Shown here piece after piece: positions 1 through 64,000 of a DNA stretch of 64,000 nt. Position numbers and translations under genes: made by a program. Origin of the DNA: Gammaproteobacteria bacterium (GTDB lineage: Bacteria; Pseudomonadota; Gammaproteobacteria; Steroidobacterales; Foliamicaceae); the NCBI GenBank assembly GCA_009844425.1, contig VYBN01000028.1:1-64000 (forward strand), given 5' to 3'. Below the pieces are notes generated by a model, which searched no databases, was not told where the DNA came from, and saw nothing but the letters and a program-made list of their open reading frames with translations. Positions within the stretch are counted from its first letter, which is position 1, and each line of letters begins with the position of its first letter.

Positions 1-719
1 GTGAGGGAGACAACTCTCCACCCCATCGGCTTATTCTCATTGTCAAGCGTGTCGGGGAAAAGCTTCCAGAGTTCTTGGGGGAGGTACGGGTCGCGGCCCT
101 CGGCTTTGGCGCGGGTGGGGCCGAAATCGACGAACCAGTCCTTGAAGATCGCCCGCGCCATCGCCTCCAGCGTCTCGTTCATCCGCCGGTTCAACTCGAT
201 CTTGTCGTCCAGCGCGCCGAGGACGCGGGCGATAGCCCGTTGTTCGGAAGTGGATGGGAGATTGACTTCCAAACCCTCAATGTCTGCGGGCCTTATAGAA
301 GGATAAGCCGAAGTGCTGTGCTCTGCGATCGTGTGAAGTTGGCCGACAATCTTTTCTTGGCTAAGAAACCAATACAGGAAACCAGCGTCTGCGATGTTCT
401 CGCGGACCCGCATCACTGCAAAACCCGTAGATACGAGAAAGTTTTCGGGAATGTCTCGCAACAGTCCGAAGTGGCGCTGATTGGGCCGGACTGTGGAAAA
501 AACGATGTCGCCCGGCCTCACTTTGCGGCGGGCGCGGCTGGGCAGCTCGTCTTTGCTCAATTCCAGATGCTGGATGGCCTTGATTCGATTATCCGTAATG
601 CTCCCAGTGTCGAGGTAGTTCACGAAAGGCCATGCTTCTTTCGGCTTGTATGTTGCCTCGTTCATGGCAACGCATTCGCCAAGCTTCACCCAAGACCAAT
701 CTCGGACTATTGTTGACAT
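1..719 (-). CDS. hsdS: Type I restriction-modification specificity subunit HsdS (partial, C-terminus off the left edge)
   Basis: Reading the minus strand from the ATG at 717-719 gives about 239 residues with no stop, running off the window. The first part is a target-recognition-like domain. It is followed by the typical HsdS central conserved region: an SEQRAIARVLGALDDKIE segment, then LNRRMNETLEAMARAIF and KDWFVDFGPTRAKAEG. This helical spacer separates the two target-recognition domains and docks HsdM. HsdS sets the DNA sequence recognised by the methylase/nuclease complex. The second recognition domain, and probably hsdR, lie outside the window. It starts 9 nt after the HicB-like gene, in the same orientation as hsdM. 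Confidence 0.9.
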   Translation of the reverse strand, partial: MSTIVRDWSWVKLGECVAMNEATYKPKEAWPFVNYLDTGSITDNRIKAIQHLELSKDELPSRARRKVRPGDIVFSTVRPNQRHFGLLRDIPENFLVSTGFAVMRVRENIADAGFLYWFLSQEKIVGQLHTIAEHSTSAYPSIRPADIEGLEVNLPSTSEQRAIARVLGALDDKIELNRRMNETLEAMARAIFKDWFVDFGPTRAKAEGRDPYLPQELWKLFPDTLDNENKPMGWRVVSL

Positions 720-728
720 ATCAAGCGA

Positions 729-941
729 TCACCACATGCTTCCGTTCGATCCGCTTGCGGGAGCATCTTGGCCCGCATCTCTGAGCACTTCCAGATAAAC
801 GGATATGGCTTCCTCTACGTTTCCGAGCGCTTCATTAACCGATTCACCCTGGGAATAGCAGCCAGGCAGAGCGGGAACCTCTACCCAGAAACCTCCTTCC
901 TCGGCCGGGTGGATGACCACTGAACAGTCCATAACCCTCAC
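729..941 (-). CDS. HicB-family antitoxin-like protein, no HicA partner
   Basis: A 70-residue protein with the HicB fold signature: a short strand (MDCSVVIHP), the EEGGFWVEVPALPGCYSQG core and a helix containing EALGNVEEAISVYLEVL. HicB proteins normally neutralise the small RNase HicA. No HicA-sized double-stranded-RNA-binding gene is adjacent on either side. The reading frame opens with GTG at 941, directly after the stop of the PIN-like gene; ATG at 932 is an alternative start and leaves the HicB core intact. It lies between the PIN-like toxin and hsdS, so it may be an orphan antitoxin or a regulator of the operon. Family assignment is firm; function in this place is inference. Confidence 0.8.
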   Translation of the reverse strand: MRVMDCSVVIHPAEEGGFWVEVPALPGCYSQGESVNEALGNVEEAISVYLEVLRDAGQDAPASGSNGSMW

Positions 942-1388
942 TCAGGCGACCTCGTACGCGCTGACTTTGCCGCTCTTTTGGATGCCCGCAACGTATGGCG
1001 CGGGCATTCGCGCATGGAAGCGAGCAATGCGGCGCCATCCTTTCACCAGCACGCTGGCAATTTCCGGGCCTGTTGCGTTCTTCATCCGAATGACCACGAC
1101 GCGGGCTGAGTGTTCCCGGATCGATTCCAATTCCGCCACCCGGTAACGCACGTTCTTGTCTTTCGTGATCGCCACCCAGCCCTTTCGTCCAACGAGAGCA
1201 ATCCAATCTTCGTCCGGCGCGTCCTGCGGGAGATGATCGTCATGCACCTCGACGGCTATTCCGGCATCGCGAAGTTGCCGCGCGATGATGTGCTTTCCAA
1301 GATTGCGATCAAGGAAGAGGGTGGGTTCAGGCGGCGGCTTTGAGCTCGCACCGGACCGCTTCTTCGATTTCCGCATTCTCGCGCTCAT
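942..1388 (-). CDS. PIN-like toxin of the VapC45/DUF5615 type
   Basis: A 148-residue protein with a PIN-like nuclease core: LFLDRNLGKHI near residues 24-34 (acidic residue D27), then DEDWIALVGRKGWVAITKDKN in the middle. This pattern fits DUF5615/VapC45-type ribonuclease toxins, which pair with DUF433 antitoxins; such a protein is encoded directly upstream. The annotated start overlaps the antitoxin by 62 nt, which is long for such pairs. The first 20 residues are basic and low in complexity, so the true start could be internal. The C-terminus is longer than the minimal PIN-like domain. It probably acts as an RNase when freed from its antitoxin. Confidence 0.75.
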   Translation of the reverse strand: MSARMRKSKKRSGASSKPPPEPTLFLDRNLGKHIIARQLRDAGIAVEVHDDHLPQDAPDEDWIALVGRKGWVAITKDKNVRYRVAELESIREHSARVVVIRMKNATGPEIASVLVKGWRRIARFHARMPAPYVAGIQKSGKVSAYEVA

Positions 1389-2019
1389 AGTCCTGCGCCA
1401 GGACCGCTATCGATTCGCCTGCCTTGTAGCGCTCGGCAATGAGCTCGGTGGCGAGGCCGGTGCCAGCGATGACAGGGCGTCCTGCGGAAAGCCTTGGGTC
1501 GATAACGATCATTGCTGGCGTATCTTCGGCGGCGCTCCGCGTGAAGGGATAGAGTTTGATCGGCACGCCGTCGAGGTCGCGATCAATCCGCTGCAGCGCT
1601 GCGTGAATGATCTCCCGCATGGCGATTTGCCCTGCTTGGCTGATGTTGATCAATTGCCCGTATTGTTCGACGAACAGGGCCAGCCCGTCCGTGTCAAGAT
1701 CCTGGCTGATCAGCGGATGGCGCTGGCCCATCGACCCTTCCGCATGTTCCGCCAGGTACTCAATTGCCACTCGCACACTCGGCATCTTCACCCCGTGCTT
1801 TCGCCGAATGGCGGCGAGCACGTGAAGCTCGGTAAGGTTCAGGAAGGAGAGCAGCGTCGGCTTGCGCCGAGGCGCCTGAATCAGTGGCTTGTACTGGCCT
1901 CTGCCTATTGACCAATAGCGAATGGTCGTAGCAGGCACCGAGAGGTACTGGGCAGCTTCCGAGATCGTATAGGAGGGGAGTCCCCGGAAATCGTTCGCCT
2001 TCAATTTTCGCCCGGCCAT
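1327..2019 (-). CDS. DUF433 antitoxin with MerR-like N-terminal helix-turn-helix (VapB45 type)
   Basis: A 230-residue protein in two parts. Residues about 15-60 look like a MerR-type helix-turn-helix (YTISEAAQYLSVPATTIRYW). Residues about 165-225 are a DUF433 domain (IDPRLSAGRPVIAGTG ... AERYKAGESIAVLAQDY). DUF433 proteins are the antitoxin partners of DUF5615/VapC45 PIN-like toxins, and the downstream overlapping gene encodes one. The HTH predicts that the protein represses its own promoter, probably in the 94-nt gap upstream. The long middle segment (about 60-160) has no assignment. Confidence 0.78.
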   Translation of the reverse strand: MAGRKLKANDFRGLPSYTISEAAQYLSVPATTIRYWSIGRGQYKPLIQAPRRKPTLLSFLNLTELHVLAAIRRKHGVKMPSVRVAIEYLAEHAEGSMGQRHPLISQDLDTDGLALFVEQYGQLINISQAGQIAMREIIHAALQRIDRDLDGVPIKLYPFTRSAAEDTPAMIVIDPRLSAGRPVIAGTGLATELIAERYKAGESIAVLAQDYERENAEIEEAVRCELKAAA

Positions 2020-2113
2020 TGGAAGCCCTCCCGGATATCAGCTTTGGAGCCAGTACCACAAAAGATTATAGCGAGACTATCCGGCTCCTCTGCGCTGTTG
2101 CGATGCCCTCTTG

Positions 2114-2470
2114 CTACGCAACCAACACCAGGTGCCCGCGCTTGATTTGCTCGCGGAAGCTCTCCGGCACTTCGTTCCAGACGAAGAGGTCAACGCGGAA
2201 CGGGAGGTTGCTTTCCTCGAAGGACTCGCGCAGAGCGGATACCGCCCGCGACTGCTCGGGAGTGGCGAAGACCACCATGTCCAGGTCGGAGGCCGGTCGG
2301 GAAGTTCCTTGTACTCGTGAACCGTACGCCCAGGCCTCCACGCCCGGCAGATGTTTCCGCAGCAGCGCTTCCACGATTTCGCGATGCCGCTCCTCCATGT
2401 CGAGCGCACCTGGCGGTGCGCCTTTCAGGGCATCGGTCATCGACTCGCCTTCGCCGTCGGTGTTGCTCAT
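2114..2470 (-). CDS. Minimal nucleotidyltransferase (MNT / HI0073 type)
   Basis: A 118-residue protein with the nucleotidyltransferase signature: GSR at 50-52 and the metal-binding pair in SDLDMVVF (D62 and D64). Small proteins of this kind pair with helical HI0074/HEPN-type partners; known pairs act as toxin-antitoxin systems in which the MNT protein adenylylates or otherwise neutralises the partner. The partner lies 57 nt upstream. Two starts are possible, at 2470 and at 2440 (MTDALKG); both keep the domain whole. Confidence 0.82.
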   Translation of the reverse strand: MSNTDGEGESMTDALKGAPPGALDMEERHREIVEALLRKHLPGVEAWAYGSRVQGTSRPASDLDMVVFATPEQSRAVSALRESFEESNLPFRVDLFVWNEVPESFREQIKRGHLVLVA

Positions 2471-2527
2471 GCTTTGCCGCCCCGGAAACCTGTGTTCAGC
2501 GAGACAATATCACTCCCCTGGATTGAT

Positions 2528-2944
2528 TCAGCGCCATGCCTCGCCGCTCAACTTGCCGTATAGGTGGATGGCGTCGCCGATGAAATGAGGGACAAGAGTC
2601 AGGCACGCCTTGGATTTTTCCCCATCGTAATCGTGGGAAGTGTCGATGCGGGCATCCGCATACTTGAGCCATTGCCCAACCGGCGAGGGCAGCAGTCCGT
2701 TTTCGTTGGCCAGGCGAAAAACGGGCTTTGGGCTGTTGGGCGGCTCTGCGATGCCCAACTCCTCCATCAGATACCGCTTGAGCACTTTCCATAAGCAGTC
2801 GTAGCATGTCTCGAAACGCTGGATGACCGACTCGGCAATGCCCTCGCGGATCAATTCAGGCTCCGCGGCATCCAGGGTCAGATGGTTATCGTGCTGCTCC
2901 TCAAGGCGTTTGAGGGACGAGCGAAACTTGCTGTAGTCGATCAT
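2528..2944 (-). CDS. Nucleotidyltransferase substrate-binding protein (HI0074 family, four-helix bundle)
   Basis: A 138-residue, mostly helical protein. The segments FRSSLKRLEE near the start and ESVIQRFETCYDCLWKVLKRYL in the middle are typical of HI0074 proteins, the obligate partners of HI0073-type minimal nucleotidyltransferases. It lies 14 nt downstream of hsdM and 57 nt upstream of the MNT gene, so it is probably co-transcribed with the restriction-modification operon. It is longer than some family members (the C-terminal part after SPVGQWLKYADARID). It is related to HEPN bundles, but a clear RNase motif (Rx4-6H) is not obvious, so which member of the pair is the toxin is open. Confidence 0.78.
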   Translation of the reverse strand: MIDYSKFRSSLKRLEEQHDNHLTLDAAEPELIREGIAESVIQRFETCYDCLWKVLKRYLMEELGIAEPPNSPKPVFRLANENGLLPSPVGQWLKYADARIDTSHDYDGEKSKACLTLVPHFIGDAIHLYGKLSGEAWR

Positions 2945-2958
2945 GTCTCAATAATCCA

Positions 2959-4518
<1,560 letters not shown>

Positions 4519-4548
4519 GGTAGGCGCCGGTATCTGATCGCGTGCCGC

Positions 4549-6051
4549 TTATTTCATTGTGGGCATCGCGAATTCGGGGTTGGCGGATGGTCCGGCGGGC
4601 CAGCGGGCGGTGACCGATTTCATGCGCGTGTAGAACCGGATGCCGTCCGGGCCGTGCATGTGCAGCGGACCGAACAGGGACCGTTTCCAGCCGCCGAAGC
4701 TGTGAAACGCCATCGGCACCGGGATCGGCACGTTCACGCCAACCATTCCGACCTGTATCTCCTCGCAGAAACGGCGCGCGCTGTCGCCGTCGCGCGTGAA
4801 GATGGCGGTGCCATTGCCGTATTCGTGCTCATTGATCAGGCGCACCGCTTCGTCGCGTGTGTCCACGCGCACGACGCTGAGCACGGGGCCGAAGATTTCC
4901 TCGTCGTAGATGCGCATGCCACGCCTGACGTGATCGAACAGCGTGGGACCAACGAAGAAACCGTGATTGGCCCCGGAACATTCGAAATCGCGGCCGTCCC
5001 GGCGCAGCGTGGCGCCCTCCTCGACGCCGCTGTCGATGTAAGCGCGCACCCTGGCTGCGTGCTCGGCTGAAATCAGCGGTCCCATCTGGGCTTCCTCCTC
5101 CAGGCCGTAGCCCGGGCCTACGCGCAGCGAGTCGATCTCCCGCTCCAGTCGGCCGACCAGCCGGTCGGCCACATCGTCCCCGACGCAAACGGCCACCGAA
5201 ATCGCCATGCAGCGTTCGCCGGCTGAGCCGTAGGCTGCGCCGATCAGCGATTGCACGACCTGCTCCGGGTCGGCGTCGGGCATCACGAGCATGTGGTTCT
5301 TTGCGCCGCCCAGCGCCTGCACGCGTTTGCCGCGTTCGCCCGCCGTTGCATAAACGTATTTCGCGACCGGGGTTGATCCCACGAAGCTGACGGCCTGGAC
5401 TCGATCGTCCGTAAGCAGGATGTCCACGGCCACCTTGTCGCCATTGACGATGTTGAAGACGCCGTCCGGAAGTCCCGCCTCGGTGAGCAATTCGGCCAGC
5501 CGCAGCGTCACTGACGGGTCTTTCTCCGAGGGCTTCATCACGAACGTGTTGCCGCAGGCGATGGCCACCGGGAACATCCACATCGGCACCATGGCCGGAA
5601 AATTGAACGGGCTGATCCCCGCGCAAACACCAAGCGGCTGCATGAGGCTGTAGCCGTCCACGCCCCGTCCCACGTTGAGGCTGTGCTCGCCCTTGAGCAG
5701 ATGGGGAATCCCTGTTGCGAACTCCACGACCTCGAGTCCACGCGCCAGTTCATTGCGCGCATCGGACAGCACCTTGCCGTGCTCCAGCGTGATGAGTTCG
5801 GCCAGCTCGTCGCGATGCTCCTCGACCAGCGCCTTGAACGCGAACATCACCCGGGCCCGATTGAGCGGCGTGACCGCGCTCCAGGACGGAAATGCCTGCT
5901 GGGCTGCCGCAATCGCGTTTCGGGTCTCGGCTTCGCTTGAAAGCGCGACGTTTCTGCAGTGTTGGCCGGTCGCCGGGTTGTAAACCAGCCCGACGCGCCC
6001 GGAAACACTGGCGGACCGGCGTCCGTCAATATAGTTTTCGATCGTTTTCAT
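4549..6051 (-). CDS. mmsA: CoA-acylating methylmalonate-semialdehyde dehydrogenase
   Basis: A 500-residue aldehyde dehydrogenase. It converts (methyl)malonate semialdehyde plus CoA and NAD+ to propionyl- or acetyl-CoA and CO2. Supporting features are ISPFNFP near 146-152, the catalytic cysteine C281 in SAGERC, and GGAKNH near 248-253. In this subfamily Asn takes the place of the general-base Glu of ordinary aldehyde dehydrogenases, which allows CoA acylation. It lies downstream of two demethylating dehydrogenases, separated by a 160-nt gap that holds a twin-hairpin repeat. Its role here could be valine, beta-alanine or inositol breakdown, or a later step of a methylated compound; the context does not decide. 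Confidence 0.93.
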   Translation of the reverse strand: MKTIENYIDGRRSASVSGRVGLVYNPATGQHCRNVALSSEAETRNAIAAAQQAFPSWSAVTPLNRARVMFAFKALVEEHRDELAELITLEHGKVLSDARNELARGLEVVEFATGIPHLLKGEHSLNVGRGVDGYSLMQPLGVCAGISPFNFPAMVPMWMFPVAIACGNTFVMKPSEKDPSVTLRLAELLTEAGLPDGVFNIVNGDKVAVDILLTDDRVQAVSFVGSTPVAKYVYATAGERGKRVQALGGAKNHMLVMPDADPEQVVQSLIGAAYGSAGERCMAISVAVCVGDDVADRLVGRLEREIDSLRVGPGYGLEEEAQMGPLISAEHAARVRAYIDSGVEEGATLRRDGRDFECSGANHGFFVGPTLFDHVRRGMRIYDEEIFGPVLSVVRVDTRDEAVRLINEHEYGNGTAIFTRDGDSARRFCEEIQVGMVGVNVPIPVPMAFHSFGGWKRSLFGPLHMHGPDGIRFYTRMKSVTARWPAGPSANPEFAMPTMK

Positions 6052-6068
6052 GATCCTCTATCTTGTGC

Positions 6069-6164
6069 GCGGGAGCGAGGGTATGTGCCTCGCGGCATGA
6101 CCTCCGCGGCATGTCCCTCGCGGGTGTCCCGTCTTCCCGGAGGGCGGGAGTCCCTCCCGCCCAG
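6069..6164. repeat. Twin-hairpin intergenic repeat, copy 1
   Basis: Read on the minus strand this stretch gives GGCGGGA-GGGAC-TCCCGCC, a 7-bp hairpin. A second hairpin follows, with GCGAGGG and CCCTCGC as arms. The same two hairpins in the same order occur at 46719-46785 on the plus strand. This copy is longer because the second hairpin contains an internal near-duplication of CATGCCGCG. It fills the gap between the 6212 dehydrogenase and mmsA. Confidence 0.6.
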
Positions 6165-6211
6165 GTTATACGCCTTCGCGTCCAGGATGGTGATGGTGGA
6201 CGGCGCCGGCA

Positions 6212-8668
6212 TCAGCATCGAATGCGCTTGTTTCGGGGGTCGTACATCGGCATTGCGGAAACATCCGCCGGAATTCGTTCACCGGCCACTTCGATGCTGA
6301 AGCCGCCTTCTGCCGGGTCCGGCGCTCTGGCGTTATCAATGTAGCCGAGCCCGATGGCGCCGCCAAGCGTGTGGCCGTACGCGCCCGAGGTAACGTGACC
6401 GACCAGGGCATCATCGCGCCAGATGGGTTCATTGTGGTAGAGCAGCGGACCCGGGTCCAGCAGCCGGAACTGCAGCAGCCGCTTCGTTGAACCGGTGGCC
6501 TTCTCCCTCAGCAGCGCCTCCCGGCCGATGAACCCGCCCGGCTTGTCGAATTTCACTGCAAAACCCAGTCCCGCCTCCAGCGGGGTGTCCTCGTCGGTGA
6601 TGTCGTGCCCCCAGTGGCGATAGGCCTTTTCGATGCGTAGCGAATCCAGCGCGTGGTAGCCGGCGTGGGTCATGCCGAACGGTTCGCCGGCGGTGGCGAT
6701 GAGGTCATAGACGCCGGCTACGAATTCCGTCGGTATGTAGATCTCCCAACCGAGTTCGCCCACGTAGGTGATCCGGGAGGCCCGCACCAGCGCGTAGCCC
6801 AACTCGATTTTCCGGCTGTGGGCGAACGGGAAAGCTTCGTGCGAGAGGTCGTTCGGAGTCAGCGATTGCAACAGTTCCCGGGCGTTCGGCCCCATGATCG
6901 AGATCACTCCCATGGCCGAGGTGACATTGGTGAGCACGCAATGGGCATCGGTCGGAATGTGCCGTTGCAGCCAGTCGAAGTCCCGGAATTCGGTAGCCGC
7001 GGCAGTCACTATCAGGAAACAGTCCTCCGCCAGCCGGGTCACGGTGAGGTCCGCTTCGATGCCGCCCCGCTCATTCAGCCATTGCGTATAGACGATGCGG
7101 TTAGGGCGCACGTCAACATTGTTGGCGCAGACGCGGCCGAGCACGCGGGCGGCGTCGCGGCCCTCGAGCCTGAACTTGGCGAAGGAAGACTGGTCGAACA
7201 GCCCCACCTGTTCGCGCACGGCCCGGTGCTCCGCCGCGGAATGCTCAAACCAGTTCTGCCGTCCGTAGCTGTATTCGTAACGCGCCAGGGCGGGGTCCGG
7301 CGCGTACCAGTTCGGCCGCTCCCAGCCCGCAAGCTCGCCGTGGCACGCTCCGACGGCCTTGAGGCGGTCGTAGAGTGGCGACTTGCGGACCCCTCGCGCG
7401 GTGTCGTACTGACGATAGGGGTAGTGCGTGGCGTACAGCAGGCCGAGGCTCTCGGATGCGCGCTCGCGAAGGTACTTGCGATTGCGCTGGAAGGGCTGGT
7501 TGCGGCGAACGTCCACTTCCCAAAGGTCTTTCGGCGGATGGCCGAAGCGAATCCACTCGGAGATCACCCGGCCGATGCCGCCGGCCGACTGCAGGCCGAT
7601 GGAATTCAGGCCCGCCGCCACGAAGCAATTGTCGAGTTCCGGCGCCTGGCCGATGTGGTAGCGCACGTCCGGCGTAAAACTCTCCGGGCCGCAGAAGAAG
7701 GTTTCCAGCCCGGCTGATTCCAGCGCCGGCATGCGAACCAGCGCCTGCTCCAGGATCGGCTCGAAGTGTTCGAGGCTGCCGGCGATTTCGTCGAAACAGA
7801 AGTCCTCGGGGATGCCTTCCATGGCCCAGGGGCGGGCATTCGGTTCGAACGCGCCCAGCAGCAGCTTGCCCGCGTCGTACTTGTAGTAGGCGCAGGCGTC
7901 GTAGTCGCGCACGACCGGGAAGCTCGAATCCAGCCCGGCCACCGATTCGAACAGCGCGTAGTAGTGCTCGCAGGCATGCAGGGGCACGTTCACGCCCACC
8001 GTCGCCGCCAGTTCCCGGGTCCACATGCCCGCGCACAGCACCACGCAGTCGGCGTCGATATCGCCGTGATCGGTGGTCACGCCCGTCACGCCCGCCGGCC
8101 CGGTGCGGATGGCGGTGACCGGCACGTTCTGAAAGATGCGCGCGCTGGCCGCGCGGGCCCCCTTGGCCAGCGCATTGGTGATGTCCACGGCGTTCGCGTA
8201 GCCGTCAGTTGGAATGTGGATGCCGCCGAGAAGGTCCCCGGTATTCAGCAGCGGCACCCGGGCCTTGATCGTGGCGGGCGTGACCACTTCCACCTCCAAT
8301 CCGAAGACTTTCGCCATCGACGCGCTGCGCTTGAGCTCCTCGAACCGTTCCTCGTTGGTTGCGAGCGAAAAGGAACCGCAGCGCCGGTAGCCGGCCGCCT
8401 GGCCGGTCTCGTCCTCCAGGCGCAGGTACAGCTCGCTGGTATAGCGGGCCAGTTCCGTCATATTGATGGAAGTCCGCAACTGGCCCACCAGTCCGGCAGC
8501 GTGCCAGGTCGTGCCGGAGGTCAGTTGTTTGCGCTCCAGCAGAAGAACGTCGGCCACGCCGTCCCGCGCCAGGTGATAGGCTACCGAGCAGCCGATCACG
8601 CCGCCGCCGATCACGATCACGCCGGCGCTTTTCGGCAGGCCGGCAGGGCGTTCAGGAGGAGCGGTCAT
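6212..8668 (-). CDS. FAD-dependent dimethylglycine/sarcosine dehydrogenase-like protein with GcvT domain (paralogue 2)
   Basis: An 818-residue protein. The N-terminal part is a D-amino-acid-oxidase-type flavin domain with the dinucleotide motif VIVIGGGVIGCSVAYHL. The C-terminal half resembles the glycine-cleavage T protein, including HAGYHALDSLRIEKAYRHWG. Enzymes of this build oxidatively demethylate N-methyl amines such as dimethylglycine or sarcosine and pass the methyl carbon to tetrahydrofolate. The ATG at 8668 is preferred over an upstream TTG at 8686, because the family starts just before the flavin motif. The previous gene is a paralogue with the same build, 88 nt upstream. The exact substrate cannot be read from the sequence. 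Confidence 0.88.
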   Translation of the reverse strand: MTAPPERPAGLPKSAGVIVIGGGVIGCSVAYHLARDGVADVLLLERKQLTSGTTWHAAGLVGQLRTSINMTELARYTSELYLRLEDETGQAAGYRRCGSFSLATNEERFEELKRSASMAKVFGLEVEVVTPATIKARVPLLNTGDLLGGIHIPTDGYANAVDITNALAKGARAASARIFQNVPVTAIRTGPAGVTGVTTDHGDIDADCVVLCAGMWTRELAATVGVNVPLHACEHYYALFESVAGLDSSFPVVRDYDACAYYKYDAGKLLLGAFEPNARPWAMEGIPEDFCFDEIAGSLEHFEPILEQALVRMPALESAGLETFFCGPESFTPDVRYHIGQAPELDNCFVAAGLNSIGLQSAGGIGRVISEWIRFGHPPKDLWEVDVRRNQPFQRNRKYLRERASESLGLLYATHYPYRQYDTARGVRKSPLYDRLKAVGACHGELAGWERPNWYAPDPALARYEYSYGRQNWFEHSAAEHRAVREQVGLFDQSSFAKFRLEGRDAARVLGRVCANNVDVRPNRIVYTQWLNERGGIEADLTVTRLAEDCFLIVTAAATEFRDFDWLQRHIPTDAHCVLTNVTSAMGVISIMGPNARELLQSLTPNDLSHEAFPFAHSRKIELGYALVRASRITYVGELGWEIYIPTEFVAGVYDLIATAGEPFGMTHAGYHALDSLRIEKAYRHWGHDITDEDTPLEAGLGFAVKFDKPGGFIGREALLREKATGSTKRLLQFRLLDPGPLLYHNEPIWRDDALVGHVTSGAYGHTLGGAIGLGYIDNARAPDPAEGGFSIEVAGERIPADVSAMPMYDPRNKRIRC

Positions 8669-8756
8669 CTGCCGCCGGACACGCAACAGTTGCTTGTCCC
8701 AACAGTCATGAGTCCGTGGGCGCGTCAGCCGGTCTTGCCCTGATCTTCATAAATCC

Positions 8757-11171
8757 TCAGGCGCGCAAACGCATATTGGCCGGATCGTGCGCGGGCTCAT
8801 CCAGAATCGTAGCCTTGCGCCTTTCACCCAGCACTTCGACCGTCAACACAGCGCCGGAGTTGGCCATGGACGGCGGCACGTAGCCGAAACCGAGGCTCTG
8901 CTGCACAAAGTGGCCATAACCGCCGGAGGTGGTCACCCCCACGCACTGCTCGCCGGCGAAGATCGGCTCGCCGCCCTGCGCATCCGCATCGCCGGGGGCC
9001 AGGGCGAAATAGATCAACTGCAGCGTGCGGTTCTTCTGGTTCAGCGTGGCTTCCCGGCCGATGAAGTCGCCCTTGTCGAACTTGATGAAGCGCTCCATGG
9101 CCGCGTCGGTCATCGTGACTTCGTTGGTCAGTTCCACGCCCCAGCTTCGATAGGCTTTTTCCAGCCGCATGCTGTTGACCGCGTATAGGCCGAAGTTGCG
9201 GATGCCGAATTCCTTTCCGGCCGCCATCAGCGCGTCGTAGAGCGCCTCCAGGTGTTCCATGGCAGGGTGCAGTTCCCAGCCGAGTTCGCCCACGTAGTTC
9301 ACCCGCAAGGCCCGCACCGGCATCCCGGCGATATCGATTTCCCTGCCGCTCAGCCAGCGAAAGGCGGCGTTGTCCAGCGGAGAATCAGTCACCTGAGCCA
9401 GCACTTCGCGGGTGCGCGGTCCGGCCAGCACCAGCACGCCGCGCCGGTCGGTGACGTTGGCCACACGCGCCTGCTCTTCGGGGCGCCGGCCCTGCTCAAG
9501 ATGATCGAGATCGCGCACTTCCGCGCCGGCGGCGGAAAGCACGTAGAAGGCTTCATCATCCAGGTGTGTGATGGTCATTTCCGCAGCGATGCGGCCGCCT
9601 TCGGAGAGCAGATGGGTGAGCGTGATGCCGCCATTGGCCGGCACGCGGTTGGCGCACAGCCGGTTCAGCATCGCGCGGGCGTCTGGACCGGTCACGTCGT
9701 ACTTGGCGAATCCGGAAAGATCCAGGATGCCGGCCCGCTCGCGCACGGTCAGGCACTCTTCGCGCACCAGATCGAACACGTTGTTGTGGCGGAAGCTGTA
9801 CTGCTCCTCCCGGCCGTCCGGCGAGAACCACTTGGGCCGCTCCCATCCGAAAGTCTCGGTGAACACGCAACCCTGGGCCTTGAGCCTGTCGTACAGCGGG
9901 CTGACGCGGCGCCGGCGGGCTGCCGGCAGTTCTTCCCCCGGAGGCGTCGTGACGTAGGTCCTGGCGTAGTCCTGGCGCCCTCTGGCGTCCATGTAGGCCC
10001 GGTCGGCAAACACTCCGAAACGCCGCGGATCGAACCCGGTCATGTTGATTTCGGAGTCGCCATGCAGCATCCACTGCGCCAGGTACTTGCCGCAGCCCGC
10101 GCCCTGGGCGATGCCGAACGACGAGCCGCAGCAGAGCCAGAAATTGTTGAGCCCGGCCACCGGTCCAAGCAGCGGCAGGCCATCGGGGCTGTGGGAGATG
10201 GCGCCGTTGACGATTTGCTTGATGCCGGCCTTCTCGAAGATCGGCATGCGCTCCATGGCCCGGCCCAGCCAGGGCATCAGGCGCTCGAGGTTGTCCTCGA
10301 ACAATTCGCTGTCGGAATCCCACGGCGGCAGTCCGCCCGGCGGCCAGGCCTGGGCCAGTTCGCCGCCCTCGTAGATGCCGATCAGGCCGGATTCCTGCTC
10401 CTGGCGCAGGTAGGAGGAGGCCCAGGGGTCGCGGCACACGGGGAGTTCTTCGCTTCTGCCGGCCAGTTCCGGCACCGGGCCCGACACCAGGTAATGGTGA
10501 TGGATGTTGTGGATGGGGAGATCCGCTCCCACCATCCGCGCCACCTGCCGGGCGAAACAGCCGGCTGCGTTGACCACAGTTTCGGCGACCACAGCCCCCT
10601 GCTCCGTTACCACTTCCCATTCGCCGCCCGGCAGCGCGTTGATGCCGGTCACGCGGTTGCGCCGTACGATCCGGGCGCCCATGGCGCGCGCACCCTTGGC
10701 CATCGCCTGGGTCAGGCCGAACGGGTCGGCGTGGCCGTCGTTGCGGGTCCAGGCGCCGGCCAGCACGCCCTCGGTGGAGATGAAGGGATTCAGCTCGCGG
10801 ATCTTTGCAACATCAATGATTTCCATGTGGTAGCCGACATTCGCAGCGATTCCGCGAAGATAGCGGAACCAGTCCAGGTCCTTCTCGTTGAGTGCGAAAC
10901 GAACGCTGCCGCAGCCGTGCCAGGTGACGGCCTGACCGGTCAGTTGCTCCAGTTTCCGGTACAGGGACACGCTGTATTCGTGGATCTTGGCGAGGTTGTA
11001 GTCGCCCACCAGGTTGGGGCATTGCCCGGCCGCGTGCCAGGTCGAGCCCGAAGTCAACTCGCCTTTCTCGATCAGCAGGACATCGCCGCACCCCTCGGCC
11101 GCGAGTTGGTACAGCAGGCCCACGCCCATGATGCCGCCGCCTACTATGACGATTCGGGCATGTGTTTGCAT
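8757..11171 (-). CDS. FAD-dependent dimethylglycine/sarcosine dehydrogenase-like protein with GcvT domain (paralogue 1)
   Basis: An 804-residue paralogue of the next gene. The flavin motif RIVIVGGGIMGVGLLYQL opens the protein, a central substrate domain follows, and the T-protein-like domain ends it (NFGLYAVNSMRLEKAYRSWG). The ATG at 11171 has GGGGGA 7 nt upstream and places the flavin motif at the usual distance; the longer frame from 11225 lacks this. It is first in a minus-strand group with the second paralogue and mmsA. It is divergent from the corrinoid methyltransferase genes, which suggests joint control from the 306-nt spacer. Likely substrates are successive demethylation products of a betaine (dimethylglycine, sarcosine); this is inference. 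Confidence 0.88.
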   Translation of the reverse strand: MQTHARIVIVGGGIMGVGLLYQLAAEGCGDVLLIEKGELTSGSTWHAAGQCPNLVGDYNLAKIHEYSVSLYRKLEQLTGQAVTWHGCGSVRFALNEKDLDWFRYLRGIAANVGYHMEIIDVAKIRELNPFISTEGVLAGAWTRNDGHADPFGLTQAMAKGARAMGARIVRRNRVTGINALPGGEWEVVTEQGAVVAETVVNAAGCFARQVARMVGADLPIHNIHHHYLVSGPVPELAGRSEELPVCRDPWASSYLRQEQESGLIGIYEGGELAQAWPPGGLPPWDSDSELFEDNLERLMPWLGRAMERMPIFEKAGIKQIVNGAISHSPDGLPLLGPVAGLNNFWLCCGSSFGIAQGAGCGKYLAQWMLHGDSEINMTGFDPRRFGVFADRAYMDARGRQDYARTYVTTPPGEELPAARRRRVSPLYDRLKAQGCVFTETFGWERPKWFSPDGREEQYSFRHNNVFDLVREECLTVRERAGILDLSGFAKYDVTGPDARAMLNRLCANRVPANGGITLTHLLSEGGRIAAEMTITHLDDEAFYVLSAAGAEVRDLDHLEQGRRPEEQARVANVTDRRGVLVLAGPRTREVLAQVTDSPLDNAAFRWLSGREIDIAGMPVRALRVNYVGELGWELHPAMEHLEALYDALMAAGKEFGIRNFGLYAVNSMRLEKAYRSWGVELTNEVTMTDAAMERFIKFDKGDFIGREATLNQKNRTLQLIYFALAPGDADAQGGEPIFAGEQCVGVTTSGGYGHFVQQSLGFGYVPPSMANSGAVLTVEVLGERRKATILDEPAHDPANMRLRA

Positions 11172-11255
11172 GTCGTGTTCCCCCAATCCCAAGGGATTCT
11201 CAGGGAAGTTGGCGCTCACTTGCAATACGCGATGCGATTTTTTTTCGATTTTTCA

Positions 11256-11285
11256 TTGCGGATTTTGAATGCTGACTGCTAATAT
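11256..11285 (+). promoter_or_regulatory. Candidate sigma70-type promoter in the divergent spacer 11172-11477
   Basis: TTGCGG at 11256-11261 is followed, after 18 nt, by TAATAT at 11280-11285 on the plus strand. It lies in the otherwise empty 306-nt spacer between the dehydrogenase gene and the corrinoid protein gene, just after a T-rich run at 11238-11253. It would give the corrinoid gene a leader of about 190 nt. Box matches alone are weak evidence. Confidence 0.33.
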
Positions 11286-11477
11286 GCCGCCGTAGGCCAC
11301 CGGATCGGTCGTGAATTGACGCAGGCGGGATGGGGATGTGCGCCAGGCCGGTTCGGCCTCCAGCGCATCCTGCCTCCATCGGCAACGCCGGGCGCCATGC
11401 ACACGGGCGGGCCGGATTTCTGTCCGCGAACTGCCGCGCTTTCGAGGCGGGGGTTCTTGTGGTTGGAGGTGGTTGGC

Positions 11478-12203
<726 letters not shown>

Positions 12204-12258
12204 CGCTGGACTCCCCGAGTGCGATACGGGCCCGGCAAGAGGAAGGGGGGCTGACGCC

Positions 12259-12570
12259 ATGGATGCGATCCTGGTGAGATGGCGCGATATTCCCGCGCAG
12301 GTGATCGTCAAAAAAGGAAGAGCGCGCGCAAGGGCGCGGCTGAGCGGGCGCTTCCAGAACGCCATCGACCGCGCCGCCATGCGGGCGAAAAAGCGCACTG
12401 CCGACGCTTACATCAGCGAATGGGCGCGGGAACCGATCAAGCCGGGCGCCGATGATGCGGCGGCTGATCTGCAGGCGGCCGCCGACCAGCTTGCGGCGGA
12501 GATCGAAACACGCTATTCGGACGAACGCCTGCTGGCGCTCATCCGCAATCATGGCCTGAAGGAGGACTGA
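12259..12570 (+). CDS. Small 'virulence factor' family protein (PF13769 type) in the corrinoid cluster
   Basis: A 103-residue basic protein with the family pattern: an N-terminal strand and loop DAILVRWRDIPAQVIV, a basic helix GRFQNAIDRAAMRA, and a C-terminal helix containing EIETRYSDERLLALI. The Pfam name is historical and says nothing about function. Proteins of this family are often seen next to methyltetrahydrofolate:corrinoid methyltransferases in aerobic bacteria, which fits its place between the carrier and the MeTr gene. It may be an accessory factor for the corrinoid complex. That role is inference from position. Confidence 0.7.
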   Translation: MDAILVRWRDIPAQVIVKKGRARARARLSGRFQNAIDRAAMRAKKRTADAYISEWAREPIKPGADDAAADLQAAADQLAAEIETRYSDERLLALIRNHGLKED

Positions 12571-12606
12571 AGGCATGCGCCGGATGTATCAGTTGGCGGC
12601 CAAGAC

Positions 12607-13509
12607 ATGACGGACACGGTAATCGCGTCGCATAGCCGGGAGGTGGCGATCGGTTTCAACCGGCCCTTCGTGATCATAGGCGAGCGCATCAACCCCACCG
12701 GCCGCAAAGTTCTCGCCGAGGAAATGAAGGCCGGAAACTATGATCGCGTCATCGCCGACGCTCTCTCCCAGGTGGAGGCCGGCGCGCACATGCTGGACGT
12801 GAACGCCGGTATCCCGCTGGCGGACGAACCCGCGATGCTGGCGGAGGCCGTCAAGCTGGTGCAGTCGGTAACCGATGTGCCCCTGTCCATCGATTCCTCC
12901 ATCGTCGCCGCTCTGGAATCCGGGCTGGCAGTCTATCGCGGCAAGGCGCTGGTCAACTCGGTTACGGGCGAAGAGGACAGGCTGGAGACGGTGCTGCCGC
13001 TGGTCGCCCGGCACGGCGCCGCGGTGGTGGCCATTTCCAACGACGAAACCGGCATTTCCGAAGACCCGGACGTGCGCTTCGAAGTGGCCCGGAAAATCAT
13101 CGAACGGGCCCAGGACCACGGCATTCCCTCCAGCGACGTGGTGGTGGATCCGCTGGTCATGCCGATCGGAGCGATCAACGCCGCCGGCCGGCAGGTGATG
13201 CATCTGGCCGGGCGGCTGCGCAGCGAACTGAAGGTGAATACCACCTGCGGCGCATCCAATGTGAGCTTCGGCCTGCCCAACCGAAACGGCATCAACAGCG
13301 CTTTTCTCACCATGGCGATCGGCGCCGGCATGACATCGGCGATCACCAATCCGCTGCATGAAGAGGTCATGCAGGCGATTCTGGGCGCCGACGTCATGAT
13401 GGGCCACGATTCCGATTGCATGCGCTGGATCGCCAAATACCGTGAACCCGGCGCATCCGGCGCGGCGCGGGGGAACCGGCGGGAACGGCCCCGCCGCCGC
13501 CGCGGCTGA
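12607..13509 (+). CDS. Methyltetrahydrofolate:corrinoid methyltransferase (MeTr family)
   Basis: A 300-residue pterin-binding TIM barrel. Visible elements are IGERINPTGRKVLAEEM near residue 24, GAHMLDVNAGIP near 58 (pterin-site Asp and Asn), PLSIDSSI near 94, and VNTTCGASNVSFGLPNR near 214. These are shared with the MeTr of the acetyl-CoA pathway and with the methyltetrahydrofolate domain of MetH. In glycine-betaine and related demethylation systems it moves the methyl group from the corrinoid protein to tetrahydrofolate. The C-terminal 20 residues (Arg/Gly-rich) are atypical. It lies 36 nt after the small accessory gene. Confidence 0.9.
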   Translation: MTDTVIASHSREVAIGFNRPFVIIGERINPTGRKVLAEEMKAGNYDRVIADALSQVEAGAHMLDVNAGIPLADEPAMLAEAVKLVQSVTDVPLSIDSSIVAALESGLAVYRGKALVNSVTGEEDRLETVLPLVARHGAAVVAISNDETGISEDPDVRFEVARKIIERAQDHGIPSSDVVVDPLVMPIGAINAAGRQVMHLAGRLRSELKVNTTCGASNVSFGLPNRNGINSAFLTMAIGAGMTSAITNPLHEEVMQAILGADVMMGHDSDCMRWIAKYREPGASGAARGNRRERPRRRRG

Positions 13510-13602
13510 GCCGTGACATTGCACCTCACGGCGGCGGACGCTTCGATCCGGAAAGGGCTATGCTTTCAGCGTCTTTCAACTCGCATGTAAGGGGGAGCGG
13601 CC

Positions 13603-15144
13603 ATGCCTCGAAGATCAGGTGGTAGAAGGGCCAGAATGGCCGAGCGCGCCGCGCCCCTAGCCGAAGCGGTCAAACCGGTCCGTCCGGGACATGCCGGAGG
13701 ACATTACCGGCCCCTGTCCGCCGGCGGCGTTGCGGCCATCGCGGACAACGCCTTTGAGATTCTGGAGCGGGTGGGATTCGCCGACGCCACCCCCCACTGC
13801 ATCGAGACCTGCGCGGCGGCCGGCGCGTTGCTTGGCGGCGACGGGCGCTTGCGCATGCCGCGAAGCCTGGTTGAGCGGACCCTGGAGCAGGCCCGGCGGA
13901 ACCTGGTGCTGCACGGTCAGGACCCGCGCCACGACCTGGATTTGAGTGGCGCCAGAGTGCACTTCTCCACCGCCGGCGCGGCGGTGATGGTGGCCGACAC
14001 GGAAAACAACCTGTACCGGGATTCCCTGGCGCAGGACCTCTACGACATGGCGCGCATCGCCGATACCTGCGAGCACATCCACATGTTCCAGCGCACCTGC
14101 GTGCCCCGCGACATTCCCGACAACTACGAGATGGACATCAATACGCTCTACTGCTCGGTGATGGGCACCAGCAAGCATGTGGGCTCCAGCTGGACGCTGC
14201 CCGGGCACGTGGAGAAGAGCTTCGCGATGCTGCATCAAATCGCTGGCGGGGAGGATCAGTGGCGGGCGCGGCCCTTCGTGAGTCAGTCCAACTGCTTTGT
14301 GGTGCCGCCGATGAAGTTTGCCACCGATGCGCTGGAGTGCCTGCGGGTGGCCGTGCAGGGCGGCATGCCGGTGCTGCTGCTGTCGGCGGGCCAGGCCGGC
14401 GCAACGGCCCCCGCCTATCTGGCCGGCGCGGTTTCCCAGGCTTGGGCGGAGTGCCTCGGCGGGCTGGTGTATGTGAACGCGATCAGGCCCGGCGCGCCGG
14501 CGATTCTCGGCGCCTGGCCGTTTGTTTCGGATCTGCGCACCGGAGCGATGAGCGGCGGCTCCCCGGAGCAGGGCCTGCTGTCGGCCGCATGCGCCCAGCT
14601 CGGCATCCATTTCGACCTGCCCTTCGGCACCGCCTGCGGCATGAGCGACGCCAAGCTTCCGGACTTTCAGGCCGGCGCGGAACGCGCCGCAACGGTGCTG
14701 TCCGCCGCCTTGTCCGGGGCGAACATCATTTATGAATCCGCCGGCATGTACGCCAGTCTGCTGGGAACCTGCCCGGAGAGCCTGTTGCTGGACAACGATG
14801 TCCTGGGCGCCGTGGGGCGCATGACCCGAGGCGTCGAAGTCAACTCCGGCACGCTGAGTTTCGCCGAGATAGAGCAGATCTGCGCCAGCGGCGAAGGACA
14901 CTACCTCGGCTCGGGGAGCACCCTTGAGGTGATGCAAAGCGAGTACATCTATCCCGACTTCGGCGACCGCGACAGCCCCACCGTGTGGGAGGAACAGGGC
15001 AAGCCGGTCATGCTGCGCCAGGCCGTCAAAAGGACACGGGAAATCCTCGCCGGTCACGCGCCTCGCCATGTGAGCGGCGAAATCGACATCCGCATACGGT
15101 CCGAATTTCCGATTTTGCTTTCCCGGAAAGCGATGGGGCGTTAA
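13603..15144 (+). CDS. MttB-superfamily methyltransferase without pyrrolysine (betaine-type substrate)
   Basis: A 513-residue member of the trimethylamine methyltransferase superfamily. Family segments include GHYRPLSAGGVAAIADNAFEILE-type N-terminal sequence, HFSTAGAAVMVADTE, TGAMSGGSPEQGLLSAA and GSGSTLEVMQSEYIYPDF. True trimethylamine methyltransferases carry an in-frame UAG read as pyrrolysine. This frame is full length with no UAG, so it belongs to the non-pyrrolysine branch, whose characterised members use quaternary amines (glycine betaine, carnitine, proline betaine, gamma-butyrobetaine). The ATG at 13603 has a GGGGGA site 6 nt upstream. It is the substrate-specific enzyme of this cluster, with the corrinoid protein as acceptor. 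Confidence 0.88.
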   Translation: MPRRSGGRRARMAERAAPLAEAVKPVRPGHAGGHYRPLSAGGVAAIADNAFEILERVGFADATPHCIETCAAAGALLGGDGRLRMPRSLVERTLEQARRNLVLHGQDPRHDLDLSGARVHFSTAGAAVMVADTENNLYRDSLAQDLYDMARIADTCEHIHMFQRTCVPRDIPDNYEMDINTLYCSVMGTSKHVGSSWTLPGHVEKSFAMLHQIAGGEDQWRARPFVSQSNCFVVPPMKFATDALECLRVAVQGGMPVLLLSAGQAGATAPAYLAGAVSQAWAECLGGLVYVNAIRPGAPAILGAWPFVSDLRTGAMSGGSPEQGLLSAACAQLGIHFDLPFGTACGMSDAKLPDFQAGAERAATVLSAALSGANIIYESAGMYASLLGTCPESLLLDNDVLGAVGRMTRGVEVNSGTLSFAEIEQICASGEGHYLGSGSTLEVMQSEYIYPDFGDRDSPTVWEEQGKPVMLRQAVKRTREILAGHAPRHVSGEIDIRIRSEFPILLSRKAMGR

Positions 15145-15281
15145 CCGGTGGTTTTTCTCTTCCGGCAGGCCCGATTTGAAGTTGGCCACCACCCCCCGAA
15201 CGTCCGGGAGCCGGGCGGCGAAATCATGGGTTAAGCTATGGGGGTTGGCTCGGACTTGAGCCGCCGGGAGGTAGGGGACTT

Positions 15282-17909
15282 ATGGCATTCAACGTACCAA
15301 CGCAACATACCGTCTTGTCCGCCGCCGTCGCTGCCGCGCTCGCGGGCGCGCCGGTCGCGGCGTCAGCGCAGGAGGATGCCGGCGCGAGGATGCTCGACGA
15401 AATTGTGGTTACCGCAAGGCGCGTCCAGGAATCTTTGCAGGATGTGCCTCTGGCGGTGACCGCCCTGGACACCCGCGAGATCACTGAACTCGGGATCACC
15501 AATTTCGCGGACTACGTGCTGCAGTTGCCGAGCGTAACCGCCGGCGGCAGCGGACCGGGTCAGAACACCATCTACATCCGGGGCGTGGCTTCGACCACTC
15601 CGAACCTTACGACTGCGGGCGTGGCGGGTCTTGCGCCCAATGTCGCGTTTTACCTGGATGAGCAGCCGCTGGCGCATCCGGGCCGCAATCTCGACGTTTA
15701 TGCGGCGGATCTGGCGCGAATCGAGGTGCTCTCGGGCCCCCAGGGCACGTTGTTCGGCGCCAGCTCCCAGGCCGGCAATGTCCGCCTGATCACGAACAAG
15801 CCGGACCTTAACGGGTTTGACGGCAACGTGAAGCTCGGCGCGAACACGATCAGCGGCGGCGACTCCGGCGCCAGCCTCGAAGTCGTCCTGAACATTCCCC
15901 TGAGCGACAACTTCGGTTTGCGCGGCGTGGTCTATAGCGACCGCAAGGGCGGCTGGATCGACAACATCGCCGACACGAGGACTGTCGAGGAGAGCGCACG
16001 GTTCAGGCCCGCCGGCGCGGTTCGCAAGAATGGCGTGCCCGTCGCCGACTTTCGCGCCGGGTTCCAGGCGGGAGTGGATCTCTCGAACATTACTTTTGTT
16101 GAGGCCGACAACAGCGCGATCGCCGCCCAGGACATCAACGAAGTCACCTACACCGGCGGCCGTGTCTCGGCGAAGTGGGACATCACCGGCGACTGGAATC
16201 TGCTCGTTGCGCACACGGCCCAGGACACCGAGGCGGACGGCGTGTTCTTCGCCGATCCCGATGCCGGCGACCTGGAGATCAGCCGCTTCGTGAACGAGCG
16301 CATCGACGACACATTCGACAACACCGCCTGGACGCTCACCGGCCGGCTGGCGGCGCTGGATGTCATCTACACGGGCGCGTTCACGGATCGGCAGTCGGAT
16401 CAGATCGTCGATTACTCGGACTACCTGTTCGTGGGTCAGTACCTTCCGTATTACATCTGCGATTACTACGCGACCTACACCAGTTACAACACCCCTCCCG
16501 GCATACCCCGGGCCGGCACGACTTGCCACGGGCCGCAAATGTTCGTGGACAGCCTCAACAAGCTTGAGATCCAGACGCATGAAATCCGCTTTACAACGGA
16601 CCAGGCGAATCGCTGGCGCCTGCAGGGCGGCGTGTTCTTCAGCGAACTGGAACTGATTGAGGTCAACGACTTCATTTATCCGGGTTCGCTAAGGGCCATC
16701 TCCTGGAACGGGCATCCGGGCTTCGCGCCGAACTACCCGCTGACCAATCCGGGAGCGGCGCCGGGCAACCCTGAAGGAAGCTCATTCGGCGCCGGGCCCG
16801 GCTACTACACCTACCCGGGACCGTTCGGGCCAGATCGCCACGGCAGCGACATCGGCGTCATCTTCCGCAACGACATCCGGCGAACGGACGATCAGTTCGG
16901 CGTCTTCGGCGAACTGGACTTTGACCTCAACGACCAGTTCACGCTGACGCTGGGCGCCCGCAATTACGAGATCGAGGTCGATCTCGAGGGCAGCGCCAAT
17001 TCGTCGTTCGGCAACTTCGGCGCCAATAGGACCGACGGGCAGCGCTTCGGGACCAACATTTCGCAGCAGTTCATGCCCGGCAACGCAGTGGGCGCACCCG
17101 ACAAGGCGGTAGCCGACGGCACGATTTTCAAGGCGACGCTGGGCTGGCGGCCGCTGGCGGAGCAACTGTATTACGTCACACTGTCGGAAGGCTTCCGGCC
17201 CGGCCTTTTGAATCGTCCAGGCGGCCGCTCGAGCGCGGACGGCAGCGGTTTCGTGGTGCCCTACGCGCTGGATACGGACGAAGTCGTCAATATCGAGGCG
17301 GGCATAAAGGCTGATTTCGGCAATGCCTTCCGGTTGAACGCAGCGCTGTTCAACATCGATATCGATAACCTGCAGACCACGATCTTCGATACCAGCATTG
17401 TGAACCTGTTCTTCTCGGATAACGCCGCGGACGCCAGGGTAAGGGGCCTGGAGGCGGACTTCATCTGGCTGCCCCCGGGTATCGACGGCCTTACGATCGC
17501 AGGCGCCGTGTCTTTCTTGGATTCGGAGATCACGCGCAAGATCACCCCTACCAATGACGTTCGCGAGGGGGATGAACTGGCGTTCGCTCCAGGCAACCAG
17601 GGTAATCTGCGGGCGCGCTACGAGTGGACCCTGCAGGCCAACGGATGGACGGCGCACGTCATGCCCATGATTTCCTGGTCTTCGGATGCCTACAGCGACA
17701 TCATCACCATCAACCGCGACCTGATCGACAGTTGGATGATGCTCGGCCTGACTGCGGGCGTGGCGGCCGACCGCTGGTCGGTGACGCTGTATGCGAACAA
17801 CCTCACCGATGAAAGGGCTGAGGTGTCGCGTTCTTTCGTCTTCGACACCAAGCACGTTACATACGCGCAACCCAGGACCTTCGGCGTACGCGCGAGCCTG
17901 AGCTTCTGA
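15282..17909 (+). CDS. TonB-dependent outer-membrane receptor
   Basis: An 875-residue receptor. A signal peptide ends near ASAQEDAG. A TonB-box/plug start follows (LDEIVVTARRVQESLQDVPL), the plug runs to about residue 170 with the usual GPQGTLFGASSQAGNVRLIT block, and a 22-strand barrel ends in the terminal aromatic motif VRASLSF. It takes up an unknown bulky substrate with energy from TonB-ExbBD. The strong site GGGAGGTAGGGG precedes the ATG. The TPR-sulfotransferase gene starts 32 nt downstream, so the two are probably co-transcribed. The substrate cannot be predicted; a link to the betaine genes upstream is possible but unproven. Confidence 0.92.
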   Translation: MAFNVPTQHTVLSAAVAAALAGAPVAASAQEDAGARMLDEIVVTARRVQESLQDVPLAVTALDTREITELGITNFADYVLQLPSVTAGGSGPGQNTIYIRGVASTTPNLTTAGVAGLAPNVAFYLDEQPLAHPGRNLDVYAADLARIEVLSGPQGTLFGASSQAGNVRLITNKPDLNGFDGNVKLGANTISGGDSGASLEVVLNIPLSDNFGLRGVVYSDRKGGWIDNIADTRTVEESARFRPAGAVRKNGVPVADFRAGFQAGVDLSNITFVEADNSAIAAQDINEVTYTGGRVSAKWDITGDWNLLVAHTAQDTEADGVFFADPDAGDLEISRFVNERIDDTFDNTAWTLTGRLAALDVIYTGAFTDRQSDQIVDYSDYLFVGQYLPYYICDYYATYTSYNTPPGIPRAGTTCHGPQMFVDSLNKLEIQTHEIRFTTDQANRWRLQGGVFFSELELIEVNDFIYPGSLRAISWNGHPGFAPNYPLTNPGAAPGNPEGSSFGAGPGYYTYPGPFGPDRHGSDIGVIFRNDIRRTDDQFGVFGELDFDLNDQFTLTLGARNYEIEVDLEGSANSSFGNFGANRTDGQRFGTNISQQFMPGNAVGAPDKAVADGTIFKATLGWRPLAEQLYYVTLSEGFRPGLLNRPGGRSSADGSGFVVPYALDTDEVVNIEAGIKADFGNAFRLNAALFNIDIDNLQTTIFDTSIVNLFFSDNAADARVRGLEADFIWLPPGIDGLTIAGAVSFLDSEITRKITPTNDVREGDELAFAPGNQGNLRARYEWTLQANGWTAHVMPMISWSSDAYSDIITINRDLIDSWMMLGLTAGVAADRWSVTLYANNLTDERAEVSRSFVFDTKHVTYAQPRTFGVRASLSF

Positions 17910-17941
17910 CCGAACCGGACCCGGCAATAGCTACCGGCGCG

Positions 17942-20056
17942 GTGTCCTCCACAGGGGATGCCGTTGCCGCGTCCGTGGGTACCGGGATTCCGGAGAACCG
18001 TTCGGAGCATCTCCTCGGCCCCCACGGCGTCCACATCCGCGGAGAAGCCGGTCATGCACGCCGCAGCCGGCCGCCGGAAAAGACGGCGCTGGCAGCGATC
18101 CAGTCCCGGATCGTGGCCAAACAGTACGAGCAGGCGCTGGCCGCCCTCGATGTCATCCTCAAGGACGACCCGCGCAATACCGACGCGCTTTACATGAGCG
18201 CGGTATGCCGCCGCTACCGGCGCGAGTTCGATGCGGCGCTGGCGCTGCTTGCAGGGCTGAAGGCCCTCGCGCCGGAGAATGGACGGGCGCACCAGGAGGA
18301 GGGCCACGCTTACCGCGATATGGGCCGGCCCATCCGGGCGCTGGTGGCGTATGAGCAGGCCTGCCGGTTCAACCCGGCGCTGGTGGCGAGCTGGCGGGAG
18401 CAACTGAATGTCCTGGCCCGGCTGGGCCGCCGCCATGAGGCTGCACAGGTGAAAGCCCAGCTTGACCACCTTGAGCAATTGCCGCGGCCGCTTGTGATGG
18501 TTGTGGACCTAATGAGCCAGGGCAAGCTGCTCAAGGCGGAGGATCTGTGCCGCAAGTTCCTCAGGAAGGTTCCGCACCATGTGGAGGCCATGCGGCTGCT
18601 GGCCGACATCGGCATGCGTTTCGGCGTGCTGGCGGACGCCGAGTTCCTGCTCGAATCGGCGCATGAGTTCGAGCCGAACAACGTGCGGGTGCACATGGAC
18701 TACGTCAAGGCGCTCAGGAAACGCCAGAAATTCGCCAAGGCCCTGGAGCAGGCCAGGCAACTGCTTGACCGTTCTCCCGGGAACCCGCAGTTTCAATCGA
18801 TCTATGCAATCGAGTGCATGCAAACCGGCAACTACGAGGAGGCGCTGCGCCTTTTCGACAGCGTGCTGGAGAAGATTCCCGGCGACCCGATTACGCTCAC
18901 GTCGAAGGGCCACGCTCTCAAGACCGACGGCCAGTACGACCAGGCGGTCGCCTCCTACCGGGCGGCGCTCGAAAGCCAGCAGCGCCACGGCGAAGCCTGG
19001 TATTCGCTGTCCAACCTCAAGGTCTATTCGTTCAGCGATAGTGAACTCGAGCGGATGCACGCGCAGTTGAAACGCGACGATCTGTCCCATGCCGACCGCG
19101 TGCACCTGAGCTTCGCGCTGGGCAAAGCCTACGAAGACCGCAACGAATTCGAGACTTCCTTCGGCTTCTACCAGCAGGGCAACCGCGCGAAGAAGGCCGC
19201 GAGCACCTACGACGCGGACAAGATGACCGGGGAATTGCGGGCCCAGCAGCGCGTATGCAACGCCGGGATGCTGTCGCGCGGGCTCACGGCCGGGTATCCC
19301 GCGGCCGATCCGATTTTCGTGCTCGGGCTGCCCCGGGCCGGTTCAACGCTGCTGGAACAGATTCTTTCGTCCCATTCGAAGGTGGACGGCACGCTGGAGC
19401 TTCCGAATGTGTTGTCACTGTCACAGCAGTTGCGCCGGCGCGGACGCCGCGGGCCCGAGCCGGACTATCCCGACATCTTGGAGGCGCTGTCCGATCAGGA
19501 ACTGCGCAATTTTGGGCAGCAGTTCATCGACGACACGCGGATTCACCGCGCGGGCGCGCCGTTTTTCGTGGATAAGATGCCGAACAACTTCCGCCATATC
19601 GGACTGATCCATCTGATGCTGCCCAACGCGAAGATCATCGACGCCAGGCGTCATCCCATGGCCTGCGGCTTCAGCGGCTACAAGCAGCTCTTCGCGGAAG
19701 GCCAGCAATTCACCTACGGCCTTGCGGACCTCGGGCAGTACTACCGCGATTACGTGGAACTCATGGACCACTGGGACGCGGTGCTGCCCGGCAAGGTGCT
19801 GCGCGTCCAGTACGAGGAGGTGGTGAGCGGCCTCGAAACCCAGGTGCGCCGGATTCTCGACCACTGCGGACTCGAGTTCGAGCCGGAATGCCTGAATTTT
19901 TACCGCACGGACCGGGCGGTGCGCACGCCCAGTTCCGAGCAGGTCCGCCAGCCGATATTCAAGTCGGGGCTTGATTACTGGCGCAACTACGAACCCTGGC
20001 TCGATCCGCTTAAGGACGCTCTGGGCGAAGATGTCCGGCGCCGCTACGGCGTATGA
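17942..20056 (+). CDS. Tetratricopeptide-repeat sulfotransferase family protein
   Basis: A 704-residue two-part protein. Residues about 45-400 are TPR-like helical repeats (for example ALAALDVILKDDPRNTDALY and ALRLFDSVLEKIPGDPITL). Residues about 455-690 are a sulfotransferase domain with the 5'-phosphosulfate-binding loop GLPRAGSTLLEQILSSH near 460. Such enzymes transfer sulfate from PAPS to an acceptor, which the TPR part may bind. The GTG start at 17942 is chosen as the first in-frame start after the receptor's stop; the first 40 residues look unstructured and the real start might be internal. Genes for part of PAPS synthesis (CysD-like, CysC) lie convergently at 21683-23121. Confidence 0.88.
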   Translation: MSSTGDAVAASVGTGIPENRSEHLLGPHGVHIRGEAGHARRSRPPEKTALAAIQSRIVAKQYEQALAALDVILKDDPRNTDALYMSAVCRRYRREFDAALALLAGLKALAPENGRAHQEEGHAYRDMGRPIRALVAYEQACRFNPALVASWREQLNVLARLGRRHEAAQVKAQLDHLEQLPRPLVMVVDLMSQGKLLKAEDLCRKFLRKVPHHVEAMRLLADIGMRFGVLADAEFLLESAHEFEPNNVRVHMDYVKALRKRQKFAKALEQARQLLDRSPGNPQFQSIYAIECMQTGNYEEALRLFDSVLEKIPGDPITLTSKGHALKTDGQYDQAVASYRAALESQQRHGEAWYSLSNLKVYSFSDSELERMHAQLKRDDLSHADRVHLSFALGKAYEDRNEFETSFGFYQQGNRAKKAASTYDADKMTGELRAQQRVCNAGMLSRGLTAGYPAADPIFVLGLPRAGSTLLEQILSSHSKVDGTLELPNVLSLSQQLRRRGRRGPEPDYPDILEALSDQELRNFGQQFIDDTRIHRAGAPFFVDKMPNNFRHIGLIHLMLPNAKIIDARRHPMACGFSGYKQLFAEGQQFTYGLADLGQYYRDYVELMDHWDAVLPGKVLRVQYEEVVSGLETQVRRILDHCGLEFEPECLNFYRTDRAVRTPSSEQVRQPIFKSGLDYWRNYEPWLDPLKDALGEDVRRRYGV

Positions 20057-20111
20057 AGGGAGAATCGACGGAACACGCTGCCGGACCGCCGGATATTTTC
20101 ATGGTGGCGGC

Positions 20112-21698
20112 ATGAGCGGAACCGGCGGCAAACGCGCACGGCGAGCCGGGGCCGCCGCCGCAGCCCCGGATATCGGCCACGAAATCGGCGAGCACAACAT
20201 CCGGATATTCAATCTCGACATCCACAACCCGGTATTCATCGTTTCCGCCGCATTGGTGGTCATGCTCGTGATCGGCACGCTGCTGTTCCTGGAGCAGGCC
20301 GCGGCCCTTTTCTCCGATCTCAGAGTCTGGGCGACCACGACCTTCGACTGGTTCTATTTCGCCGTGTCGAACCTCTTCGTCCTGTTCTGTTTCGGCGTCG
20401 CGCTGTCGCCGCTGGGACGGATCCGCCTGGGCGGCCGCGGCGCCGTCCCGAAGTATGGCTATTCCGCGTGGCTGGCCATGCTGTTTGCGGCCGGCGTGGG
20501 CATCGGCCTGATGTTCTTCGGCGTCCTTGAGCCGGTGACCCACACCCTGGCGCCACCGCTGGGCGTCGATCCGGCCGACACCGGGGCAGCGCGCGCGGTG
20601 GGCATGTCCGCCGCGATCCTGCACTGGGGGCTGCACGCATGGGCCATCTATGCCGTAGCCGGCCTGTCGCTGGCGTTCTTCTGTTTCAACCGCGGCATGC
20701 CGCTCACGATGCGCTCCGGGTTCTTCCCGCTGATCGGCAAGTCCGTCTGGGGGCCCTTCGGTCACGCGGTGGACATTTTTGCGGTGCTGGCGACCCTTTT
20801 CGGGCTGGCGGTATCGCTGGGTTTCGGCGCTGAACAGATCGCCGCCGGATTGCAGTACCTGTTCGGAATTCCCGCGACCACCGCCACCAGGGCCATTCTG
20901 ATCATGGTCATCATCAGCATCGCGCTGGCGTCCGTGATCGCCGGTCTGGACAAGGGCGTGAAGCGCCTGAGCTGGATCAATATGGTGCTTGCGGGACTGT
21001 TGTGGCTGTTCGTACTGATCATGGGTCCTACGCTGGCGATTATCGCGACAATCGCCAAAGCGAGCATCGACTATGTCTATTACCTGCCGGGATTGAGCAA
21101 CTGGATCGGCCGTGAGGACGTGGCCTTCGTCCGCGACTGGTCAACTTTCTATTGGGCCTGGTGGGTGGCCTGGGCGCCTTTCGTCGGGATGTTCATCGCA
21201 CGCATCAGTTTTGGACGCACGGTGCGCGAGTTCATCACCTGGGTGCTGATCGTTCCCACGATCATCGGCATTCTGTGGATGGCGACGTTCGGCGGCACCG
21301 CCCTCGACCAATACTTTTCCGATGGCTATACGGGCGTGGCGGAATCGGTGCCCGAACTGGCCCTGTTCAAGATGCTGGAGCCCTTGCCGATGGCCGGATT
21401 CGTCTCGGCTGCCAGCGTATTCCTGATCACGATCTTCTTTGTCACCTCGGCCGACTCGGGATCGCTCGTGATGGACACCATCACGGCCGGCGGCAAGATG
21501 GACGCGCCGGTGCAGCAACGCGCCTTCTGGTGCCTGCTGGCCGGACTGGCGGCGATGGCGCTGATGCTGGGCGGCGGCATGGCCTCGCTGCAGGCGCTGA
21601 CCCTGGCGGTGGGCCTGCCCTTTGCCGTGGTGCTGCTGTGCATGTGCGTGGGCCTCATCAAGGGGCTGCTGGAGGAAACGGGCTACAGGCGGCCTTGA
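20112..21698 (+). CDS. BCCT-family betaine/carnitine/choline transporter
   Basis: A 528-residue carrier with 12 predicted membrane helices. The BCCT signature is clear: STFYWAWWVAWAPFVG followed by GMFIARISFGRTVREF in the centre, and MLFAAGVGIGLMFFGVLEP near the start. BCCT carriers import quaternary amines with Na+ or H+. The ATG at 20112 starts a hydrophilic N-terminus of usual length; the longer open frame overlaps the sulfotransferase and is not needed. It fits as the uptake system for the substrate of the corrinoid/MttB and dehydrogenase genes at 6-15 kb. That link is inference. Confidence 0.93.
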   Translation: MSGTGGKRARRAGAAAAAPDIGHEIGEHNIRIFNLDIHNPVFIVSAALVVMLVIGTLLFLEQAAALFSDLRVWATTTFDWFYFAVSNLFVLFCFGVALSPLGRIRLGGRGAVPKYGYSAWLAMLFAAGVGIGLMFFGVLEPVTHTLAPPLGVDPADTGAARAVGMSAAILHWGLHAWAIYAVAGLSLAFFCFNRGMPLTMRSGFFPLIGKSVWGPFGHAVDIFAVLATLFGLAVSLGFGAEQIAAGLQYLFGIPATTATRAILIMVIISIALASVIAGLDKGVKRLSWINMVLAGLLWLFVLIMGPTLAIIATIAKASIDYVYYLPGLSNWIGREDVAFVRDWSTFYWAWWVAWAPFVGMFIARISFGRTVREFITWVLIVPTIIGILWMATFGGTALDQYFSDGYTGVAESVPELALFKMLEPLPMAGFVSAASVFLITIFFVTSADSGSLVMDTITAGGKMDAPVQQRAFWCLLAGLAAMALMLGGGMASLQALTLAVGLPFAVVLLCMCVGLIKGLLEETGYRRP

Positions 21699-22240
21699 TC
21701 CCTCAGGTACCGGATCACCTCATCGGCAAGCGCCTCTGGCGTATCGCGATCGGAGCGCAGGTGAAGCTCCGGGTCCAAAGGCGGTTGGTACGGTGATCCG
21801 ACGCCGGTGAGATCACTGATTTCGCCCGCTGCGGCTCTCGCGTACAGCCCCTTCGGATCCCGCTGCCGGCAGACTTCCAGCGGCGCGTCAACGAAAACCT
21901 CCAGAAACCGCCCGGCGCCCGCGATTTCCCGCGCGCGCATCCGCCCGGCCCGGAACGGCGAGATCAACGCCGTTACCACGATGATTCCGGAATCAAGCAG
22001 AAGCTTGGCGATTTCCGCTGCCCGGCGTATGTTCTCGTCCCGGCCGGCCTCACTGAACCCCAGATCGGCATTCAGTCCACGACGCATGATATCGCCGTCC
22101 AGCATGCAAACGGAAAGGCCCAGATCGCGCAGGCGTCCGGCAATCTCGCCGGCGAGCGTGGTCTTCCCGGCCGCCGGCAGACCCGTAAGCCATAGCGCGA
22201 AGGGTTGCCGGGATTCGGGGGAAGGGCGCTGAGGCGGCAT
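21683..22240 (-). CDS. cysC: Adenylylsulfate (APS) kinase
   Basis: A 185-residue kinase that phosphorylates APS to PAPS. The P-loop GLPAAGKT is at 20-27, followed by LDGDIMRRGLNADLGFS (the usual APS-kinase substrate segment) and DAPLEVCRQRDPKGLYA. Length is normal. Its start overlaps the stop of the CysD-like gene (TGATG), so they are translationally coupled. It is the last gene of a four-gene minus-strand operon and overlaps the 3' end of the convergent BCCT gene by 16 nt. It probably supplies PAPS for the sulfotransferase at 17942. Confidence 0.93.
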   Translation of the reverse strand: MPPQRPSPESRQPFALWLTGLPAAGKTTLAGEIAGRLRDLGLSVCMLDGDIMRRGLNADLGFSEAGRDENIRRAAEIAKLLLDSGIIVVTALISPFRAGRMRAREIAGAGRFLEVFVDAPLEVCRQRDPKGLYARAAAGEISDLTGVGSPYQPPLDPELHLRSDRDTPEALADEVIRYLRDQGRL

Positions 22241-23121
22241 CAGAAATAGCCGCTTTGGGTTAATGAACTTTCGCGCGTGATGAGGTCCTGCATACGCCCG
22301 CCGCGTTCGGAGCTGCGTTCGCGCCGAAGCTCGCTCAAGACGGCTGATGCGTCCTGCGCTTCAGATTCCACCGCGCCGGTGAGCGGCCAGCAGCCAAGCG
22401 AGCGGAAGCGCACTCTCAAGACTTGAATCTCTTCGCTGTTTGCCAGCGCCATTCGCTCGTCGGCGCGCACGATGAGCAGGCCATTTCGCAGCACAACGGG
22501 CCGGTCGGCCGCGAAGTAGAGTTCCGATACTTCGACGCGCTCAAACGCGATATAGCGCCAAACGTCGAGCTCGGTCCAATCGGCGAGTGGAAAGACCCGC
22601 ATTGGTCCTTCGCCAGGATCTGTAACCCCGCGCGCCGAAGCCTGAAAAGAGGAAAGGTCCGTCCGTGCACGGTTGCGCACTCTCTTCTCGTCGCCCCGCG
22701 CTCCGTCAATGAGTGCGTCAAAACCGTATTTTTCCAACGCTTGCTGAAGCGCGTTGCTCTTCATCACCCGGATATGCTCCGCGGCGCCATGCGTGAACGG
22801 GCCGATCCCCTGCCGCGCGCCTTCCCGATTGACCTGAACGATCAGCTCCATTCCCGCGACTCCGGCTACCCGATCGCGAAACGGGTAGGTTTCCGGAAAT
22901 TTCCAGGTCGTGTCCACGCTCAGCAAGGGAAACGGCGGAGCCGAAGGCGCAAAAGCCTTCAACGCCAGGCGCAGCATCACGCACGAATCCTTTCCCGCTG
23001 AAAACAGCATTGCCGGCCGGCGGCAGGCTGATGCTGCGTCATGCAGCTTGCGGATCGCCGAAGACTCCAGGCGAACCAGACGCTTGGAACTCCGCGCAGT
23101 GCTTTTCTTCGTCCTGGGCAT
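22240..23121 (-). CDS. CysD-like sulfate adenylyltransferase small subunit, shortened, no CysN
   Basis: A 293-residue PP-loop ATPase. The pyrophosphate loop SAGKDSCVML is at 41-50, and the family segments VDTTWKFPETYPFRDR, FDALIDGARGDEKR, RVFPLADWTELDVWRYI and RSLGCWPLTGAVES are all present, ending in SGYF as in CysD. The segment after GARGDEKR is shorter than in canonical CysD and lacks the usual RDRFHRWDP-like stretch. Canonical CysD needs the GTPase CysN, but no cysN is adjacent or anywhere in the window; the next gene is cysC. It may work with a distant CysN or form a divergent enzyme. The assignment to the CysD family is firm. Confidence 0.85.
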   Translation of the reverse strand: MPRTKKSTARSSKRLVRLESSAIRKLHDAASACRRPAMLFSAGKDSCVMLRLALKAFAPSAPPFPLLSVDTTWKFPETYPFRDRVAGVAGMELIVQVNREGARQGIGPFTHGAAEHIRVMKSNALQQALEKYGFDALIDGARGDEKRVRNRARTDLSSFQASARGVTDPGEGPMRVFPLADWTELDVWRYIAFERVEVSELYFAADRPVVLRNGLLIVRADERMALANSEEIQVLRVRFRSLGCWPLTGAVESEAQDASAVLSELRRERSSERGGRMQDLITRESSLTQSGYF

Positions 23122-23128
23122 TGTTCAT

Positions 23129-24433
23129 TCAGTTTATCGGGGCTGGCCGCGTTTTGAGGCGCAGTTCCCTGGCCGCGGACAGCAGATAGTTCCGCGCTTG
23201 CGGATTGTCCACTTCCGCCGCCATGCCTTCCAGAGCCCGGGCCTTGCGCCCGGCGTGGCGCGCCTCCTGAGGTTCGATCTGTATCAGATGATCGGCCAGC
23301 CAGGCCGCCCAGCGATAGTCCCGCAGCAGCAGCGCCCCGTCCAGCGCCGCATCCAGCGTGAGATTGCTCTCGGCCAGTTCGCGCAAACGCCAGGCCAGGG
23401 TTCGCGGAGGGAACGGAACAAGCCCGGCGGCCTCGCCGTCGAACCAGCCCATATGCCGCACATACACGGATCGCACAGCCCATTCCAGTGTGCCGTGATT
23501 CTGGGCCAGAACTTCACTGGCGGCCAGCGGCGGAGGCAGGCGGATTGCGGCAGCGAGTTCATCGGGACCCAGCCCGGCGTCAATTCCCCGCAGCGTTGCA
23601 ACCTCAACAAAGCGCAGCGCCGTGGCGTAGTCAGCCAGCGCGCGGTCGATCGCCTCGGCGCCGAACAGGGGCCGGGTGTGTCCCGGAATGAGCGCTTCGG
23701 CCCGCTCGGCGCGCATCCGGTCCAGGCTGCGGGCCCATTCCTCAAGGTCCGCCGCATGATCGCCGAGGCCGTCGAGGTCGCCGGGGAATGCCTGGTGGAA
23801 ATTGGCCCCGGTGATCAGCACCTTGCGTTCAGGCAGCCATACGTAGAGATGATCCTGCGCCTCCCCCGGCGCGGCGATCAGCTCCAGGTTCACTCCGGCA
23901 AGCCGCAGGCGAAAGCGGTCGCCATGGATCAGTTTGTCCGGGGGCAGATAACGGCCAGGGGAGTCCGCTCCCTGCGGCAGCGGATCGATCAGCGTGGGCG
24001 AACGCTGTCCATCATCAAGAAGCAGTCCCTTCTGGCGCTGGCGGCGCCTTAGCGCTTCCACGCGGGTCGCCGGGCGGCGCAGCGAGAAATTGCTGCGGGC
24101 ATAAATATCGGGCAGCAGCAAGCTACCGGTGAACGCCGCGGCGCCGGCCACGTGGCTGCGGTCCCCATGGGTATAGACGACCGCCACAAAGGGCAGGTCG
24201 ATCACCTCGCGATAGGCGGCGGCCGCCTCCTCGGCTGCGGCGGCGGAGTGGTGCGCATTGATGAGAATCGCCGCCTCCTCGCCCGCAATCACTACTGAGT
24301 TCGACGGGCCGAAGCCAATGGCGGCATACACGCCTTCGGCGGCCTTTACGATCTCGCCGGCAAGGCCCAAGGGGGCGGAAAAGAACGCCAGAGCAGCGGC
24401 AAGAGCCCCGGCCTGCAGGTGGCGGACGGTCAT
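23129..24433 (-). CDS. Exported MBL-fold alkylsulfatase-like protein with altered metal motif
   Basis: A 434-residue protein with a signal peptide (cleavage near GLAGEIV). It has a metallo-beta-lactamase fold followed by the alkylsulfatase dimerisation-type region (ITGANFHQAFPGDLDGLGD, then a Leu-rich helical C-terminal part). LIPGHTRPLFG matches the late GH motif. The usual THxHxDH metal site reads THGDRSH here (H89, D91, S93, H94): the second His and the Asp are replaced. Either metal binding differs or the enzyme has changed chemistry. It overlaps the O-methyltransferase stop by 4 nt (ATGA) and lies 7 nt before the CysD-like gene, so sulfate ester release and activation may be linked. Confidence 0.75.
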   Translation of the reverse strand: MTVRHLQAGALAAALAFFSAPLGLAGEIVKAAEGVYAAIGFGPSNSVVIAGEEAAILINAHHSAAAAEEAAAAYREVIDLPFVAVVYTHGDRSHVAGAAAFTGSLLLPDIYARSNFSLRRPATRVEALRRRQRQKGLLLDDGQRSPTLIDPLPQGADSPGRYLPPDKLIHGDRFRLRLAGVNLELIAAPGEAQDHLYVWLPERKVLITGANFHQAFPGDLDGLGDHAADLEEWARSLDRMRAERAEALIPGHTRPLFGAEAIDRALADYATALRFVEVATLRGIDAGLGPDELAAAIRLPPPLAASEVLAQNHGTLEWAVRSVYVRHMGWFDGEAAGLVPFPPRTLAWRLRELAESNLTLDAALDGALLLRDYRWAAWLADHLIQIEPQEARHAGRKARALEGMAAEVDNPQARNYLLSAARELRLKTRPAPIN

Positions 24434-25080
24434 TCGGGGTTTTCGAGCACGCGCGATACGGAAAGCCAGGAGCCGACCGGAATGATCATCGATTGCAGCC
24501 TTTTTTCGGTTGCGATGCGCTGATTGAAGACCTGTATCCCGTAGGCCGGATGGTCGGGCGCCAGTTCCTTGTGGCCCTCGCCGAAGCAGTCGGTGTTGTC
24601 GCCCAGGATCAGGCCGCCCGGCCGGGTGTGCTCAAGGGCGAAATCGAGCGCGTCGGAGTAAACCTCCTTGCCCGTGTCGATGAACACCAGGTCGTAGGGC
24701 CCATGCTCGGCCAGTTCGGACTGCACGTCCAGCGCGCTGCCCAGTACGATGCGGACCCTGTCCTCCACCCCGGCGCGGCGAAAGTTCTCGCCCGCGACTT
24801 CGGCGTGCAGCGGTTCGAACTCGTTGGTCACCAGCAGGCCGTCCGGGGGCAGCGCGCGCGCCAGCCAGATTCCCGAATAGCCGGCCAGGGTGCCGAACTC
24901 CAGGATCCTGCGCGCGCCGATCAGCCGCGCGAGGAGATTCAGCGCCTGCCCTGTTTCGGCGTTCACCGAGATGTCGGGCATGCCGCGCGCGACCGCCGCG
25001 GGCATGATCCCGGCAAGCAGTTCGTCCTCGTGGTCGAACAGGCTGCGGCGGTAGGTGTCGAGGTCGGGATAGGCAGTCAT
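24430..25080 (-). CDS. SAM-dependent O-methyltransferase (COG4122/family 3 type)
   Basis: A 216-residue class I methyltransferase. The SAM-binding segment RRILEFGTLAGYSGIWLA is near residues 57-74, VTNEFEPLHAEVAGENF follows, and the acidic motif DLVFIDTGKEVY fits the metal-binding loop of catechol-type O-methyltransferases. It is the first gene of a four-gene minus-strand operon with the sulfatase-like, CysD-like and CysC genes. It is divergent from the small gene at 25140 with a 59-nt spacer. The acceptor is unknown; a phenolic or hydroxylated small molecule is typical of the family. Confidence 0.85.
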   Translation of the reverse strand: MTAYPDLDTYRRSLFDHEDELLAGIMPAAVARGMPDISVNAETGQALNLLARLIGARRILEFGTLAGYSGIWLARALPPDGLLVTNEFEPLHAEVAGENFRRAGVEDRVRIVLGSALDVQSELAEHGPYDLVFIDTGKEVYSDALDFALEHTRPGGLILGDNTDCFGEGHKELAPDHPAYGIQVFNQRIATEKRLQSMIIPVGSWLSVSRVLENPE

Positions 25081-25139
25081 GGGCTGGCAACTTTGCGGGC
25101 ACGGCGTAGTATATCGGCCAGCCGGGAAAGGAGGATCGA

Positions 25140-25373
25140 ATGGCCACAGCCTCGGAGAAAAAGCGCATCGTTGAGGATTTTCTCAAGCGCTGCAACGACT
25201 ATTCCGACAACAAGCTTCGGAAGTACCGCGCGGCCCTGACAGGGGCGGACGACGAACAGGACCTCGCGATTCAGGACAGGATCAGCCACTGGGTGGCGTA
25301 TCGCGCGTTCAATGAGCACGCGATCATGGAGCTGAAAGGCTCCGAGCTCGACGACTGGTTCGACGATGACTGA
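25140..25373 (+). CDS. Small acidic protein of unknown function coupled to the decarboxylase
   Basis: A 77-residue protein, helical and charged, ending in the acidic tail SELDDWFDDD. GGAAAGGAGGATCGA precedes the ATG, a strong ribosome site. Its last 8 nt overlap the start of the decarboxylase gene, so the two are translationally coupled. I do not recognise a family. It could be a stabilising partner or leader protein for the decarboxylase. The coding potential rests on the good ribosome site, the overlap and a believable amino-acid composition. Confidence 0.65.
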   Translation: MATASEKKRIVEDFLKRCNDYSDNKLRKYRAALTGADDEQDLAIQDRISHWVAYRAFNEHAIMELKGSELDDWFDDD

Positions 25374-26766
25374 TTTCGGCGCGTTCCGCCGACACGCCCA
25401 CGAGGTGGCGGACTGGATTGCCGACTATTTCGAGGAAGTCGAGGGATTCCCGGTGCGCTCGCAGGCGCAACCCGGCGACCTCCTTGCCGCCCTGCCCTCC
25501 AGCGCGCCCGAACGGCCCGAGCCGATGGAGCGCATCCTGGCGGACTTCCGGCAGTTGATCCCGCCGGGCATGACGCACTGGCAGCATCCGTCCTTCTTTG
25601 CGTTTTTCCCCGCCAACTCGAGCCCGCCATCGGTGCTGGCGGAGATGCTCACCGCCGGCATGGCGGCCCAGTGCATGCTGTGGGAAACCTCTCCAGCCGC
25701 CAACGAACTGGAAGCCCGCATGATGGAGTGGCTGCAGGAGTTGCTCGGTCTGCCGCACGAATGGCGAGGCGTGATCCAGGACTCGGCTTCCGGAGCAACG
25801 CTTTGCGCGATGCTCGCGGCGCGCGAGCGGGAGAGAGAGAACACGGTGGTCGACAGGCTTGCGTTCTATACTTCCGACGAAGCCAATTCCTCGGTCCACA
25901 AGGGCGCCCGGATCGCCGGATTCCCGCTGGACTGCATCCGCAGCATCGACACGGACCAGCACCAGGCAATGAAGCCGGATGCGCTCGCGCAGACGATCGA
26001 GGCCGACCGGGCGGCGGGACTGACCCCGGCCTGCGTCGTAATCACCCTGGGCACGACCGGCACCGGCGCGATGGATCCGCTGGCGGAGATCGGCGAGATA
26101 TGCCGGCGCGAAAGCATCTACCTGCACGTGGACGCAGCCTGGGCCGGCAGCGCCCTGATACTGCCGGAATACCGCCACCTGCTGAACGGCATCGAGCACG
26201 CCGATTCCTTCGTGTTCAATCCGCACAAGTGGATGTTCACCAACTTCGACTGCTCGGCGCACTTTCTCAAGGACCCCGAATCGCTGCAGCGTTCGCTGTC
26301 GATCAACCCCGTCTACCTGCGGAACACCAGCGACGAGCAGATCACCGAGTACCGCGATTTCGGCATCTCGCTCGGCCGCAGGTTCCGCGCATTGAAGCTG
26401 TGGTTCGTGATTCGCGCCTTCGGCGCCGAGGGCCTGCGCGAGAAGATCCGCTCGCACATCGACTGGACCCGGGAGCTCGCCGGGGAGATCGAGGCCGCTG
26501 ACGATTTCGAACTGGTTACCGGCCCCAACCTCGCGCTGATCACCTGGCGCTATGCCCCCGGGGGCGTGAGCGGCGCGGCGCTGGACGAACTCAACGAGCG
26601 CTTGCTGCAGGCGATCAACGACGACGGCCGCCTGTACCTGACGCGGGGTTCCGTGAACGGCCGCATGGTCATCCGCTTTTCCGTCGGCCAGACCCGCACC
26701 GAGGCCGGGCACGTGCGCTCGGCCTGGAATACGATTCAGGAAATCGCTTCTTCACTCCCCGGTTAA
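25366..26766 (+). CDS. PLP-dependent aromatic-L-amino-acid decarboxylase family protein
   Basis: A 466-residue group II decarboxylase. The family's active-site stretch HPSFFAFFPANSSPPSVLAE is near residues 69-88, WETSPAANELE near 106, and the PLP lysine K288 lies in FNPHKWMFTNFDCSA. Members decarboxylate tyrosine, DOPA, tryptophan or related amino acids, or act as aldehyde synthases. The N-terminal FRRHAHEVADWIADYFEEVEG is typical. Substrate cannot be fixed from sequence alone. Its start overlaps the 77-residue gene. Downstream sequence becomes AT-rich at once. Confidence 0.92.
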   Translation: MTDFGAFRRHAHEVADWIADYFEEVEGFPVRSQAQPGDLLAALPSSAPERPEPMERILADFRQLIPPGMTHWQHPSFFAFFPANSSPPSVLAEMLTAGMAAQCMLWETSPAANELEARMMEWLQELLGLPHEWRGVIQDSASGATLCAMLAARERERENTVVDRLAFYTSDEANSSVHKGARIAGFPLDCIRSIDTDQHQAMKPDALAQTIEADRAAGLTPACVVITLGTTGTGAMDPLAEIGEICRRESIYLHVDAAWAGSALILPEYRHLLNGIEHADSFVFNPHKWMFTNFDCSAHFLKDPESLQRSLSINPVYLRNTSDEQITEYRDFGISLGRRFRALKLWFVIRAFGAEGLREKIRSHIDWTRELAGEIEAADDFELVTGPNLALITWRYAPGGVSGAALDELNERLLQAINDDGRLYLTRGSVNGRMVIRFSVGQTRTEAGHVRSAWNTIQEIASSLPG

Positions 26767-26818
26767 TTGGAATGTCAACGCAAATTGAATTCCGGCAGCT
26801 TAAGTGGCATTTAGCCTA

Positions 26819-26848
26819 TTGAATAAATTTAGTCCATAAAGTAAATTT
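26819..26848 (+). promoter_or_regulatory. Candidate promoter with overlapping inverted repeat before the AAA ATPase gene
   Basis: TTGAAT at 26819-26824 and TAAATT at 26842-26847 are 17 nt apart. The pair AAATTTA (26825-26831) and TAAATTT (26842-26848) forms a 7-bp inverted repeat with a 10-nt spacer that covers the spacer and -10 box, as an operator would. The surrounding 119-nt gap is clearly AT-richer than the flanking genes. Confidence 0.4.
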
Positions 26849-26885
26849 ATATCTCCCGCTAATTGCTCATAAGGATTTTCCGGCG

Positions 26886-28094
26886 ATGATTGAATTGGCC
26901 AATCCTTTCCGTCCCGGCGCTGGCCATCAGCCGCCCTATCTGGCAGGCCGCCAAGCTGAAACGCGAGAATTCACGCGCCTGCTCAAGCAGGACACCATTC
27001 TTGAGAATATGGTGCTGACTGGCCTAAGGGGCGTTGGAAAAACTGTCTTGCTGGAAACGCTAAAACCTCTGGCGTCCGAGAAAGGCTGGGTATGGGTAGG
27101 CGCTGATTTGTCGGAGTCGGCCAGCCTCACCGAGGAAAGCATTGCCACACGGCTTTGCACAGATATCTCGCCAATAACGTCCAGCATTGTCGTCTCCAAA
27201 AAGCGCATCAATCGTATGGGCTTTGCAGGTGGGCAGGTGACCCAGGCAGAGACTCTCGGCTACGAGCAACTTCGGCTCATATATACGCGCTCACCCGGGC
27301 TCGCGCTTGACAAGTTGAAGGCTGTGCTTGAGAGCGCATGGCTTGCAATCTCAAGCAAAAATAGCATTAGAGGCGTCATTTTTGCCTATGACGAAGCGCA
27401 AAATCTGGCTGATCATTCAGAGAAAGACGAGTTCCCTCTTTCGTTGCTTCTCGACACGTTTCAATCGCTTCAGCGCAAGGGCTTGCCTCTGATGCTGGCA
27501 CTTACGGGATTGCCAAATCTGTTCCCAAAACTCGTGGACGCGCGCACCTTCTGCGAACGCATGTTTCGCGTTGTGTTCCTTGAGAGCCTTTCTCGCAAGC
27601 ACAGCAAGGAAGCAATCCAAAGGCCGTTCCAAAGCATGCCCAAGGTGCCGCAGCTTGACGAATCGTCCCTGAACACAATTATCGAAATGTCAGGAGGCTA
27701 CCCCTACTTTATCCAGTTCATTTGCAGGGAAGTCTATGATGTCTTTGTGCAGTGTTGGCGCCGCGAAGAAGTCGCCTCGGTCCCGATTCATGAGATCCAG
27801 CAAAAACTGGATACAGACTTCTTTTCTGCGCGATGGGCGCGAACGACAGACCGGCAACGGGATTTGCTATTCGTGATCTCCCAATTGCCGGAATGCGATC
27901 GCGAATTTACTGTTCAGGAAATTGTTGAAAAATCACGCAATGCGCCGGGAAGCTCTTTCAGCGGAAGCCACGCCAATCAAATGCTCGCGGCGCTTGGCCG
28001 CCAAGGTTTGATATTCAAGAATAGGCATGGCAGGTACTCATTTGCTGTGCCGCTGCTTGGCGACTACATTCGCCGCAACTTCCAGTTGAACTGA
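26886..28094 (+). CDS. AAA-type ATPase of unknown role (archaeal-ATPase/Orc1-like build)
   Basis: A 402-residue ATPase. Walker A is GLRGVGKT near residues 46-53, the Walker B-like FAYDEAQNL near 164-172, and LALTGLPNL follows as a sensor-like segment. The C-terminal part (about 300-402) looks like a winged helix (FTVQEIVEKSRNAPGSSFSG). Similar proteins accompany mobile or defence loci, but no partner gene is next to it. Flanking DNA is AT-rich and codon usage appears less GC-biased than in neighbours, suggesting transfer. The ribosome site AAGGA is 11-12 nt upstream of the ATG. Function unknown. Confidence 0.75.
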   Translation: MIELANPFRPGAGHQPPYLAGRQAETREFTRLLKQDTILENMVLTGLRGVGKTVLLETLKPLASEKGWVWVGADLSESASLTEESIATRLCTDISPITSSIVVSKKRINRMGFAGGQVTQAETLGYEQLRLIYTRSPGLALDKLKAVLESAWLAISSKNSIRGVIFAYDEAQNLADHSEKDEFPLSLLLDTFQSLQRKGLPLMLALTGLPNLFPKLVDARTFCERMFRVVFLESLSRKHSKEAIQRPFQSMPKVPQLDESSLNTIIEMSGGYPYFIQFICREVYDVFVQCWRREEVASVPIHEIQQKLDTDFFSARWARTTDRQRDLLFVISQLPECDREFTVQEIVEKSRNAPGSSFSGSHANQMLAALGRQGLIFKNRHGRYSFAVPLLGDYIRRNFQLN

Positions 28095-28139
28095 TCACCG
28101 CACCAGAAATCAGCGGTCGGGATCCCTGTCGGGGTGCAT

Positions 28140-28457
28140 CTATGAGTTGTTGTCGCGGAATCTCACCCGAATGAGTGCCGGATCCATACCAACATTACGC
28201 ATCACAGAGGCTGTTCTACTTAGCATTCCCATTGCACTGGCATGCTTTGAGAAATAGAAAGAACCAACCTGAGCCGGATTTAGGAACGCTTTGCCGGATG
28301 GATGGGTAGGCTTTGTATTCACGTCGCAACTCGGAGCGCCCAACTTACCTATCGGACACATATCCTCTGTCAAGCGGCCATGGCGCGCGAGCCACCAGAT
28401 AGCTTCTTTTAACACCTGCCACCAATACCGTACTTCAACTGCTGTATTGTCCGGCAA
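28140..28457 (-). CDS. Doubtful 105-residue reading frame, unknown
   Basis: Lies in the 478-nt gap between the AAA ATPase and ftsH, which otherwise holds nothing I can name. The frame is open from a stop at 28518-28520 and offers only a TTG start; there is no clear ribosome site. The composition (KEAIWWLARHGRLTEDMC, ASAMGMLSRTASVMRNVG) is protein-like, so it may be the remnant of a transferred gene rather than an intact one. No family recognised. Confidence 0.25.
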   Translation of the reverse strand: MPDNTAVEVRYWWQVLKEAIWWLARHGRLTEDMCPIGKLGAPSCDVNTKPTHPSGKAFLNPAQVGSFYFSKHASAMGMLSRTASVMRNVGMDPALIRVRFRDNNS

Positions 28458-28572
28458 ACAGACGCGCTGGATACTATCCGGTGCTGATCGATCCGACGTT
28501 GCAGGATTTCGATGAGTTCAAGCAGGTTGTTTAGCGCCATCGCAGGTTACTCGGACTGATCGAGGGGGCGGG

Positions 28573-30497
<1,925 letters not shown>

Positions 30498-30501
<4 letters not shown>

Positions 30502-31157
30502 TCGGGCTGCGGCACGATCCTCAGATAGGGCTTGGGCGCGTCCCAACCGTCGGGGAACTTTTCCCTGGCCTGCTCGTTCGAGACCGCTGGCACGATGATG
30601 ACGTCCTCGCCCCACTTCCAGTTCACCGGGGTCGCGACCTGGTGCGACGCGGTGAGCTGGCAGGAATCCAGCAGCCGCAGCACCTCGTCGAAATTGCGAC
30701 CGGTGCTCATCGGGTAGGTCAGCATGGCCTTGATCCGCTTGTCCGGGCCGACGACGAAAACCGAGCGCACGGTGAGGTTATCCACCGCGGTGCGGCCTTC
30801 GGAGGTATCGCCGGCGCCGGCCGGCAGCATGTCGTACAGCTTGGCGATCTCGAGGTTGGGATCGCCGATCAGCGGATAGGTGACGGCGTGTCCCTGCGTT
30901 TCCTCGATGTCCTTGACCCACTCGTTGTGATCGCTTACCGGATCGACGCTCAGTCCGATGACCTTGGCATTGCGCTTCGAGAACTCCGGCATGAGTCCCG
31001 CCATGTAGCCCAGCTCGGTGGTACACACCGGCGTGAAATCCTTGGGGTGAGAAAACAGAATGGCCCAGCCGTCGCCGATCCACTCGTGGAAACGAATTGC
31101 GCCTTCGGTCGTCTCGACCGTGAAGTCCGGCGCCACATCGTTGATTCTCAGGCTCAT
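30498..31157 (-). CDS. Peroxiredoxin, Prx6 (1-Cys) type
   Basis: A 219-residue thiol peroxidase that reduces hydrogen and organic peroxides. The peroxidatic cysteine is in [10 protein letters not shown] near residue 45. The Prx6 C-terminal signature [19 protein letters not shown] is present, which separates it from AhpC-type two-Cys enzymes. It overlaps ftsH by 4 nt (ATGA) and sits where rlmE is usually followed directly by ftsH in gammaproteobacteria, so it looks inserted into that order and now couples to ftsH translation. GGAGGCGCGCG upstream gives a good ribosome site. Confidence 0.93.
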
Positions 31158-31324
31158 CGCGCGCCTCCTTGATGAGTACGGACCCCTGCAGTGAGGTCCG
31201 GATTAGCCGACCGATTGTAGCAAACAGGTGTTCTTGCCGTGGACAAAACGTTGACACGTACGGGAGTTTTTTCTTCTACACGGGACTTGAGGGCGACAAA
31301 GCGCTTCTTCAAGTGGCTGCTATA

Positions 31325-31423
31325 GCCGTTCTTTGCTTCCCTACTTCCGGGAGTGTTGGAGCCAGGGATGGCGGAACCAAGCCAGGGATGGCGTCTCCCG
31401 GAAGAAGGGGGACAAAGAACGGC
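31325..31423. repeat. Conserved-loop palindromic element, copy A
   Basis: Arms at 31325-31353 and 31395-31423 pair over 29 nt with a few mismatches (5' arm begins GCCGTTCTTTG). The 41-nt loop, read on the minus strand, contains GGTTCCGCCATCCCTGGCTC, shared with copies B, C and E. The right flank GAGATCGAAGCG recurs beside copies C, D and E. It lies 17 nt downstream of the rlmE stop and could end or process that transcript. The rest of the 283-nt gap (31158-31440) shows no gene. Confidence 0.75.
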
Positions 31424-31440
31424 GAGATCGAAGCGCCGAG

Positions 31441-32022
31441 TCAGGTGCGGCCAACCAGGTAGGTTTCGCGGCTCGCCTTTCTGGATGCCTCCGGCGTGCG
31501 AAGCCGCGCCTTGCGCAGGCCGGTGCGGGCCGTGGCGACGAATTCCTCGAAACCGGCGCCCTGAAAGAGCTTGGTCACGAACACGCCCCCCGGCCGCAAA
31601 AGTTCAAGAGCCGCTTCGAGGGCCATGGCGGCCAGTTCCATGGACACCGCCTGGTCCCGGTCCCGGTTGCCGCTCAGCTTCGGCGCCAGGTCCGAAAGGA
31701 CGGCGTCCGCCGGCCCGCCCAGGGCACGCCGGAGATCCGTGACGACCGCAGAATCTGCAATGTCCCCCTGCATGACCTCAACGCCCTTGATCGGCTCCAT
31801 CGGCTCGATGTCTATCGCCAGGATCCGCCCAGTGGGCGCCACCTTTCGCGCCGCGTACTGGCTCCATCCCCCGGGTGCTGCGCCCAGATCGACGATTCTG
31901 CCGCCACGGCCGAAGAGACGTTCGCGGCGATCGAGTTCCCGAAGCTTGTAAACCGCCCGGGACCGCCATCCTTCCGCCCGCGCGCGCCGGGTCCAGTGAT
32001 CCGCCCAGGCGCCTGTTTTCAT
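31441..32022 (-). CDS. rlmE: 23S rRNA (uridine-2552 2'-O) methyltransferase RlmE
   Basis: A 193-residue FtsJ-family enzyme that methylates U2552 of 23S rRNA in the 50S subunit. Visible are RSRAVYKLRELDRRERLF at the start, the SAM-site IVDLGAAPGGWSQYAA near 41-56, DIEPMEPIKGV, the catalytic Asp region VLSDLAPKLSGN near 108-119 and the lysine in VFVTKLFQG. Length is slightly below the usual 205-210. It lies 7 nt downstream of greA; a palindromic repeat follows its stop. Confidence 0.95.
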   Translation of the reverse strand: MKTGAWADHWTRRARAEGWRSRAVYKLRELDRRERLFGRGGRIVDLGAAPGGWSQYAARKVAPTGRILAIDIEPMEPIKGVEVMQGDIADSAVVTDLRRALGGPADAVLSDLAPKLSGNRDRDQAVSMELAAMALEAALELLRPGGVFVTKLFQGAGFEEFVATARTGLRKARLRTPEASRKASRETYLVGRT

Positions 32023-32029
32023 CCTGGCC

Positions 32030-32506
32030 TTATTCGTAGTTCACGGCCAGGATCTCGAAGCTTCGAAGGCCCCCCGGCGTGCTGAGTGAAATCTCGTCGC
32101 CTTCGTACTTCCCGATCAATGAACGGGCCATCGGCGAGACGAATGAAATCGCGTCGTCACGCACCCTGGCCTCGTCCTCGCCCACGATCTGGTAACTGAC
32201 CTGTCCGCCTCCGTCCAGACTCCTCAGATCCACGGTAACGCCGAAGACGACACGCCCGTCATGCGGGATCCGGTCCAGGTCGATCACGCGGGCGTGGGCC
32301 AGGCGCCCTTCGATATCGCGGATGCGGGCCTCGACCAGTCCCTGCTGCTCCTTGGCCGCGTGGTACTCGGCGTTCTCGCGCAGGTCGCCGTGCTCGCGGG
32401 CCTCTCCTATGGCGCGCGCCAGACGCGGACGATCCTCGTTCCTCAGCCGCTTCAATTCCTCGCGCAACGCGTGTTCGCCGGCGCGGGTCATCGGAACCTG
32501 GGTCAT
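32030..32506 (-). CDS. greA: Transcription elongation factor GreA
   Basis: A 158-residue factor that rescues backtracked RNA polymerase by stimulating transcript cleavage. The N-terminal coiled coil (residues 8-75) carries the acidic tip segment [19 protein letters not shown]; the C-terminal FKBP-like domain ends in [10 protein letters not shown]. Length is normal. It overlaps the carB stop by 4 nt, the standard order carB-greA. Confidence 0.96.
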
Positions 32507-35500
32507 GTGGCCATTGCCTCGTGCAGGTCCTGCAGCCGCGATACCGCGCCTGCCCCGTAGTAGTCGATGGCCCGGCAGGCCGCGTCGGCGGCCGCCAGCG
32601 TGGTGAAGTAGGTGACGTTGTTGCGAACGGCCTGCTCCCGGATTTCGTGCGACTCCAGGATCGAGGCGCGCCCCTCGGTGGTGTTCACGATCAGGTCCAC
32701 CTCGCCGTTGCAGATCAGGTCCACGATATGCGGGCGTCCCTCGCGCACCTTGTTGATGCGCCTGCAGGAAACTCCGTGGCGTGCCAGGAAGCTGGCGGTC
32801 CCGTGCGTGGCCACCAGGTCGAATCCCTTCAGCTGCAGCATGCGCGCGAGGTCCACCGACTCCTCCTTGTCCGGATCGCGCAGCGACAAAAGGGCCGCGC
32901 CACCCCGCTTGAGGTCCACGCCGGCGCCTTCCTGGGCGCGGGCGTAAGCCTCGGCAAAACTGGTTCCCACACCCATGACCTCGCCGGTGGACTTCATTTC
33001 CGGGCCAAGTATCGGGTCCGCGCCGGGGAACCGGGAGAACGGAAAGACCGATTGCTTGACCGAGAAATACGCCGGCCGCGGAGGATCGCCGACTCCCTGC
33101 TGGTCGAGGGTGCGCCCCACCATGACCAGCGCGGCGACCTTGGCGAGCTGTATGCCGACTGCCTTGGAGACGTAGGGCACGCTGCGCGAGGCCCGGGGAT
33201 TCACTTCCAGGACGTAGATGTCGCCGTCCTGGATCGCGAACTGCACGTTCATCAGCCCTCGCACGCCCAGCGCCTCGGCCATAAGCCCGGTCTGGCGCGC
33301 CAGTTCCACCTGCACGTCCTCACCGGCGGTTGCGGGCGGCAGGCAGCAGGCCGAGTCCCCGGAGTGGACCCCGGCCTGTTCGATGTGCTCCATGATTCCG
33401 CCGATCAGGACCCGTTCGCCGTCGTAGATCGCGTCAACGTCGAATTCCACCGCCCGGGGCAGAAACTCGTCCAGCAGCACCGGGCTCTCGTTCGACACGG
33501 ACACGGCCTCGGCCATGTAGCGCCGCAATTCCTCCTCGCCGTGCATCACGTCCATCGCGCGCCCGCCCAGGACGTAGGAAGGCCTGAGCATCAGCGGGTA
33601 CTTGAGTTCCCGTGCCATTCGCACCGCCTCGTCCACCGAGCGCGCGGTGCGGTTCTCCGGCTGCCTCAGGCCCAGTTCCCGGAGCAGGTCCTTGAAACGC
33701 TCGCGATCCTCGGCCCGGTCGATGGCGTCCGGGGGCGTTCCGATAATCGGGGCGCCGGCGCGGTCCAGGTCGCGCGTGATCCGAAGCGGCGTCTGTCCGC
33801 CGTACTGGACGATCACGCCCCGGGGCTTTTCGCGCCGGACAATTTCCATGACGTCCTCGACCGTCAGGGGCTCGAAGTACAGCTTGTCGGAGGTGTCGTA
33901 GTCGGTGGAAACGGTCTCCGGGTTGCAGTTCACCATGATCGTCTCGTAGCCGGCTTCGCGCAGCGCCAGCGCCGCGTGCACGCAGCAATAGTCGAACTCG
34001 ATGCCCTGCCCGATCCGGTTGGGCCCGCCGCCCAGGATCATGATCTTGTCCCGGTCGGATGGTTCCGCCTCGCACTCCTCCTCGTAGCTGGAATACATGT
34101 AAGCGGTGGACGTGGGAAATTCCGCCGCGCAGCTGTCGACGCGCTTGAAGACCGGCCCTATCCCCGCCGCCCGCCGCCGTTCCGTCAGCTGCTGCTCGCT
34201 CACGCCGAGCAGATGCGCCAGGCGGCTGTCGGCAAAGCCCTTGCGCTTCAGTTGCACGAGCCGGTCTTCGCTCAAGGCCTCCAGTCCGGTGGTCTTCAGC
34301 GCCTCTTCCTCGCGCACCAGGTCCGCGATCTGGCCTATGAACCACGGATCGATCCGGCACAGTTCGAAGACTTCCCGCTCGGACATCCCCAGGCGCAGGG
34401 CATCGGCCACGTACAGCAGGCGTTCCGCGCCCGCGGTGCGCAGTTCCTCGCCGACCAGCGCCCGCGCATCGGGACTGGAGGAGTCCACCCGTTCGCACAG
34501 CCCGTCGATGCCGATCTCCAGGCTGCGCAGGGCCTTCTGCAGCGACTCCTGAAAAGTCCTGCCCAGCGACATCGCCTCGCCGACCGATTTCATCTGGGTG
34601 GTCAGCCGCGCATCGGCGCGAGGAAACTTCTCGAAGGCGAAGCGCGGCGCCTTGGTCACGATGTAGTCGATCGCCGGCTCGAAGGAAGCCGGCGTCCGCC
34701 CGGCGGTAATCTCGTTCCTCAGTTCGTCCAGCGTATAGCCGACGGCCAGCTTGGCCGCCACCTTTGCGATAGGAAACCCCGTGGCCTTGGAAGCCAGCGC
34801 CGACGAGCGCGAAACCCGCGGGTTCATCTCGATCACCACCATTCGGCCGTCGCCGGGATGAATCGCGAACTGCACGTTGGAGCCTCCCGTATCCACGCCG
34901 ATCTCCCTCAGCACCGCGATGGATGCGTCGCGCATGCGCTGGTATTCCTTGTCGGTCAGGGTCAGCGCCGGCGCCACGGTAATCGAGTCGCCCGTGTGTA
35001 TGCCCATCGGATCGATATTCTCGATCGAGCAAACGATGATGCAGTTGTCGCGAGCGTCGCGAACCACCTCCATCTCGAATTCCTTCCAGCCCAGCACCGA
35101 TTCCTCGACCAGAGCCGAGTGGCTGGGGGACGCGTCCAGCGCCCGCGCCATCGCCGCTTCGAACTCGGCCGCGTCGCGGGCAATGCCGCCGCCCACGCCG
35201 CCCAGCGTAAAGGAGGGGCGGATGATGGCCGGATAACCGATCTCGCCGATCACATCCAGCGCCTCGGGAACGCTGCGGACCATCCAGGAGCGGGGCGTTT
35301 CCAGGCCAATGGACAGCATTGCGTCGCGAAAGCGCTCGCGGTCCTCGGCCTTGTCGATGACGTCGCCGCGGGCGCCGATCAGCTCCACGCCGAACTGCTC
35401 GAGAACGCCCTCCCGGTCGAGTTCCAGCGACGTGTTCAGGCCAGTCTGCCCGCCCATCGTGGGAAGCAATGCGTCCGGACGCTCGCGCTCGATCACCGCG

Positions 35501-35724
35501 GCCAGCGAGCGTGCGTTCACCGGCTCGATATACACCGCGTCTGCGGTTTCCGGGTCGGTCATGATGGTGGCCGGATTGGAGTTGGCCAGCACCACGCGAT
35601 ATCCCTCCTCGCGCAGCGCCTTGCAGGCCTGAACGCCGGAATAGTCGAATTCGCAGGCCTGACCGATCACGATCGGGCCCGCGCCGATGATCAGCACGCT
35701 TTCGAGATCGTCCCTACGAGGCAT
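32503..35724 (-). CDS. carB: Carbamoyl-phosphate synthase large subunit
   Basis: A 1073-residue enzyme with two homologous ATP-grasp halves, making carbamoyl phosphate for arginine and pyrimidine synthesis from bicarbonate, ATP and ammonia passed on by CarA. The first half opens with [20 protein letters not shown], the second with [20 protein letters not shown]. The C-terminal allosteric MGS-like domain ([14 protein letters not shown]) is present. The ATG at 35724 begins the canonical [10 protein letters not shown], with GGGGACC upstream; the TTG at 35745 is not needed. carA is not directly upstream as usual but 1.26 kb away. Confidence 0.97.
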
Positions 35725-35870
35725 GGCCTGGTCCCCGTTAACCAAACAGCTGAGCGGATATGAGACTGGGTGGTGATGCCCACTCGGGCGGAAAGATACT
35801 CGGACGAGGTTACGTAGTCCAGCGCCGCGTCGGTGACGGCGGCTACATCACAAGCGCGCGGGCCCTCCGT

Positions 35871-36083
35871 TCATTTGGCCTCAGGCGTAGAAGACACGTC
35901 AGCCGACGCTTGTAGCTGGCCTTGAGCGATCATTACGCCTTCGATCCTCCCCACACGGGAATTCAGGGATGACACTTGTTCGTTCAGCGTATCAAGACGG
36001 TTGTTCGTATCCGCCCAAGTCATCCATACAGCAACCAAAATAGCGGCGCCCATCCCCAGTACAGTGAGAATTTCCTTGTTCAT
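35871..36083 (-). CDS. Small membrane-anchored coiled-coil protein
   Basis: A 70-residue protein with one N-terminal membrane helix (LTVLGMGAAILVAVWMTW) and a coiled-coil segment with heptad spacing (NNRLDTLNEQVSSLNSRVGRIEGVM). No family recognised. It overlaps the upstream coiled-coil gene by 4 nt (ATGA), and both have the same plan, so they may interact. It lies in the patch that separates carA from carB; the 146 nt between it and carB hold no clear feature. Confidence 0.6.
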   Translation of the reverse strand: MNKEILTVLGMGAAILVAVWMTWADTNNRLDTLNEQVSSLNSRVGRIEGVMIAQGQLQASADVSSTPEAK

Positions 36084-36466
36084 TTCTCTCCGCTCTGGCG
36101 TAGTCGTCCATGTGCGGCGGGAGCCCCAGTTAGCGCCAGGTGGCCCTCAATGCGGGCCACGCGCTCGGTCAGCTCGTCCAAGCGGGCATCGATGCGCTCA
36201 AAGCGGGCATCCATGCGCTCGAAGCGGGCATCGACTCTTTCGAATTCGGTGCGCACATCCTGGCGCAGGTCAGTCATACCTGTGCGGAAGTCGGCGCGGA
36301 GATCGGAAATGCTGTTGAGCACCAGGGCGTACGAGGCCAGCAGCGCGGTAGCCAGCGCGATGGCGGGACCGTGTTTCCGCAAGGGCTCCTTCTTGGGCTT
36401 GTCCTTCGCCCTCACTGAGGGCGGGATACCCTCGCTTCTGGCACGTGCTTCCTGATTTTCCTTCAT
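36080..36466 (-). CDS. Membrane-anchored coiled-coil protein with short tandem repeats
   Basis: A 128-residue protein. The N-terminus is basic and charged, then one membrane helix (AIALATALLASYALVL near 35-50), then a long coiled coil. Inside it the units VDARFER, MDARFER, IDARLDE repeat in tandem with a 7-residue period, visible in the DNA as repeated GATGCCCGC-type blocks at 36180-36240. The layout resembles small DUF1640/XhlA-like coiled-coil proteins, but I do not assign a family. It is coupled to the next gene by a 4-nt overlap. Confidence 0.6.
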   Translation of the reverse strand: MKENQEARARSEGIPPSVRAKDKPKKEPLRKHGPAIALATALLASYALVLNSISDLRADFRTGMTDLRQDVRTEFERVDARFERMDARFERIDARLDELTERVARIEGHLALTGAPAAHGRLRQSGEK

Positions 36467-36652
36467 GGACTTGCCTTCCGAGGCGTTGCAGGATTCGTCG
36501 CAAGAATAGCACAGCCTGGCGAGTCCAAAAGGACGGAATGCTATGTGTTTGCGGGCATTCCGGAGCGCGGACTCAAGGCGTCAACACGGGTTTTACGCAG
36601 AGCCCGTTCAACTGATCCTCGACAGCCTAGTTGATCTCTTCGAGCGGATAGG

Positions 36653-36955
36653 ATGCGATCAGTTGGTCGAACGGAAATTCTCCATTGCGCGATTAACGGC
36701 CTGGCCTTGTATGGGGCTCGGGAACTCGCACCGAAACGCGTCAACGTCGTGAGCCCCGGGTTGGTTCATACACCGTTGTATGACGACATTGATCCTCATT
36801 TGTGGGAGCATCTCAAGGCGGACTTCGAGAAACTGAATCCGGTGGGATGGGTAGCCGAGCCGGAACACATAGCCGCTGCGTACATTTTCGTGCTGACGTC
36901 ACCCTACCTCACGGGCACCGTAATCCCAATCGACGGCGGTTTCCTGACTACCTGA
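36653..36955 (+). pseudogene. C-terminal remnant of a short-chain dehydrogenase/reductase
   Basis: About 100 residues remain of a family that is normally about 250 long. The remnant carries the end of the substrate domain and the C-terminus: RELAPKRVNVVSPGLVHTPL, then YLTGTVIPIDGGFLTT. The N-terminal Rossmann GxxxGxG motif and the catalytic YxxxK are absent. The sequence before about 36686 does not match the family. It is on the opposite strand to all neighbours and sits between carA and carB, so it marks an insertion that later decayed. Confidence 0.8.
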
Positions 36956-36988
36956 AGGAGCTCCCGCCCCGGGAGCGCTCGAACGCTC

Positions 36989-38113
36989 TTACAGGCGTTC
37001 CATCAGTCCGGCAAAGCGTTCGAAGGCGTAGCCCAGGTCGTGTGGGCCCGGGCTGGCCTCGGGATGGCCCTGGAAGCCGATGGCGGGACGGGTGCGGTGC
37101 GTCAGGCCCTGCAGGGTTCCGTCGAACAGCGAGCGATGGGTGGCCCTCAGGCTATCAGGCAGGCTTTCCTCTTCCACGGCAAAGCCGTGGTTCTGGCTGC
37201 TGATGGCCACTTCCCCGCTTTTGAGGTCCACAACAGGATGATTGGCCCCGTGATGTCCAAATTTCATCTTCATGGTGCGTGCGCCGCAGGCCAGACCCAG
37301 GATCTGGTGCCCCAGGCAGATGCCCAGGACGGGCGTGCCCGAGTCCAGAATCTCCTTGACCGCTTCGATCGCATAGGTGCAGGGCTCGGGGTCGCCGGGT
37401 CCGTTTGACAGGAAAATGCCGTCGGGCTTCAGCGAAAGGGCCTCGCTTGCGGGAGCCTCGGCGGGAAGCACGGTCACGCGCCGGGCCAGACGGGCCAGCG
37501 AGCGGAGAATGTTGCGCTTGACGCCGTAGTCGTAGGCCACGATCCGGTCGAACTTCCGACCCTGCCCACCGCCGGTCCAGGCTATTTCCGGACCTCCGGC
37601 GTCCATCGGCCAGTCATAGGCCGAGTTCACGCTCACGACGCGGGCCAGGTCCATGCCGACCATGCCCGGCGCGGCGCGGGCCCTGGCCAGCGCCTCGTCG
37701 GAACGGTCCGTGCCGGTCAGGATGCAGCCCTGCTGGGCGCCCTCTTCCCTCAGGATGCGCGTCAGCCGCCGGGTATCGATCCCGGCGATCGCAACCGTGC
37801 CTTCGTCGCGCAGGAAGTCCGTAAACGGCGTGTCCTTGCGCCAGTTGCTTTCGACTACCGGCAGGTCGCGGATGATCAGACCCGCCGCATAAACCCGGTC
37901 GGACTCGTAGTCTTCGCGGTTGGCGCCGGTGTTGCCCACGTGGGGCACGGTCAGGGTAACGATCTGCCGGCAATAGGACGGGTCGGTGAGGATTTCCTGA
38001 TAGCCGGTCATGGCGGTGTTGAACACCACCTCGCCGACGGTCTCGCCATCGGCGCCGATCGACCAGCCACGAAACACGGCCCCGCCCGCCAAGGCTAGCA
38101 CCGCAGATTTCAC
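36989..38113 (-). CDS. carA: Carbamoyl-phosphate synthase small (glutaminase) subunit
   Basis: A 374-residue glutamine amidotransferase that supplies ammonia to CarB. The N-terminal CarA domain opens [18 protein letters not shown] and includes [20 protein letters not shown]; the class I glutaminase domain has the nucleophile cysteine in [12 protein letters not shown] near 260, and the His/Glu pair near [12 protein letters not shown]. It overlaps dapB by 4 nt. A short hairpin GCTCCC-GCCCC-GGGAGC at about 36961-36977 lies just past its stop. Confidence 0.97.
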
Positions 38114-38919
38114 CGGGTCGCGGAGGCCGCCATTACGGAAGATAAATCGTACAGTCCGGACGGTCGGCCGGCAAGCCAGCGTGCGGCGCGCAGCGCTCCG
38201 GCGGCGAACACGCCGCGGCTCAGGCTCTGGTGCCGCAATTCCAGCACTTCCTCGTTGCCGGCCAGCAACACGGAATGATTGCCGGAATAACCCCCTCCGC
38301 GTACCGCGCTGAACCCTATGGAACCCTTCTCCCGCGCACCGGTCTGACCATGGCGCTGGAATACGGCAACCTCGGAGAACTCGCGGCCGCGCGCCGCGGC
38401 GGCCGTCCTGCCGAGTTGCAGCGCGGTCCCCGACGGGGCATCGGCCTTGCCGCGATGGTGGGTCTCGACGATTTCGAGGTCGTAGTCGTCACCGAGCTGC
38501 CCCGCCGCCACCCTCAGCAGTTCATTCAGCACGTACACGCCCAGGCTCATGTTGCTGGCCTGCAATACGGCGATGCGCCCGGCCGCCTGTTCCAGGGCCG
38601 CCTGGCCCGCCTCGCCGATGCCGGTCACGCCCTCCACCAGTGCGCAGCCGGCTTCGGCGCAGGCCGACGCGATCTCCGCGGTCACGGCTGCGGAGGAAAA
38701 ATCGACCGCCACATCGGCGCCGGCAACGCTTTCGGCAGGCGAAGCCGTGACCTTGACGCCGGCGGCGGGCAGGTTTGCAGCCAGCCCGGCATCCTGACCT
38801 ATCCAGGCATCGTCGGGCGCCGCCAGGGCGCCGGCAAGCTCCAGGTCGCCAGCAGCGGCCACCCTCGCCATCAGTTCGCGGCCCATGCGGCCGCTGGCTC
38901 CCAGCAGGCTGATCTTCAT
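38110..38919 (-). CDS. dapB: 4-hydroxy-tetrahydrodipicolinate reductase
   Basis: A 269-residue NAD(P)H-dependent reductase of lysine and diaminopimelate synthesis. The dinucleotide motif [11 protein letters not shown] is at 7-17. The active-site region [20 protein letters not shown] is near 150-170, with the conserved His pair and Lys. Length is normal. It overlaps both dnaJ (upstream) and carA (downstream) by 4 nt, so this stretch is a tightly coupled operon. Confidence 0.96.
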
Positions 38920-40043
38920 GATGCGCGCCGCTCGCTGCCCTTATCACGTGCCCACTCGAGCCAGCGCGCCCGGCGGGGCTGCTGACGGTCGCCCTGGCCC
39001 TCAAGCTCCCGGGCGAACTGCTTGAGCAGCTTCTTCTGCGAGCTGTTCAGCCCCACCGGGGTTTCCACTTCGATATGGCAAAAGAGGTCGCCCCTGCGTC
39101 CGCCGCGGGCCGGCTTGACGCCGCGATTACGCAGGCGGAAGGTGCGCCCGGACTGGGTGCCGGAGGGGATTTTCAATTTCACGTTTCCGGTCAGTGTCGG
39201 CACTTCCACTTCTCCACCCAGGGCAGCGGTGGTAAAGCTTAATGGAAAGCGGCAGTGCAGATTGGCCCCGTCCCGCTGAAAGAAGGGATGCGGCCGGACG
39301 TTCATTTCCACCAGCAGGTCGCCGGCCGGGCCGCCGCGTTTCCCGGCATTGCCCTTGCCGCGCACGCGGGAACGGTCGCCGGTGTCCACGCCCGGCGGCA
39401 CCTTGAGCGAAATCTCCTCGCTCTTGCGGACCGCACCGTTGCCGGAGCAGTCCCCGCAGGGATCGGACACGACGCGCCCCTCGCCGCCGCATGCGCCGCA
39501 GGTCTGCCGGATGGAAAAGATGCCCTGCCGCACCTGGGTCTGCCCGGCGCCTCCGCAGCGCCCGCAGGTGCTCAACCCGGTCCCGGGCCGGGCCCCGGAG
39601 CCGGAACAGGTGGAACAGGCCACGGTGCGCGGAATGGTGATCCGCACATCGGCGCCGAATATGGCCTGGGTAAAGTCCAGGTCGAGCCGGTAGCGCAGGT
39701 TGGCGCCGCGGCGGGACTGTTGTGCGCCGCCGCGCCGGCCGCCGAAGACTTCGCCGAAGATGTCGCCGAAGATCGTGTTGAAAGGGTCTGCGGACGCGCC
39801 GGCGCCGGCGCCCGCTTCGACGCCTGCATGGCCGAACTGATCGTAGGCGGCGCGCTTTTGCTCGTCGCTCAGGATCTCGTAGGCGCGCTTGGCCTCCTTG
39901 AAGCGGTTCGCGGCTTCCTCGCCCTGGTCGGGATTGCGGTCCGGGTGATAGCGCATGGCCAGGCGCCGGAATGCCTTCTTGACATCCGCTTCCGACGCGT
40001 TGCGGTCCACGCCGAGGACCTCGTAGTAGTCCCGCTCGGCCAT
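38916..40043 (-). CDS. dnaJ: Chaperone protein DnaJ
   Basis: A 375-residue type I Hsp40 that delivers substrates to DnaK. J domain at 1-70 with HPD ([10 protein letters not shown]); Gly/Phe-rich linker; four zinc-finger repeats of the CxxCxGxG kind ([32 protein letters not shown]); then the C-terminal substrate-binding domains. Separated from dnaK by 146 nt that contain palindromic element B. Confidence 0.97.
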
Positions 40044-40065
40044 TCAGGTTACTCCCTTCGAGTCC

Positions 40066-40172
40066 GCCGTCTCTTCGCCTCCTCCGTCCGGGAGACGCAT
40101 GAATACATCCCTGTAGCTTGCTCCGGCATCCCTGCCTCCAATACTCCCGGACGGAGGAGGCGAAGAGACGGC
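40066..40172. repeat. Conserved-loop palindromic element, copy B (between dnaK and dnaJ)
   Basis: Arms at 40066-40094 and 40144-40172 are perfect 29-nt reverse complements (5' arm begins GCCGTCTCTTCGCC). The 49-nt loop on the plus strand starts ACGCATGAATACATCC and contains GGCATCCCTGCCTCC, matching copies C and E. The right flank GGCTAC recurs next to copies C and F. It lies in the dnaK-dnaJ spacer, so the hairpin would be part of the shared transcript. Confidence 0.8.
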
Positions 40173-40189
40173 TACGGTGTGCGTAGCAA

Positions 40190-42130
40190 TCAGGCGGACT
40201 TCTTCTGGTCGTCCGGCGTAACGTCCTCGAACTCCGCGTCGGTGACGTCGGCGTCATCGCCGCCGGAGTCCATTTCCGGTTCCGCGCCTGCGCCGCCCTG
40301 CTCGGCCTGCGCCTGCTCCTGGTAGACGCGCTGGGCAAGACCCGCCGCGGCCTCGGACAGCGCCCGGCTCTTGGCTTCGATGACCGACCTGTCGTCGCCC
40401 TGAAGCGCCGTCTTCAGGTCGGCGATCGCCGATTCGATGGCGGCGCGCTCGTCCGGCTGCACCTTTTCGCCCAGGTCGGACAGCGCCTTCTCGCTGGAAT
40501 GCACCAGCCCGTCGGCCTGGTTGCGCACATCCACCAGTTCGCGGAACTTGCGGTCCTCCTCGGCATGCATCTCGGCTTCCTGGACCATCTGGTCGATCTC
40601 CTTGTCGGACAGCCCGCTGGAGGCCTTGATCACGATCTTCTGCTCGCGACCGGTGGCCTTGTCCTTGGCCGACACGTTCAGGATGCCGTTGGCGTCGATA
40701 TCGAAGGTCACCTCGATCTGCGGCACGCCGCGCGGCGCCGGCGGGATGTCGGTGAGGTCGAAGCGGCCCAGCGACTTGTTGTCGGCGGCGCGCTGTCGCT
40801 CGCCCTGCAGCACGTGGATCGTCACCGCGGACTGGCCGTCCTCGGCGGTCGAGAACACCTGGTTGGCGCGGGTCGGAATCGTCGTGTTCTTGTCGATCAG
40901 CCGGGTCATGACCTGCCCCAGCGTCTCGATGCCCAGCGACAGCGGGGTCACGTCGAGCAGCAATACGTCCTTGACGCTCCCGGACAGGACGCCGGCCTGG
41001 ATGGCGGCGCCCAGCGCCACGGCCTCGTCGGGATTCACGTCCTTGCGAGGGTCGCGGCCGAAGAAGTCGCGCACGGCTTCCTGGACCTTGGGCATGCGGA
41101 TCTGGCCGCCCACCAGGATCACGTCATTGATGTCGCCCACGGACAGGCCGGCGTCGGACAGCGCCGTGCGGCAGGGTCCGATCGTGCGGTTGATGAGGTC
41201 CTCCACCAGGGCCTCGAGCTTGGCGCGGGTGACCCGGATGTTCATGTGCTTGGGACCGTCCGCGTCGGCGGTGATGAACGGCAGGTTGATTTCCGTCTGC
41301 TGCTGCGTGGACAGTTCGATCTTGGCCTTCTCCGCAGCCTCCTTCAGACGCTGCATGGCCAGCGGGTCCTTGCGGATGTCCACTCCCTGCTCCTTCTCGA
41401 ACTCGCCCGCGAGGTAGTCGATCAGCCGGTTGTCGAAGTCCTCTCCGCCCAGGAATGTGTCGCCGTTGGTGGCCAGCACCTCGAACTGCGTCTCGCCGTC
41501 GATCTCGGCAATCTCGATGATCGAGATATCGAAGGTACCGCCGCCCAGGTCGTAGACGGCGATCTTGCGGTCGCCGCGCTGCTGGCCCATGCCGTAGGCC
41601 AGAGCGGCCGCGGTGGGCTCGTTGATGATGCGCTTGACCTCGAGCCCGGCGATCTTGCCGGCGTCCTTGGTCGCCTGGCGCTGGGAGTCGTTGAAGTAGG
41701 CCGGAACCGTAATCACGGCTTCGGTCACGTCCTCGCCCAGGAAATCCTCGGCGGTTTTCTTCATCTTCTGCAGCACGCGCGCGGAAATCTCGGGCGGCGC
41801 GATCTTGCGCCCCTTGACCTCGACCCAGGCGTCGCCGTTGTCCGACTCCACGAGCTTGTACGGCACCATCTCGGCATCGCGCTGCACGACGCTGTCCTTG
41901 AACCTGCGCCCGATCAGACGCTTGATCGCGTACAGCGTATTGGTGGGATTGGTGATGGCCTGGCGCTTGGCGGACTGGCCCACCAGGACCTGGTCGTCCT
42001 TGGCGAAAGCGACGATCGAAGGCGTGGTGCGGTCGCCTTCGGAATTCTCGATGACCTTGCCCTGCTTGCCGTCCATGACGGCCACGCAGGAATTAGTGGT
42101 CCCCAGATCGATTCCGATTATCTTGCTCAT
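40190..42130 (-). CDS. dnaK: Chaperone protein DnaK (Hsp70)
   Basis: A 646-residue ATP-driven chaperone. Nucleotide-binding domain opens [19 protein letters not shown]; the phosphate-2 motif is [18 protein letters not shown] near 195, and the linker region [16 protein letters not shown] is near 390. The substrate-binding domain and lid follow, ending in the acidic tail [13 protein letters not shown] that is common in proteobacterial DnaK. Its start lies 164 nt after the grpE stop; that spacer contains a 21-bp stem. Confidence 0.98.
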
Positions 42131-42223
42131 GCGTTTTTCTCCATGAACTTCAACACATTTGTTACCAATACCCGATATGAGGATTCACGACCCGCAATTC
42201 AACGGGCGGGACGCTGTACCTTC

Positions 42224-42293
42224 GCGCGGTGCTGCACCCTTCCCTCTGGAGCCACTTCGCGACGCTCCTGCCGGGAAGGGTGCAGCACCGCGC
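42224..42293. terminator. Strong hairpin between grpE and dnaK
   Basis: Arms at 42224-42244 and 42273-42293 are perfect 21-nt reverse complements around a 28-nt loop (5' arm begins GCGCGGTGCTGCACCC). It starts 1 nt after the grpE stop on the transcribed strand. There is no run of U after it, so it is not a standard factor-independent terminator; it may attenuate, protect or help process the grpE-dnaK mRNA. Confidence 0.55.
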
Positions 42294-42294
42294 T

Positions 42295-42873
42295 TTAGTC
42301 GTCTGCTTCGTTCGCTGGCTCCGCAGCCGCGGGAGGGCCGGAGCAGACCACGACGCGGGCCGCGCGCAACAGGCGGCCCTGCATGAGATAGCCCTTCTGC
42401 ATGACGGCGATCACGCTGTCGGCAGCCACCGAATCGGACGGCTGCATGCTCACCGCCTCGTGGCGCTCGGGATCGAAGGGCTCGCCCTCGGGATCCACCG
42501 CCTCGACTCCGAACTGCTCCAGAGCCTTAAGGAGCTGGCGGAGCGTGGCCTGCTGACCTTCCAGGAGAGTTTCCGCGGTGGCGCCGTCGGCGGAACTCAG
42601 GCCCAGCTCCAGACTGTCGATGGACGCCAGGAGTTCGCGCGCGATCTGCCGTTGTCCGCGGCCGTACGCATTGCTGATTTCCCTTTGCGCGCGCCGGCGA
42701 ACGTTCTCGGCCTCGGCCACCGCCCGCAGGTGTGCCTCATGCTGTTCGTTGAGCGCGGCCTTGAGGCCCTCGATCTCCTTCGCAGGATCCTCCGGTTCGG
42801 CGGATTCGGCGTTGTCCGCCGCATCCGGCGCGTCTGCCGCTTGCGGCTCTTCGGATTGCTTCCGCTCACTCAT
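42295..42873 (-). CDS. grpE: Nucleotide exchange factor GrpE
   Basis: A 192-residue DnaK cofactor. The acidic, disordered N-terminus is followed by a long coiled coil (HLRAVAEAENVRRRAQREI) and the C-terminal beta domain with VEAVDPEGEPFDPERHEAVS and the ending YLMQGRLLRAARVVV. The ATG at 42873 gives the normal MSERKQ start, with GGGGAAA upstream. An in-frame ATG at 42939 inside the inverted repeat would add 22 residues that do not look like GrpE. Confidence 0.95.
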   Translation of the reverse strand: MSERKQSEEPQAADAPDAADNAESAEPEDPAKEIEGLKAALNEQHEAHLRAVAEAENVRRRAQREISNAYGRGQRQIARELLASIDSLELGLSSADGATAETLLEGQQATLRQLLKALEQFGVEAVDPEGEPFDPERHEAVSMQPSDSVAADSVIAVMQKGYLMQGRLLRAARVVVCSGPPAAAEPANEADD

Positions 42874-42920
42874 CAACGGTTTCCCCTTTGCTGCCGGGAG
42901 CGGGGCGGGCCTGCTCCCCT

Positions 42921-43141
42921 GGCGCCGTGTTACGCCCATATTCTCGCATCAGCGCGTCTCCCATTGCCCAGGGGCGCAACGCGGCCACGAGCCAGGGGCG
43001 TCGCGCCCTTCGGGAGCGAGCGTAGCGCGCCCCCGCGGCGTTGCAGCCGTTCGCAATACGGCGAGTATTCCGTGCCGGCTGCGCCTTGCAGGGACACGCT
43101 ACGCTCGCTCTGATGCGAGAATATGGGCGTAACACGGCGCC
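42921..43141. repeat. 32-bp nested inverted repeat in the grpE/nadK divergent spacer
   Basis: Arms at 42921-42952 and 43110-43141 are perfect 32-nt reverse complements; each, read outward, starts CTGATGCGAGAATATGGG. Inside, 43014-43027 and 43097-43110 form a second 14-bp inverted repeat (GAGCGAGCGTAGCG). The 357-nt spacer (42874-43230) holds nothing else I can name. Because identical arms point at both grpE and nadK, the arms could carry promoter or operator sites for both. Confidence 0.7.
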
Positions 43142-43230
43142 GGTTTCCATGCCGGGGTACTATGGTGCATTATTCCTCTTTTTCAAGCCGCAGCCGCCTG
43201 TTGGACTGCCGCCGAGAAAAGGTTCCGCAA

Positions 43231-44094
43231 ATGCCGAAAATCCAGTTCCAGAGGGTGGCGATTCTCGCCCGCGACGGGCACGACGCCATCGCGCAGGCGG
43301 CCGGCGAACTGGCGGCCCATCTGACCGAACTCGGATGCTCGGCAACGCTCGCGCACGGCCAGGAGAACCCGGCGGCCGCGCAGGAGGCCCAGTTGATAAT
43401 CGCGATGGGTGGGGACGGCGCCATGCTGCGCGCGGCGCAGGTCGCCGTGCAGCGGAACACTCCCCTGCTGGGCGTCAACCTGGGCCGGCTCGGGTTCCTG
43501 GCCGACCTGGGCCAGGAACGATTTGAAACGGAACTGTCCGCGCTGCTGGCCGGCCAGTATTTTTCGGAACGCCGGATGCTGCTGAATGCCCGGCTGACCC
43601 GCAGGAAAGGCAAGGCCCTGCGCGCCACGGCGGTCAACGATGTGGTCGCGCATCGCAGCGGCGGCGCCCGAATCCTTGAACTTTCGACCACGGTCGACGG
43701 GCGCCATATCGCCACCCACCGCGGCGACGGATTTATCGCCGCCACGCCCACCGGCTCCACCGCCTACGCGATGAGTTGCGGGGGGCCCATCGTCGATCCG
43801 CGCCTCGACGCCACCGTGCTGGTGCCGATCTGCCCGCACAAGCTGGACGACCGTCCGCTGGTGATTCCGGGCGCCGCAAAGCTGGCGCTGGCGATCCCGG
43901 CGGACACCGGAATCACCGCGGCCGTGAGTTGCGACGGCGTCGATCTGGGCGTCCTGGAATACGGCCAGACGCTGCACGTGTCCCGCTCCTCGCGCCGGCT
44001 CAAGCTGATCCATCCGTCCGACTACAACTATTTCTCGGTGCTTCGCGAGAAGCTCAACTGGGCCAAGGGGCCCGCGACGCAAGACGCCGGCTAG
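43231..44094 (+). CDS. nadK: NAD kinase
   Basis: A 287-residue kinase making NADP+ from NAD+ and ATP. The GGDG motif is in LIIAMGGDGAMLRAAQ near 57-72, then LGVNLGRLGFLADL, and the second family motif GDGFIAATPTGSTAYAMSCGGP near 172. Length is normal. The ATG at 43231 follows the spacer with the 32-bp inverted repeat; a longer in-frame start at 43123 inside that repeat is rejected. recN starts 4 nt later. Confidence 0.95.
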   Translation: MPKIQFQRVAILARDGHDAIAQAAGELAAHLTELGCSATLAHGQENPAAAQEAQLIIAMGGDGAMLRAAQVAVQRNTPLLGVNLGRLGFLADLGQERFETELSALLAGQYFSERRMLLNARLTRRKGKALRATAVNDVVAHRSGGARILELSTTVDGRHIATHRGDGFIAATPTGSTAYAMSCGGPIVDPRLDATVLVPICPHKLDDRPLVIPGAAKLALAIPADTGITAAVSCDGVDLGVLEYGQTLHVSRSSRRLKLIHPSDYNYFSVLREKLNWAKGPATQDAG

Positions 44095-44098
44095 ATTC

Positions 44099-45808
44099 GT
44101 GCTGACCCACCTGGCCATCCGCAACCTGGCTGTGGTCGATTCCGCCGAACTGGACATGGAACCGGGATTCACCGCGCTGACCGGAGAGACCGGCGCGGGA
44201 AAGTCCATCCTGGTGGAGGCGCTGTCGCTGGCCACCGGCGAGCGCGCCGACTCGAACCAGGTGCGCACCGGCGAAACGCAGGCGGACGTGACCGCCTGTT
44301 TCGAGGTTTCCGAGTCAACGCCGCTGCCTTCCTGGGCCGGCGATTACGACCTCGCCGGCGAGTGCATCATGCGACGGGTCATCCGCGCCGACGGGCGCTC
44401 GCGCGGCTCCCTGAACGGCGTGCCGGTCCCCGCCCGCCGCTTGCGCGAGCTGGGCGCCTGCATCGTGGACATCTCCGGGCAGAAGGCGCACCAGGCATTG
44501 CTTCACACCGGGGCGCAACTGCGCATCCTGGACGAGTTCGGAGGGCTGTCCGAATCCGTGGAAGAGTTTTCGGCGCGCTACCAGGAACTGCGCGACGCGG
44601 AACGTGAATGCGACTCCCTGAATCAGCGCGCCGGCGAGCGCGCCGCGCGCCAGGACCTGCTGAACAGCTGGATCGGCGAACTCGAAGCACTGAACCCCCA
44701 GGCGGGCGAATTGGAGAAACTGGACCGCATTCGCCTGCGCCTCGCCAATCGGGCGCGCCTGCTCGAAACGGCAGGCAGCGCCCTCGATGCGCTGCGCGAG
44801 AGCGAACACTCCGCCGGCAGCGCGCTGGCTTCCGCCCGCCAGGCGCTCGAGAGTGCCGGCGAATTCGAGCCCGGCCTCCGCGAGGCGGCTCGGCTGCTCA
44901 GCGAATCGGAAGTGCTGGTCGACGAGGCGGTTGCCTCGATTCAGGATATCGGCATGGACCTGGAAGAAGAGGACGGCAATCTTGACGAAGTCCAGCAACG
45001 GCGTCAGGCGCTCCTTGCGGTAGCCCGCAAGCACGGCCGCAGCCAGGAGGAACTGCCCGGGCTGGCCGCGGAACTGAAAGCCGAGAAAGAAGGCCTGGAA
45101 TCGCTGGACGAACAGCTTTCGCGGGCGCTCGAGCGTCGCGACGCGCTGCGGCGGAAAACGGAGGACGGCGCCGCCGCCCTGTCCAAGGCCCGCAGGCGGG
45201 CGGCGACGGATTTTGCCCGCGCGGTAACCGATCGCATGCAGGGCCTGGCGATGGAAGGCGGATCGCTGTCCGTGCGCTTCGGCGAGACCGGCGCTCCGGG
45301 ACGCAGGGGAAGCGACCGGGTGGAATTGCTGGTGGCGCTCAATCCCGGTCAGGCCGCGCGTCCGCTGGCGCGCTGCGCCTCTGGCGGCGAATTGGCCCGG
45401 ATCGGACTGGCGATCCAGCTTGCGGCGGTCGGCGCCCGACAGCCGCCCACCATGGTTTTCGATGAAGTGGACTCCGGAATCGGCGGCCGGGTGGCCGAAG
45501 TGGTGGGCGCCGGCCTGGCGGAACTCGGCGAGCGCGGCCAGGTGCTCTGCGTGACCCATCTCCCGCAGGTCGCCAGCCAGGCCGGGCGGCAGATCCGGGT
45601 GAGCAAGATCGTGCGCGACGGCGGCACGCGAACGGTGTCCGCGCAACTGGCCGAAAGCGAACGGGTACGGGAAGTAGCGCGTATGCTTGGGGGTGTGGAG
45701 ATCACGCCCCGGACCCTGGCCCACGCCGAGGAGATGCTCGCGCGCGGGCGCGTCAGGCAGACGCCGGGCGCGGGATCGCATGCGGGCGCGGCGGCGGCAG
45801 TCAAGTGA
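44099..45808 (+). CDS. recN: DNA repair protein RecN
   Basis: A 569-residue SMC-like ATPase of double-strand-break repair. Starts with GTG: MLTHLAIRNLAVVDSAELDM, then Walker A TGETGAGKSILVEAL near 30-44. Two coiled-coil arms span about 150-370. The ABC signature CASGGELARIGLAIQL and Walker B TMVFDEVDSGIGG are in the C-terminal part. Slightly longer than E. coli RecN because of the tail. Its last 4 nt overlap fur. Confidence 0.96.
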   Translation: MLTHLAIRNLAVVDSAELDMEPGFTALTGETGAGKSILVEALSLATGERADSNQVRTGETQADVTACFEVSESTPLPSWAGDYDLAGECIMRRVIRADGRSRGSLNGVPVPARRLRELGACIVDISGQKAHQALLHTGAQLRILDEFGGLSESVEEFSARYQELRDAERECDSLNQRAGERAARQDLLNSWIGELEALNPQAGELEKLDRIRLRLANRARLLETAGSALDALRESEHSAGSALASARQALESAGEFEPGLREAARLLSESEVLVDEAVASIQDIGMDLEEEDGNLDEVQQRRQALLAVARKHGRSQEELPGLAAELKAEKEGLESLDEQLSRALERRDALRRKTEDGAAALSKARRRAATDFARAVTDRMQGLAMEGGSLSVRFGETGAPGRRGSDRVELLVALNPGQAARPLARCASGGELARIGLAIQLAAVGARQPPTMVFDEVDSGIGGRVAEVVGAGLAELGERGQVLCVTHLPQVASQAGRQIRVSKIVRDGGTRTVSAQLAESERVREVARMLGGVEITPRTLAHAEEMLARGRVRQTPGAGSHAGAAAAVK

Positions 45809-46218
45809 CCAGGAACGTACCGCGCAAGAACCTTCAGGCTGTTGGCCTGAAGGTCACCCAGCCCAGGCTCAGCATATTTCGCGTGCTGGCGCAAAGCAGC
45901 GAACGCCACCTGAGCGCCGACGACATCCACCTTAAGCTGGCGGCGGACGACAACGAGATTCCCCTGGCGACGATCTACCGGGTGTTGACGCAGTTCGAAC
46001 AGGCGGGCCTGGTCACGCGGCACAACTTCGAGAGCGGCCATTCCGTGTTCGAGCTCGACTCGGGCGATCACCACGACCACATGATCTGCATCGACACCGG
46101 GGAGGTCATTGAATTCGTCAACGAGGACATCGAGCGCCTGCAGGAAGAAGTCGTGCGGTCGGCGGGATACGAACTGATCGACCACAGCCTGGTCCTGTAC
46201 GTGCGAAAACGGCATTGA
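45805..46218 (+). CDS. fur: Ferric uptake regulator Fur
   Basis: A 137-residue iron-responsive repressor. N-terminal winged helix (NLQAVGLKVTQPRLSIFRVL, then the recognition helix region LATIYRVLTQFEQAGLV). Metal-binding HHDHMICIDTGEVIEF is in the dimerisation domain. The C-terminal CxxC zinc pair found in some Fur proteins is absent, as in many Pseudomonas-type Fur. The GTG start overlaps the recN stop; the order recN-fur-bamE matches Pseudomonas-like genomes. Confidence 0.95.
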   Translation: MTRNVPRKNLQAVGLKVTQPRLSIFRVLAQSSERHLSADDIHLKLAADDNEIPLATIYRVLTQFEQAGLVTRHNFESGHSVFELDSGDHHDHMICIDTGEVIEFVNEDIERLQEEVVRSAGYELIDHSLVLYVRKRH

Positions 46219-46246
46219 CCCGAACAGCCGCAGCGCTTCGATCCCG

Positions 46247-46350
46247 CCTGTTCTTGCCCCCTGCATCCGGGGGACGCATGAATCCATCCATGGAGCTCGG
46301 TTCCGCCATCCCTGGCTCACAAGCCCCCGAATGCAGGGGGCAAGAACAGG
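46247..46350. repeat. Conserved-loop palindromic element, copy C (between fur and bamE)
   Basis: Arms at 46247-46273 and 46324-46350 pair over 27 nt with one mismatch (5' arm begins CCTGTTCTTGCCCC). The 50-nt loop starts ACGCATGAATCCATCC and contains GGTTCCGCCATCCCTGGCTC; it matches the reverse complement of the copy E loop at 43 of 50 positions. Left flank CGCTTCGATCCCG and right flank GGCTAC recur at other copies. Confidence 0.8.
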
Positions 46351-46387
46351 CTACCGCGGAGCCCCGCTGATATACTCCGGCTCCGCC

Positions 46388-46717
46388 ATGAGTCCTTGCA
46401 GCCGCCTCAGTCAAATGCGCCGCCTGGTGGTGATCGCCGCAGCCGGTGCGCTGCTGGCGGGCTGCGTCTACAAGGTCAGCATCTACCAGGGATGGATCAC
46501 CGATCCCGGCGATATCGACAAGGTGGAAATGGGGATGACCCGCGAGCAGGTCGCCTATCTGCTGGGCACACCGACGGTGCGCGACCCGTTTCACGCCGAT
46601 CGCTGGGACTACGTGTTCACGCCCGGGACCCTCGAAGGCGAGCGCAGCATCGTCATGATCGAATTCTCGGACGAAGGCGTAAGTTCGATCGAAATCACGC
46701 CCCTGCCCGCCGGCTAG
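46388..46717 (+). CDS. bamE: Outer-membrane assembly lipoprotein BamE (SmpA/OmlA)
   Basis: A 109-residue lipoprotein of the BAM complex, which inserts beta-barrel proteins. A short N-terminus leads to the signal peptide RRLVVIAAAGALLAGC with lipobox LAGC. The SmpA/OmlA domain follows: KVEMGMTREQVAYLLGTPTVRDPFH and the C-terminal strand region. An alternative start is the ATG at 46415 just before the signal peptide. Position next to fur and rnfH is canonical. Confidence 0.93.
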   Translation: MSPCSRLSQMRRLVVIAAAGALLAGCVYKVSIYQGWITDPGDIDKVEMGMTREQVAYLLGTPTVRDPFHADRWDYVFTPGTLEGERSIVMIEFSDEGVSSIEITPLPAG

Positions 46718-46718
46718 C

Positions 46719-46785
46719 AGGCGGGAGGGCGTCCCGCCCTCCACGAAGGCGGGACGCTGCGAGGGACATGCCCTCGCTCCCAGGC
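46719..46785. repeat. Twin-hairpin intergenic repeat, copy 2
   Basis: Two hairpins in tandem: GGCGGGAGGGCGTCCCGCC at 46720-46738 and GCGAGGG-ACATG-CCCTCGC at 46758-46776. The order and sequence match the reverse complement of 6069-6164. It fills the gap between the convergent bamE and rnfH genes, where it could act as a two-way terminator. Confidence 0.6.
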
Positions 46786-46786
46786 G

Positions 46787-47062
46787 TTATTTCGCCGCCA
46801 GGCGCCGCGCCTCCATCGGATCGTTTTCCAGCGGCCGGTAGACCTCCAGCCGGTCGCCGTCCAGCAGACGGTAATCATCGGCCACCGCCGCGCCGAACAC
46901 GCCGAGCGGACAGCTCACCGCGTCGATTTCCGGGAAGAGCGCGTCGATGCAGGAAAGCACGACCGCACGCCGCGCCGTCGAGCCGGCGGGCACGCGCAGC
47001 GACAGGACACGTTGTGCGCCCGGCAGGGCGTAGCTCACTTCGATGGCGATTTCGTCAGCCAT
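46787..47062 (-). CDS. rnfH: RnfH family ubiquitin-like protein
   Basis: A 91-residue beta-grasp protein (IEVSYALPGAQRVLSLRVPAG at the start, DYRLLDGDRLEVYRPLENDPMEARRLAA at the end), typical of RnfH/UPF0125. Its function is not settled; it is nearly always next to ratA, as here. The ATG at 47062 gives the family start MADEIAIEVSY and overlaps the ratA end by 8 nt; the longer open frame is out of phase with any known extension. Confidence 0.9.
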   Translation of the reverse strand: MADEIAIEVSYALPGAQRVLSLRVPAGSTARRAVVLSCIDALFPEIDAVSCPLGVFGAAVADDYRLLDGDRLEVYRPLENDPMEARRLAAK

Positions 47063-47492
47063 GACGGGAGGCGATCTCCCTGGCACGCCTGAGAAAGTCC
47101 TGGACCAGGCGGTCGCACAAGGCCTCGAAGCTCGGCCGCAGCAACAGGTCCTGGGCCCGGCTGGCGAACTCGAATTCGATACGCAGCGATACCCTGCAGC
47201 CCGAGCCGGCCGGTTCGAATCGCCACTCACCGCTCAAATGACGAAAAGGCCCCTCGCTCAGGTTCATGACCAGCCGGCGCGGCCTTTCCATCCGGTTCAG
47301 TGTGGTCAGGCGCTGCTTGAACACACCGCCCTTGAGGTCCAGGCTGGCCAGCGCCTCGCGCTCGTCCTGACGGTGAATCTCGGCGCCGGCGCAGCCGCGA
47401 AGAAAACGCGGGTAGTCTTCCACTGCGGCCACGAGATCGAAAACAGTCTCGGGCGAACCCGGCGTCAGGGCCTCTCGCGATATTTCACGCAT
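47055..47492 (-). CDS. ratA: RatA / ubiquinone-binding START-domain protein (SRPBCC superfamily)
   Basis: A 145-residue START/polyketide-cyclase-fold protein. Opens MREISREALTPGSPETVFDL, has VEDYPRFLRGCAGAEIH near 24-40 and ends with FEALCDRLVQDFLRRAREI. In E. coli the homologue is called RatA and inhibits 70S formation; the wider COQ10 family binds ubiquinone. It is divergent from smpB (48-nt spacer) and overlaps rnfH, the conserved gammaproteobacterial arrangement. Confidence 0.92.
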   Translation of the reverse strand: MREISREALTPGSPETVFDLVAAVEDYPRFLRGCAGAEIHRQDEREALASLDLKGGVFKQRLTTLNRMERPRRLVMNLSEGPFRHLSGEWRFEPAGSGCRVSLRIEFEFASRAQDLLLRPSFEALCDRLVQDFLRRAREIASRHG

Positions 47493-47540
47493 TCGTTTTA
47501 TGATGCCGCCTGCGCGCTGATGCGACAATATGAGCCTGAC

Positions 47541-48020
47541 ATGGCGCGCAAACCACAACCGGGACGAATCGCGGCAAATCGCCGCGCCTACCGCAACTTC
47601 CAGATCCTCGAGGAACACGACGCCGGGCTTGCGTTGCTGGGCTGGGAGGTCAAGGCCCTGCGCGCCAACCGCGCCAGCCTTGCGGAAGCATTCGTGGCCA
47701 TTCGCGATCGCGAAGCCTGGCTGACCGGCGCCAACTTCGCGCCGCTGCCGAACGCCAGCGTCCACCCGCCCCCGGTGCCCGACCGCAGCCGCAAGCTGCT
47801 CCTGCACCGCAATCAGATCGACCGGCTGGCCGGAAAAGTGCAGCAGCGAGGGCTCACCCTGATTCCGCTGGCCCTTTACTGGAGCGGATCGAAGGTAAAG
47901 CTGCGCATCGGCCTGGGAAGGGGGCGCAAGCAGTATGACAAGCGCCGGCTGGACCAGGAACGCGACTGGCAGCGGGAGAAACAGCGGCTTGCGCGGCACG
48001 CGGCGCAGGGGCGCTGGTGA
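47541..48020 (+). CDS. smpB: SsrA-binding protein SmpB
   Basis: A 159-residue tmRNA partner in trans-translation, which rescues stalled ribosomes. Family blocks: ANRRAYRNFQILEEHDAGL, LLGWEVKALRANRASLAEAF, then RKLLLHRNQIDRLAGKVQQ, and the basic C-terminal tail GRKQYDKRRLDQERDWQRE. The ATG at 47541 is the canonical start. No tmRNA gene follows in the window. The 30 nt over its start resemble the outward-facing box in front of nadK and grpE. Confidence 0.96.
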   Translation: MARKPQPGRIAANRRAYRNFQILEEHDAGLALLGWEVKALRANRASLAEAFVAIRDREAWLTGANFAPLPNASVHPPPVPDRSRKLLLHRNQIDRLAGKVQQRGLTLIPLALYWSGSKVKLRIGLGRGRKQYDKRRLDQERDWQREKQRLARHAAQGRW

Positions 48021-48160
48021 AATCGGCAAGTTTTCCGACGCCGGACAGTATACATATCAACCTGCCCGATTCGGAAGGAGAAAACGAGCGCGCTTGCCGG
48101 TCCATGAGTGTTAGCATGGCCCGCGCCTGACTTCACGGCCACTCAATCAGGAGATTCCGC

Positions 48161-49075
48161 ATGTATCGTTCCCGAATCTTCGCGCTGCTCGCCTGGGCTT
48201 GCATCGGGCTGGCGGCTGGCGCCCAGGCCCAGGACTCCGGTTCGACCGGTGCCCGGGCCGGCTGGTATCTCGCCGCCGGCGGCGGATGGGCCGGCAGCAG
48301 CAGCCTAGACCAGGAAGGCTGGAACCGGGATGACTTGTGTTATCCGGACATGGCCTGCTTCGGCCTGGAGCCGCCTGTGGAAATTTCCGGCTATCGCTGG
48401 CGCTACGGCATCGGCCTGGATGACAACGCCCTGTTTGAGCTGGCCGCCGGCCGCTACATCGGCCGCGCCCGGGTGGAACTGGCCGTGGGGCAGCAGCGCA
48501 ACAACGCCAACCAGAAGTTTGCGGCGCTTTCGTTCTACGACGGCTCTCCTGTCGCGCCCGCCGGCCCGCCGCCGTTCCCGCCGCCGCCCGAGATTTCGGT
48601 GGACGCAAACAGCCGGGCATCGATCGACCGGGTGAACACGCGCTACGTCGCGCTCGACGCCTACTATGATTTCCCCAATGCCTGGGGGCGCTTCTCTCCC
48701 TATCTGGGCGCGGGGCTGGGGCGGGCCCAGGTCGAAATTGCCGGGCTGCATTATTCAAGTGATTATCAGGATACCGGCCAGGCAGCCTTCAACTTCCAGC
48801 CAGCGCTCCCTTTCTATAACAGCGTTCAGAACGCCGACCTGCGCGATGACATGTTGCTGTGGCGGCTGCACGCCGGGGCGGACTTCCGCCTGAGCAGCCA
48901 TATACTGCTGGGGGTCAAGCTGACCTGGTCGGGAACCCGCTCTTTCGAGGCGTCCGCAGGCTACGAAACACATGCCCAGCTCCAGAACGATCCCGGGTTT
49001 TCCAGCACCAACGCCTTTAGCGGCATGCGCAACTGGTCGGCGGCAGTGACCGTCAAGCGTCTGCTCGGGAATTGA
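48161..49075 (+). CDS. Outer-membrane beta-barrel protein, unknown role
   Basis: A 304-residue protein with a clear signal peptide (FALLAWACIGLAAGAQAQ, cleavage before DSGST). Amphipathic strands with alternating aromatics follow (GWYLAAGGGWAG, RARVELAVGQQR, LLWRLHAGADFRLSSHILLGVKLTW). The plan resembles opacity/OmpW-type small barrels. It has a Pro-rich loop near residues 126-145 (PVAPAGPPPFPPPPEI), probably surface exposed. A good ribosome site (CAGGAGATTCCGC) precedes the ATG. Its stop overlaps the NCS2 permease start. Confidence 0.75.
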   Translation: MYRSRIFALLAWACIGLAAGAQAQDSGSTGARAGWYLAAGGGWAGSSSLDQEGWNRDDLCYPDMACFGLEPPVEISGYRWRYGIGLDDNALFELAAGRYIGRARVELAVGQQRNNANQKFAALSFYDGSPVAPAGPPPFPPPPEISVDANSRASIDRVNTRYVALDAYYDFPNAWGRFSPYLGAGLGRAQVEIAGLHYSSDYQDTGQAAFNFQPALPFYNSVQNADLRDDMLLWRLHAGADFRLSSHILLGVKLTWSGTRSFEASAGYETHAQLQNDPGFSSTNAFSGMRNWSAAVTVKRLLGN

Positions 49076-50823
49076 ACGAAAGCCGCTCCTCCAGGGTTCG
49101 TTACGAGCCGGACGACAAGCTGCCGGCGCCGCTGGCGCTGGGTCTGGGGCTGCAGTTCGCGGTGCTGTGCCTGGCCGGCATCGTGCTCACGCCGGCCATC
49201 GTGATAAGGGCGGGCGGCGGCGGCGATTCCTACCTCGCCTGGGCCGTTTTCGCGGCGGTAGGCATCAGCGGAATCTGCACCATACTGCAGGCCGCGCGCC
49301 TGGGCCGGATCGGATCGGGGCACGTGCTGGTGATGGGCACATCCGCCACTTTCATCGCCGTGTGCATCGCCGCGCTGGCCAAAGGCGGCCCCGGGCTGAT
49401 GGCTTCTCTGGTGGTTGCCTCTTCCCTGTTTCAGTTTGCGCTGTCCCGCCGCCTATCGCTGCTGCGGCGAATCCTAACGCCGGCGGTGTCGGGAACCGTG
49501 ATAATGCTCATCGCCGCCACGGTCATGCCGATCGCTTTCGGCATGCTGTCTGAAGTGCCGGAACATGCCTTAAGCGCGGCGGCGCCGGCAAGCGCCCTGG
49601 TCACGATTGCGGCGATCTGCCTGATCGCGCTGCGGGGCAATGCCATTCTGCGGCTCTGGGCGCCGGTTATCGGGGTGATCGGCGGCGGCGTAGCAGCGGC
49701 CTGGTTCGGACTGTACGACTTCAGCCGCGTGGCCTCGGCGGCCTGGTTCGGGCTGCCCGACGCGCAATGGCCGGGGCTGGACCTGAGCCTGGGTCCCGCT
49801 TTTTGGGCGCTGCTTCCGGCATTTGTGTTCGCCACGCTGGTAGGCGCCACGGAAACGATTGGTGACGCGCTGGCCATACAGAGGGTGTCCCGGCGCGAGC
49901 CGCGCGCAGCTGACTTCCGTGCGGTTCAGGGCGCGGTTTCGGCGGACGGCGTGGGCAACCTCCTGTCGGGTCTGGCCGGCACCGTTCCCAACACCACCTA
50001 CTCCACCAGCGTTTCGGTCACCGAATTGACCGGCGTGGGCGCGCGCAGCGTGGGAGTGGCCGCCGGCTGCGTTTTTATCGTCGCCGCCCTTCTGCCCAAA
50101 TTGCTGGCGCTGATCCTGGCCATTCCCGCGCCGGTGGTAGGCGCCTACATCATTTTCCTGCTGGCCATGCTCTTCATCGTGGGCGTCAAGCTGGTGCTTC
50201 AAGAGGGCATGAATTACCGCAACGGTCTCGTTTGCGGGGTCTCTTTCTGGGTGGGAACGGCTTTTCAGGCCGGCGCCATAGCGCCCGAATTCTTCTCGGA
50301 TTTTGCCGGCGGGATGCTTGAGAACGGCATGACCGCAGGCGGACTCACGGCCATGCTGATGACGCTCTTCATGGAGTGGACGTCGCCCCGGCGGTTCCGA
50401 ATGCAGGCCGAACTGGGCGTGACCGCCCTGCCCCTGATCATGAAGTTCCTTCGCAACATGGCTAAGCGCAGCGGCTGGGACGAAGCCATGTCCAACCGCC
50501 TTGAGGCGGCTGGCGAAGAAACACTGCTGACTCTGCTGGACCAGCCGGGCGACCGGCAGCGCAAACAGCGCCGCCTGCTGCTGATTGCCCGCAAGGACGG
50601 CGATGGCGCCATGCTGGAGTTCATCGCCGCCCCCGGCGGCGGCAATCTGGAGGACCGCATCGCCCACCTGGCGGAACAGACCTCCGCGGCGGCCCCGGAG
50701 CATCAGCTATCGCTCCGCCTTCTGCGGGGTCTGTCTTCTTCCGTTCATCACCAGCAATACCACGACACGGACATCATCACCGTGCGCGTGGACGCCCCGC
50801 GCCCCGCCGCGGCCCACGCTTGA
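49072..50823 (+). CDS. NCS2 uracil/xanthine-type permease with a C-terminal soluble extension
   Basis: A 583-residue membrane protein starting with TTG, overlapping the previous stop by 4 nt. About 12-14 membrane helices span residues 15-445. Family motifs include HVLVMGTSATFIAV, ATLVGATETIGDALAI and the NCS2 signature region GNLLSGLAGTVPNTTYSTS. Members import nucleobases with H+ or Na+. Beyond residue about 445 comes a soluble stretch of about 135 residues (LGVTALPLIMKFLRNMAKR ... LEAAGEETLLTLLD ... LSLRLLRGLSSSVHHQ ... DIITVRVDAP). Its order of elements resembles a degenerate HATPase/RsbW-like fold. Ordinary NCS2 carriers end soon after the last helix. Confidence 0.85.
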   Translation: MNESRSSRVRYEPDDKLPAPLALGLGLQFAVLCLAGIVLTPAIVIRAGGGGDSYLAWAVFAAVGISGICTILQAARLGRIGSGHVLVMGTSATFIAVCIAALAKGGPGLMASLVVASSLFQFALSRRLSLLRRILTPAVSGTVIMLIAATVMPIAFGMLSEVPEHALSAAAPASALVTIAAICLIALRGNAILRLWAPVIGVIGGGVAAAWFGLYDFSRVASAAWFGLPDAQWPGLDLSLGPAFWALLPAFVFATLVGATETIGDALAIQRVSRREPRAADFRAVQGAVSADGVGNLLSGLAGTVPNTTYSTSVSVTELTGVGARSVGVAAGCVFIVAALLPKLLALILAIPAPVVGAYIIFLLAMLFIVGVKLVLQEGMNYRNGLVCGVSFWVGTAFQAGAIAPEFFSDFAGGMLENGMTAGGLTAMLMTLFMEWTSPRRFRMQAELGVTALPLIMKFLRNMAKRSGWDEAMSNRLEAAGEETLLTLLDQPGDRQRKQRRLLLIARKDGDGAMLEFIAAPGGGNLEDRIAHLAEQTSAAAPEHQLSLRLLRGLSSSVHHQQYHDTDIITVRVDAPRPAAAHA

Positions 50824-50891
50824 TGACGCGGCCCCGCAGGCTGCGGATGTCGGCTCCATCCCCGTATTGAGCGAATATTACCGTAACCGTA

Positions 50892-50921
50892 TTACGCATT
50901 TCGTATGACCAAATGTAAAAT
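50892..50921 (+). promoter_or_regulatory. Candidate promoter for a leaderless ATPase transcript
   Basis: TTACGC at 50892-50897 and TAAAAT at 50916-50921 are 18 nt apart. The ATG of the DUF4143 ATPase is at 50928, only 6 nt past the -10 box, and no ribosome site precedes it. If the boxes are real, transcription would start at or next to the ATG. The short stretch is AT-rich compared with its flanks. Confidence 0.35.
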
Positions 50922-50927
50922 ACGTTT

Positions 50928-52073
50928 ATGATTTATCGACCTATCTGGCTGGAAAAGATTCGTCATGGCTGGACCAGGCGGCCGGTGGTGTGGTTATCCG
51001 GCGTTCGGCGGGCCGGAAAAACAACGCTCGCCCGGATGTTGCCGGGCTCCGTTTACATGAACTGCGATCTGCCATCCGTAGCGCGCACGCTGGAGGACCC
51101 GGAACTGTTCCTGGCAGGTCAACCGCCCGGTTCGGTAATTGTTTTCGATGAAGTGCATCGCCTTCCCGACCCAAGCCGCCTGCTGAAAATCGCCGCCGAC
51201 GAATACCCGCAACTCAAGATTCTCGCCACGGGTTCCTCGACTCTTGCCGCAACGGGCAAATTCCGGGACTCACTGACCGGCCGCAAGGCGCCGGTTCACT
51301 TGTGTCCGGTCTTGTGGGAAGAGTGTGGCGATCATTTCGGTATCCGCGATCTTGACAGGCGGCTTTTGCATGGAGGACTGCCCGAATCACTTCTGGCGGA
51401 ACGGAAATCACCGGCGCTCTTTGCGGAATGGATCGACAGCTTTTTTGCGCGTGACATTCTGGAGCTTTTCAGTATCCGCAATCGCCAGGGCTTTCTGTCG
51501 CTGTTCCGTCTCCTACTGAGGTGGAGCGGCGGGCAGATGGACTACAACCGGCTGGCAAGAAGCGCCGAGTTGAGCCGGCCCACCGTCAAGTCCTATCTGG
51601 AGGCGCTGGAAGTAGCTCACGCGGCGCACATATTGCGGCCCTTTCGCGGCGGCGGAAGCGGCGAAATCGTCAGCCGCCCCAAGTGCTACGCGTTCGACAC
51701 CGGCTTCGTGACCCATGAAAAGGGCTGGAGCCGAATCCGCAAGGATGACCGGGGGCTGCTCTGGGAACACCTGGTTCTGGACGCTCTTCGCCTTCGCTTC
51801 CCCAGCGAAAATATCTTCTACTGGCGCGACAAGGCAGGCCGTGAGGTCGATTTTGTGGTTCGCGGCAGTGAGAACCACCTGGACGCCTTTGAATGCAAGA
51901 TCAACCCCGGCGAGCTCAAGCCGGACGGCGCGAGTGAATTCCGGCGCCGCTACCCGAGGGGCCGCAACTACGTCATTACGCCGCTCTGCCCAAATCCCTA
52001 TGCCATGCGGCGCGGAGGTCTTGAGTTCACGGTTTGCGGGATAAGCAACCTGGCGCCGAGCGAGGCCGAATAG
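50928..52073 (+). CDS. ATP-binding protein with AAA_14 and DUF4143 domains
   Basis: A 381-residue orphan ATPase of a widespread family. Walker A VRRAGKTTLARML is near residues 26-38 and Walker B VIVFDEVHRLPDPSRLL near 70-86, followed by LKILATGSSTLAAT. The C-terminal DUF4143 part has a winged-helix-like segment (YNRLARSAELSRPTVKSYL) and a nuclease-like end (WRDKAGREVDFVV ... AFECKIN), which has the D-ExK spacing of PD-(D/E)xK folds. Biological role unknown; such genes spread horizontally. The start has no visible ribosome site. Confidence 0.85.
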   Translation: MIYRPIWLEKIRHGWTRRPVVWLSGVRRAGKTTLARMLPGSVYMNCDLPSVARTLEDPELFLAGQPPGSVIVFDEVHRLPDPSRLLKIAADEYPQLKILATGSSTLAATGKFRDSLTGRKAPVHLCPVLWEECGDHFGIRDLDRRLLHGGLPESLLAERKSPALFAEWIDSFFARDILELFSIRNRQGFLSLFRLLLRWSGGQMDYNRLARSAELSRPTVKSYLEALEVAHAAHILRPFRGGGSGEIVSRPKCYAFDTGFVTHEKGWSRIRKDDRGLLWEHLVLDALRLRFPSENIFYWRDKAGREVDFVVRGSENHLDAFECKINPGELKPDGASEFRRRYPRGRNYVITPLCPNPYAMRRGGLEFTVCGISNLAPSEAE

Positions 52074-52118
52074 CCGCGTGCGACCGAGCGTAGCGGCGGG
52101 TGGAGGCGCTGGTAAAGC

Positions 52119-52679
52119 CTACAGCTCCGGCGCTTCGGGTTCCTGCGGCTCCAGCGCCTCGGATCTCTCGGGCTCCGGGCCCGGGAAGAACCAGTCCGGC
52201 CCGGCGCAGGGTGCGTCAAGGAACAGCGAAACCGATACCTGCTGCGACGGAAATGCCTCAACCTCCACCAGGTCGGCCATATCCCCGCGTGCCGCCGGCG
52301 TGCAGTTGGCTCCGTCGCCGTCGGAATCGACCCACGCGTACACGACCAGGCCCTCGCCGAGTTCGGCCGGGTAGTCGAAGCTGAAAGTGGAGGCGCCGAG
52401 ACCCGTCTCGAAGCCTTCGACGATTTCCAGCGGATAGCGCAGTTCGCCGACGCCGGTCCAGGCGTGATAAACGGACAGGTGCACGGTAGCCGCCGGATCC
52501 ACTTCGCCGGACGCGCCTATCTCTAACGACAGATCGACTGGAATAACCGGTGCTTCACCGCCGGCGCAGCCGAAACACAGCGCGGCGAATAGAACCGCAG
52601 CCATGCCGCGCCTGGCGCGCCGTACGCGGCGGGCGAAAACCGGGCCGCTGGAAGCACTTCTGTAGCGCCGCCGGGTCAT
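52119..52679 (-). CDS. Putative lipoprotein, unknown function
   Basis: A 186-residue exported protein. Hydrophobic segment MAAVLFAALCFGC with a lipobox-like FGC is at residues 26-38, so the ATG at 52604 may be the true start; the ATG at 52679 overlaps the amidohydrolase stop by 4 nt, which argues for coupling. The mature part looks like a beta-sandwich (DLSLEIGASGEVDPAATVHLSVY, VVYAWVDSDGDGANC) and ends in a Glu/Pro-rich tail. No family recognised. It is last in a three-gene minus-strand operon of exported proteins. Confidence 0.7.
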   Translation of the reverse strand: MTRRRYRSASSGPVFARRVRRARRGMAAVLFAALCFGCAGGEAPVIPVDLSLEIGASGEVDPAATVHLSVYHAWTGVGELRYPLEIVEGFETGLGASTFSFDYPAELGEGLVVYAWVDSDGDGANCTPAARGDMADLVEVEAFPSQQVSVSLFLDAPCAGPDWFFPGPEPERSEALEPQEPEAPEL

Positions 52680-53719
52680 GATCCCTGCTCCTCAAGAACG
52701 ATCTTCGGCATTCCGAATACGCGCGAGAAATTGTCGGCCAGGATCCGGCGCATCTCGTCCGTCGTATAGCCCACCTCCAGCATTCCCGCCACGAACGCCT
52801 CAAGGTGCGATTTGACGTAGCCGGGAAACTGCGGGCCGTCGGAGCCGTACAGCAACTTGTCGATCACGCCGCCCGCCCTGATGCGCTCCAGGTAGTCGTG
52901 CAGCACCAGTTCCGCCCGCTCGGCGCCCAGCGCGCCGGGTTCCAGGTACACGTTCGGATAACGCCGGGCGAGGTCGATCGCCGAGTCGGTGTACGTCAGC
53001 GCGCGATTGAAACTGTCGTAGCCGGAATGGCCGAGGACGAAAACCGCACCGGGATACTGCTTGACCGCTTCCTCCAGATAGGCGGGATCGCAATACGGCG
53101 GCTCGGTGCGCGTGCCCGGATTGGGGCTGGTACCGGTGTGCAGATATATGGGCGTGCCCCGCCGCGCGGCAATTTCGTAAATCCCATAGAAACGGCGGTC
53201 GTCCAAGCGAAACTGCTGGTGTCCATGCGCGACCTTGATGCCGACCATGCCGTGCTTATCGATCGCTTCCTCCATCTGCCGCAGTTGCTCGGGACCGTCC
53301 TGGGCCCAGTGATCGACCCTCAGGCTCGCGAAACCGAACAGGCGGCCGGGCGCCACCGCGACCTGCTCGGCCACGTGGTCATTGCTGGCGATGCCGGCGG
53401 TGGCCGGGCTCCATAGAGCGAATACCGCGCCGGAGCTGATGCCGGCGTCGTCCAGCGTGTCGAGTATCTTCTCGCCGGTAAGAAGCCTGTCCATGAAGAT
53501 CCCCATGGTCCACTTGAATCCTGGCGGCACCCGGCCGGTGAGACGTTTCCTGAAGCGCGGGGGCGTCGCGACCCAGGTTCCGGTGTGCAGATGCATATCA
53601 ATCACGGCTAGCCTTTCGCCGTTGACGGCAACGCCCATTTCGCCGGCCTCAACGGACCAACCGGTAACGGACAGAGCCGCAACCACAATGAGGGTTCGCG
53701 TGACAATGCAAAGTTTCAT
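52676..53719 (-). CDS. Exported amidohydrolase_2-family metal-dependent hydrolase
   Basis: A 347-residue TIM-barrel hydrolase with a signal peptide (cleavage near SVEAGEMG). The first metal motif is VIDMHLHTGTW near 39-49; GTPIYLHTG near 189 and FVLGHSGYDSFN near 226 give further histidines, and LYGSDGPQFPGY near 290 gives the catalytic Asp. The family includes decarboxylases and lactone or amide hydrolases (ACMSD/LigI-type). Substrate unknown. It lies 24 nt after an exported alpha/beta hydrolase. Confidence 0.85.
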   Translation of the reverse strand: MKLCIVTRTLIVVAALSVTGWSVEAGEMGVAVNGERLAVIDMHLHTGTWVATPPRFRKRLTGRVPPGFKWTMGIFMDRLLTGEKILDTLDDAGISSGAVFALWSPATAGIASNDHVAEQVAVAPGRLFGFASLRVDHWAQDGPEQLRQMEEAIDKHGMVGIKVAHGHQQFRLDDRRFYGIYEIAARRGTPIYLHTGTSPNPGTRTEPPYCDPAYLEEAVKQYPGAVFVLGHSGYDSFNRALTYTDSAIDLARRYPNVYLEPGALGAERAELVLHDYLERIRAGGVIDKLLYGSDGPQFPGYVKSHLEAFVAGMLEVGYTTDEMRRILADNFSRVFGMPKIVLEEQGS

Positions 53720-53743
53720 GGTTGTTTTCTCCGGTTTCGGTGG

Positions 53744-54793
53744 CTATCTCTGCGCGAAACGGGCGCGACCACCGGTTACTCCCGCGTGCTTATCGAATTC
53801 CTCCAGAAAGCGTCTGGCGGTTTCGTCGCTGTTCAGCCAGGCGTCCAGGAAGGCGGTGGTCACACCGGCCAGAATAATCACGCCCTGGGCATCGGGCGCG
53901 CCACCGCGGTTTTCTGGCCCGCCGCGGTCCTCGCGGCAAATGGCCCCGCCCAGATAGTGATCGCCGTCCTCAAGCACCACTGAGTACTTGCGGCCCGGCG
54001 GGCTTGTTTCGTAGGACAGCATGCGCCACTCCCAGGGCTGTATAACGCCATCGCCCGCATTGCGGGTGTCGCGGGTGCCGCCCGTAACCAGCATTGGGCC
54101 CGGCAATTGGGCGAAGGGCGAATCAGCCATCTGCGGCATCGGCCCCGGACCGCTCATCACGATGGCCGCATCGAAGTCCAGCGCGTAGCTCACGGCTTCG
54201 GAACTCTCCGGATCCTTCAGCGGAAGCCCCCAGATGATCTGCGTGACCATTGCGCCGAAGGAATGCCCTGCCATCACACGGCGGCTGTAGTCGATCTTTC
54301 CAGTCAGCCCCGGCACGTTCTCGCCGGGCGCAAACAGAGCGTCAAGCACGCGGCCTACGTCAGAAATCCGGACGTAGTGCAGGTTGCGGGCAGTCGCAGC
54401 GTCGAGCCTTTGCTCGGATGTCGGGCAGTCCGGATGTTCGGGCTGCACCACAACATAGCCGTGCGATGCCCAGTGGTCCGTCAGGCCGGAATAATGCTCG
54501 CGGTAGCAGGCGAAGCCATGCGAGAAAACCACCAGCGGAAACATTCCATCGCCCTCGGGAAAAACGATCCGCGCGCGCAACCGCCGTTGGCCTTCTCCCG
54601 TAGGTAGGACGTGATTGTCAATCACCTCAATGGCGTGCGGCCCGGGCGCCGTCTTGTATGCCGCCGCCGCACTTTCGGTATGCGCAAGCGTCGGCCAACA
54701 GGCGCTGGCGGCAAGAAACATAACTACCGCGGGCCGACCCGCCAGCGCCTGTCGCCGGCCCGCTTCAAACCGCCGCTCCAAGTGCTGCATCAA
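53744..54793 (-). CDS. Exported alpha/beta hydrolase (dienelactone-hydrolase/PAF-acetylhydrolase-like)
   Basis: A 349-residue hydrolase. A basic N-terminus and hydrophobic stretch (AVVMFLAASACWPTLAHTES) suggest export. FPLVVFSHGFACYREHY carries the oxyanion region and GHSFGAMVTQ near 173-182 the nucleophile serine; a late His lies in DGDHYLGGAICRED. Such enzymes cleave esters or lactones. First gene of an operon with an amidohydrolase and a lipoprotein; together they could open and degrade one extracellular compound. Confidence 0.82.
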   Translation of the reverse strand: MMQHLERRFEAGRRQALAGRPAVVMFLAASACWPTLAHTESAAAAYKTAPGPHAIEVIDNHVLPTGEGQRRLRARIVFPEGDGMFPLVVFSHGFACYREHYSGLTDHWASHGYVVVQPEHPDCPTSEQRLDAATARNLHYVRISDVGRVLDALFAPGENVPGLTGKIDYSRRVMAGHSFGAMVTQIIWGLPLKDPESSEAVSYALDFDAAIVMSGPGPMPQMADSPFAQLPGPMLVTGGTRDTRNAGDGVIQPWEWRMLSYETSPPGRKYSVVLEDGDHYLGGAICREDRGGPENRGGAPDAQGVIILAGVTTAFLDAWLNSDETARRFLEEFDKHAGVTGGRARFAQR

Positions 54794-54880
54794 GTCAAGC
54801 CCCTCCCCTGTATGGCAAGTCTACAACGCGTTGCATCGCGTACTATTGCCCGGCACTGAAGTCAACCAACCGGATTCGTC

Positions 54881-55225
54881 ATGGCCGTTCTCTACCACAA
54901 CCCGCGATGCTCCAAGTCACGCGCGGCACTGGCGCTGCTCCAGGAGCGCGACCTGGAACTTGAAGTGGTGCGCTACCTGGAAAACCCGCCCGGCGAAGCC
55001 GCGCTGCGCGAACTGCTGGGCCAACTGGACATGACGCCGATCGATCTCATGCGCCGCGGCGAAGCCCGCTACCGCGAGCTGGGACTGAAGGCGGCAGACG
55101 TTACCGACGACGAGCGGATCCGGGCGATGGCCGAGAACCCCATTCTGATCGAACGGCCCATCTTCATCGCGCGCGGGAAAGCCGTGATCGGCCGCCCGCC
55201 CGAACGAGTGCTGGAACTTCTCTGA
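54881..55225 (+). CDS. arsC: ArsC-family arsenate reductase (glutaredoxin type)
   Basis: A 114-residue thioredoxin-fold protein. The catalytic motif is NPRCSKSRAALALL at 7-20, then YLENPPGEAALRELL and ENPILIERPIFIARGKAVIGRPPE with the arsenate-binding arginine region. Length is normal. No other ars gene (arsB, arsR, arsH) is near, so a general reductase role is also possible. Divergent from the 53744 hydrolase. Confidence 0.9.
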   Translation: MAVLYHNPRCSKSRAALALLQERDLELEVVRYLENPPGEAALRELLGQLDMTPIDLMRRGEARYRELGLKAADVTDDERIRAMAENPILIERPIFIARGKAVIGRPPERVLELL

Positions 55226-55249
55226 TCGGATCCAAAACAGGAGCAGAAC

Positions 55250-55912
55250 ATGATTGCATACGGCATCTTCAACTTTCTGCACATACTGGTTTTCGCGGTG
55301 ATTATCGGCATCGAACTCCCGGCGTTGCATGCGCTGCGGATGGCCGGCGGGCCATCAGGCAACCAGGCCACCCGCTCCCTGGCGGTGCGTGTAAAGCGCT
55401 ACGCGGACGCCGTCTCTGCGATCATGCTGGTCCCGCTCCTGCCCCTGGGCGTGCAGATTGCCTCGCAACTCGGGGTGTGGACGCTCAGTTCAAGCACCTG
55501 GCTGTACGCCACCTGGGCGGTGGGGCTGGCCTGGCTGGCGATTGCCGTGATTGCGGAAACGGGTGGCGCATCAATATGGGCGCGGCGCATTTACAAGACC
55601 GAGTGCGTGCTGCGCATCGTCATCGGCCTCGGCAACGTCTATGACGCACTGTCCACGTTCATTGGCGGCGGCATGATCCAGACGAACTGGCTGGCCGCCA
55701 AGGTTCTTCTGTTCGGCCTGGTCCTGGTCGTGAGCGGCTGGATCCGCTGGCAGACCCGGGCCGTGCGGTTCGCCTCCGTCGATGCCGGCGCCGAATCGGG
55801 GCCCGATCCGCAGCAACTGATCGCCACGATACGCCGGGCCCAATGGGGCAGTCACAGCATCCTGGCGATGGTGCTGATCGCCGCCTACCTGGGAACCGCG
55901 AAACCCTGGTAG
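55250..55912 (+). CDS. Integral membrane protein of unknown function
   Basis: A 220-residue protein with about five membrane helices (FLHILVFAVIIGIELPAL, AIMLVPLLPLGVQIAS, LYATWAVGLAWLAIAVIA, LLFGLVLVVSGWI and ILAMVLIAAYLG). It resembles DUF2269-like small membrane proteins in plan, but I do not claim the family. It follows arsC by 24 nt and may share its transcript. Palindromic element D lies 16 nt past its stop. Confidence 0.65.
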   Translation: MIAYGIFNFLHILVFAVIIGIELPALHALRMAGGPSGNQATRSLAVRVKRYADAVSAIMLVPLLPLGVQIASQLGVWTLSSSTWLYATWAVGLAWLAIAVIAETGGASIWARRIYKTECVLRIVIGLGNVYDALSTFIGGGMIQTNWLAAKVLLFGLVLVVSGWIRWQTRAVRFASVDAGAESGPDPQQLIATIRRAQWGSHSILAMVLIAAYLGTAKPW

Positions 55913-55928
55913 GAACACGCATACGCGA

Positions 55929-56034
55929 GCCCTTCATTGTCCCCTTTCGTCCGGGGGCGTCGGCGGCAGGAGCCGCCGCCGAGCCCCATGGATGGGTTCA
56001 TGCGTCCCCCGGAGGAAAGGGAACAATGAAGGGC
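55929..56034. repeat. Conserved-loop palindromic element, copy D
   Basis: Arms at 55929-55957 and 56006-56034 pair over 29 nt with two mismatches (5' arm begins GCCCTTCATTG). Read on the minus strand the loop starts ACGCATGAACCCATCCATGG as in other copies, but its other half is replaced by a GC hairpin (GGCGGC-AGGA-GCCGCC). The right flank GGGATCGAAG recurs beside copies A, C and E. It lies between the convergent membrane-protein and FGE genes. Confidence 0.75.
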
Positions 56035-56076
56035 GGGATCGAAGTAAGCCCTTATCAGCAACTCCGCTTCAAACGC

Positions 56077-56976
56077 TCAGCGCCGCGGATCGGCCGCGCA
56101 GCGGAATCCCAGGTTGTTCAGGCCCGAGTCGGGGGGAGTCATCATCCGAGCCTCCAGGCGGTATCCGCGACAGTAGTTCTCGCTGCACAGCCAACTCCCG
56201 CCACGATGCACCTTCTGGGTTCCGACGGCGGGACCCCGCGGGTTCTTCCTCGGCGAATTCAGGAAATAATCGGCCGCGTACCAGTCCTGGACCCACTCCC
56301 AGACGTTGCCCGTCAGATCGTGGAACCCGAACCCGTTGGGAGAAAAGGTCCCGACCGGCGCCAGACCCGAAAAGCCGTCACGTCCCCGGTCCTCGACCGG
56401 GAACTCGCCCTGCCAGAGGTTTGCCCGATGCGCTCCGTCCGGCGTCAGTTGGTTCCCCCAGGCATAGCGCGCGTCGGCCTTTCCGCCGCGCGCCGCGTAT
56501 TCGAACTCCGCTTCGGTAGGAAGCCGGGCGCCGCGCCATTCGCAGTAGGCGGCGGCATCGAACCAGGAAACGTGCACGACGGGGTAATCACCCGTTTCCC
56601 GATGCGACGAGCCGGGTCCGGACGGATGGCGCCAGTCGGCGCCGTCGCCCCGGGTCCACCCGCCTCTCCGCGTGTCGAAGACACCGGACCAGCCCAGCCT
56701 TTCCGACTCCGTGACATGGCCAGTGGCAGCGGCGAACTCGGCGTACTGGACGTTCGTGACCTCGTGCCGGTCCAGCAGGAAGTCATCGAGCGCGACCGTG
56801 TGCGCCGGCCCCTCGTAAGGCAGGCCATCGTTGGCGCCCATTGTGAATTCTCCACCCGGGACCAGCAGCATCCCGGGCGCGGCGGGAGCGGCCGGGCCAC
56901 CGCAGCCGCAAGCCAGCGCGGCGGAGAGCGCCAGTCCCGCAGGCATCGTGCGTCGCAGGCGAGTTACCCACTGCAT
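56077..56976 (-). CDS. Formylglycine-generating enzyme (FGE/SUMF1 family), exported
   Basis: A 299-residue FGE that converts the active-site Cys of sulfatases to formylglycine. The active-site block RGGSWLCSENYCRGYRLEAR contains C264 and C269 in the C-x4-C spacing of catalytic FGEs; GNVWEWVQDWY and GFRCA are also present. Many SUMF1-fold proteins lack these cysteines, so real FGE activity is likely. A hydrophobic N-terminus (AGLALSAALACGCGG) suggests export or lipoprotein anchoring, unlike cytosolic bacterial FGEs. It is the last gene of the operon whose second gene is a CSPSR-type sulfatase. Confidence 0.88.
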   Translation of the reverse strand: MQWVTRLRRTMPAGLALSAALACGCGGPAAPAAPGMLLVPGGEFTMGANDGLPYEGPAHTVALDDFLLDRHEVTNVQYAEFAAATGHVTESERLGWSGVFDTRRGGWTRGDGADWRHPSGPGSSHRETGDYPVVHVSWFDAAAYCEWRGARLPTEAEFEYAARGGKADARYAWGNQLTPDGAHRANLWQGEFPVEDRGRDGFSGLAPVGTFSPNGFGFHDLTGNVWEWVQDWYAADYFLNSPRKNPRGPAVGTQKVHRGGSWLCSENYCRGYRLEARMMTPPDSGLNNLGFRCAADPRR

Positions 56977-57024
56977 TGGCGAATTATCGCCGAGGACGCG
57001 ACGTCCTCGCGCCCGGGACCGGCA

Positions 57025-57516
57025 CTAGCCTGTCCGGGTTTTGCTCTGGACGGCGACGCGCGTGTTTTCCAGCATTTCCGACAGCGCGTCCAGATCCTCG
57101 GTGGGCTGGCCGGAAAGAATCTCGGAAACCGTTTCGTCGTAGTCGGCGTGCATCGCGTCCCAAAGCGCCCTGCCCTCCGCCGAAAGGGTCACGGACTGAA
57201 TCCGCCGATCCGAGCTTGACGTAATTTTTCTGACCAGGCCGTCCTGTTTCAGCCGGCTGACGACGCCGGTGATGTTGCCCTTGGTCACCATCAGGCTGGA
57301 GGCCAGTTCGCCCATGGTGAGCCCGTTCGGCGAAAGCGCCAGGGCGGTAAGAACGTCATAGCGCGGCAGGCTGGAATTGAATTTCTCCGAAAAGCGCCGC
57401 ATCAGCACCCGGTCGATACTCGAGAAGCAGCGGAGCAGCCCCAGCCAGGCCCGGCGATGGTGGGCCTTTTCCGGCAGCGACTCCAGTACCAGGTCGAATA
57501 CGGTCGGCTTGTCCAT
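57025..57516 (-). CDS. MarR-family transcriptional regulator
   Basis: A 163-residue winged-helix regulator. The DNA-binding part is LTMGELASSLMVTKGNITGVVSRL near 74-97, with the wing KITSSSDRRIQSVTLSAEG. Such proteins usually repress their own operon until a small ligand binds. It is inside the TonB receptor-sulfatase-amidohydrolase-FGE operon, so it probably controls it; the ligand may be the sulfated compound or its product. It starts 7 nt after the amidohydrolase stop. Confidence 0.9.
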   Translation of the reverse strand: MDKPTVFDLVLESLPEKAHHRRAWLGLLRCFSSIDRVLMRRFSEKFNSSLPRYDVLTALALSPNGLTMGELASSLMVTKGNITGVVSRLKQDGLVRKITSSSDRRIQSVTLSAEGRALWDAMHADYDETVSEILSGQPTEDLDALSEMLENTRVAVQSKTRTG

Positions 57517-57523
57517 GTTCCGC

Positions 57524-58852
57524 TCAGCGCGCGTCCTTGACGACCCGCCCGCCCTGAATCACGACCTGGACGTTCATCAGCACCGAGATATCGGTGAGCG
57601 GGTCGCCGGCAACGGCGATCAGGTCGGCAATCCTGCCCGGCTCCACCGTTCCCAGTTCGTCCTCCATGCCGATCGCCGCCGCGGCGTTCACGGTAGCCGT
57701 AACGATCGCCTCTTCCGGGGTCAGGCCGTGCTCCACGTACAACTCGAGTTCGCGCGCATTGTTGCCGTGCTTCGTGACCCCGGCGTCGGTGCCGGCCGCG
57801 ATCGTAACGCCGGCCTTGTGCGCGGCCAGGATGCGGGGTCCGTGATTGTCGAGAAAGCTCCGCATCAGGCCCGCCATCTCGTCGTCCGCGCTGCCGATGT
57901 CCGCGCGGATAATGTCCTGCACAGCCAGCGTCGGCACGAGGTAAACACCGTTCTCGCGCATGATCCGGTGGGATTCCGCATTGTTGAACGAACCATGTTC
58001 TATGGACCACGCGCCGAGACGCGCCGCCAGATTGATGCCGTCGGTGCCGTGTGCATGCGCGGCCACCTTCAGCCCGCGGGTGCCGGCCACCTCCACGATC
58101 GCCCGAAACTCGTCTTCCAGAATGACGGCGGGAGCGAACTGGTTGCCGCAGGGCTTCGAGCCGCTGCATGTGGCCACGACCTTGATCAGGTCGGCGCCCA
58201 TGTCGATCTGCACGCGGGTTGCGCGGCGGCAGGACTCGACGCTCCAGCAGGCGCCCGGCCCCTCGTCGGCGCCCAGCCGGATATGGTGTCCGGCGGTGAT
58301 GATGCGCGGGCCGGTCAGGAGGCCGTCGCGAATCCCGTCGCGCAACGCGAAGATATGCCAGCCGTCGGCGCCGACGTTCCGGACGGTCGTGAACCCGGCC
58401 TCAAGCGTCTTCCTGGCATTGTCAATCGCGTTCACCATGAAATAGGCGTCGTCCTTCGCGACGCGATGCTGGACCGCATACGGATCCGATACGCCGTAAC
58501 TGCGCTGGCCTTCGACGCCGAACTCCATGGAAAGGTGCACGTGCATGTCCATCAGGCCGGGCAGCAGCACGGCATCCCTCAGATCCAGAAACTCGACCTG
58601 TGCGCTGTCGCTGTCGGCCGCGGCCGACGGATCGACGAAGCCGTCCCGGACCGCGGCAATCCTTTCATCGCTTACGACGATAGTCTGGTCCGTGAGCACT
58701 TCGCTGCCCGGCACGGCAATCACCGTTCCTGCGTGAATGACCAGCACGCCCGGCTCCTGCCGTTCAGATTCCGTTTCAGCGGCGAGCGCCGGTCCCAGGC
58801 AAACCAGCGCCGCGCCGGCCAGCGTTCTGCCAACAAGCCGTTTCCAGTTCAT
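57524..58852 (-). CDS. Exported amidohydrolase (imidazolonepropionase/prolidase-like)
   Basis: A 442-residue metal-dependent hydrolase with a signal peptide (LAGAALVCLGPALAAETES). Metal motif LMDMHVHLSMEF gives the HxH; KVAAHAHGTDGI gives the next histidines, and GTDAGVTKHG the Asp; AAAAIGMEDELGTVEPGRIADLIAV closes the family pattern. Exported members of this group cleave dipeptides or cyclic amides. The ATG at 58852 with a GGGGGGAACG site is preferred to an upstream frame. It lies 19 nt after the sulfatase and may act on the desulfated product. Confidence 0.87.
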   Translation of the reverse strand: MNWKRLVGRTLAGAALVCLGPALAAETESERQEPGVLVIHAGTVIAVPGSEVLTDQTIVVSDERIAAVRDGFVDPSAAADSDSAQVEFLDLRDAVLLPGLMDMHVHLSMEFGVEGQRSYGVSDPYAVQHRVAKDDAYFMVNAIDNARKTLEAGFTTVRNVGADGWHIFALRDGIRDGLLTGPRIITAGHHIRLGADEGPGACWSVESCRRATRVQIDMGADLIKVVATCSGSKPCGNQFAPAVILEDEFRAIVEVAGTRGLKVAAHAHGTDGINLAARLGAWSIEHGSFNNAESHRIMRENGVYLVPTLAVQDIIRADIGSADDEMAGLMRSFLDNHGPRILAAHKAGVTIAAGTDAGVTKHGNNARELELYVEHGLTPEEAIVTATVNAAAAIGMEDELGTVEPGRIADLIAVAGDPLTDISVLMNVQVVIQGGRVVKDAR

Positions 58853-58871
58853 CGTTCCCCCCAGGGCCCCG

Positions 58872-60290
58872 TTACCGGGGATAAGTCTCTTCAAGGTCGT
58901 GCGTGCGCAGCGCATCGAAGTGCCGCCGGGCGCTCATCAGCGCGTTCTTGTGTTCGTTCAGCATGCCCGGAAAGCGGTCGGCGTAGCTGTAGGCCTCGCC
59001 GTGGATGCCGTCGGCATCCAGCAGCATCTCGTACGGCGCGGCGAAACCGGGAAGCTGGTCGAATTTCTCGAATGCGCCGAGACTGCCGAGATAGTAGGCG
59101 TGGGTCACGTATTTCCAGTCCTGCGAGCGCACGCCCACAACGCGTTCGTTGTTGAAGTAATAGAGGAAATCGTGCGCGGACTCATCCGCGCCCCTGAACA
59201 CGGGCAGCAGGCTGCGCCCGTCCACCGTGGCCGCCGCCGTCTCAAGGCCGAGTATGTCGGCGATCGTCGGCAGCAGGTCGATGTTCATCGCCATGGCGCC
59301 GGTCACGCGGCCGGCAGCGATAACGTCGGGCCAGCTCGCAATCAGGGGCACGCGGTAGCCACCGTCCCAGGACGTTCCCTTGCCGCCCCTGAGTCCGCCC
59401 GTTCCGCCTTCGAAGAACGGGCCGTTGTCGCTGGTAAAGATGACCAGCGTGTTCTCCGCGATGCCCTGCTCTTCGAGCGCCGCGAGCACCTGCCCGGTGC
59501 TCCAGTCCAGCTCCTCAACCGTATCGCCGTACAGGCCGGCCCCGGATTTCCCGAGAAACTCTTCGGAGGCGTAGAGAGGGATGTGCGGAAAAGTGTGCGC
59601 GAGAAACAGCATGAACGGCGCGTCCGCGTTCTCCGTTATGAAACGAACGGCCCGGTCCGTATACCGCCGGGTAAGCGTGCTCTGGTCCACCGGCTGCTCG
59701 ACCAGGGCCTCGCCGTCGTAGAGCGCGAAATTCGGCATGTCGTTGCTCGCCGGAGCGCCGAAGAACCCGTCGAAGCCATGTTTGAGCGGGAAATGTTCGG
59801 GGAAATTGCCGAGATGCCACTTGCCCAGGTAGAGCGTCCTGTAACCTTGCCGTTTCACCAGTTCGCCGAGCGTTTCCTCCGCTTCCGGGAGGCCGTGCGT
59901 AGCTTCGGCATCGACCACCTTGAATGCCAGGCCCGAGCGGATCGCGTAACGGCCTGTCATCAGCCCGGCCCGCGAGGGGGAGCAGACGTTTGCGCTGGCG
60001 TATCCCTGCGTGAACCGCAATCCGGCCGCAGCCAGGCGGTCGATGTTCGGCGTCCTGATCCTTTTGGCGCCGTACGCGCCGATGTCGCCGTAGCCGAGGT
60101 CGTCGGTGAGGATTACGACGATATTGGGCGGCGTTGCGGGCATGGTGGGCGCGCCGCCGCTCTCAGGCTGCGCGGCTCCCGCATCGGTATTGCCCTGCGC
60201 GGGCGTATCGGGACCCGCGCAGCCCGCCGCCAGCAGCAGAACCGCTGCTGCTGTCTGAGGCAGGCGGGCGCGTGCGTTGCGAGCCGGCAA
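58872..60290 (-). CDS. Arylsulfatase-type (S1) sulfatase, lipoprotein
   Basis: A 472-residue formylglycine sulfatase. Signal peptide AAAVLLLAAGC with lipobox AAGC (C24). Metal site ILTDDLGYGDIGAYG near 60-74 with the DD pair at 63-64; the modification motif CSPSR has C103, which FGE would oxidise; TGRYAIRSG and GKWHLG follow. It removes sulfate from an organic sulfate ester at the cell surface or periplasm. It is 8 nt downstream of a TonB receptor and shares the operon with an FGE, a complete uptake and desulfation unit. Confidence 0.93.
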   Translation of the reverse strand: MPARNARARLPQTAAAVLLLAAGCAGPDTPAQGNTDAGAAQPESGGAPTMPATPPNIVVILTDDLGYGDIGAYGAKRIRTPNIDRLAAAGLRFTQGYASANVCSPSRAGLMTGRYAIRSGLAFKVVDAEATHGLPEAEETLGELVKRQGYRTLYLGKWHLGNFPEHFPLKHGFDGFFGAPASNDMPNFALYDGEALVEQPVDQSTLTRRYTDRAVRFITENADAPFMLFLAHTFPHIPLYASEEFLGKSGAGLYGDTVEELDWSTGQVLAALEEQGIAENTLVIFTSDNGPFFEGGTGGLRGGKGTSWDGGYRVPLIASWPDVIAAGRVTGAMAMNIDLLPTIADILGLETAAATVDGRSLLPVFRGADESAHDFLYYFNNERVVGVRSQDWKYVTHAYYLGSLGAFEKFDQLPGFAAPYEMLLDADGIHGEAYSYADRFPGMLNEHKNALMSARRHFDALRTHDLEETYPR

Positions 60291-60298
60291 GAGTCCGC

Positions 60299-62791
60299 TT
60301 AGAAGTCCGCGGTCATCGTCCAGGCGAGGTTGACGAACTGGCCGCCGGGCGTCGTAACCGCGCCCGAATGCGAGAAGCTGTCCACGCCCGAGTAATAGTC
60401 CTCGTCCAGCAGGTTCGACACATTGAGCGTCAGGCTGTGATTGCTCCAGTCCAGTCCCGCCTGAAGGTTCAAGATGGTCGCGGAGGGCGAAACCCGGGGG
60501 AACACCGAGGCCGGAATGTCCGAGAAGCGCGCCACCATTTCCGAGCGGTAGTTTGCCGTCAGGCGCACATAGCCGCTGAAGCCGTTCGCTTCCCAGTCAT
60601 ACTGCCCGGACACGGATGCGGTCGTTTCCGGCGCGCTGGGCAGCTCTTCGCCGCTCACGTCGCCCTGGGGCGCGTTGGTGAAACTGTCGAACTTGGCGTC
60701 CATGAAGCCGATCGCGCCCATCAGTGTGATCGAATCGCCCACCAGGGTCTGGGTGCTGATCTCGAGGCCCTGGCTGCTGGCGGAATCGGCGTTCGCCACG
60801 ACGTTAAGCGGGGCGAACCCGGTCCCGTTGGGCGGGCAGTCCGCCGGAGAGGGCACGATTTCCTGCCCGGGGGTACAGCGCGTCTGGGCCAGACGGACCT
60901 GCATGTCCTCCCAGTCCATGCGGAAGACGGCGGCCTCCACCTGAGTGCGGCGATTGTTCAGGAACGCCTTCCAGCCGATCTCGTAGTTGGTGACGGTTTC
61001 CTCGTCGAACCGCGAGCGCGGGTCGTAGCTGGGACCGCCGGTGCGGGACACGCCATCGGGCGCGGTGCGGGCCCCCGGCGCCCGATAGCCGGTGGAGACC
61101 GTCGCGTAGGCCGACGCATCGTCGCTGTAGTTCCAGTTGAGCGCCACGCGGGGCGAGAAGTTGCTGCCGTCGTTGCTGGTGTCCAGATAGGGATTGTCCA
61201 CCGTCTGGTCAAATCGACCGCCGCTGGTGAACTGAGCGCCATTGGGGCCGGTGTAGATCAGCACGTCCTGTTCCGGTTGCAGCGCGCAATTCTCAAGAAA
61301 CGGGGCCGGCACGCCGTCGACCACCGCGCGGCGGCCGCAGGCGAAGGACGCGTAGGTGTTTTGCCAGAACTGCCGGTCGTCGTCCGACGAATACCGCCCG
61401 CTGACCGATACCGTCACCGCGTCCGTGACCTCGAAGCCGAGGTCGAAGAAGGCCGCGAAGCCGTCCCGCTGCACGGTGATTTCGTTCTCGTTGGGATGGT
61501 CGCCCGGGGTCGTGGCGCCCAGCGGCCCTCCGCCCGGGAAGCGGCCGGCCTCGATCACGTCGGCGCCGGAGATGATCGTGTTGTTCACCTGGGCTTCATC
61601 GTCGTAGGCGATGGCGCCCACCATCCATTGCACGGGCGTCGCGCCCATCATCAGCGGCTCGGTCGAAAACAGGCGGACTTCCTGGCTGATGGACTCGCTC
61701 TCGTAGTCCGAAATCCGGTTGAAGAAATCCATGCCGCTGTTGTCGATGTCCTCGTACTGGTACATGTCGCTGTCGATCATTCCGGTAATCGCGGTAATGC
61801 CGAATCGCGAGCCCAGGTACTCGAGTTTCGCGGTCAGGACCAGGTTCTCGACGTCCGTGTATCCCGGCTGGTCTTCGCACATCTTGTCGGTGTTCCCGTT
61901 CTCGGCGAATATCGAATCGCCCAGGCCGCAGGTCGGAGCATCCGCCACGGGTCCGCCGGAAGCGTTGAACAGAAACCCGGCTGGCCCGGACATGCTCGGA
62001 ATGCGGGCCTGCTGGTGGTCCTCTTCCTCGATGTACTGCCCCGCCAGGTCGATGGTCCAGTCGCCCGGCTTCCACCTCACGGCTGCGCGCATGTTGAGGT
62101 TGTCGTAGCCCGTGTCGTTGCCGGTTGGATGCAGGTTGTCCACATAGCCGTCGCTGGAGGTGAACGCCGCGCCACCGCGCGCGAACAGCTCGTCGTTGAT
62201 GGGCACGTTCCCGATCAGGCCGTATTCGTAGCCGCCGTGATTGCCGACGGCCAGCCGGACCTTGGCCATGCCGTTCTCGTCGGGCTTCTTCGAGATGACG
62301 TTGATGGCGCCGCCGGTCGCGTTGCGCCCGAAGTAGGTCCCTTGCGGACCGCGCAGGACCTCGATGCGCTCGATGTCGTCCAGGGGCGGATTGGCGCTGC
62401 CGCTGGCCACGAAGGCGGTGCTGAAATCGTCGACGAAATAGCCGATGGTGGGCCGGGACTGGATCAGGCGCTCGTTGCCGCCGTTGGTCAGGTCGCCCAG
62501 TCCGCGAATCGAGATGTCGCCGTTCTTGTTGCCCTGCTGATCGTTGGCCGTGAACGCAACGTTGGGCGTCATCTCCAGGAAGTCCCTGGCGCCCTTGAAA
62601 TTGCTGCGTTCGATCTGCTCGGCGGAGAACGCGGTAATGCTGATCGGCACGTCCTGCAGGGTCTGCTCGCGCCGCTGCGCGGTCACGATGATCTCGTCGA
62701 GCGCCTGCGCGCCGTCTTCCTGCGCGGGCAATGACGCCGGCAGGGTCAGCGCCAGCAACGGCAGAAGTGAAAAAACGGTCCTTTTGGTCAT
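60299..62791 (-). CDS. TonB-dependent outer-membrane receptor of the sulfatase operon
   Basis: An 830-residue receptor. Signal peptide ends near ASLPAQEDGA; TonB-box/plug start LDEIIVTAQRREQTLQDVPI; plug block RGPQGTYFGRNATGGAINVIS near 115-135; barrel to the end (NLAWTMTADF). It is the first gene of a five-gene minus-strand operon and probably imports a sulfated compound or its product. It shows the same general plug sequence as the receptor at 15282 but is not a close copy. Upstream lie two palindromic elements. Confidence 0.93.
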   Translation of the reverse strand: MTKRTVFSLLPLLALTLPASLPAQEDGAQALDEIIVTAQRREQTLQDVPISITAFSAEQIERSNFKGARDFLEMTPNVAFTANDQQGNKNGDISIRGLGDLTNGGNERLIQSRPTIGYFVDDFSTAFVASGSANPPLDDIERIEVLRGPQGTYFGRNATGGAINVISKKPDENGMAKVRLAVGNHGGYEYGLIGNVPINDELFARGGAAFTSSDGYVDNLHPTGNDTGYDNLNMRAAVRWKPGDWTIDLAGQYIEEEDHQQARIPSMSGPAGFLFNASGGPVADAPTCGLGDSIFAENGNTDKMCEDQPGYTDVENLVLTAKLEYLGSRFGITAITGMIDSDMYQYEDIDNSGMDFFNRISDYESESISQEVRLFSTEPLMMGATPVQWMVGAIAYDDEAQVNNTIISGADVIEAGRFPGGGPLGATTPGDHPNENEITVQRDGFAAFFDLGFEVTDAVTVSVSGRYSSDDDRQFWQNTYASFACGRRAVVDGVPAPFLENCALQPEQDVLIYTGPNGAQFTSGGRFDQTVDNPYLDTSNDGSNFSPRVALNWNYSDDASAYATVSTGYRAPGARTAPDGVSRTGGPSYDPRSRFDEETVTNYEIGWKAFLNNRRTQVEAAVFRMDWEDMQVRLAQTRCTPGQEIVPSPADCPPNGTGFAPLNVVANADSASSQGLEISTQTLVGDSITLMGAIGFMDAKFDSFTNAPQGDVSGEELPSAPETTASVSGQYDWEANGFSGYVRLTANYRSEMVARFSDIPASVFPRVSPSATILNLQAGLDWSNHSLTLNVSNLLDEDYYSGVDSFSHSGAVTTPGGQFVNLAWTMTADF

Positions 62792-62939
62792 TGGGTCCCC
62801 CTTGTGGGCAGCGCCTGACAGGCCCCGGAGCGCCGCAGGCTCAATGGATCAAAGCGCAAACACTTTACAGCTAAACCTTTTGACCCGTCAATCGGATGTT
62901 TCACCCGTCAATCTGAAAGTAGGAAGCCACTTCGGGGCC

Positions 62940-63040
62940 GCCTCTTTGTGTGTATTCCTCTCGCGGGAGGCGCCATCCATGGCTCGATTCTCGCTGTCCT
63001 TGCTCCAACGCTCCCACAAGAGGAATACACACAAAGAGGC
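62940..63040. repeat. Conserved-loop palindromic element, copy F (divergent loop)
   Basis: Arms at 62940-62969 and 63011-63040 pair over 30 nt with two mismatches (5' arm begins GCCTCTTTGTGTGTATTCC). The 41-nt loop keeps CGCCATCCATGGCTCG, but the rest differs from copies A-E. The right flank GGCTAC matches copies B and C. It is 40 nt from copy E. The 413-nt gap 62792-63204 holds E and F and nothing else I can name. Confidence 0.7.
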
Positions 63041-63080
63041 TACAGTCGGCGAAGATCCTGATTAGGGAGGCACTGCTTAA

Positions 63081-63188
63081 GCCGTCTCTATGCCCCCTTC
63101 TTCCGGGAATTTGTGAGCCATGGATGGCGGAACAAAGCTACAGGGATGTATTCATGCGTTTCCCGGAAGAAGGGGGCATAGAGACGGC
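63081..63188. repeat. Conserved-loop palindromic element, copy E
   Basis: Arms at 63081-63109 and 63160-63188 are perfect 29-nt reverse complements (5' arm begins GCCGTCTCTATGCCCC). Read on the minus strand the 50-nt loop starts ACGCATGAATACATCC and contains GTTCCGCCATCCATGGCTC, 43 of 50 positions as in copy C. The right flank GAGATCGAA matches copy A. It ends 16 nt past the TRAP-gene stop. Confidence 0.8.
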
Positions 63189-63204
63189 GAGATCGAAACT
63201 GAAC

Positions 63205-63999
63205 TCAGGACATGAGGTCCGGCAGCAGCAGCGCGATGGCCGGCAGCAGGATCAACAGCGCGAGCCGCAGGAAGTCCGCCAGCAGGAACGGCCCCAGCCC
63301 GCGGAATATCTTCTGCACCGGCACGTCCGGCAGCATCGAGCCGACCACGAAAACGTTCATCCCCACCGGCGGAGTGATGAGTCCGATTTCTGCGACGATG
63401 ATCACGAATATGCCGAACCAGACCGGATCGAAACCGACCCCGGTGAGCACCGGGAAGAAGATCGGCAGGGTGAGCAGCAGCAACGAACTGCTTTCGAGAA
63501 TGCAGCCGAGCGCGAGAAACACGAGGACCGTGATGCCCAATATCGTCATCGCCGAAAAACCGGAATCCGAGATCAGTTCCAGCAGGATGACCGGCACGCC
63601 GGTAATGGTCACGAGGTTGGCGAACAGGAGCGCGCCCAGGAACACGAGAAAGAGGCTGACCGATGTCTTGACGGTGCTGACCAGGGCCTTCATCAAGGCG
63701 GCGACGGTGAGTTGCCGCCGGATCAGTGAAATCACGAGGGCGCCCGCCGCGCCGACGCCGGCGGCCTCCATCGCGGTGAATACGCCGATGTATATGCCGC
63801 CGATGATGAGCGTGAACAGCGCCAGGATCGGCCACACTCCGGTCAGCGAACGCAGGCGCACGCGCCAGCCGCTCCTTTCCCCGGCGGGACCGTAGGCAGG
63901 GCGCCAGCGGGTCACGGCGGAAATCGTGAGCATGTACAGCACGATTGTCAGCAGGCCGGGGAGAATGCCGGCAATCATCATCTTGGCAAGCGACACGCC
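63205..63999 (-). CDS. TRAP transporter large permease subunit DctM (partial, N-terminus off the right edge)
   Basis: The C-terminal 265 residues of a DctM-type subunit, open through the window edge; normal length is about 430. At least six membrane helices are seen (AGILPGLLTIVLYMLTIS, ILALFTLIIGGIYIGVFTA, TSVSLFLVFLGALLFANL, ILGITVLVFLALGCILESSS). The family segments ITPPVGMNVFVV and GIYIGVFTAMEAAGVGA are clear. The GTG or ATG near 63996 is internal, not a start. With a periplasmic binding protein and DctQ, which should lie to the right, it would import an organic acid or related solute. Confidence 0.92.
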   Translation of the reverse strand, partial: GVSLAKMMIAGILPGLLTIVLYMLTISAVTRWRPAYGPAGERSGWRVRLRSLTGVWPILALFTLIIGGIYIGVFTAMEAAGVGAAGALVISLIRRQLTVAALMKALVSTVKTSVSLFLVFLGALLFANLVTITGVPVILLELISDSGFSAMTILGITVLVFLALGCILESSSLLLLTLPIFFPVLTGVGFDPVWFGIFVIIVAEIGLITPPVGMNVFVVGSMLPDVPVQKIFRGLGPFLLADFLRLALLILLPAIALLLPDLMS

Positions 64000-64000
64000 G

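Follow-up and report, generated by a model that had tools for sequence, protein, structure and literature searches.

Six palindromic elements (A to F) lie in the window, the 64,000-nucleotide stretch of contig VYBN01000028.1 that was analyzed as a whole. All six are bounded by GCC and GGC and consist of two arms around a loop of 41–50 nucleotides. They had been listed in a preliminary description of this DNA, and all were present, with arms of 28–30 bp containing zero to four mismatches. Two details of that description changed. B does have perfectly matched arms as claimed, but the second perfect copy is F and not E, which has two mismatches. Likewise, the reported agreement with the loop of C at 43 of 50 positions (counted by eye) was found, but with the reverse complement of F rather than of E. 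The GGA-bearing strand of each element is designated strand R and its complement strand F. In the following list, the strand given is that of R, and tips are the positions of A(N)GGA.

Element A, 31325–31423, strand R plus: arms 31325–31353 and 31395–31423 (29 bp, 4 mismatches); tips 31364–31368 and 31384–31388.
Element B, 40066–40172, strand R minus: 29-bp arms, 0 mismatches; tips 40129–40133 and 40108–40112; between dnaK and dnaJ, with the dnaJ start 22 bp downstream.
Element C, 46246–46351, strand R minus: 28-bp arms, 1 mismatch; tips 46309–46313 and 46287–46291; a Fur-family gene lies upstream.
Element D, 55929–56034, strand R plus: 29-bp arms, 2 mismatches; tips 55968–55971 (AGGA) and 55988–55992; flanked by a convergent gene pair.
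Element E, 62940–63040, strand R minus: 30-bp arms, 2 mismatches; tips 62997–63001 and 62976–62980; short-loop subtype, in an inverted pair with F.
Element F, 63081–63188, strand R plus: 29-bp arms, 0 mismatches; tips 63120–63124 and 63142–63146.

Read on strand R, each of the six loops contains two A(N)GGA motifs. The elements fold as RNA with z-scores of −6.3 to −11.1, and no shuffled sequence folds equally well. An ungapped inverted-repeat scan recovered five of the six, A being missed because of its mismatches, and a covariance-model search at E-values up to 0.01 found no further copy in the window.

The inverted pair formed by E and F spans 62940–63188, and such head-out pairs recur in G000 (the genome of the window), G002, G003, G006, G008, G019, and G032; in many of them, one member belongs to the short-loop subtype. 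Where G000 (L250) or G008 (L300) carries a pair, only one copy occurs in G002.

Other features were observed in the window. Positions 42921–43141 hold a second dispersed inverted repeat, with 36-bp arms that are 97% matched and a 149-nucleotide middle. This stretch is absent from the orthologous site in G002 and G003, has many copies at 78–95% identity in the genus, and looks like an ordinary MITE-like insertion. A perfect 21-bp inverted repeat with a 28-nucleotide loop (42224–42293) is not of the GGA-hairpin family. Positions 14641–14740, inside the open reading frame 13603–15144, match Rfam PYLIS_3 (pyrrolysine insertion sequence of mttB) at gathering level.

Distribution of the elements

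The proposal that these elements form a dispersed family was borne out by blast and covariance-model matches in all nine genomes of the genus that were searched; the family recurs across the genome as well as the genus and is not confined to the window, so that the six are more than a chance occurrence. Blast with copy C gave 41 matches in its own genome among the best 40 candidates, C itself being matched on both strands. A covariance model (R1) built from 37 copies gave 37–149 matches per genome (149 in G000) among the best 150 candidates. These counts may include one palindrome on both strands, and we prefer the 64 distinct copies that were read in G000 (65 rows, with one place represented twice). 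An alignment (A1) was made from 40 copies, omitting L001 (identical to C), L010 (a chimera in which no stem was found), and L030 (which has a longer loop).

Within the same order, 13 of 59 sampled genomes match, and in the other families of the order the outer stems are unrelated while the apical core is the same. Named genomes were scanned with a pattern consisting of hairpin 2 of this core and its 3′ flank, yielding at least 117 stretches. Among the 80 matches listed, three titles say only Proteobacteria, and the rest are Gammaproteobacteria or taxa placed there. The genera among the matches listed include Xanthomonas, Stenotrophomonas, Methylotuvimicrobium, Marinobacter, Halopseudomonas, Cellvibrio, and Rheinheimera, all of which we take to be Gammaproteobacteria. 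These relatives also indicate Gammaproteobacteria as the class of the window's own genome. Stemmed elements were extracted from 113 of 147 loci (those of the order included), the long stem not being present in every match. A core model (R2) of 75 sequences, from an alignment (A3) of 75 of 112 cores, matched 53 of 274 genomes drawn across the class. The elements are a class-wide family of dispersed hairpins, and the spread of copies is real.

With one element as query, searches found no match in E. coli and none in phages, and two plasmid searches returned 0 and 2 records. The first record is the conjugative Ancylobacter plasmid pDCA (NZ_KU922118.1; L345 1501–1568), in which a diverged core is flanked by genes for an ISAs1-family transposase and a haloalkane dehalogenase; the second is a Xanthobacter plasmid aligned like pDCA. 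Two IMG/VR contigs of ~237 kb (L104 and L105) carry the hairpin-2 core without the long closing stem.

An apical module of two GGA-tipped hairpins

What is conserved in the element is an apical module, made up of two small hairpins with A(N)GGA at each tip, and not the arms. The class-wide consensus fold places hairpins 1 and 2 on a closing stem, and double changes occur in 19 of its 22 pairs. From the tip downward, hairpin 2 of this consensus has an ANGGAY hexaloop, three pairs, a bulge of five bases, and another three pairs. Hairpin 1 provides a clean test, because the pattern used in the search did not include it. A hairpin 1 of ≥4 bp is present in 92 of the 101 named-genome elements, and these comprise 67 different stems. 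A(N)GGA is found at the tip of 87 of these 92 hairpins, as compared with 29 of 947 hairpins from shuffled loops.

The two bases that flank NGGA, one before N and the other after GGA, are most often A and T (64 cases), followed by A and C (11), C and C (5), C and T (5), A and A (3), A and G (3), G and A (2), G and T (1), and C and A (1). The cases with C before N are mostly of the CAGGA form. The base before N is never G with C opposite, a change expected to be frequent at a position that is simply paired.

Under a strict 2-bp closing rule, 110 of the 133 unique copies in the genus have two A(N)GGA hairpins, 21 have one, and 2 have none. The GGA-to-GGA spacing is 20–23 nucleotides in the genus, and its median is 23 nucleotides in 125 of 131 class and order elements. 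In some copies, a longer, GGA-less hairpin takes the place of one of the two. The hairpin replaced is hairpin 1 in L237 (1501–1651), L239, L240, L303, L309, and L250 (2418–2567), and hairpin 2 in L233 (1634–1777). The G003 copy at site A has other hairpins, and both GGA tips are absent from it.

The preliminary description had favored a mobile or recombining palindrome over a cis-regulatory RNA, and it had missed the two covarying hairpins with near-invariant A(N)GGA tips in the loop. These hairpins, taken together with stem mismatches that lean to one strand (see below), make a role as RNA (or as a single strand) likelier than was thought.

Resemblance to CsrA and RsmA sites

A passage of PMC7705225 gives the RsmA consensus as CANGGAYG and E. 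coli CsrA sequences as RUACARGGAUGU and AUGGAUG, while passages of PMC7652899 describe the CsrA site as an ANGGAN hexaloop and a single CsrA dimer as bridging two sites 10–63 nucleotides apart, with an optimum of >18. The element has the layout of a CsrA ligand, with A(N)GGA in a small hairpin loop and two sites within the 10–63 nucleotide range; the GGA pair, ~20–24 nucleotides apart, is arranged as in a two-site ligand for one CsrA/RsmA dimer. As a predicted fold, the module matches each point of the published consensus and spacing.

The csrA gene occurs once in each of the nine genus genomes. Across the class, 48 of 52 element-bearing genomes and 18 of 20 element-free ones have it. Three of the four element-bearing genomes lacking a csrA hit are <90% complete; the fourth, G256, is 98% complete and has 9 element matches. 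Since csrA is nearly universal, its co-occurrence with the element says little and has no power as a test.

The sponge RNAs CsrB/CsrC and RsmX/Y/Z are single loci with their own promoters. They resemble the element in having repeated GGA hairpin loops at dimer-bridging spacing (passages of PMC7652899, which also give 22 GGA motifs in the one RNA CsrB), whereas the element has two sites per copy and many copies. The element also differs from the CsrB/RsmZ type in having one long closing stem and in that no promoter of its own was seen in the alignment of flanks.

Covariation of the stems and probable copying between arms

The stems covary inside copies, as had been proposed: 23 of the 33 predicted pairs in the R1 alignment show double changes, with copies changed on both sides. 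This was followed at orthologous sites, for which 35 same-site pairs were available, 22 of them at ≥80% identity and 13 below 0.80. The totals use the 18 of these 22 pairs that include G000, the other 4 being left out. The 18 comparisons cover 508 stem pairs and contain 21 compensated double changes (12 transitions and 9 transversions; sites B and C are included repeatedly, so that a compensated change at B is represented twice), alongside 18 single changes and 1 double change that does not pair. If double changes arose independently at the single-change rate, well under one would be expected.

Individual sites illustrate the pattern. The four positions that differ between G000 and G002 at site C are two compensated pairs, and a compensated pair is the sole difference from G004 at site B. 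L268 differs from G003 by three compensated pairs, with an identical loop. Between L006 and G002, there is a matched 2-bp insertion in both arms and the loop is also changed; replacement by another copy is possible at this and the other pairs with changed loops.

The 21 compensated as against 18 single changes fit arm-to-arm copying, and compensated double changes between same-site orthologs point to such copying as what keeps the arms matched, in line with the earlier suggestion. This mechanism has precedent, as template switching has been described as mending stems in RNA genes (a passage of PMC8794818). Template switching or cruciform conversion would most simply explain the copying of one arm from the other.

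The high rate of compensated changes, along with this known capacity of template switching, might suggest that the elements are relics without function, the arms of which are kept equal by template switching alone. However, GGA tips over covarying stems throughout the class are not expected from strand-symmetric mutation, and a strand-specific wobble bias (see below) is not expected from a process that treats both strands alike. We regard this explanation as extremely unlikely.

Exchange between copies and mobility

Copies swap halves and recombine. Site C in G003 holds a chimera, the arms of which no longer match. Site B is occupied by a different copy in G005, and by a copy in the opposite orientation in G001. 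In this respect, the chimera at C and the different copy at B agree with the recombining palindrome envisaged earlier.

At site C, the element is present in G000, G002, and G003. The site in G004, G005, and G007 is a near-exact empty one that shows no clean target duplication and may reflect deletion; retention of GGCTAC at this site in G005 fits deletion equally. G006 and G008 also lack the element at C, and their flanks are more diverged. Comparison of filled and empty sites, which the preliminary description had called for, thus did not support insertion with a clean target duplication at site C. That description had also pointed to a REP-type Y1 transposase as a possible partner. The corresponding domain, PF01797, was found in none of the nine genus genomes, eight of which are ≥90% complete, and in 5 of 14 controls; a Y1 transposase was rejected as the mover in this genus.

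These observations bear on an alternative in which the element is a mobile DNA hairpin whose folded strand R is recognized by an enzyme as single-stranded DNA. The GGA tips would then be recognition loops, and their likeness to CsrA sites a coincidence. High copy number, scattered sites, free orientation, inverted pairs like those of REP doublets, and differing copies at one site are all in keeping with this alternative. Against it are the lack of a Y1 transposase in all nine genus genomes, the lack of a clean target duplication, the outcome of the one-element searches of E. coli, phages, and plasmids given above, and the specific match of A(N)GGA to a known RNA-protein code.

Placement relative to genes

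Genes were called by codon usage rather than taken from annotation, and the null for gaps between genes was 20 stretches of G008 plus the window. Overlap with a predicted gene occurs in 1 of 137 genus rows (the rows include one place twice and same-site orthologs) and in 9 of 98 placed elements at named-genome loci. Of the 134 genus rows with two neighbors, 48 are convergent, 79 codirectional, and 7 divergent. As 13.6% convergent and 22% divergent gaps are expected, the elements are enriched in the former and depleted in the latter. The nearest stop codon is a median of 22 bp away (129 genus rows). The nearest gene end reads R and F evenly in the genus (64:65), bearing out the claim that orientation relative to genes is free, and leans to F at named-genome loci (27:50). 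Neither the genus nor the named-genome loci have a preference of gene orientation that would favor a strand-R read-through RNA.

The recurring flanks noted earlier are real, being conserved over 65 rows (64 places) of the window's genome. C at −8, C at −5, and A at −1 are conserved before the stem, and GGGATCGAAGCG after it, and clear conservation ends 8 nucleotides before and ~14 nucleotides after the stem. This alignment has no conserved promoter-like sequence upstream that would travel with the element, and a promoter belonging to each copy was rejected because the upstream sequence is not conserved. A T-run does not occur in the flank consensus of the 65 rows, nor was a terminator-like site found at B, the one site scanned. 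In G008, which is a single contig, strand R was compared with the direction of replication: 9 of 15 copies lie on the leading strand, with 2 borderline, of 17 placed. The switch points, near 1.2 and 2.9 Mb, came from the GC skew of 20 stretches and copies were classed by hand; no preference was concluded.

The location a median of 22 bp after stop codons, the enrichment between convergent and depletion between divergent genes, and the very stable fold are features of a 3′-end mRNA element, that is, a terminator or exonuclease barrier, REP-like, that acts in cis on read-through transcripts. The absence of a terminator-like site at B and of a conserved T-run in the flanks argues against such an element, and it leaves the GGA tips unexplained. 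The distribution of wobble pairs provides a further argument.

Strand bias of wobble pairs

A stem site that forms G·U on one strand is A·C on the other. When penalties are set equal for stem finding, G·U pairs on R and F number 164:35 in named-genome elements and 36:6 in same-order elements; a harsher penalty gives 121:19 and 26:1, respectively. When one element is taken per arm cluster (59 clusters), the ratio is 81:25 and the wobble pairs are distributed over the length of the stem; 39 clusters favor R and 10 favor F. The bias is weaker in the genus (43:23) and absent from genus copies between convergent genes (13:12). Hairpin 1 stems have no wobble bias (4:3).

The R:F ratio of wobble pairs at named-genome loci is 41:11 where both neighbors read F and 28:4 where both read R; for the genus, the values are 19:8 and 9:3. 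Selection on read-through mRNA would predict the opposite lean in copies read on F, and those at named-genome loci do not show it. A cis role in the 3′-UTR is therefore disfavored as the source of selection, and we consider a 3′-end mRNA element improbable as an explanation of the family.

The bias toward R, whichever way the genes read, points to the folded strand R as what is seen by selection. Selection seems to have acted on this strand either as RNA or as single-stranded DNA. The second form is what the mobile hairpin would require: a folded single DNA strand acted on by an enzyme would give the same wobble bias, and independence from gene orientation at named-genome loci is expected if structure matters at mobilization. 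Weighing this with the evidence on mobility given above, we find the mobile DNA hairpin with coincidental CsrA likeness unlikely, though the foremost of the alternatives.

Comparison with known repeats and small RNAs

The consensus of one Rfam family, RF02770 Ysr224 (Yersinia sRNA 224), holds the strand-F core CGuaAAuaCauCCaUGUAgGCuC...GCGCCaUCCcuGGCGC by residue alignment. Ysr224 is filed as one sRNA gene on strand F, whereas the module of the element is on strand R. Because microRNA models give long perfect hairpins scores of up to 41 bits, sub-threshold Rfam matches were accepted only where the primary sequence agrees. Of 6 loci searched with the Ysr224 model, 2 gave a match at the element, with 30.4 (Methylotuvimicrobium, the best) and 24.4 bits versus a cut-off of 70. 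At gathering level it has no match in the window, and it was not among the matches to copy B at E-values up to 10. It was found in none of the nine genus genomes and, in the same search, in none of 14 controls, and was rejected as a search family.

In a passage of PMC12112432, Ysr224 is reported to be multi-copy with copy-specific expression in Y. ruckeri, and a table in PMC9029176 has it among the 20 most prevalent bacterial sRNAs; these passages on Ysr224 mention neither a dispersed palindrome nor GGA tips. The earlier statement that no named family has this build therefore needs qualifying. Part of the family is already named, Ysr224 holding the same core on the other strand. Among the open-licence papers listed by literature searches, those for CsrA/RsmA together with repeats included, none describes the repeat or its GGA tips; one of six core 15-mers occurs in PMC4107847.

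The shared core, and the multiple copies with differing expression in Y. ruckeri (a passage of PMC12112432), raise the alternative that the elements are independent small RNA genes like Ysr224, each with its own promoter. Sequence upstream is not conserved beyond 8 nucleotides, however, the Ysr224 model describes strand F and not R, and the nine genus genomes gave no match to the family (nor did any control of that search). We consider independent genes of this kind very unlikely.

REP/BIME sequences of RAYT transposases are similarly intergenic, high in copy number, palindromic, and found in inverted pairs (a passage of PMC2817692), and a GTAG-like start in many genus copies resembles REP. 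However, REP sequences are ~20–37 nucleotides in that passage, whereas the element is ~106 bp (99–108) with a structured loop of 41–50 nucleotides. GTA before the stem occurs only in the genus, outer ends differ between lineages, and there is no GTAG-type conserved foot as in REP. Conserved terminal inverted repeats of the MITE type are absent, the genus sharing only the outermost GCC/GGC and the inner end.

ERIC, YPAL/RU-2, and Correia/NEMIS are ~100–200 bp intergenic repeats that fold into long stem-loops (a passage of PMC2229807). The element, with variable ends and a conserved apical module, is set apart from these by description only. P. aeruginosa Pae-1, an intergenic family of 84 bp, comprises 133 matching sequences (61 of them complete) and folds into an adjacent stem-loop pair (passages of PMC2267715); compared by description only, it could be a relative. 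We place the family among small intergenic palindromic repeats, in which it stands out by conserving a two-site CsrA-type tip rather than its ends.

Interpretation

The explanation we prefer, to which we give about an even chance, is that the element is a non-autonomous dispersed hairpin with a CsrA/RsmA-type apical module on strand R. The functional part would be this module, in which the stem opens into two hairpins with A(N)GGA(Y) exposed in loops of 4–6 nucleotides. The long stem diverges between copies and yet remains self-matching inside each, probably through DNA copying of arm from arm, and copies also exchange halves. From the motif, its hairpin context, and the spacing, we infer that RNA of strand R may be bound by CsrA/RsmA; transcribed copies would then serve as scattered decoys or be CsrA-protected RNAs. 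The further proposal that a class-wide mobile element spreads two-site CsrA/RsmA decoys, making it a scattered counterpart of CsrB/RsmZ, is tentative, and we consider it somewhat unlikely.

If the decoy reading were true, copy number would tune a global regulator, or a selfish element would use that regulator, and each stem would be rewritten at the DNA level yet kept paired. If strand R does bind CsrA/RsmA, free-living gammaproteobacteria would carry dozens of unannotated two-site ligands, and Csr/Rsm regulons and sRNA annotations, that of Ysr224 included, would read differently. Whatever its function, the family offers a natural test of pairing in long stems: its copies are numerous, orthologs at the same site can be compared, and both compensated transversions and chimeras with swapped halves occur.
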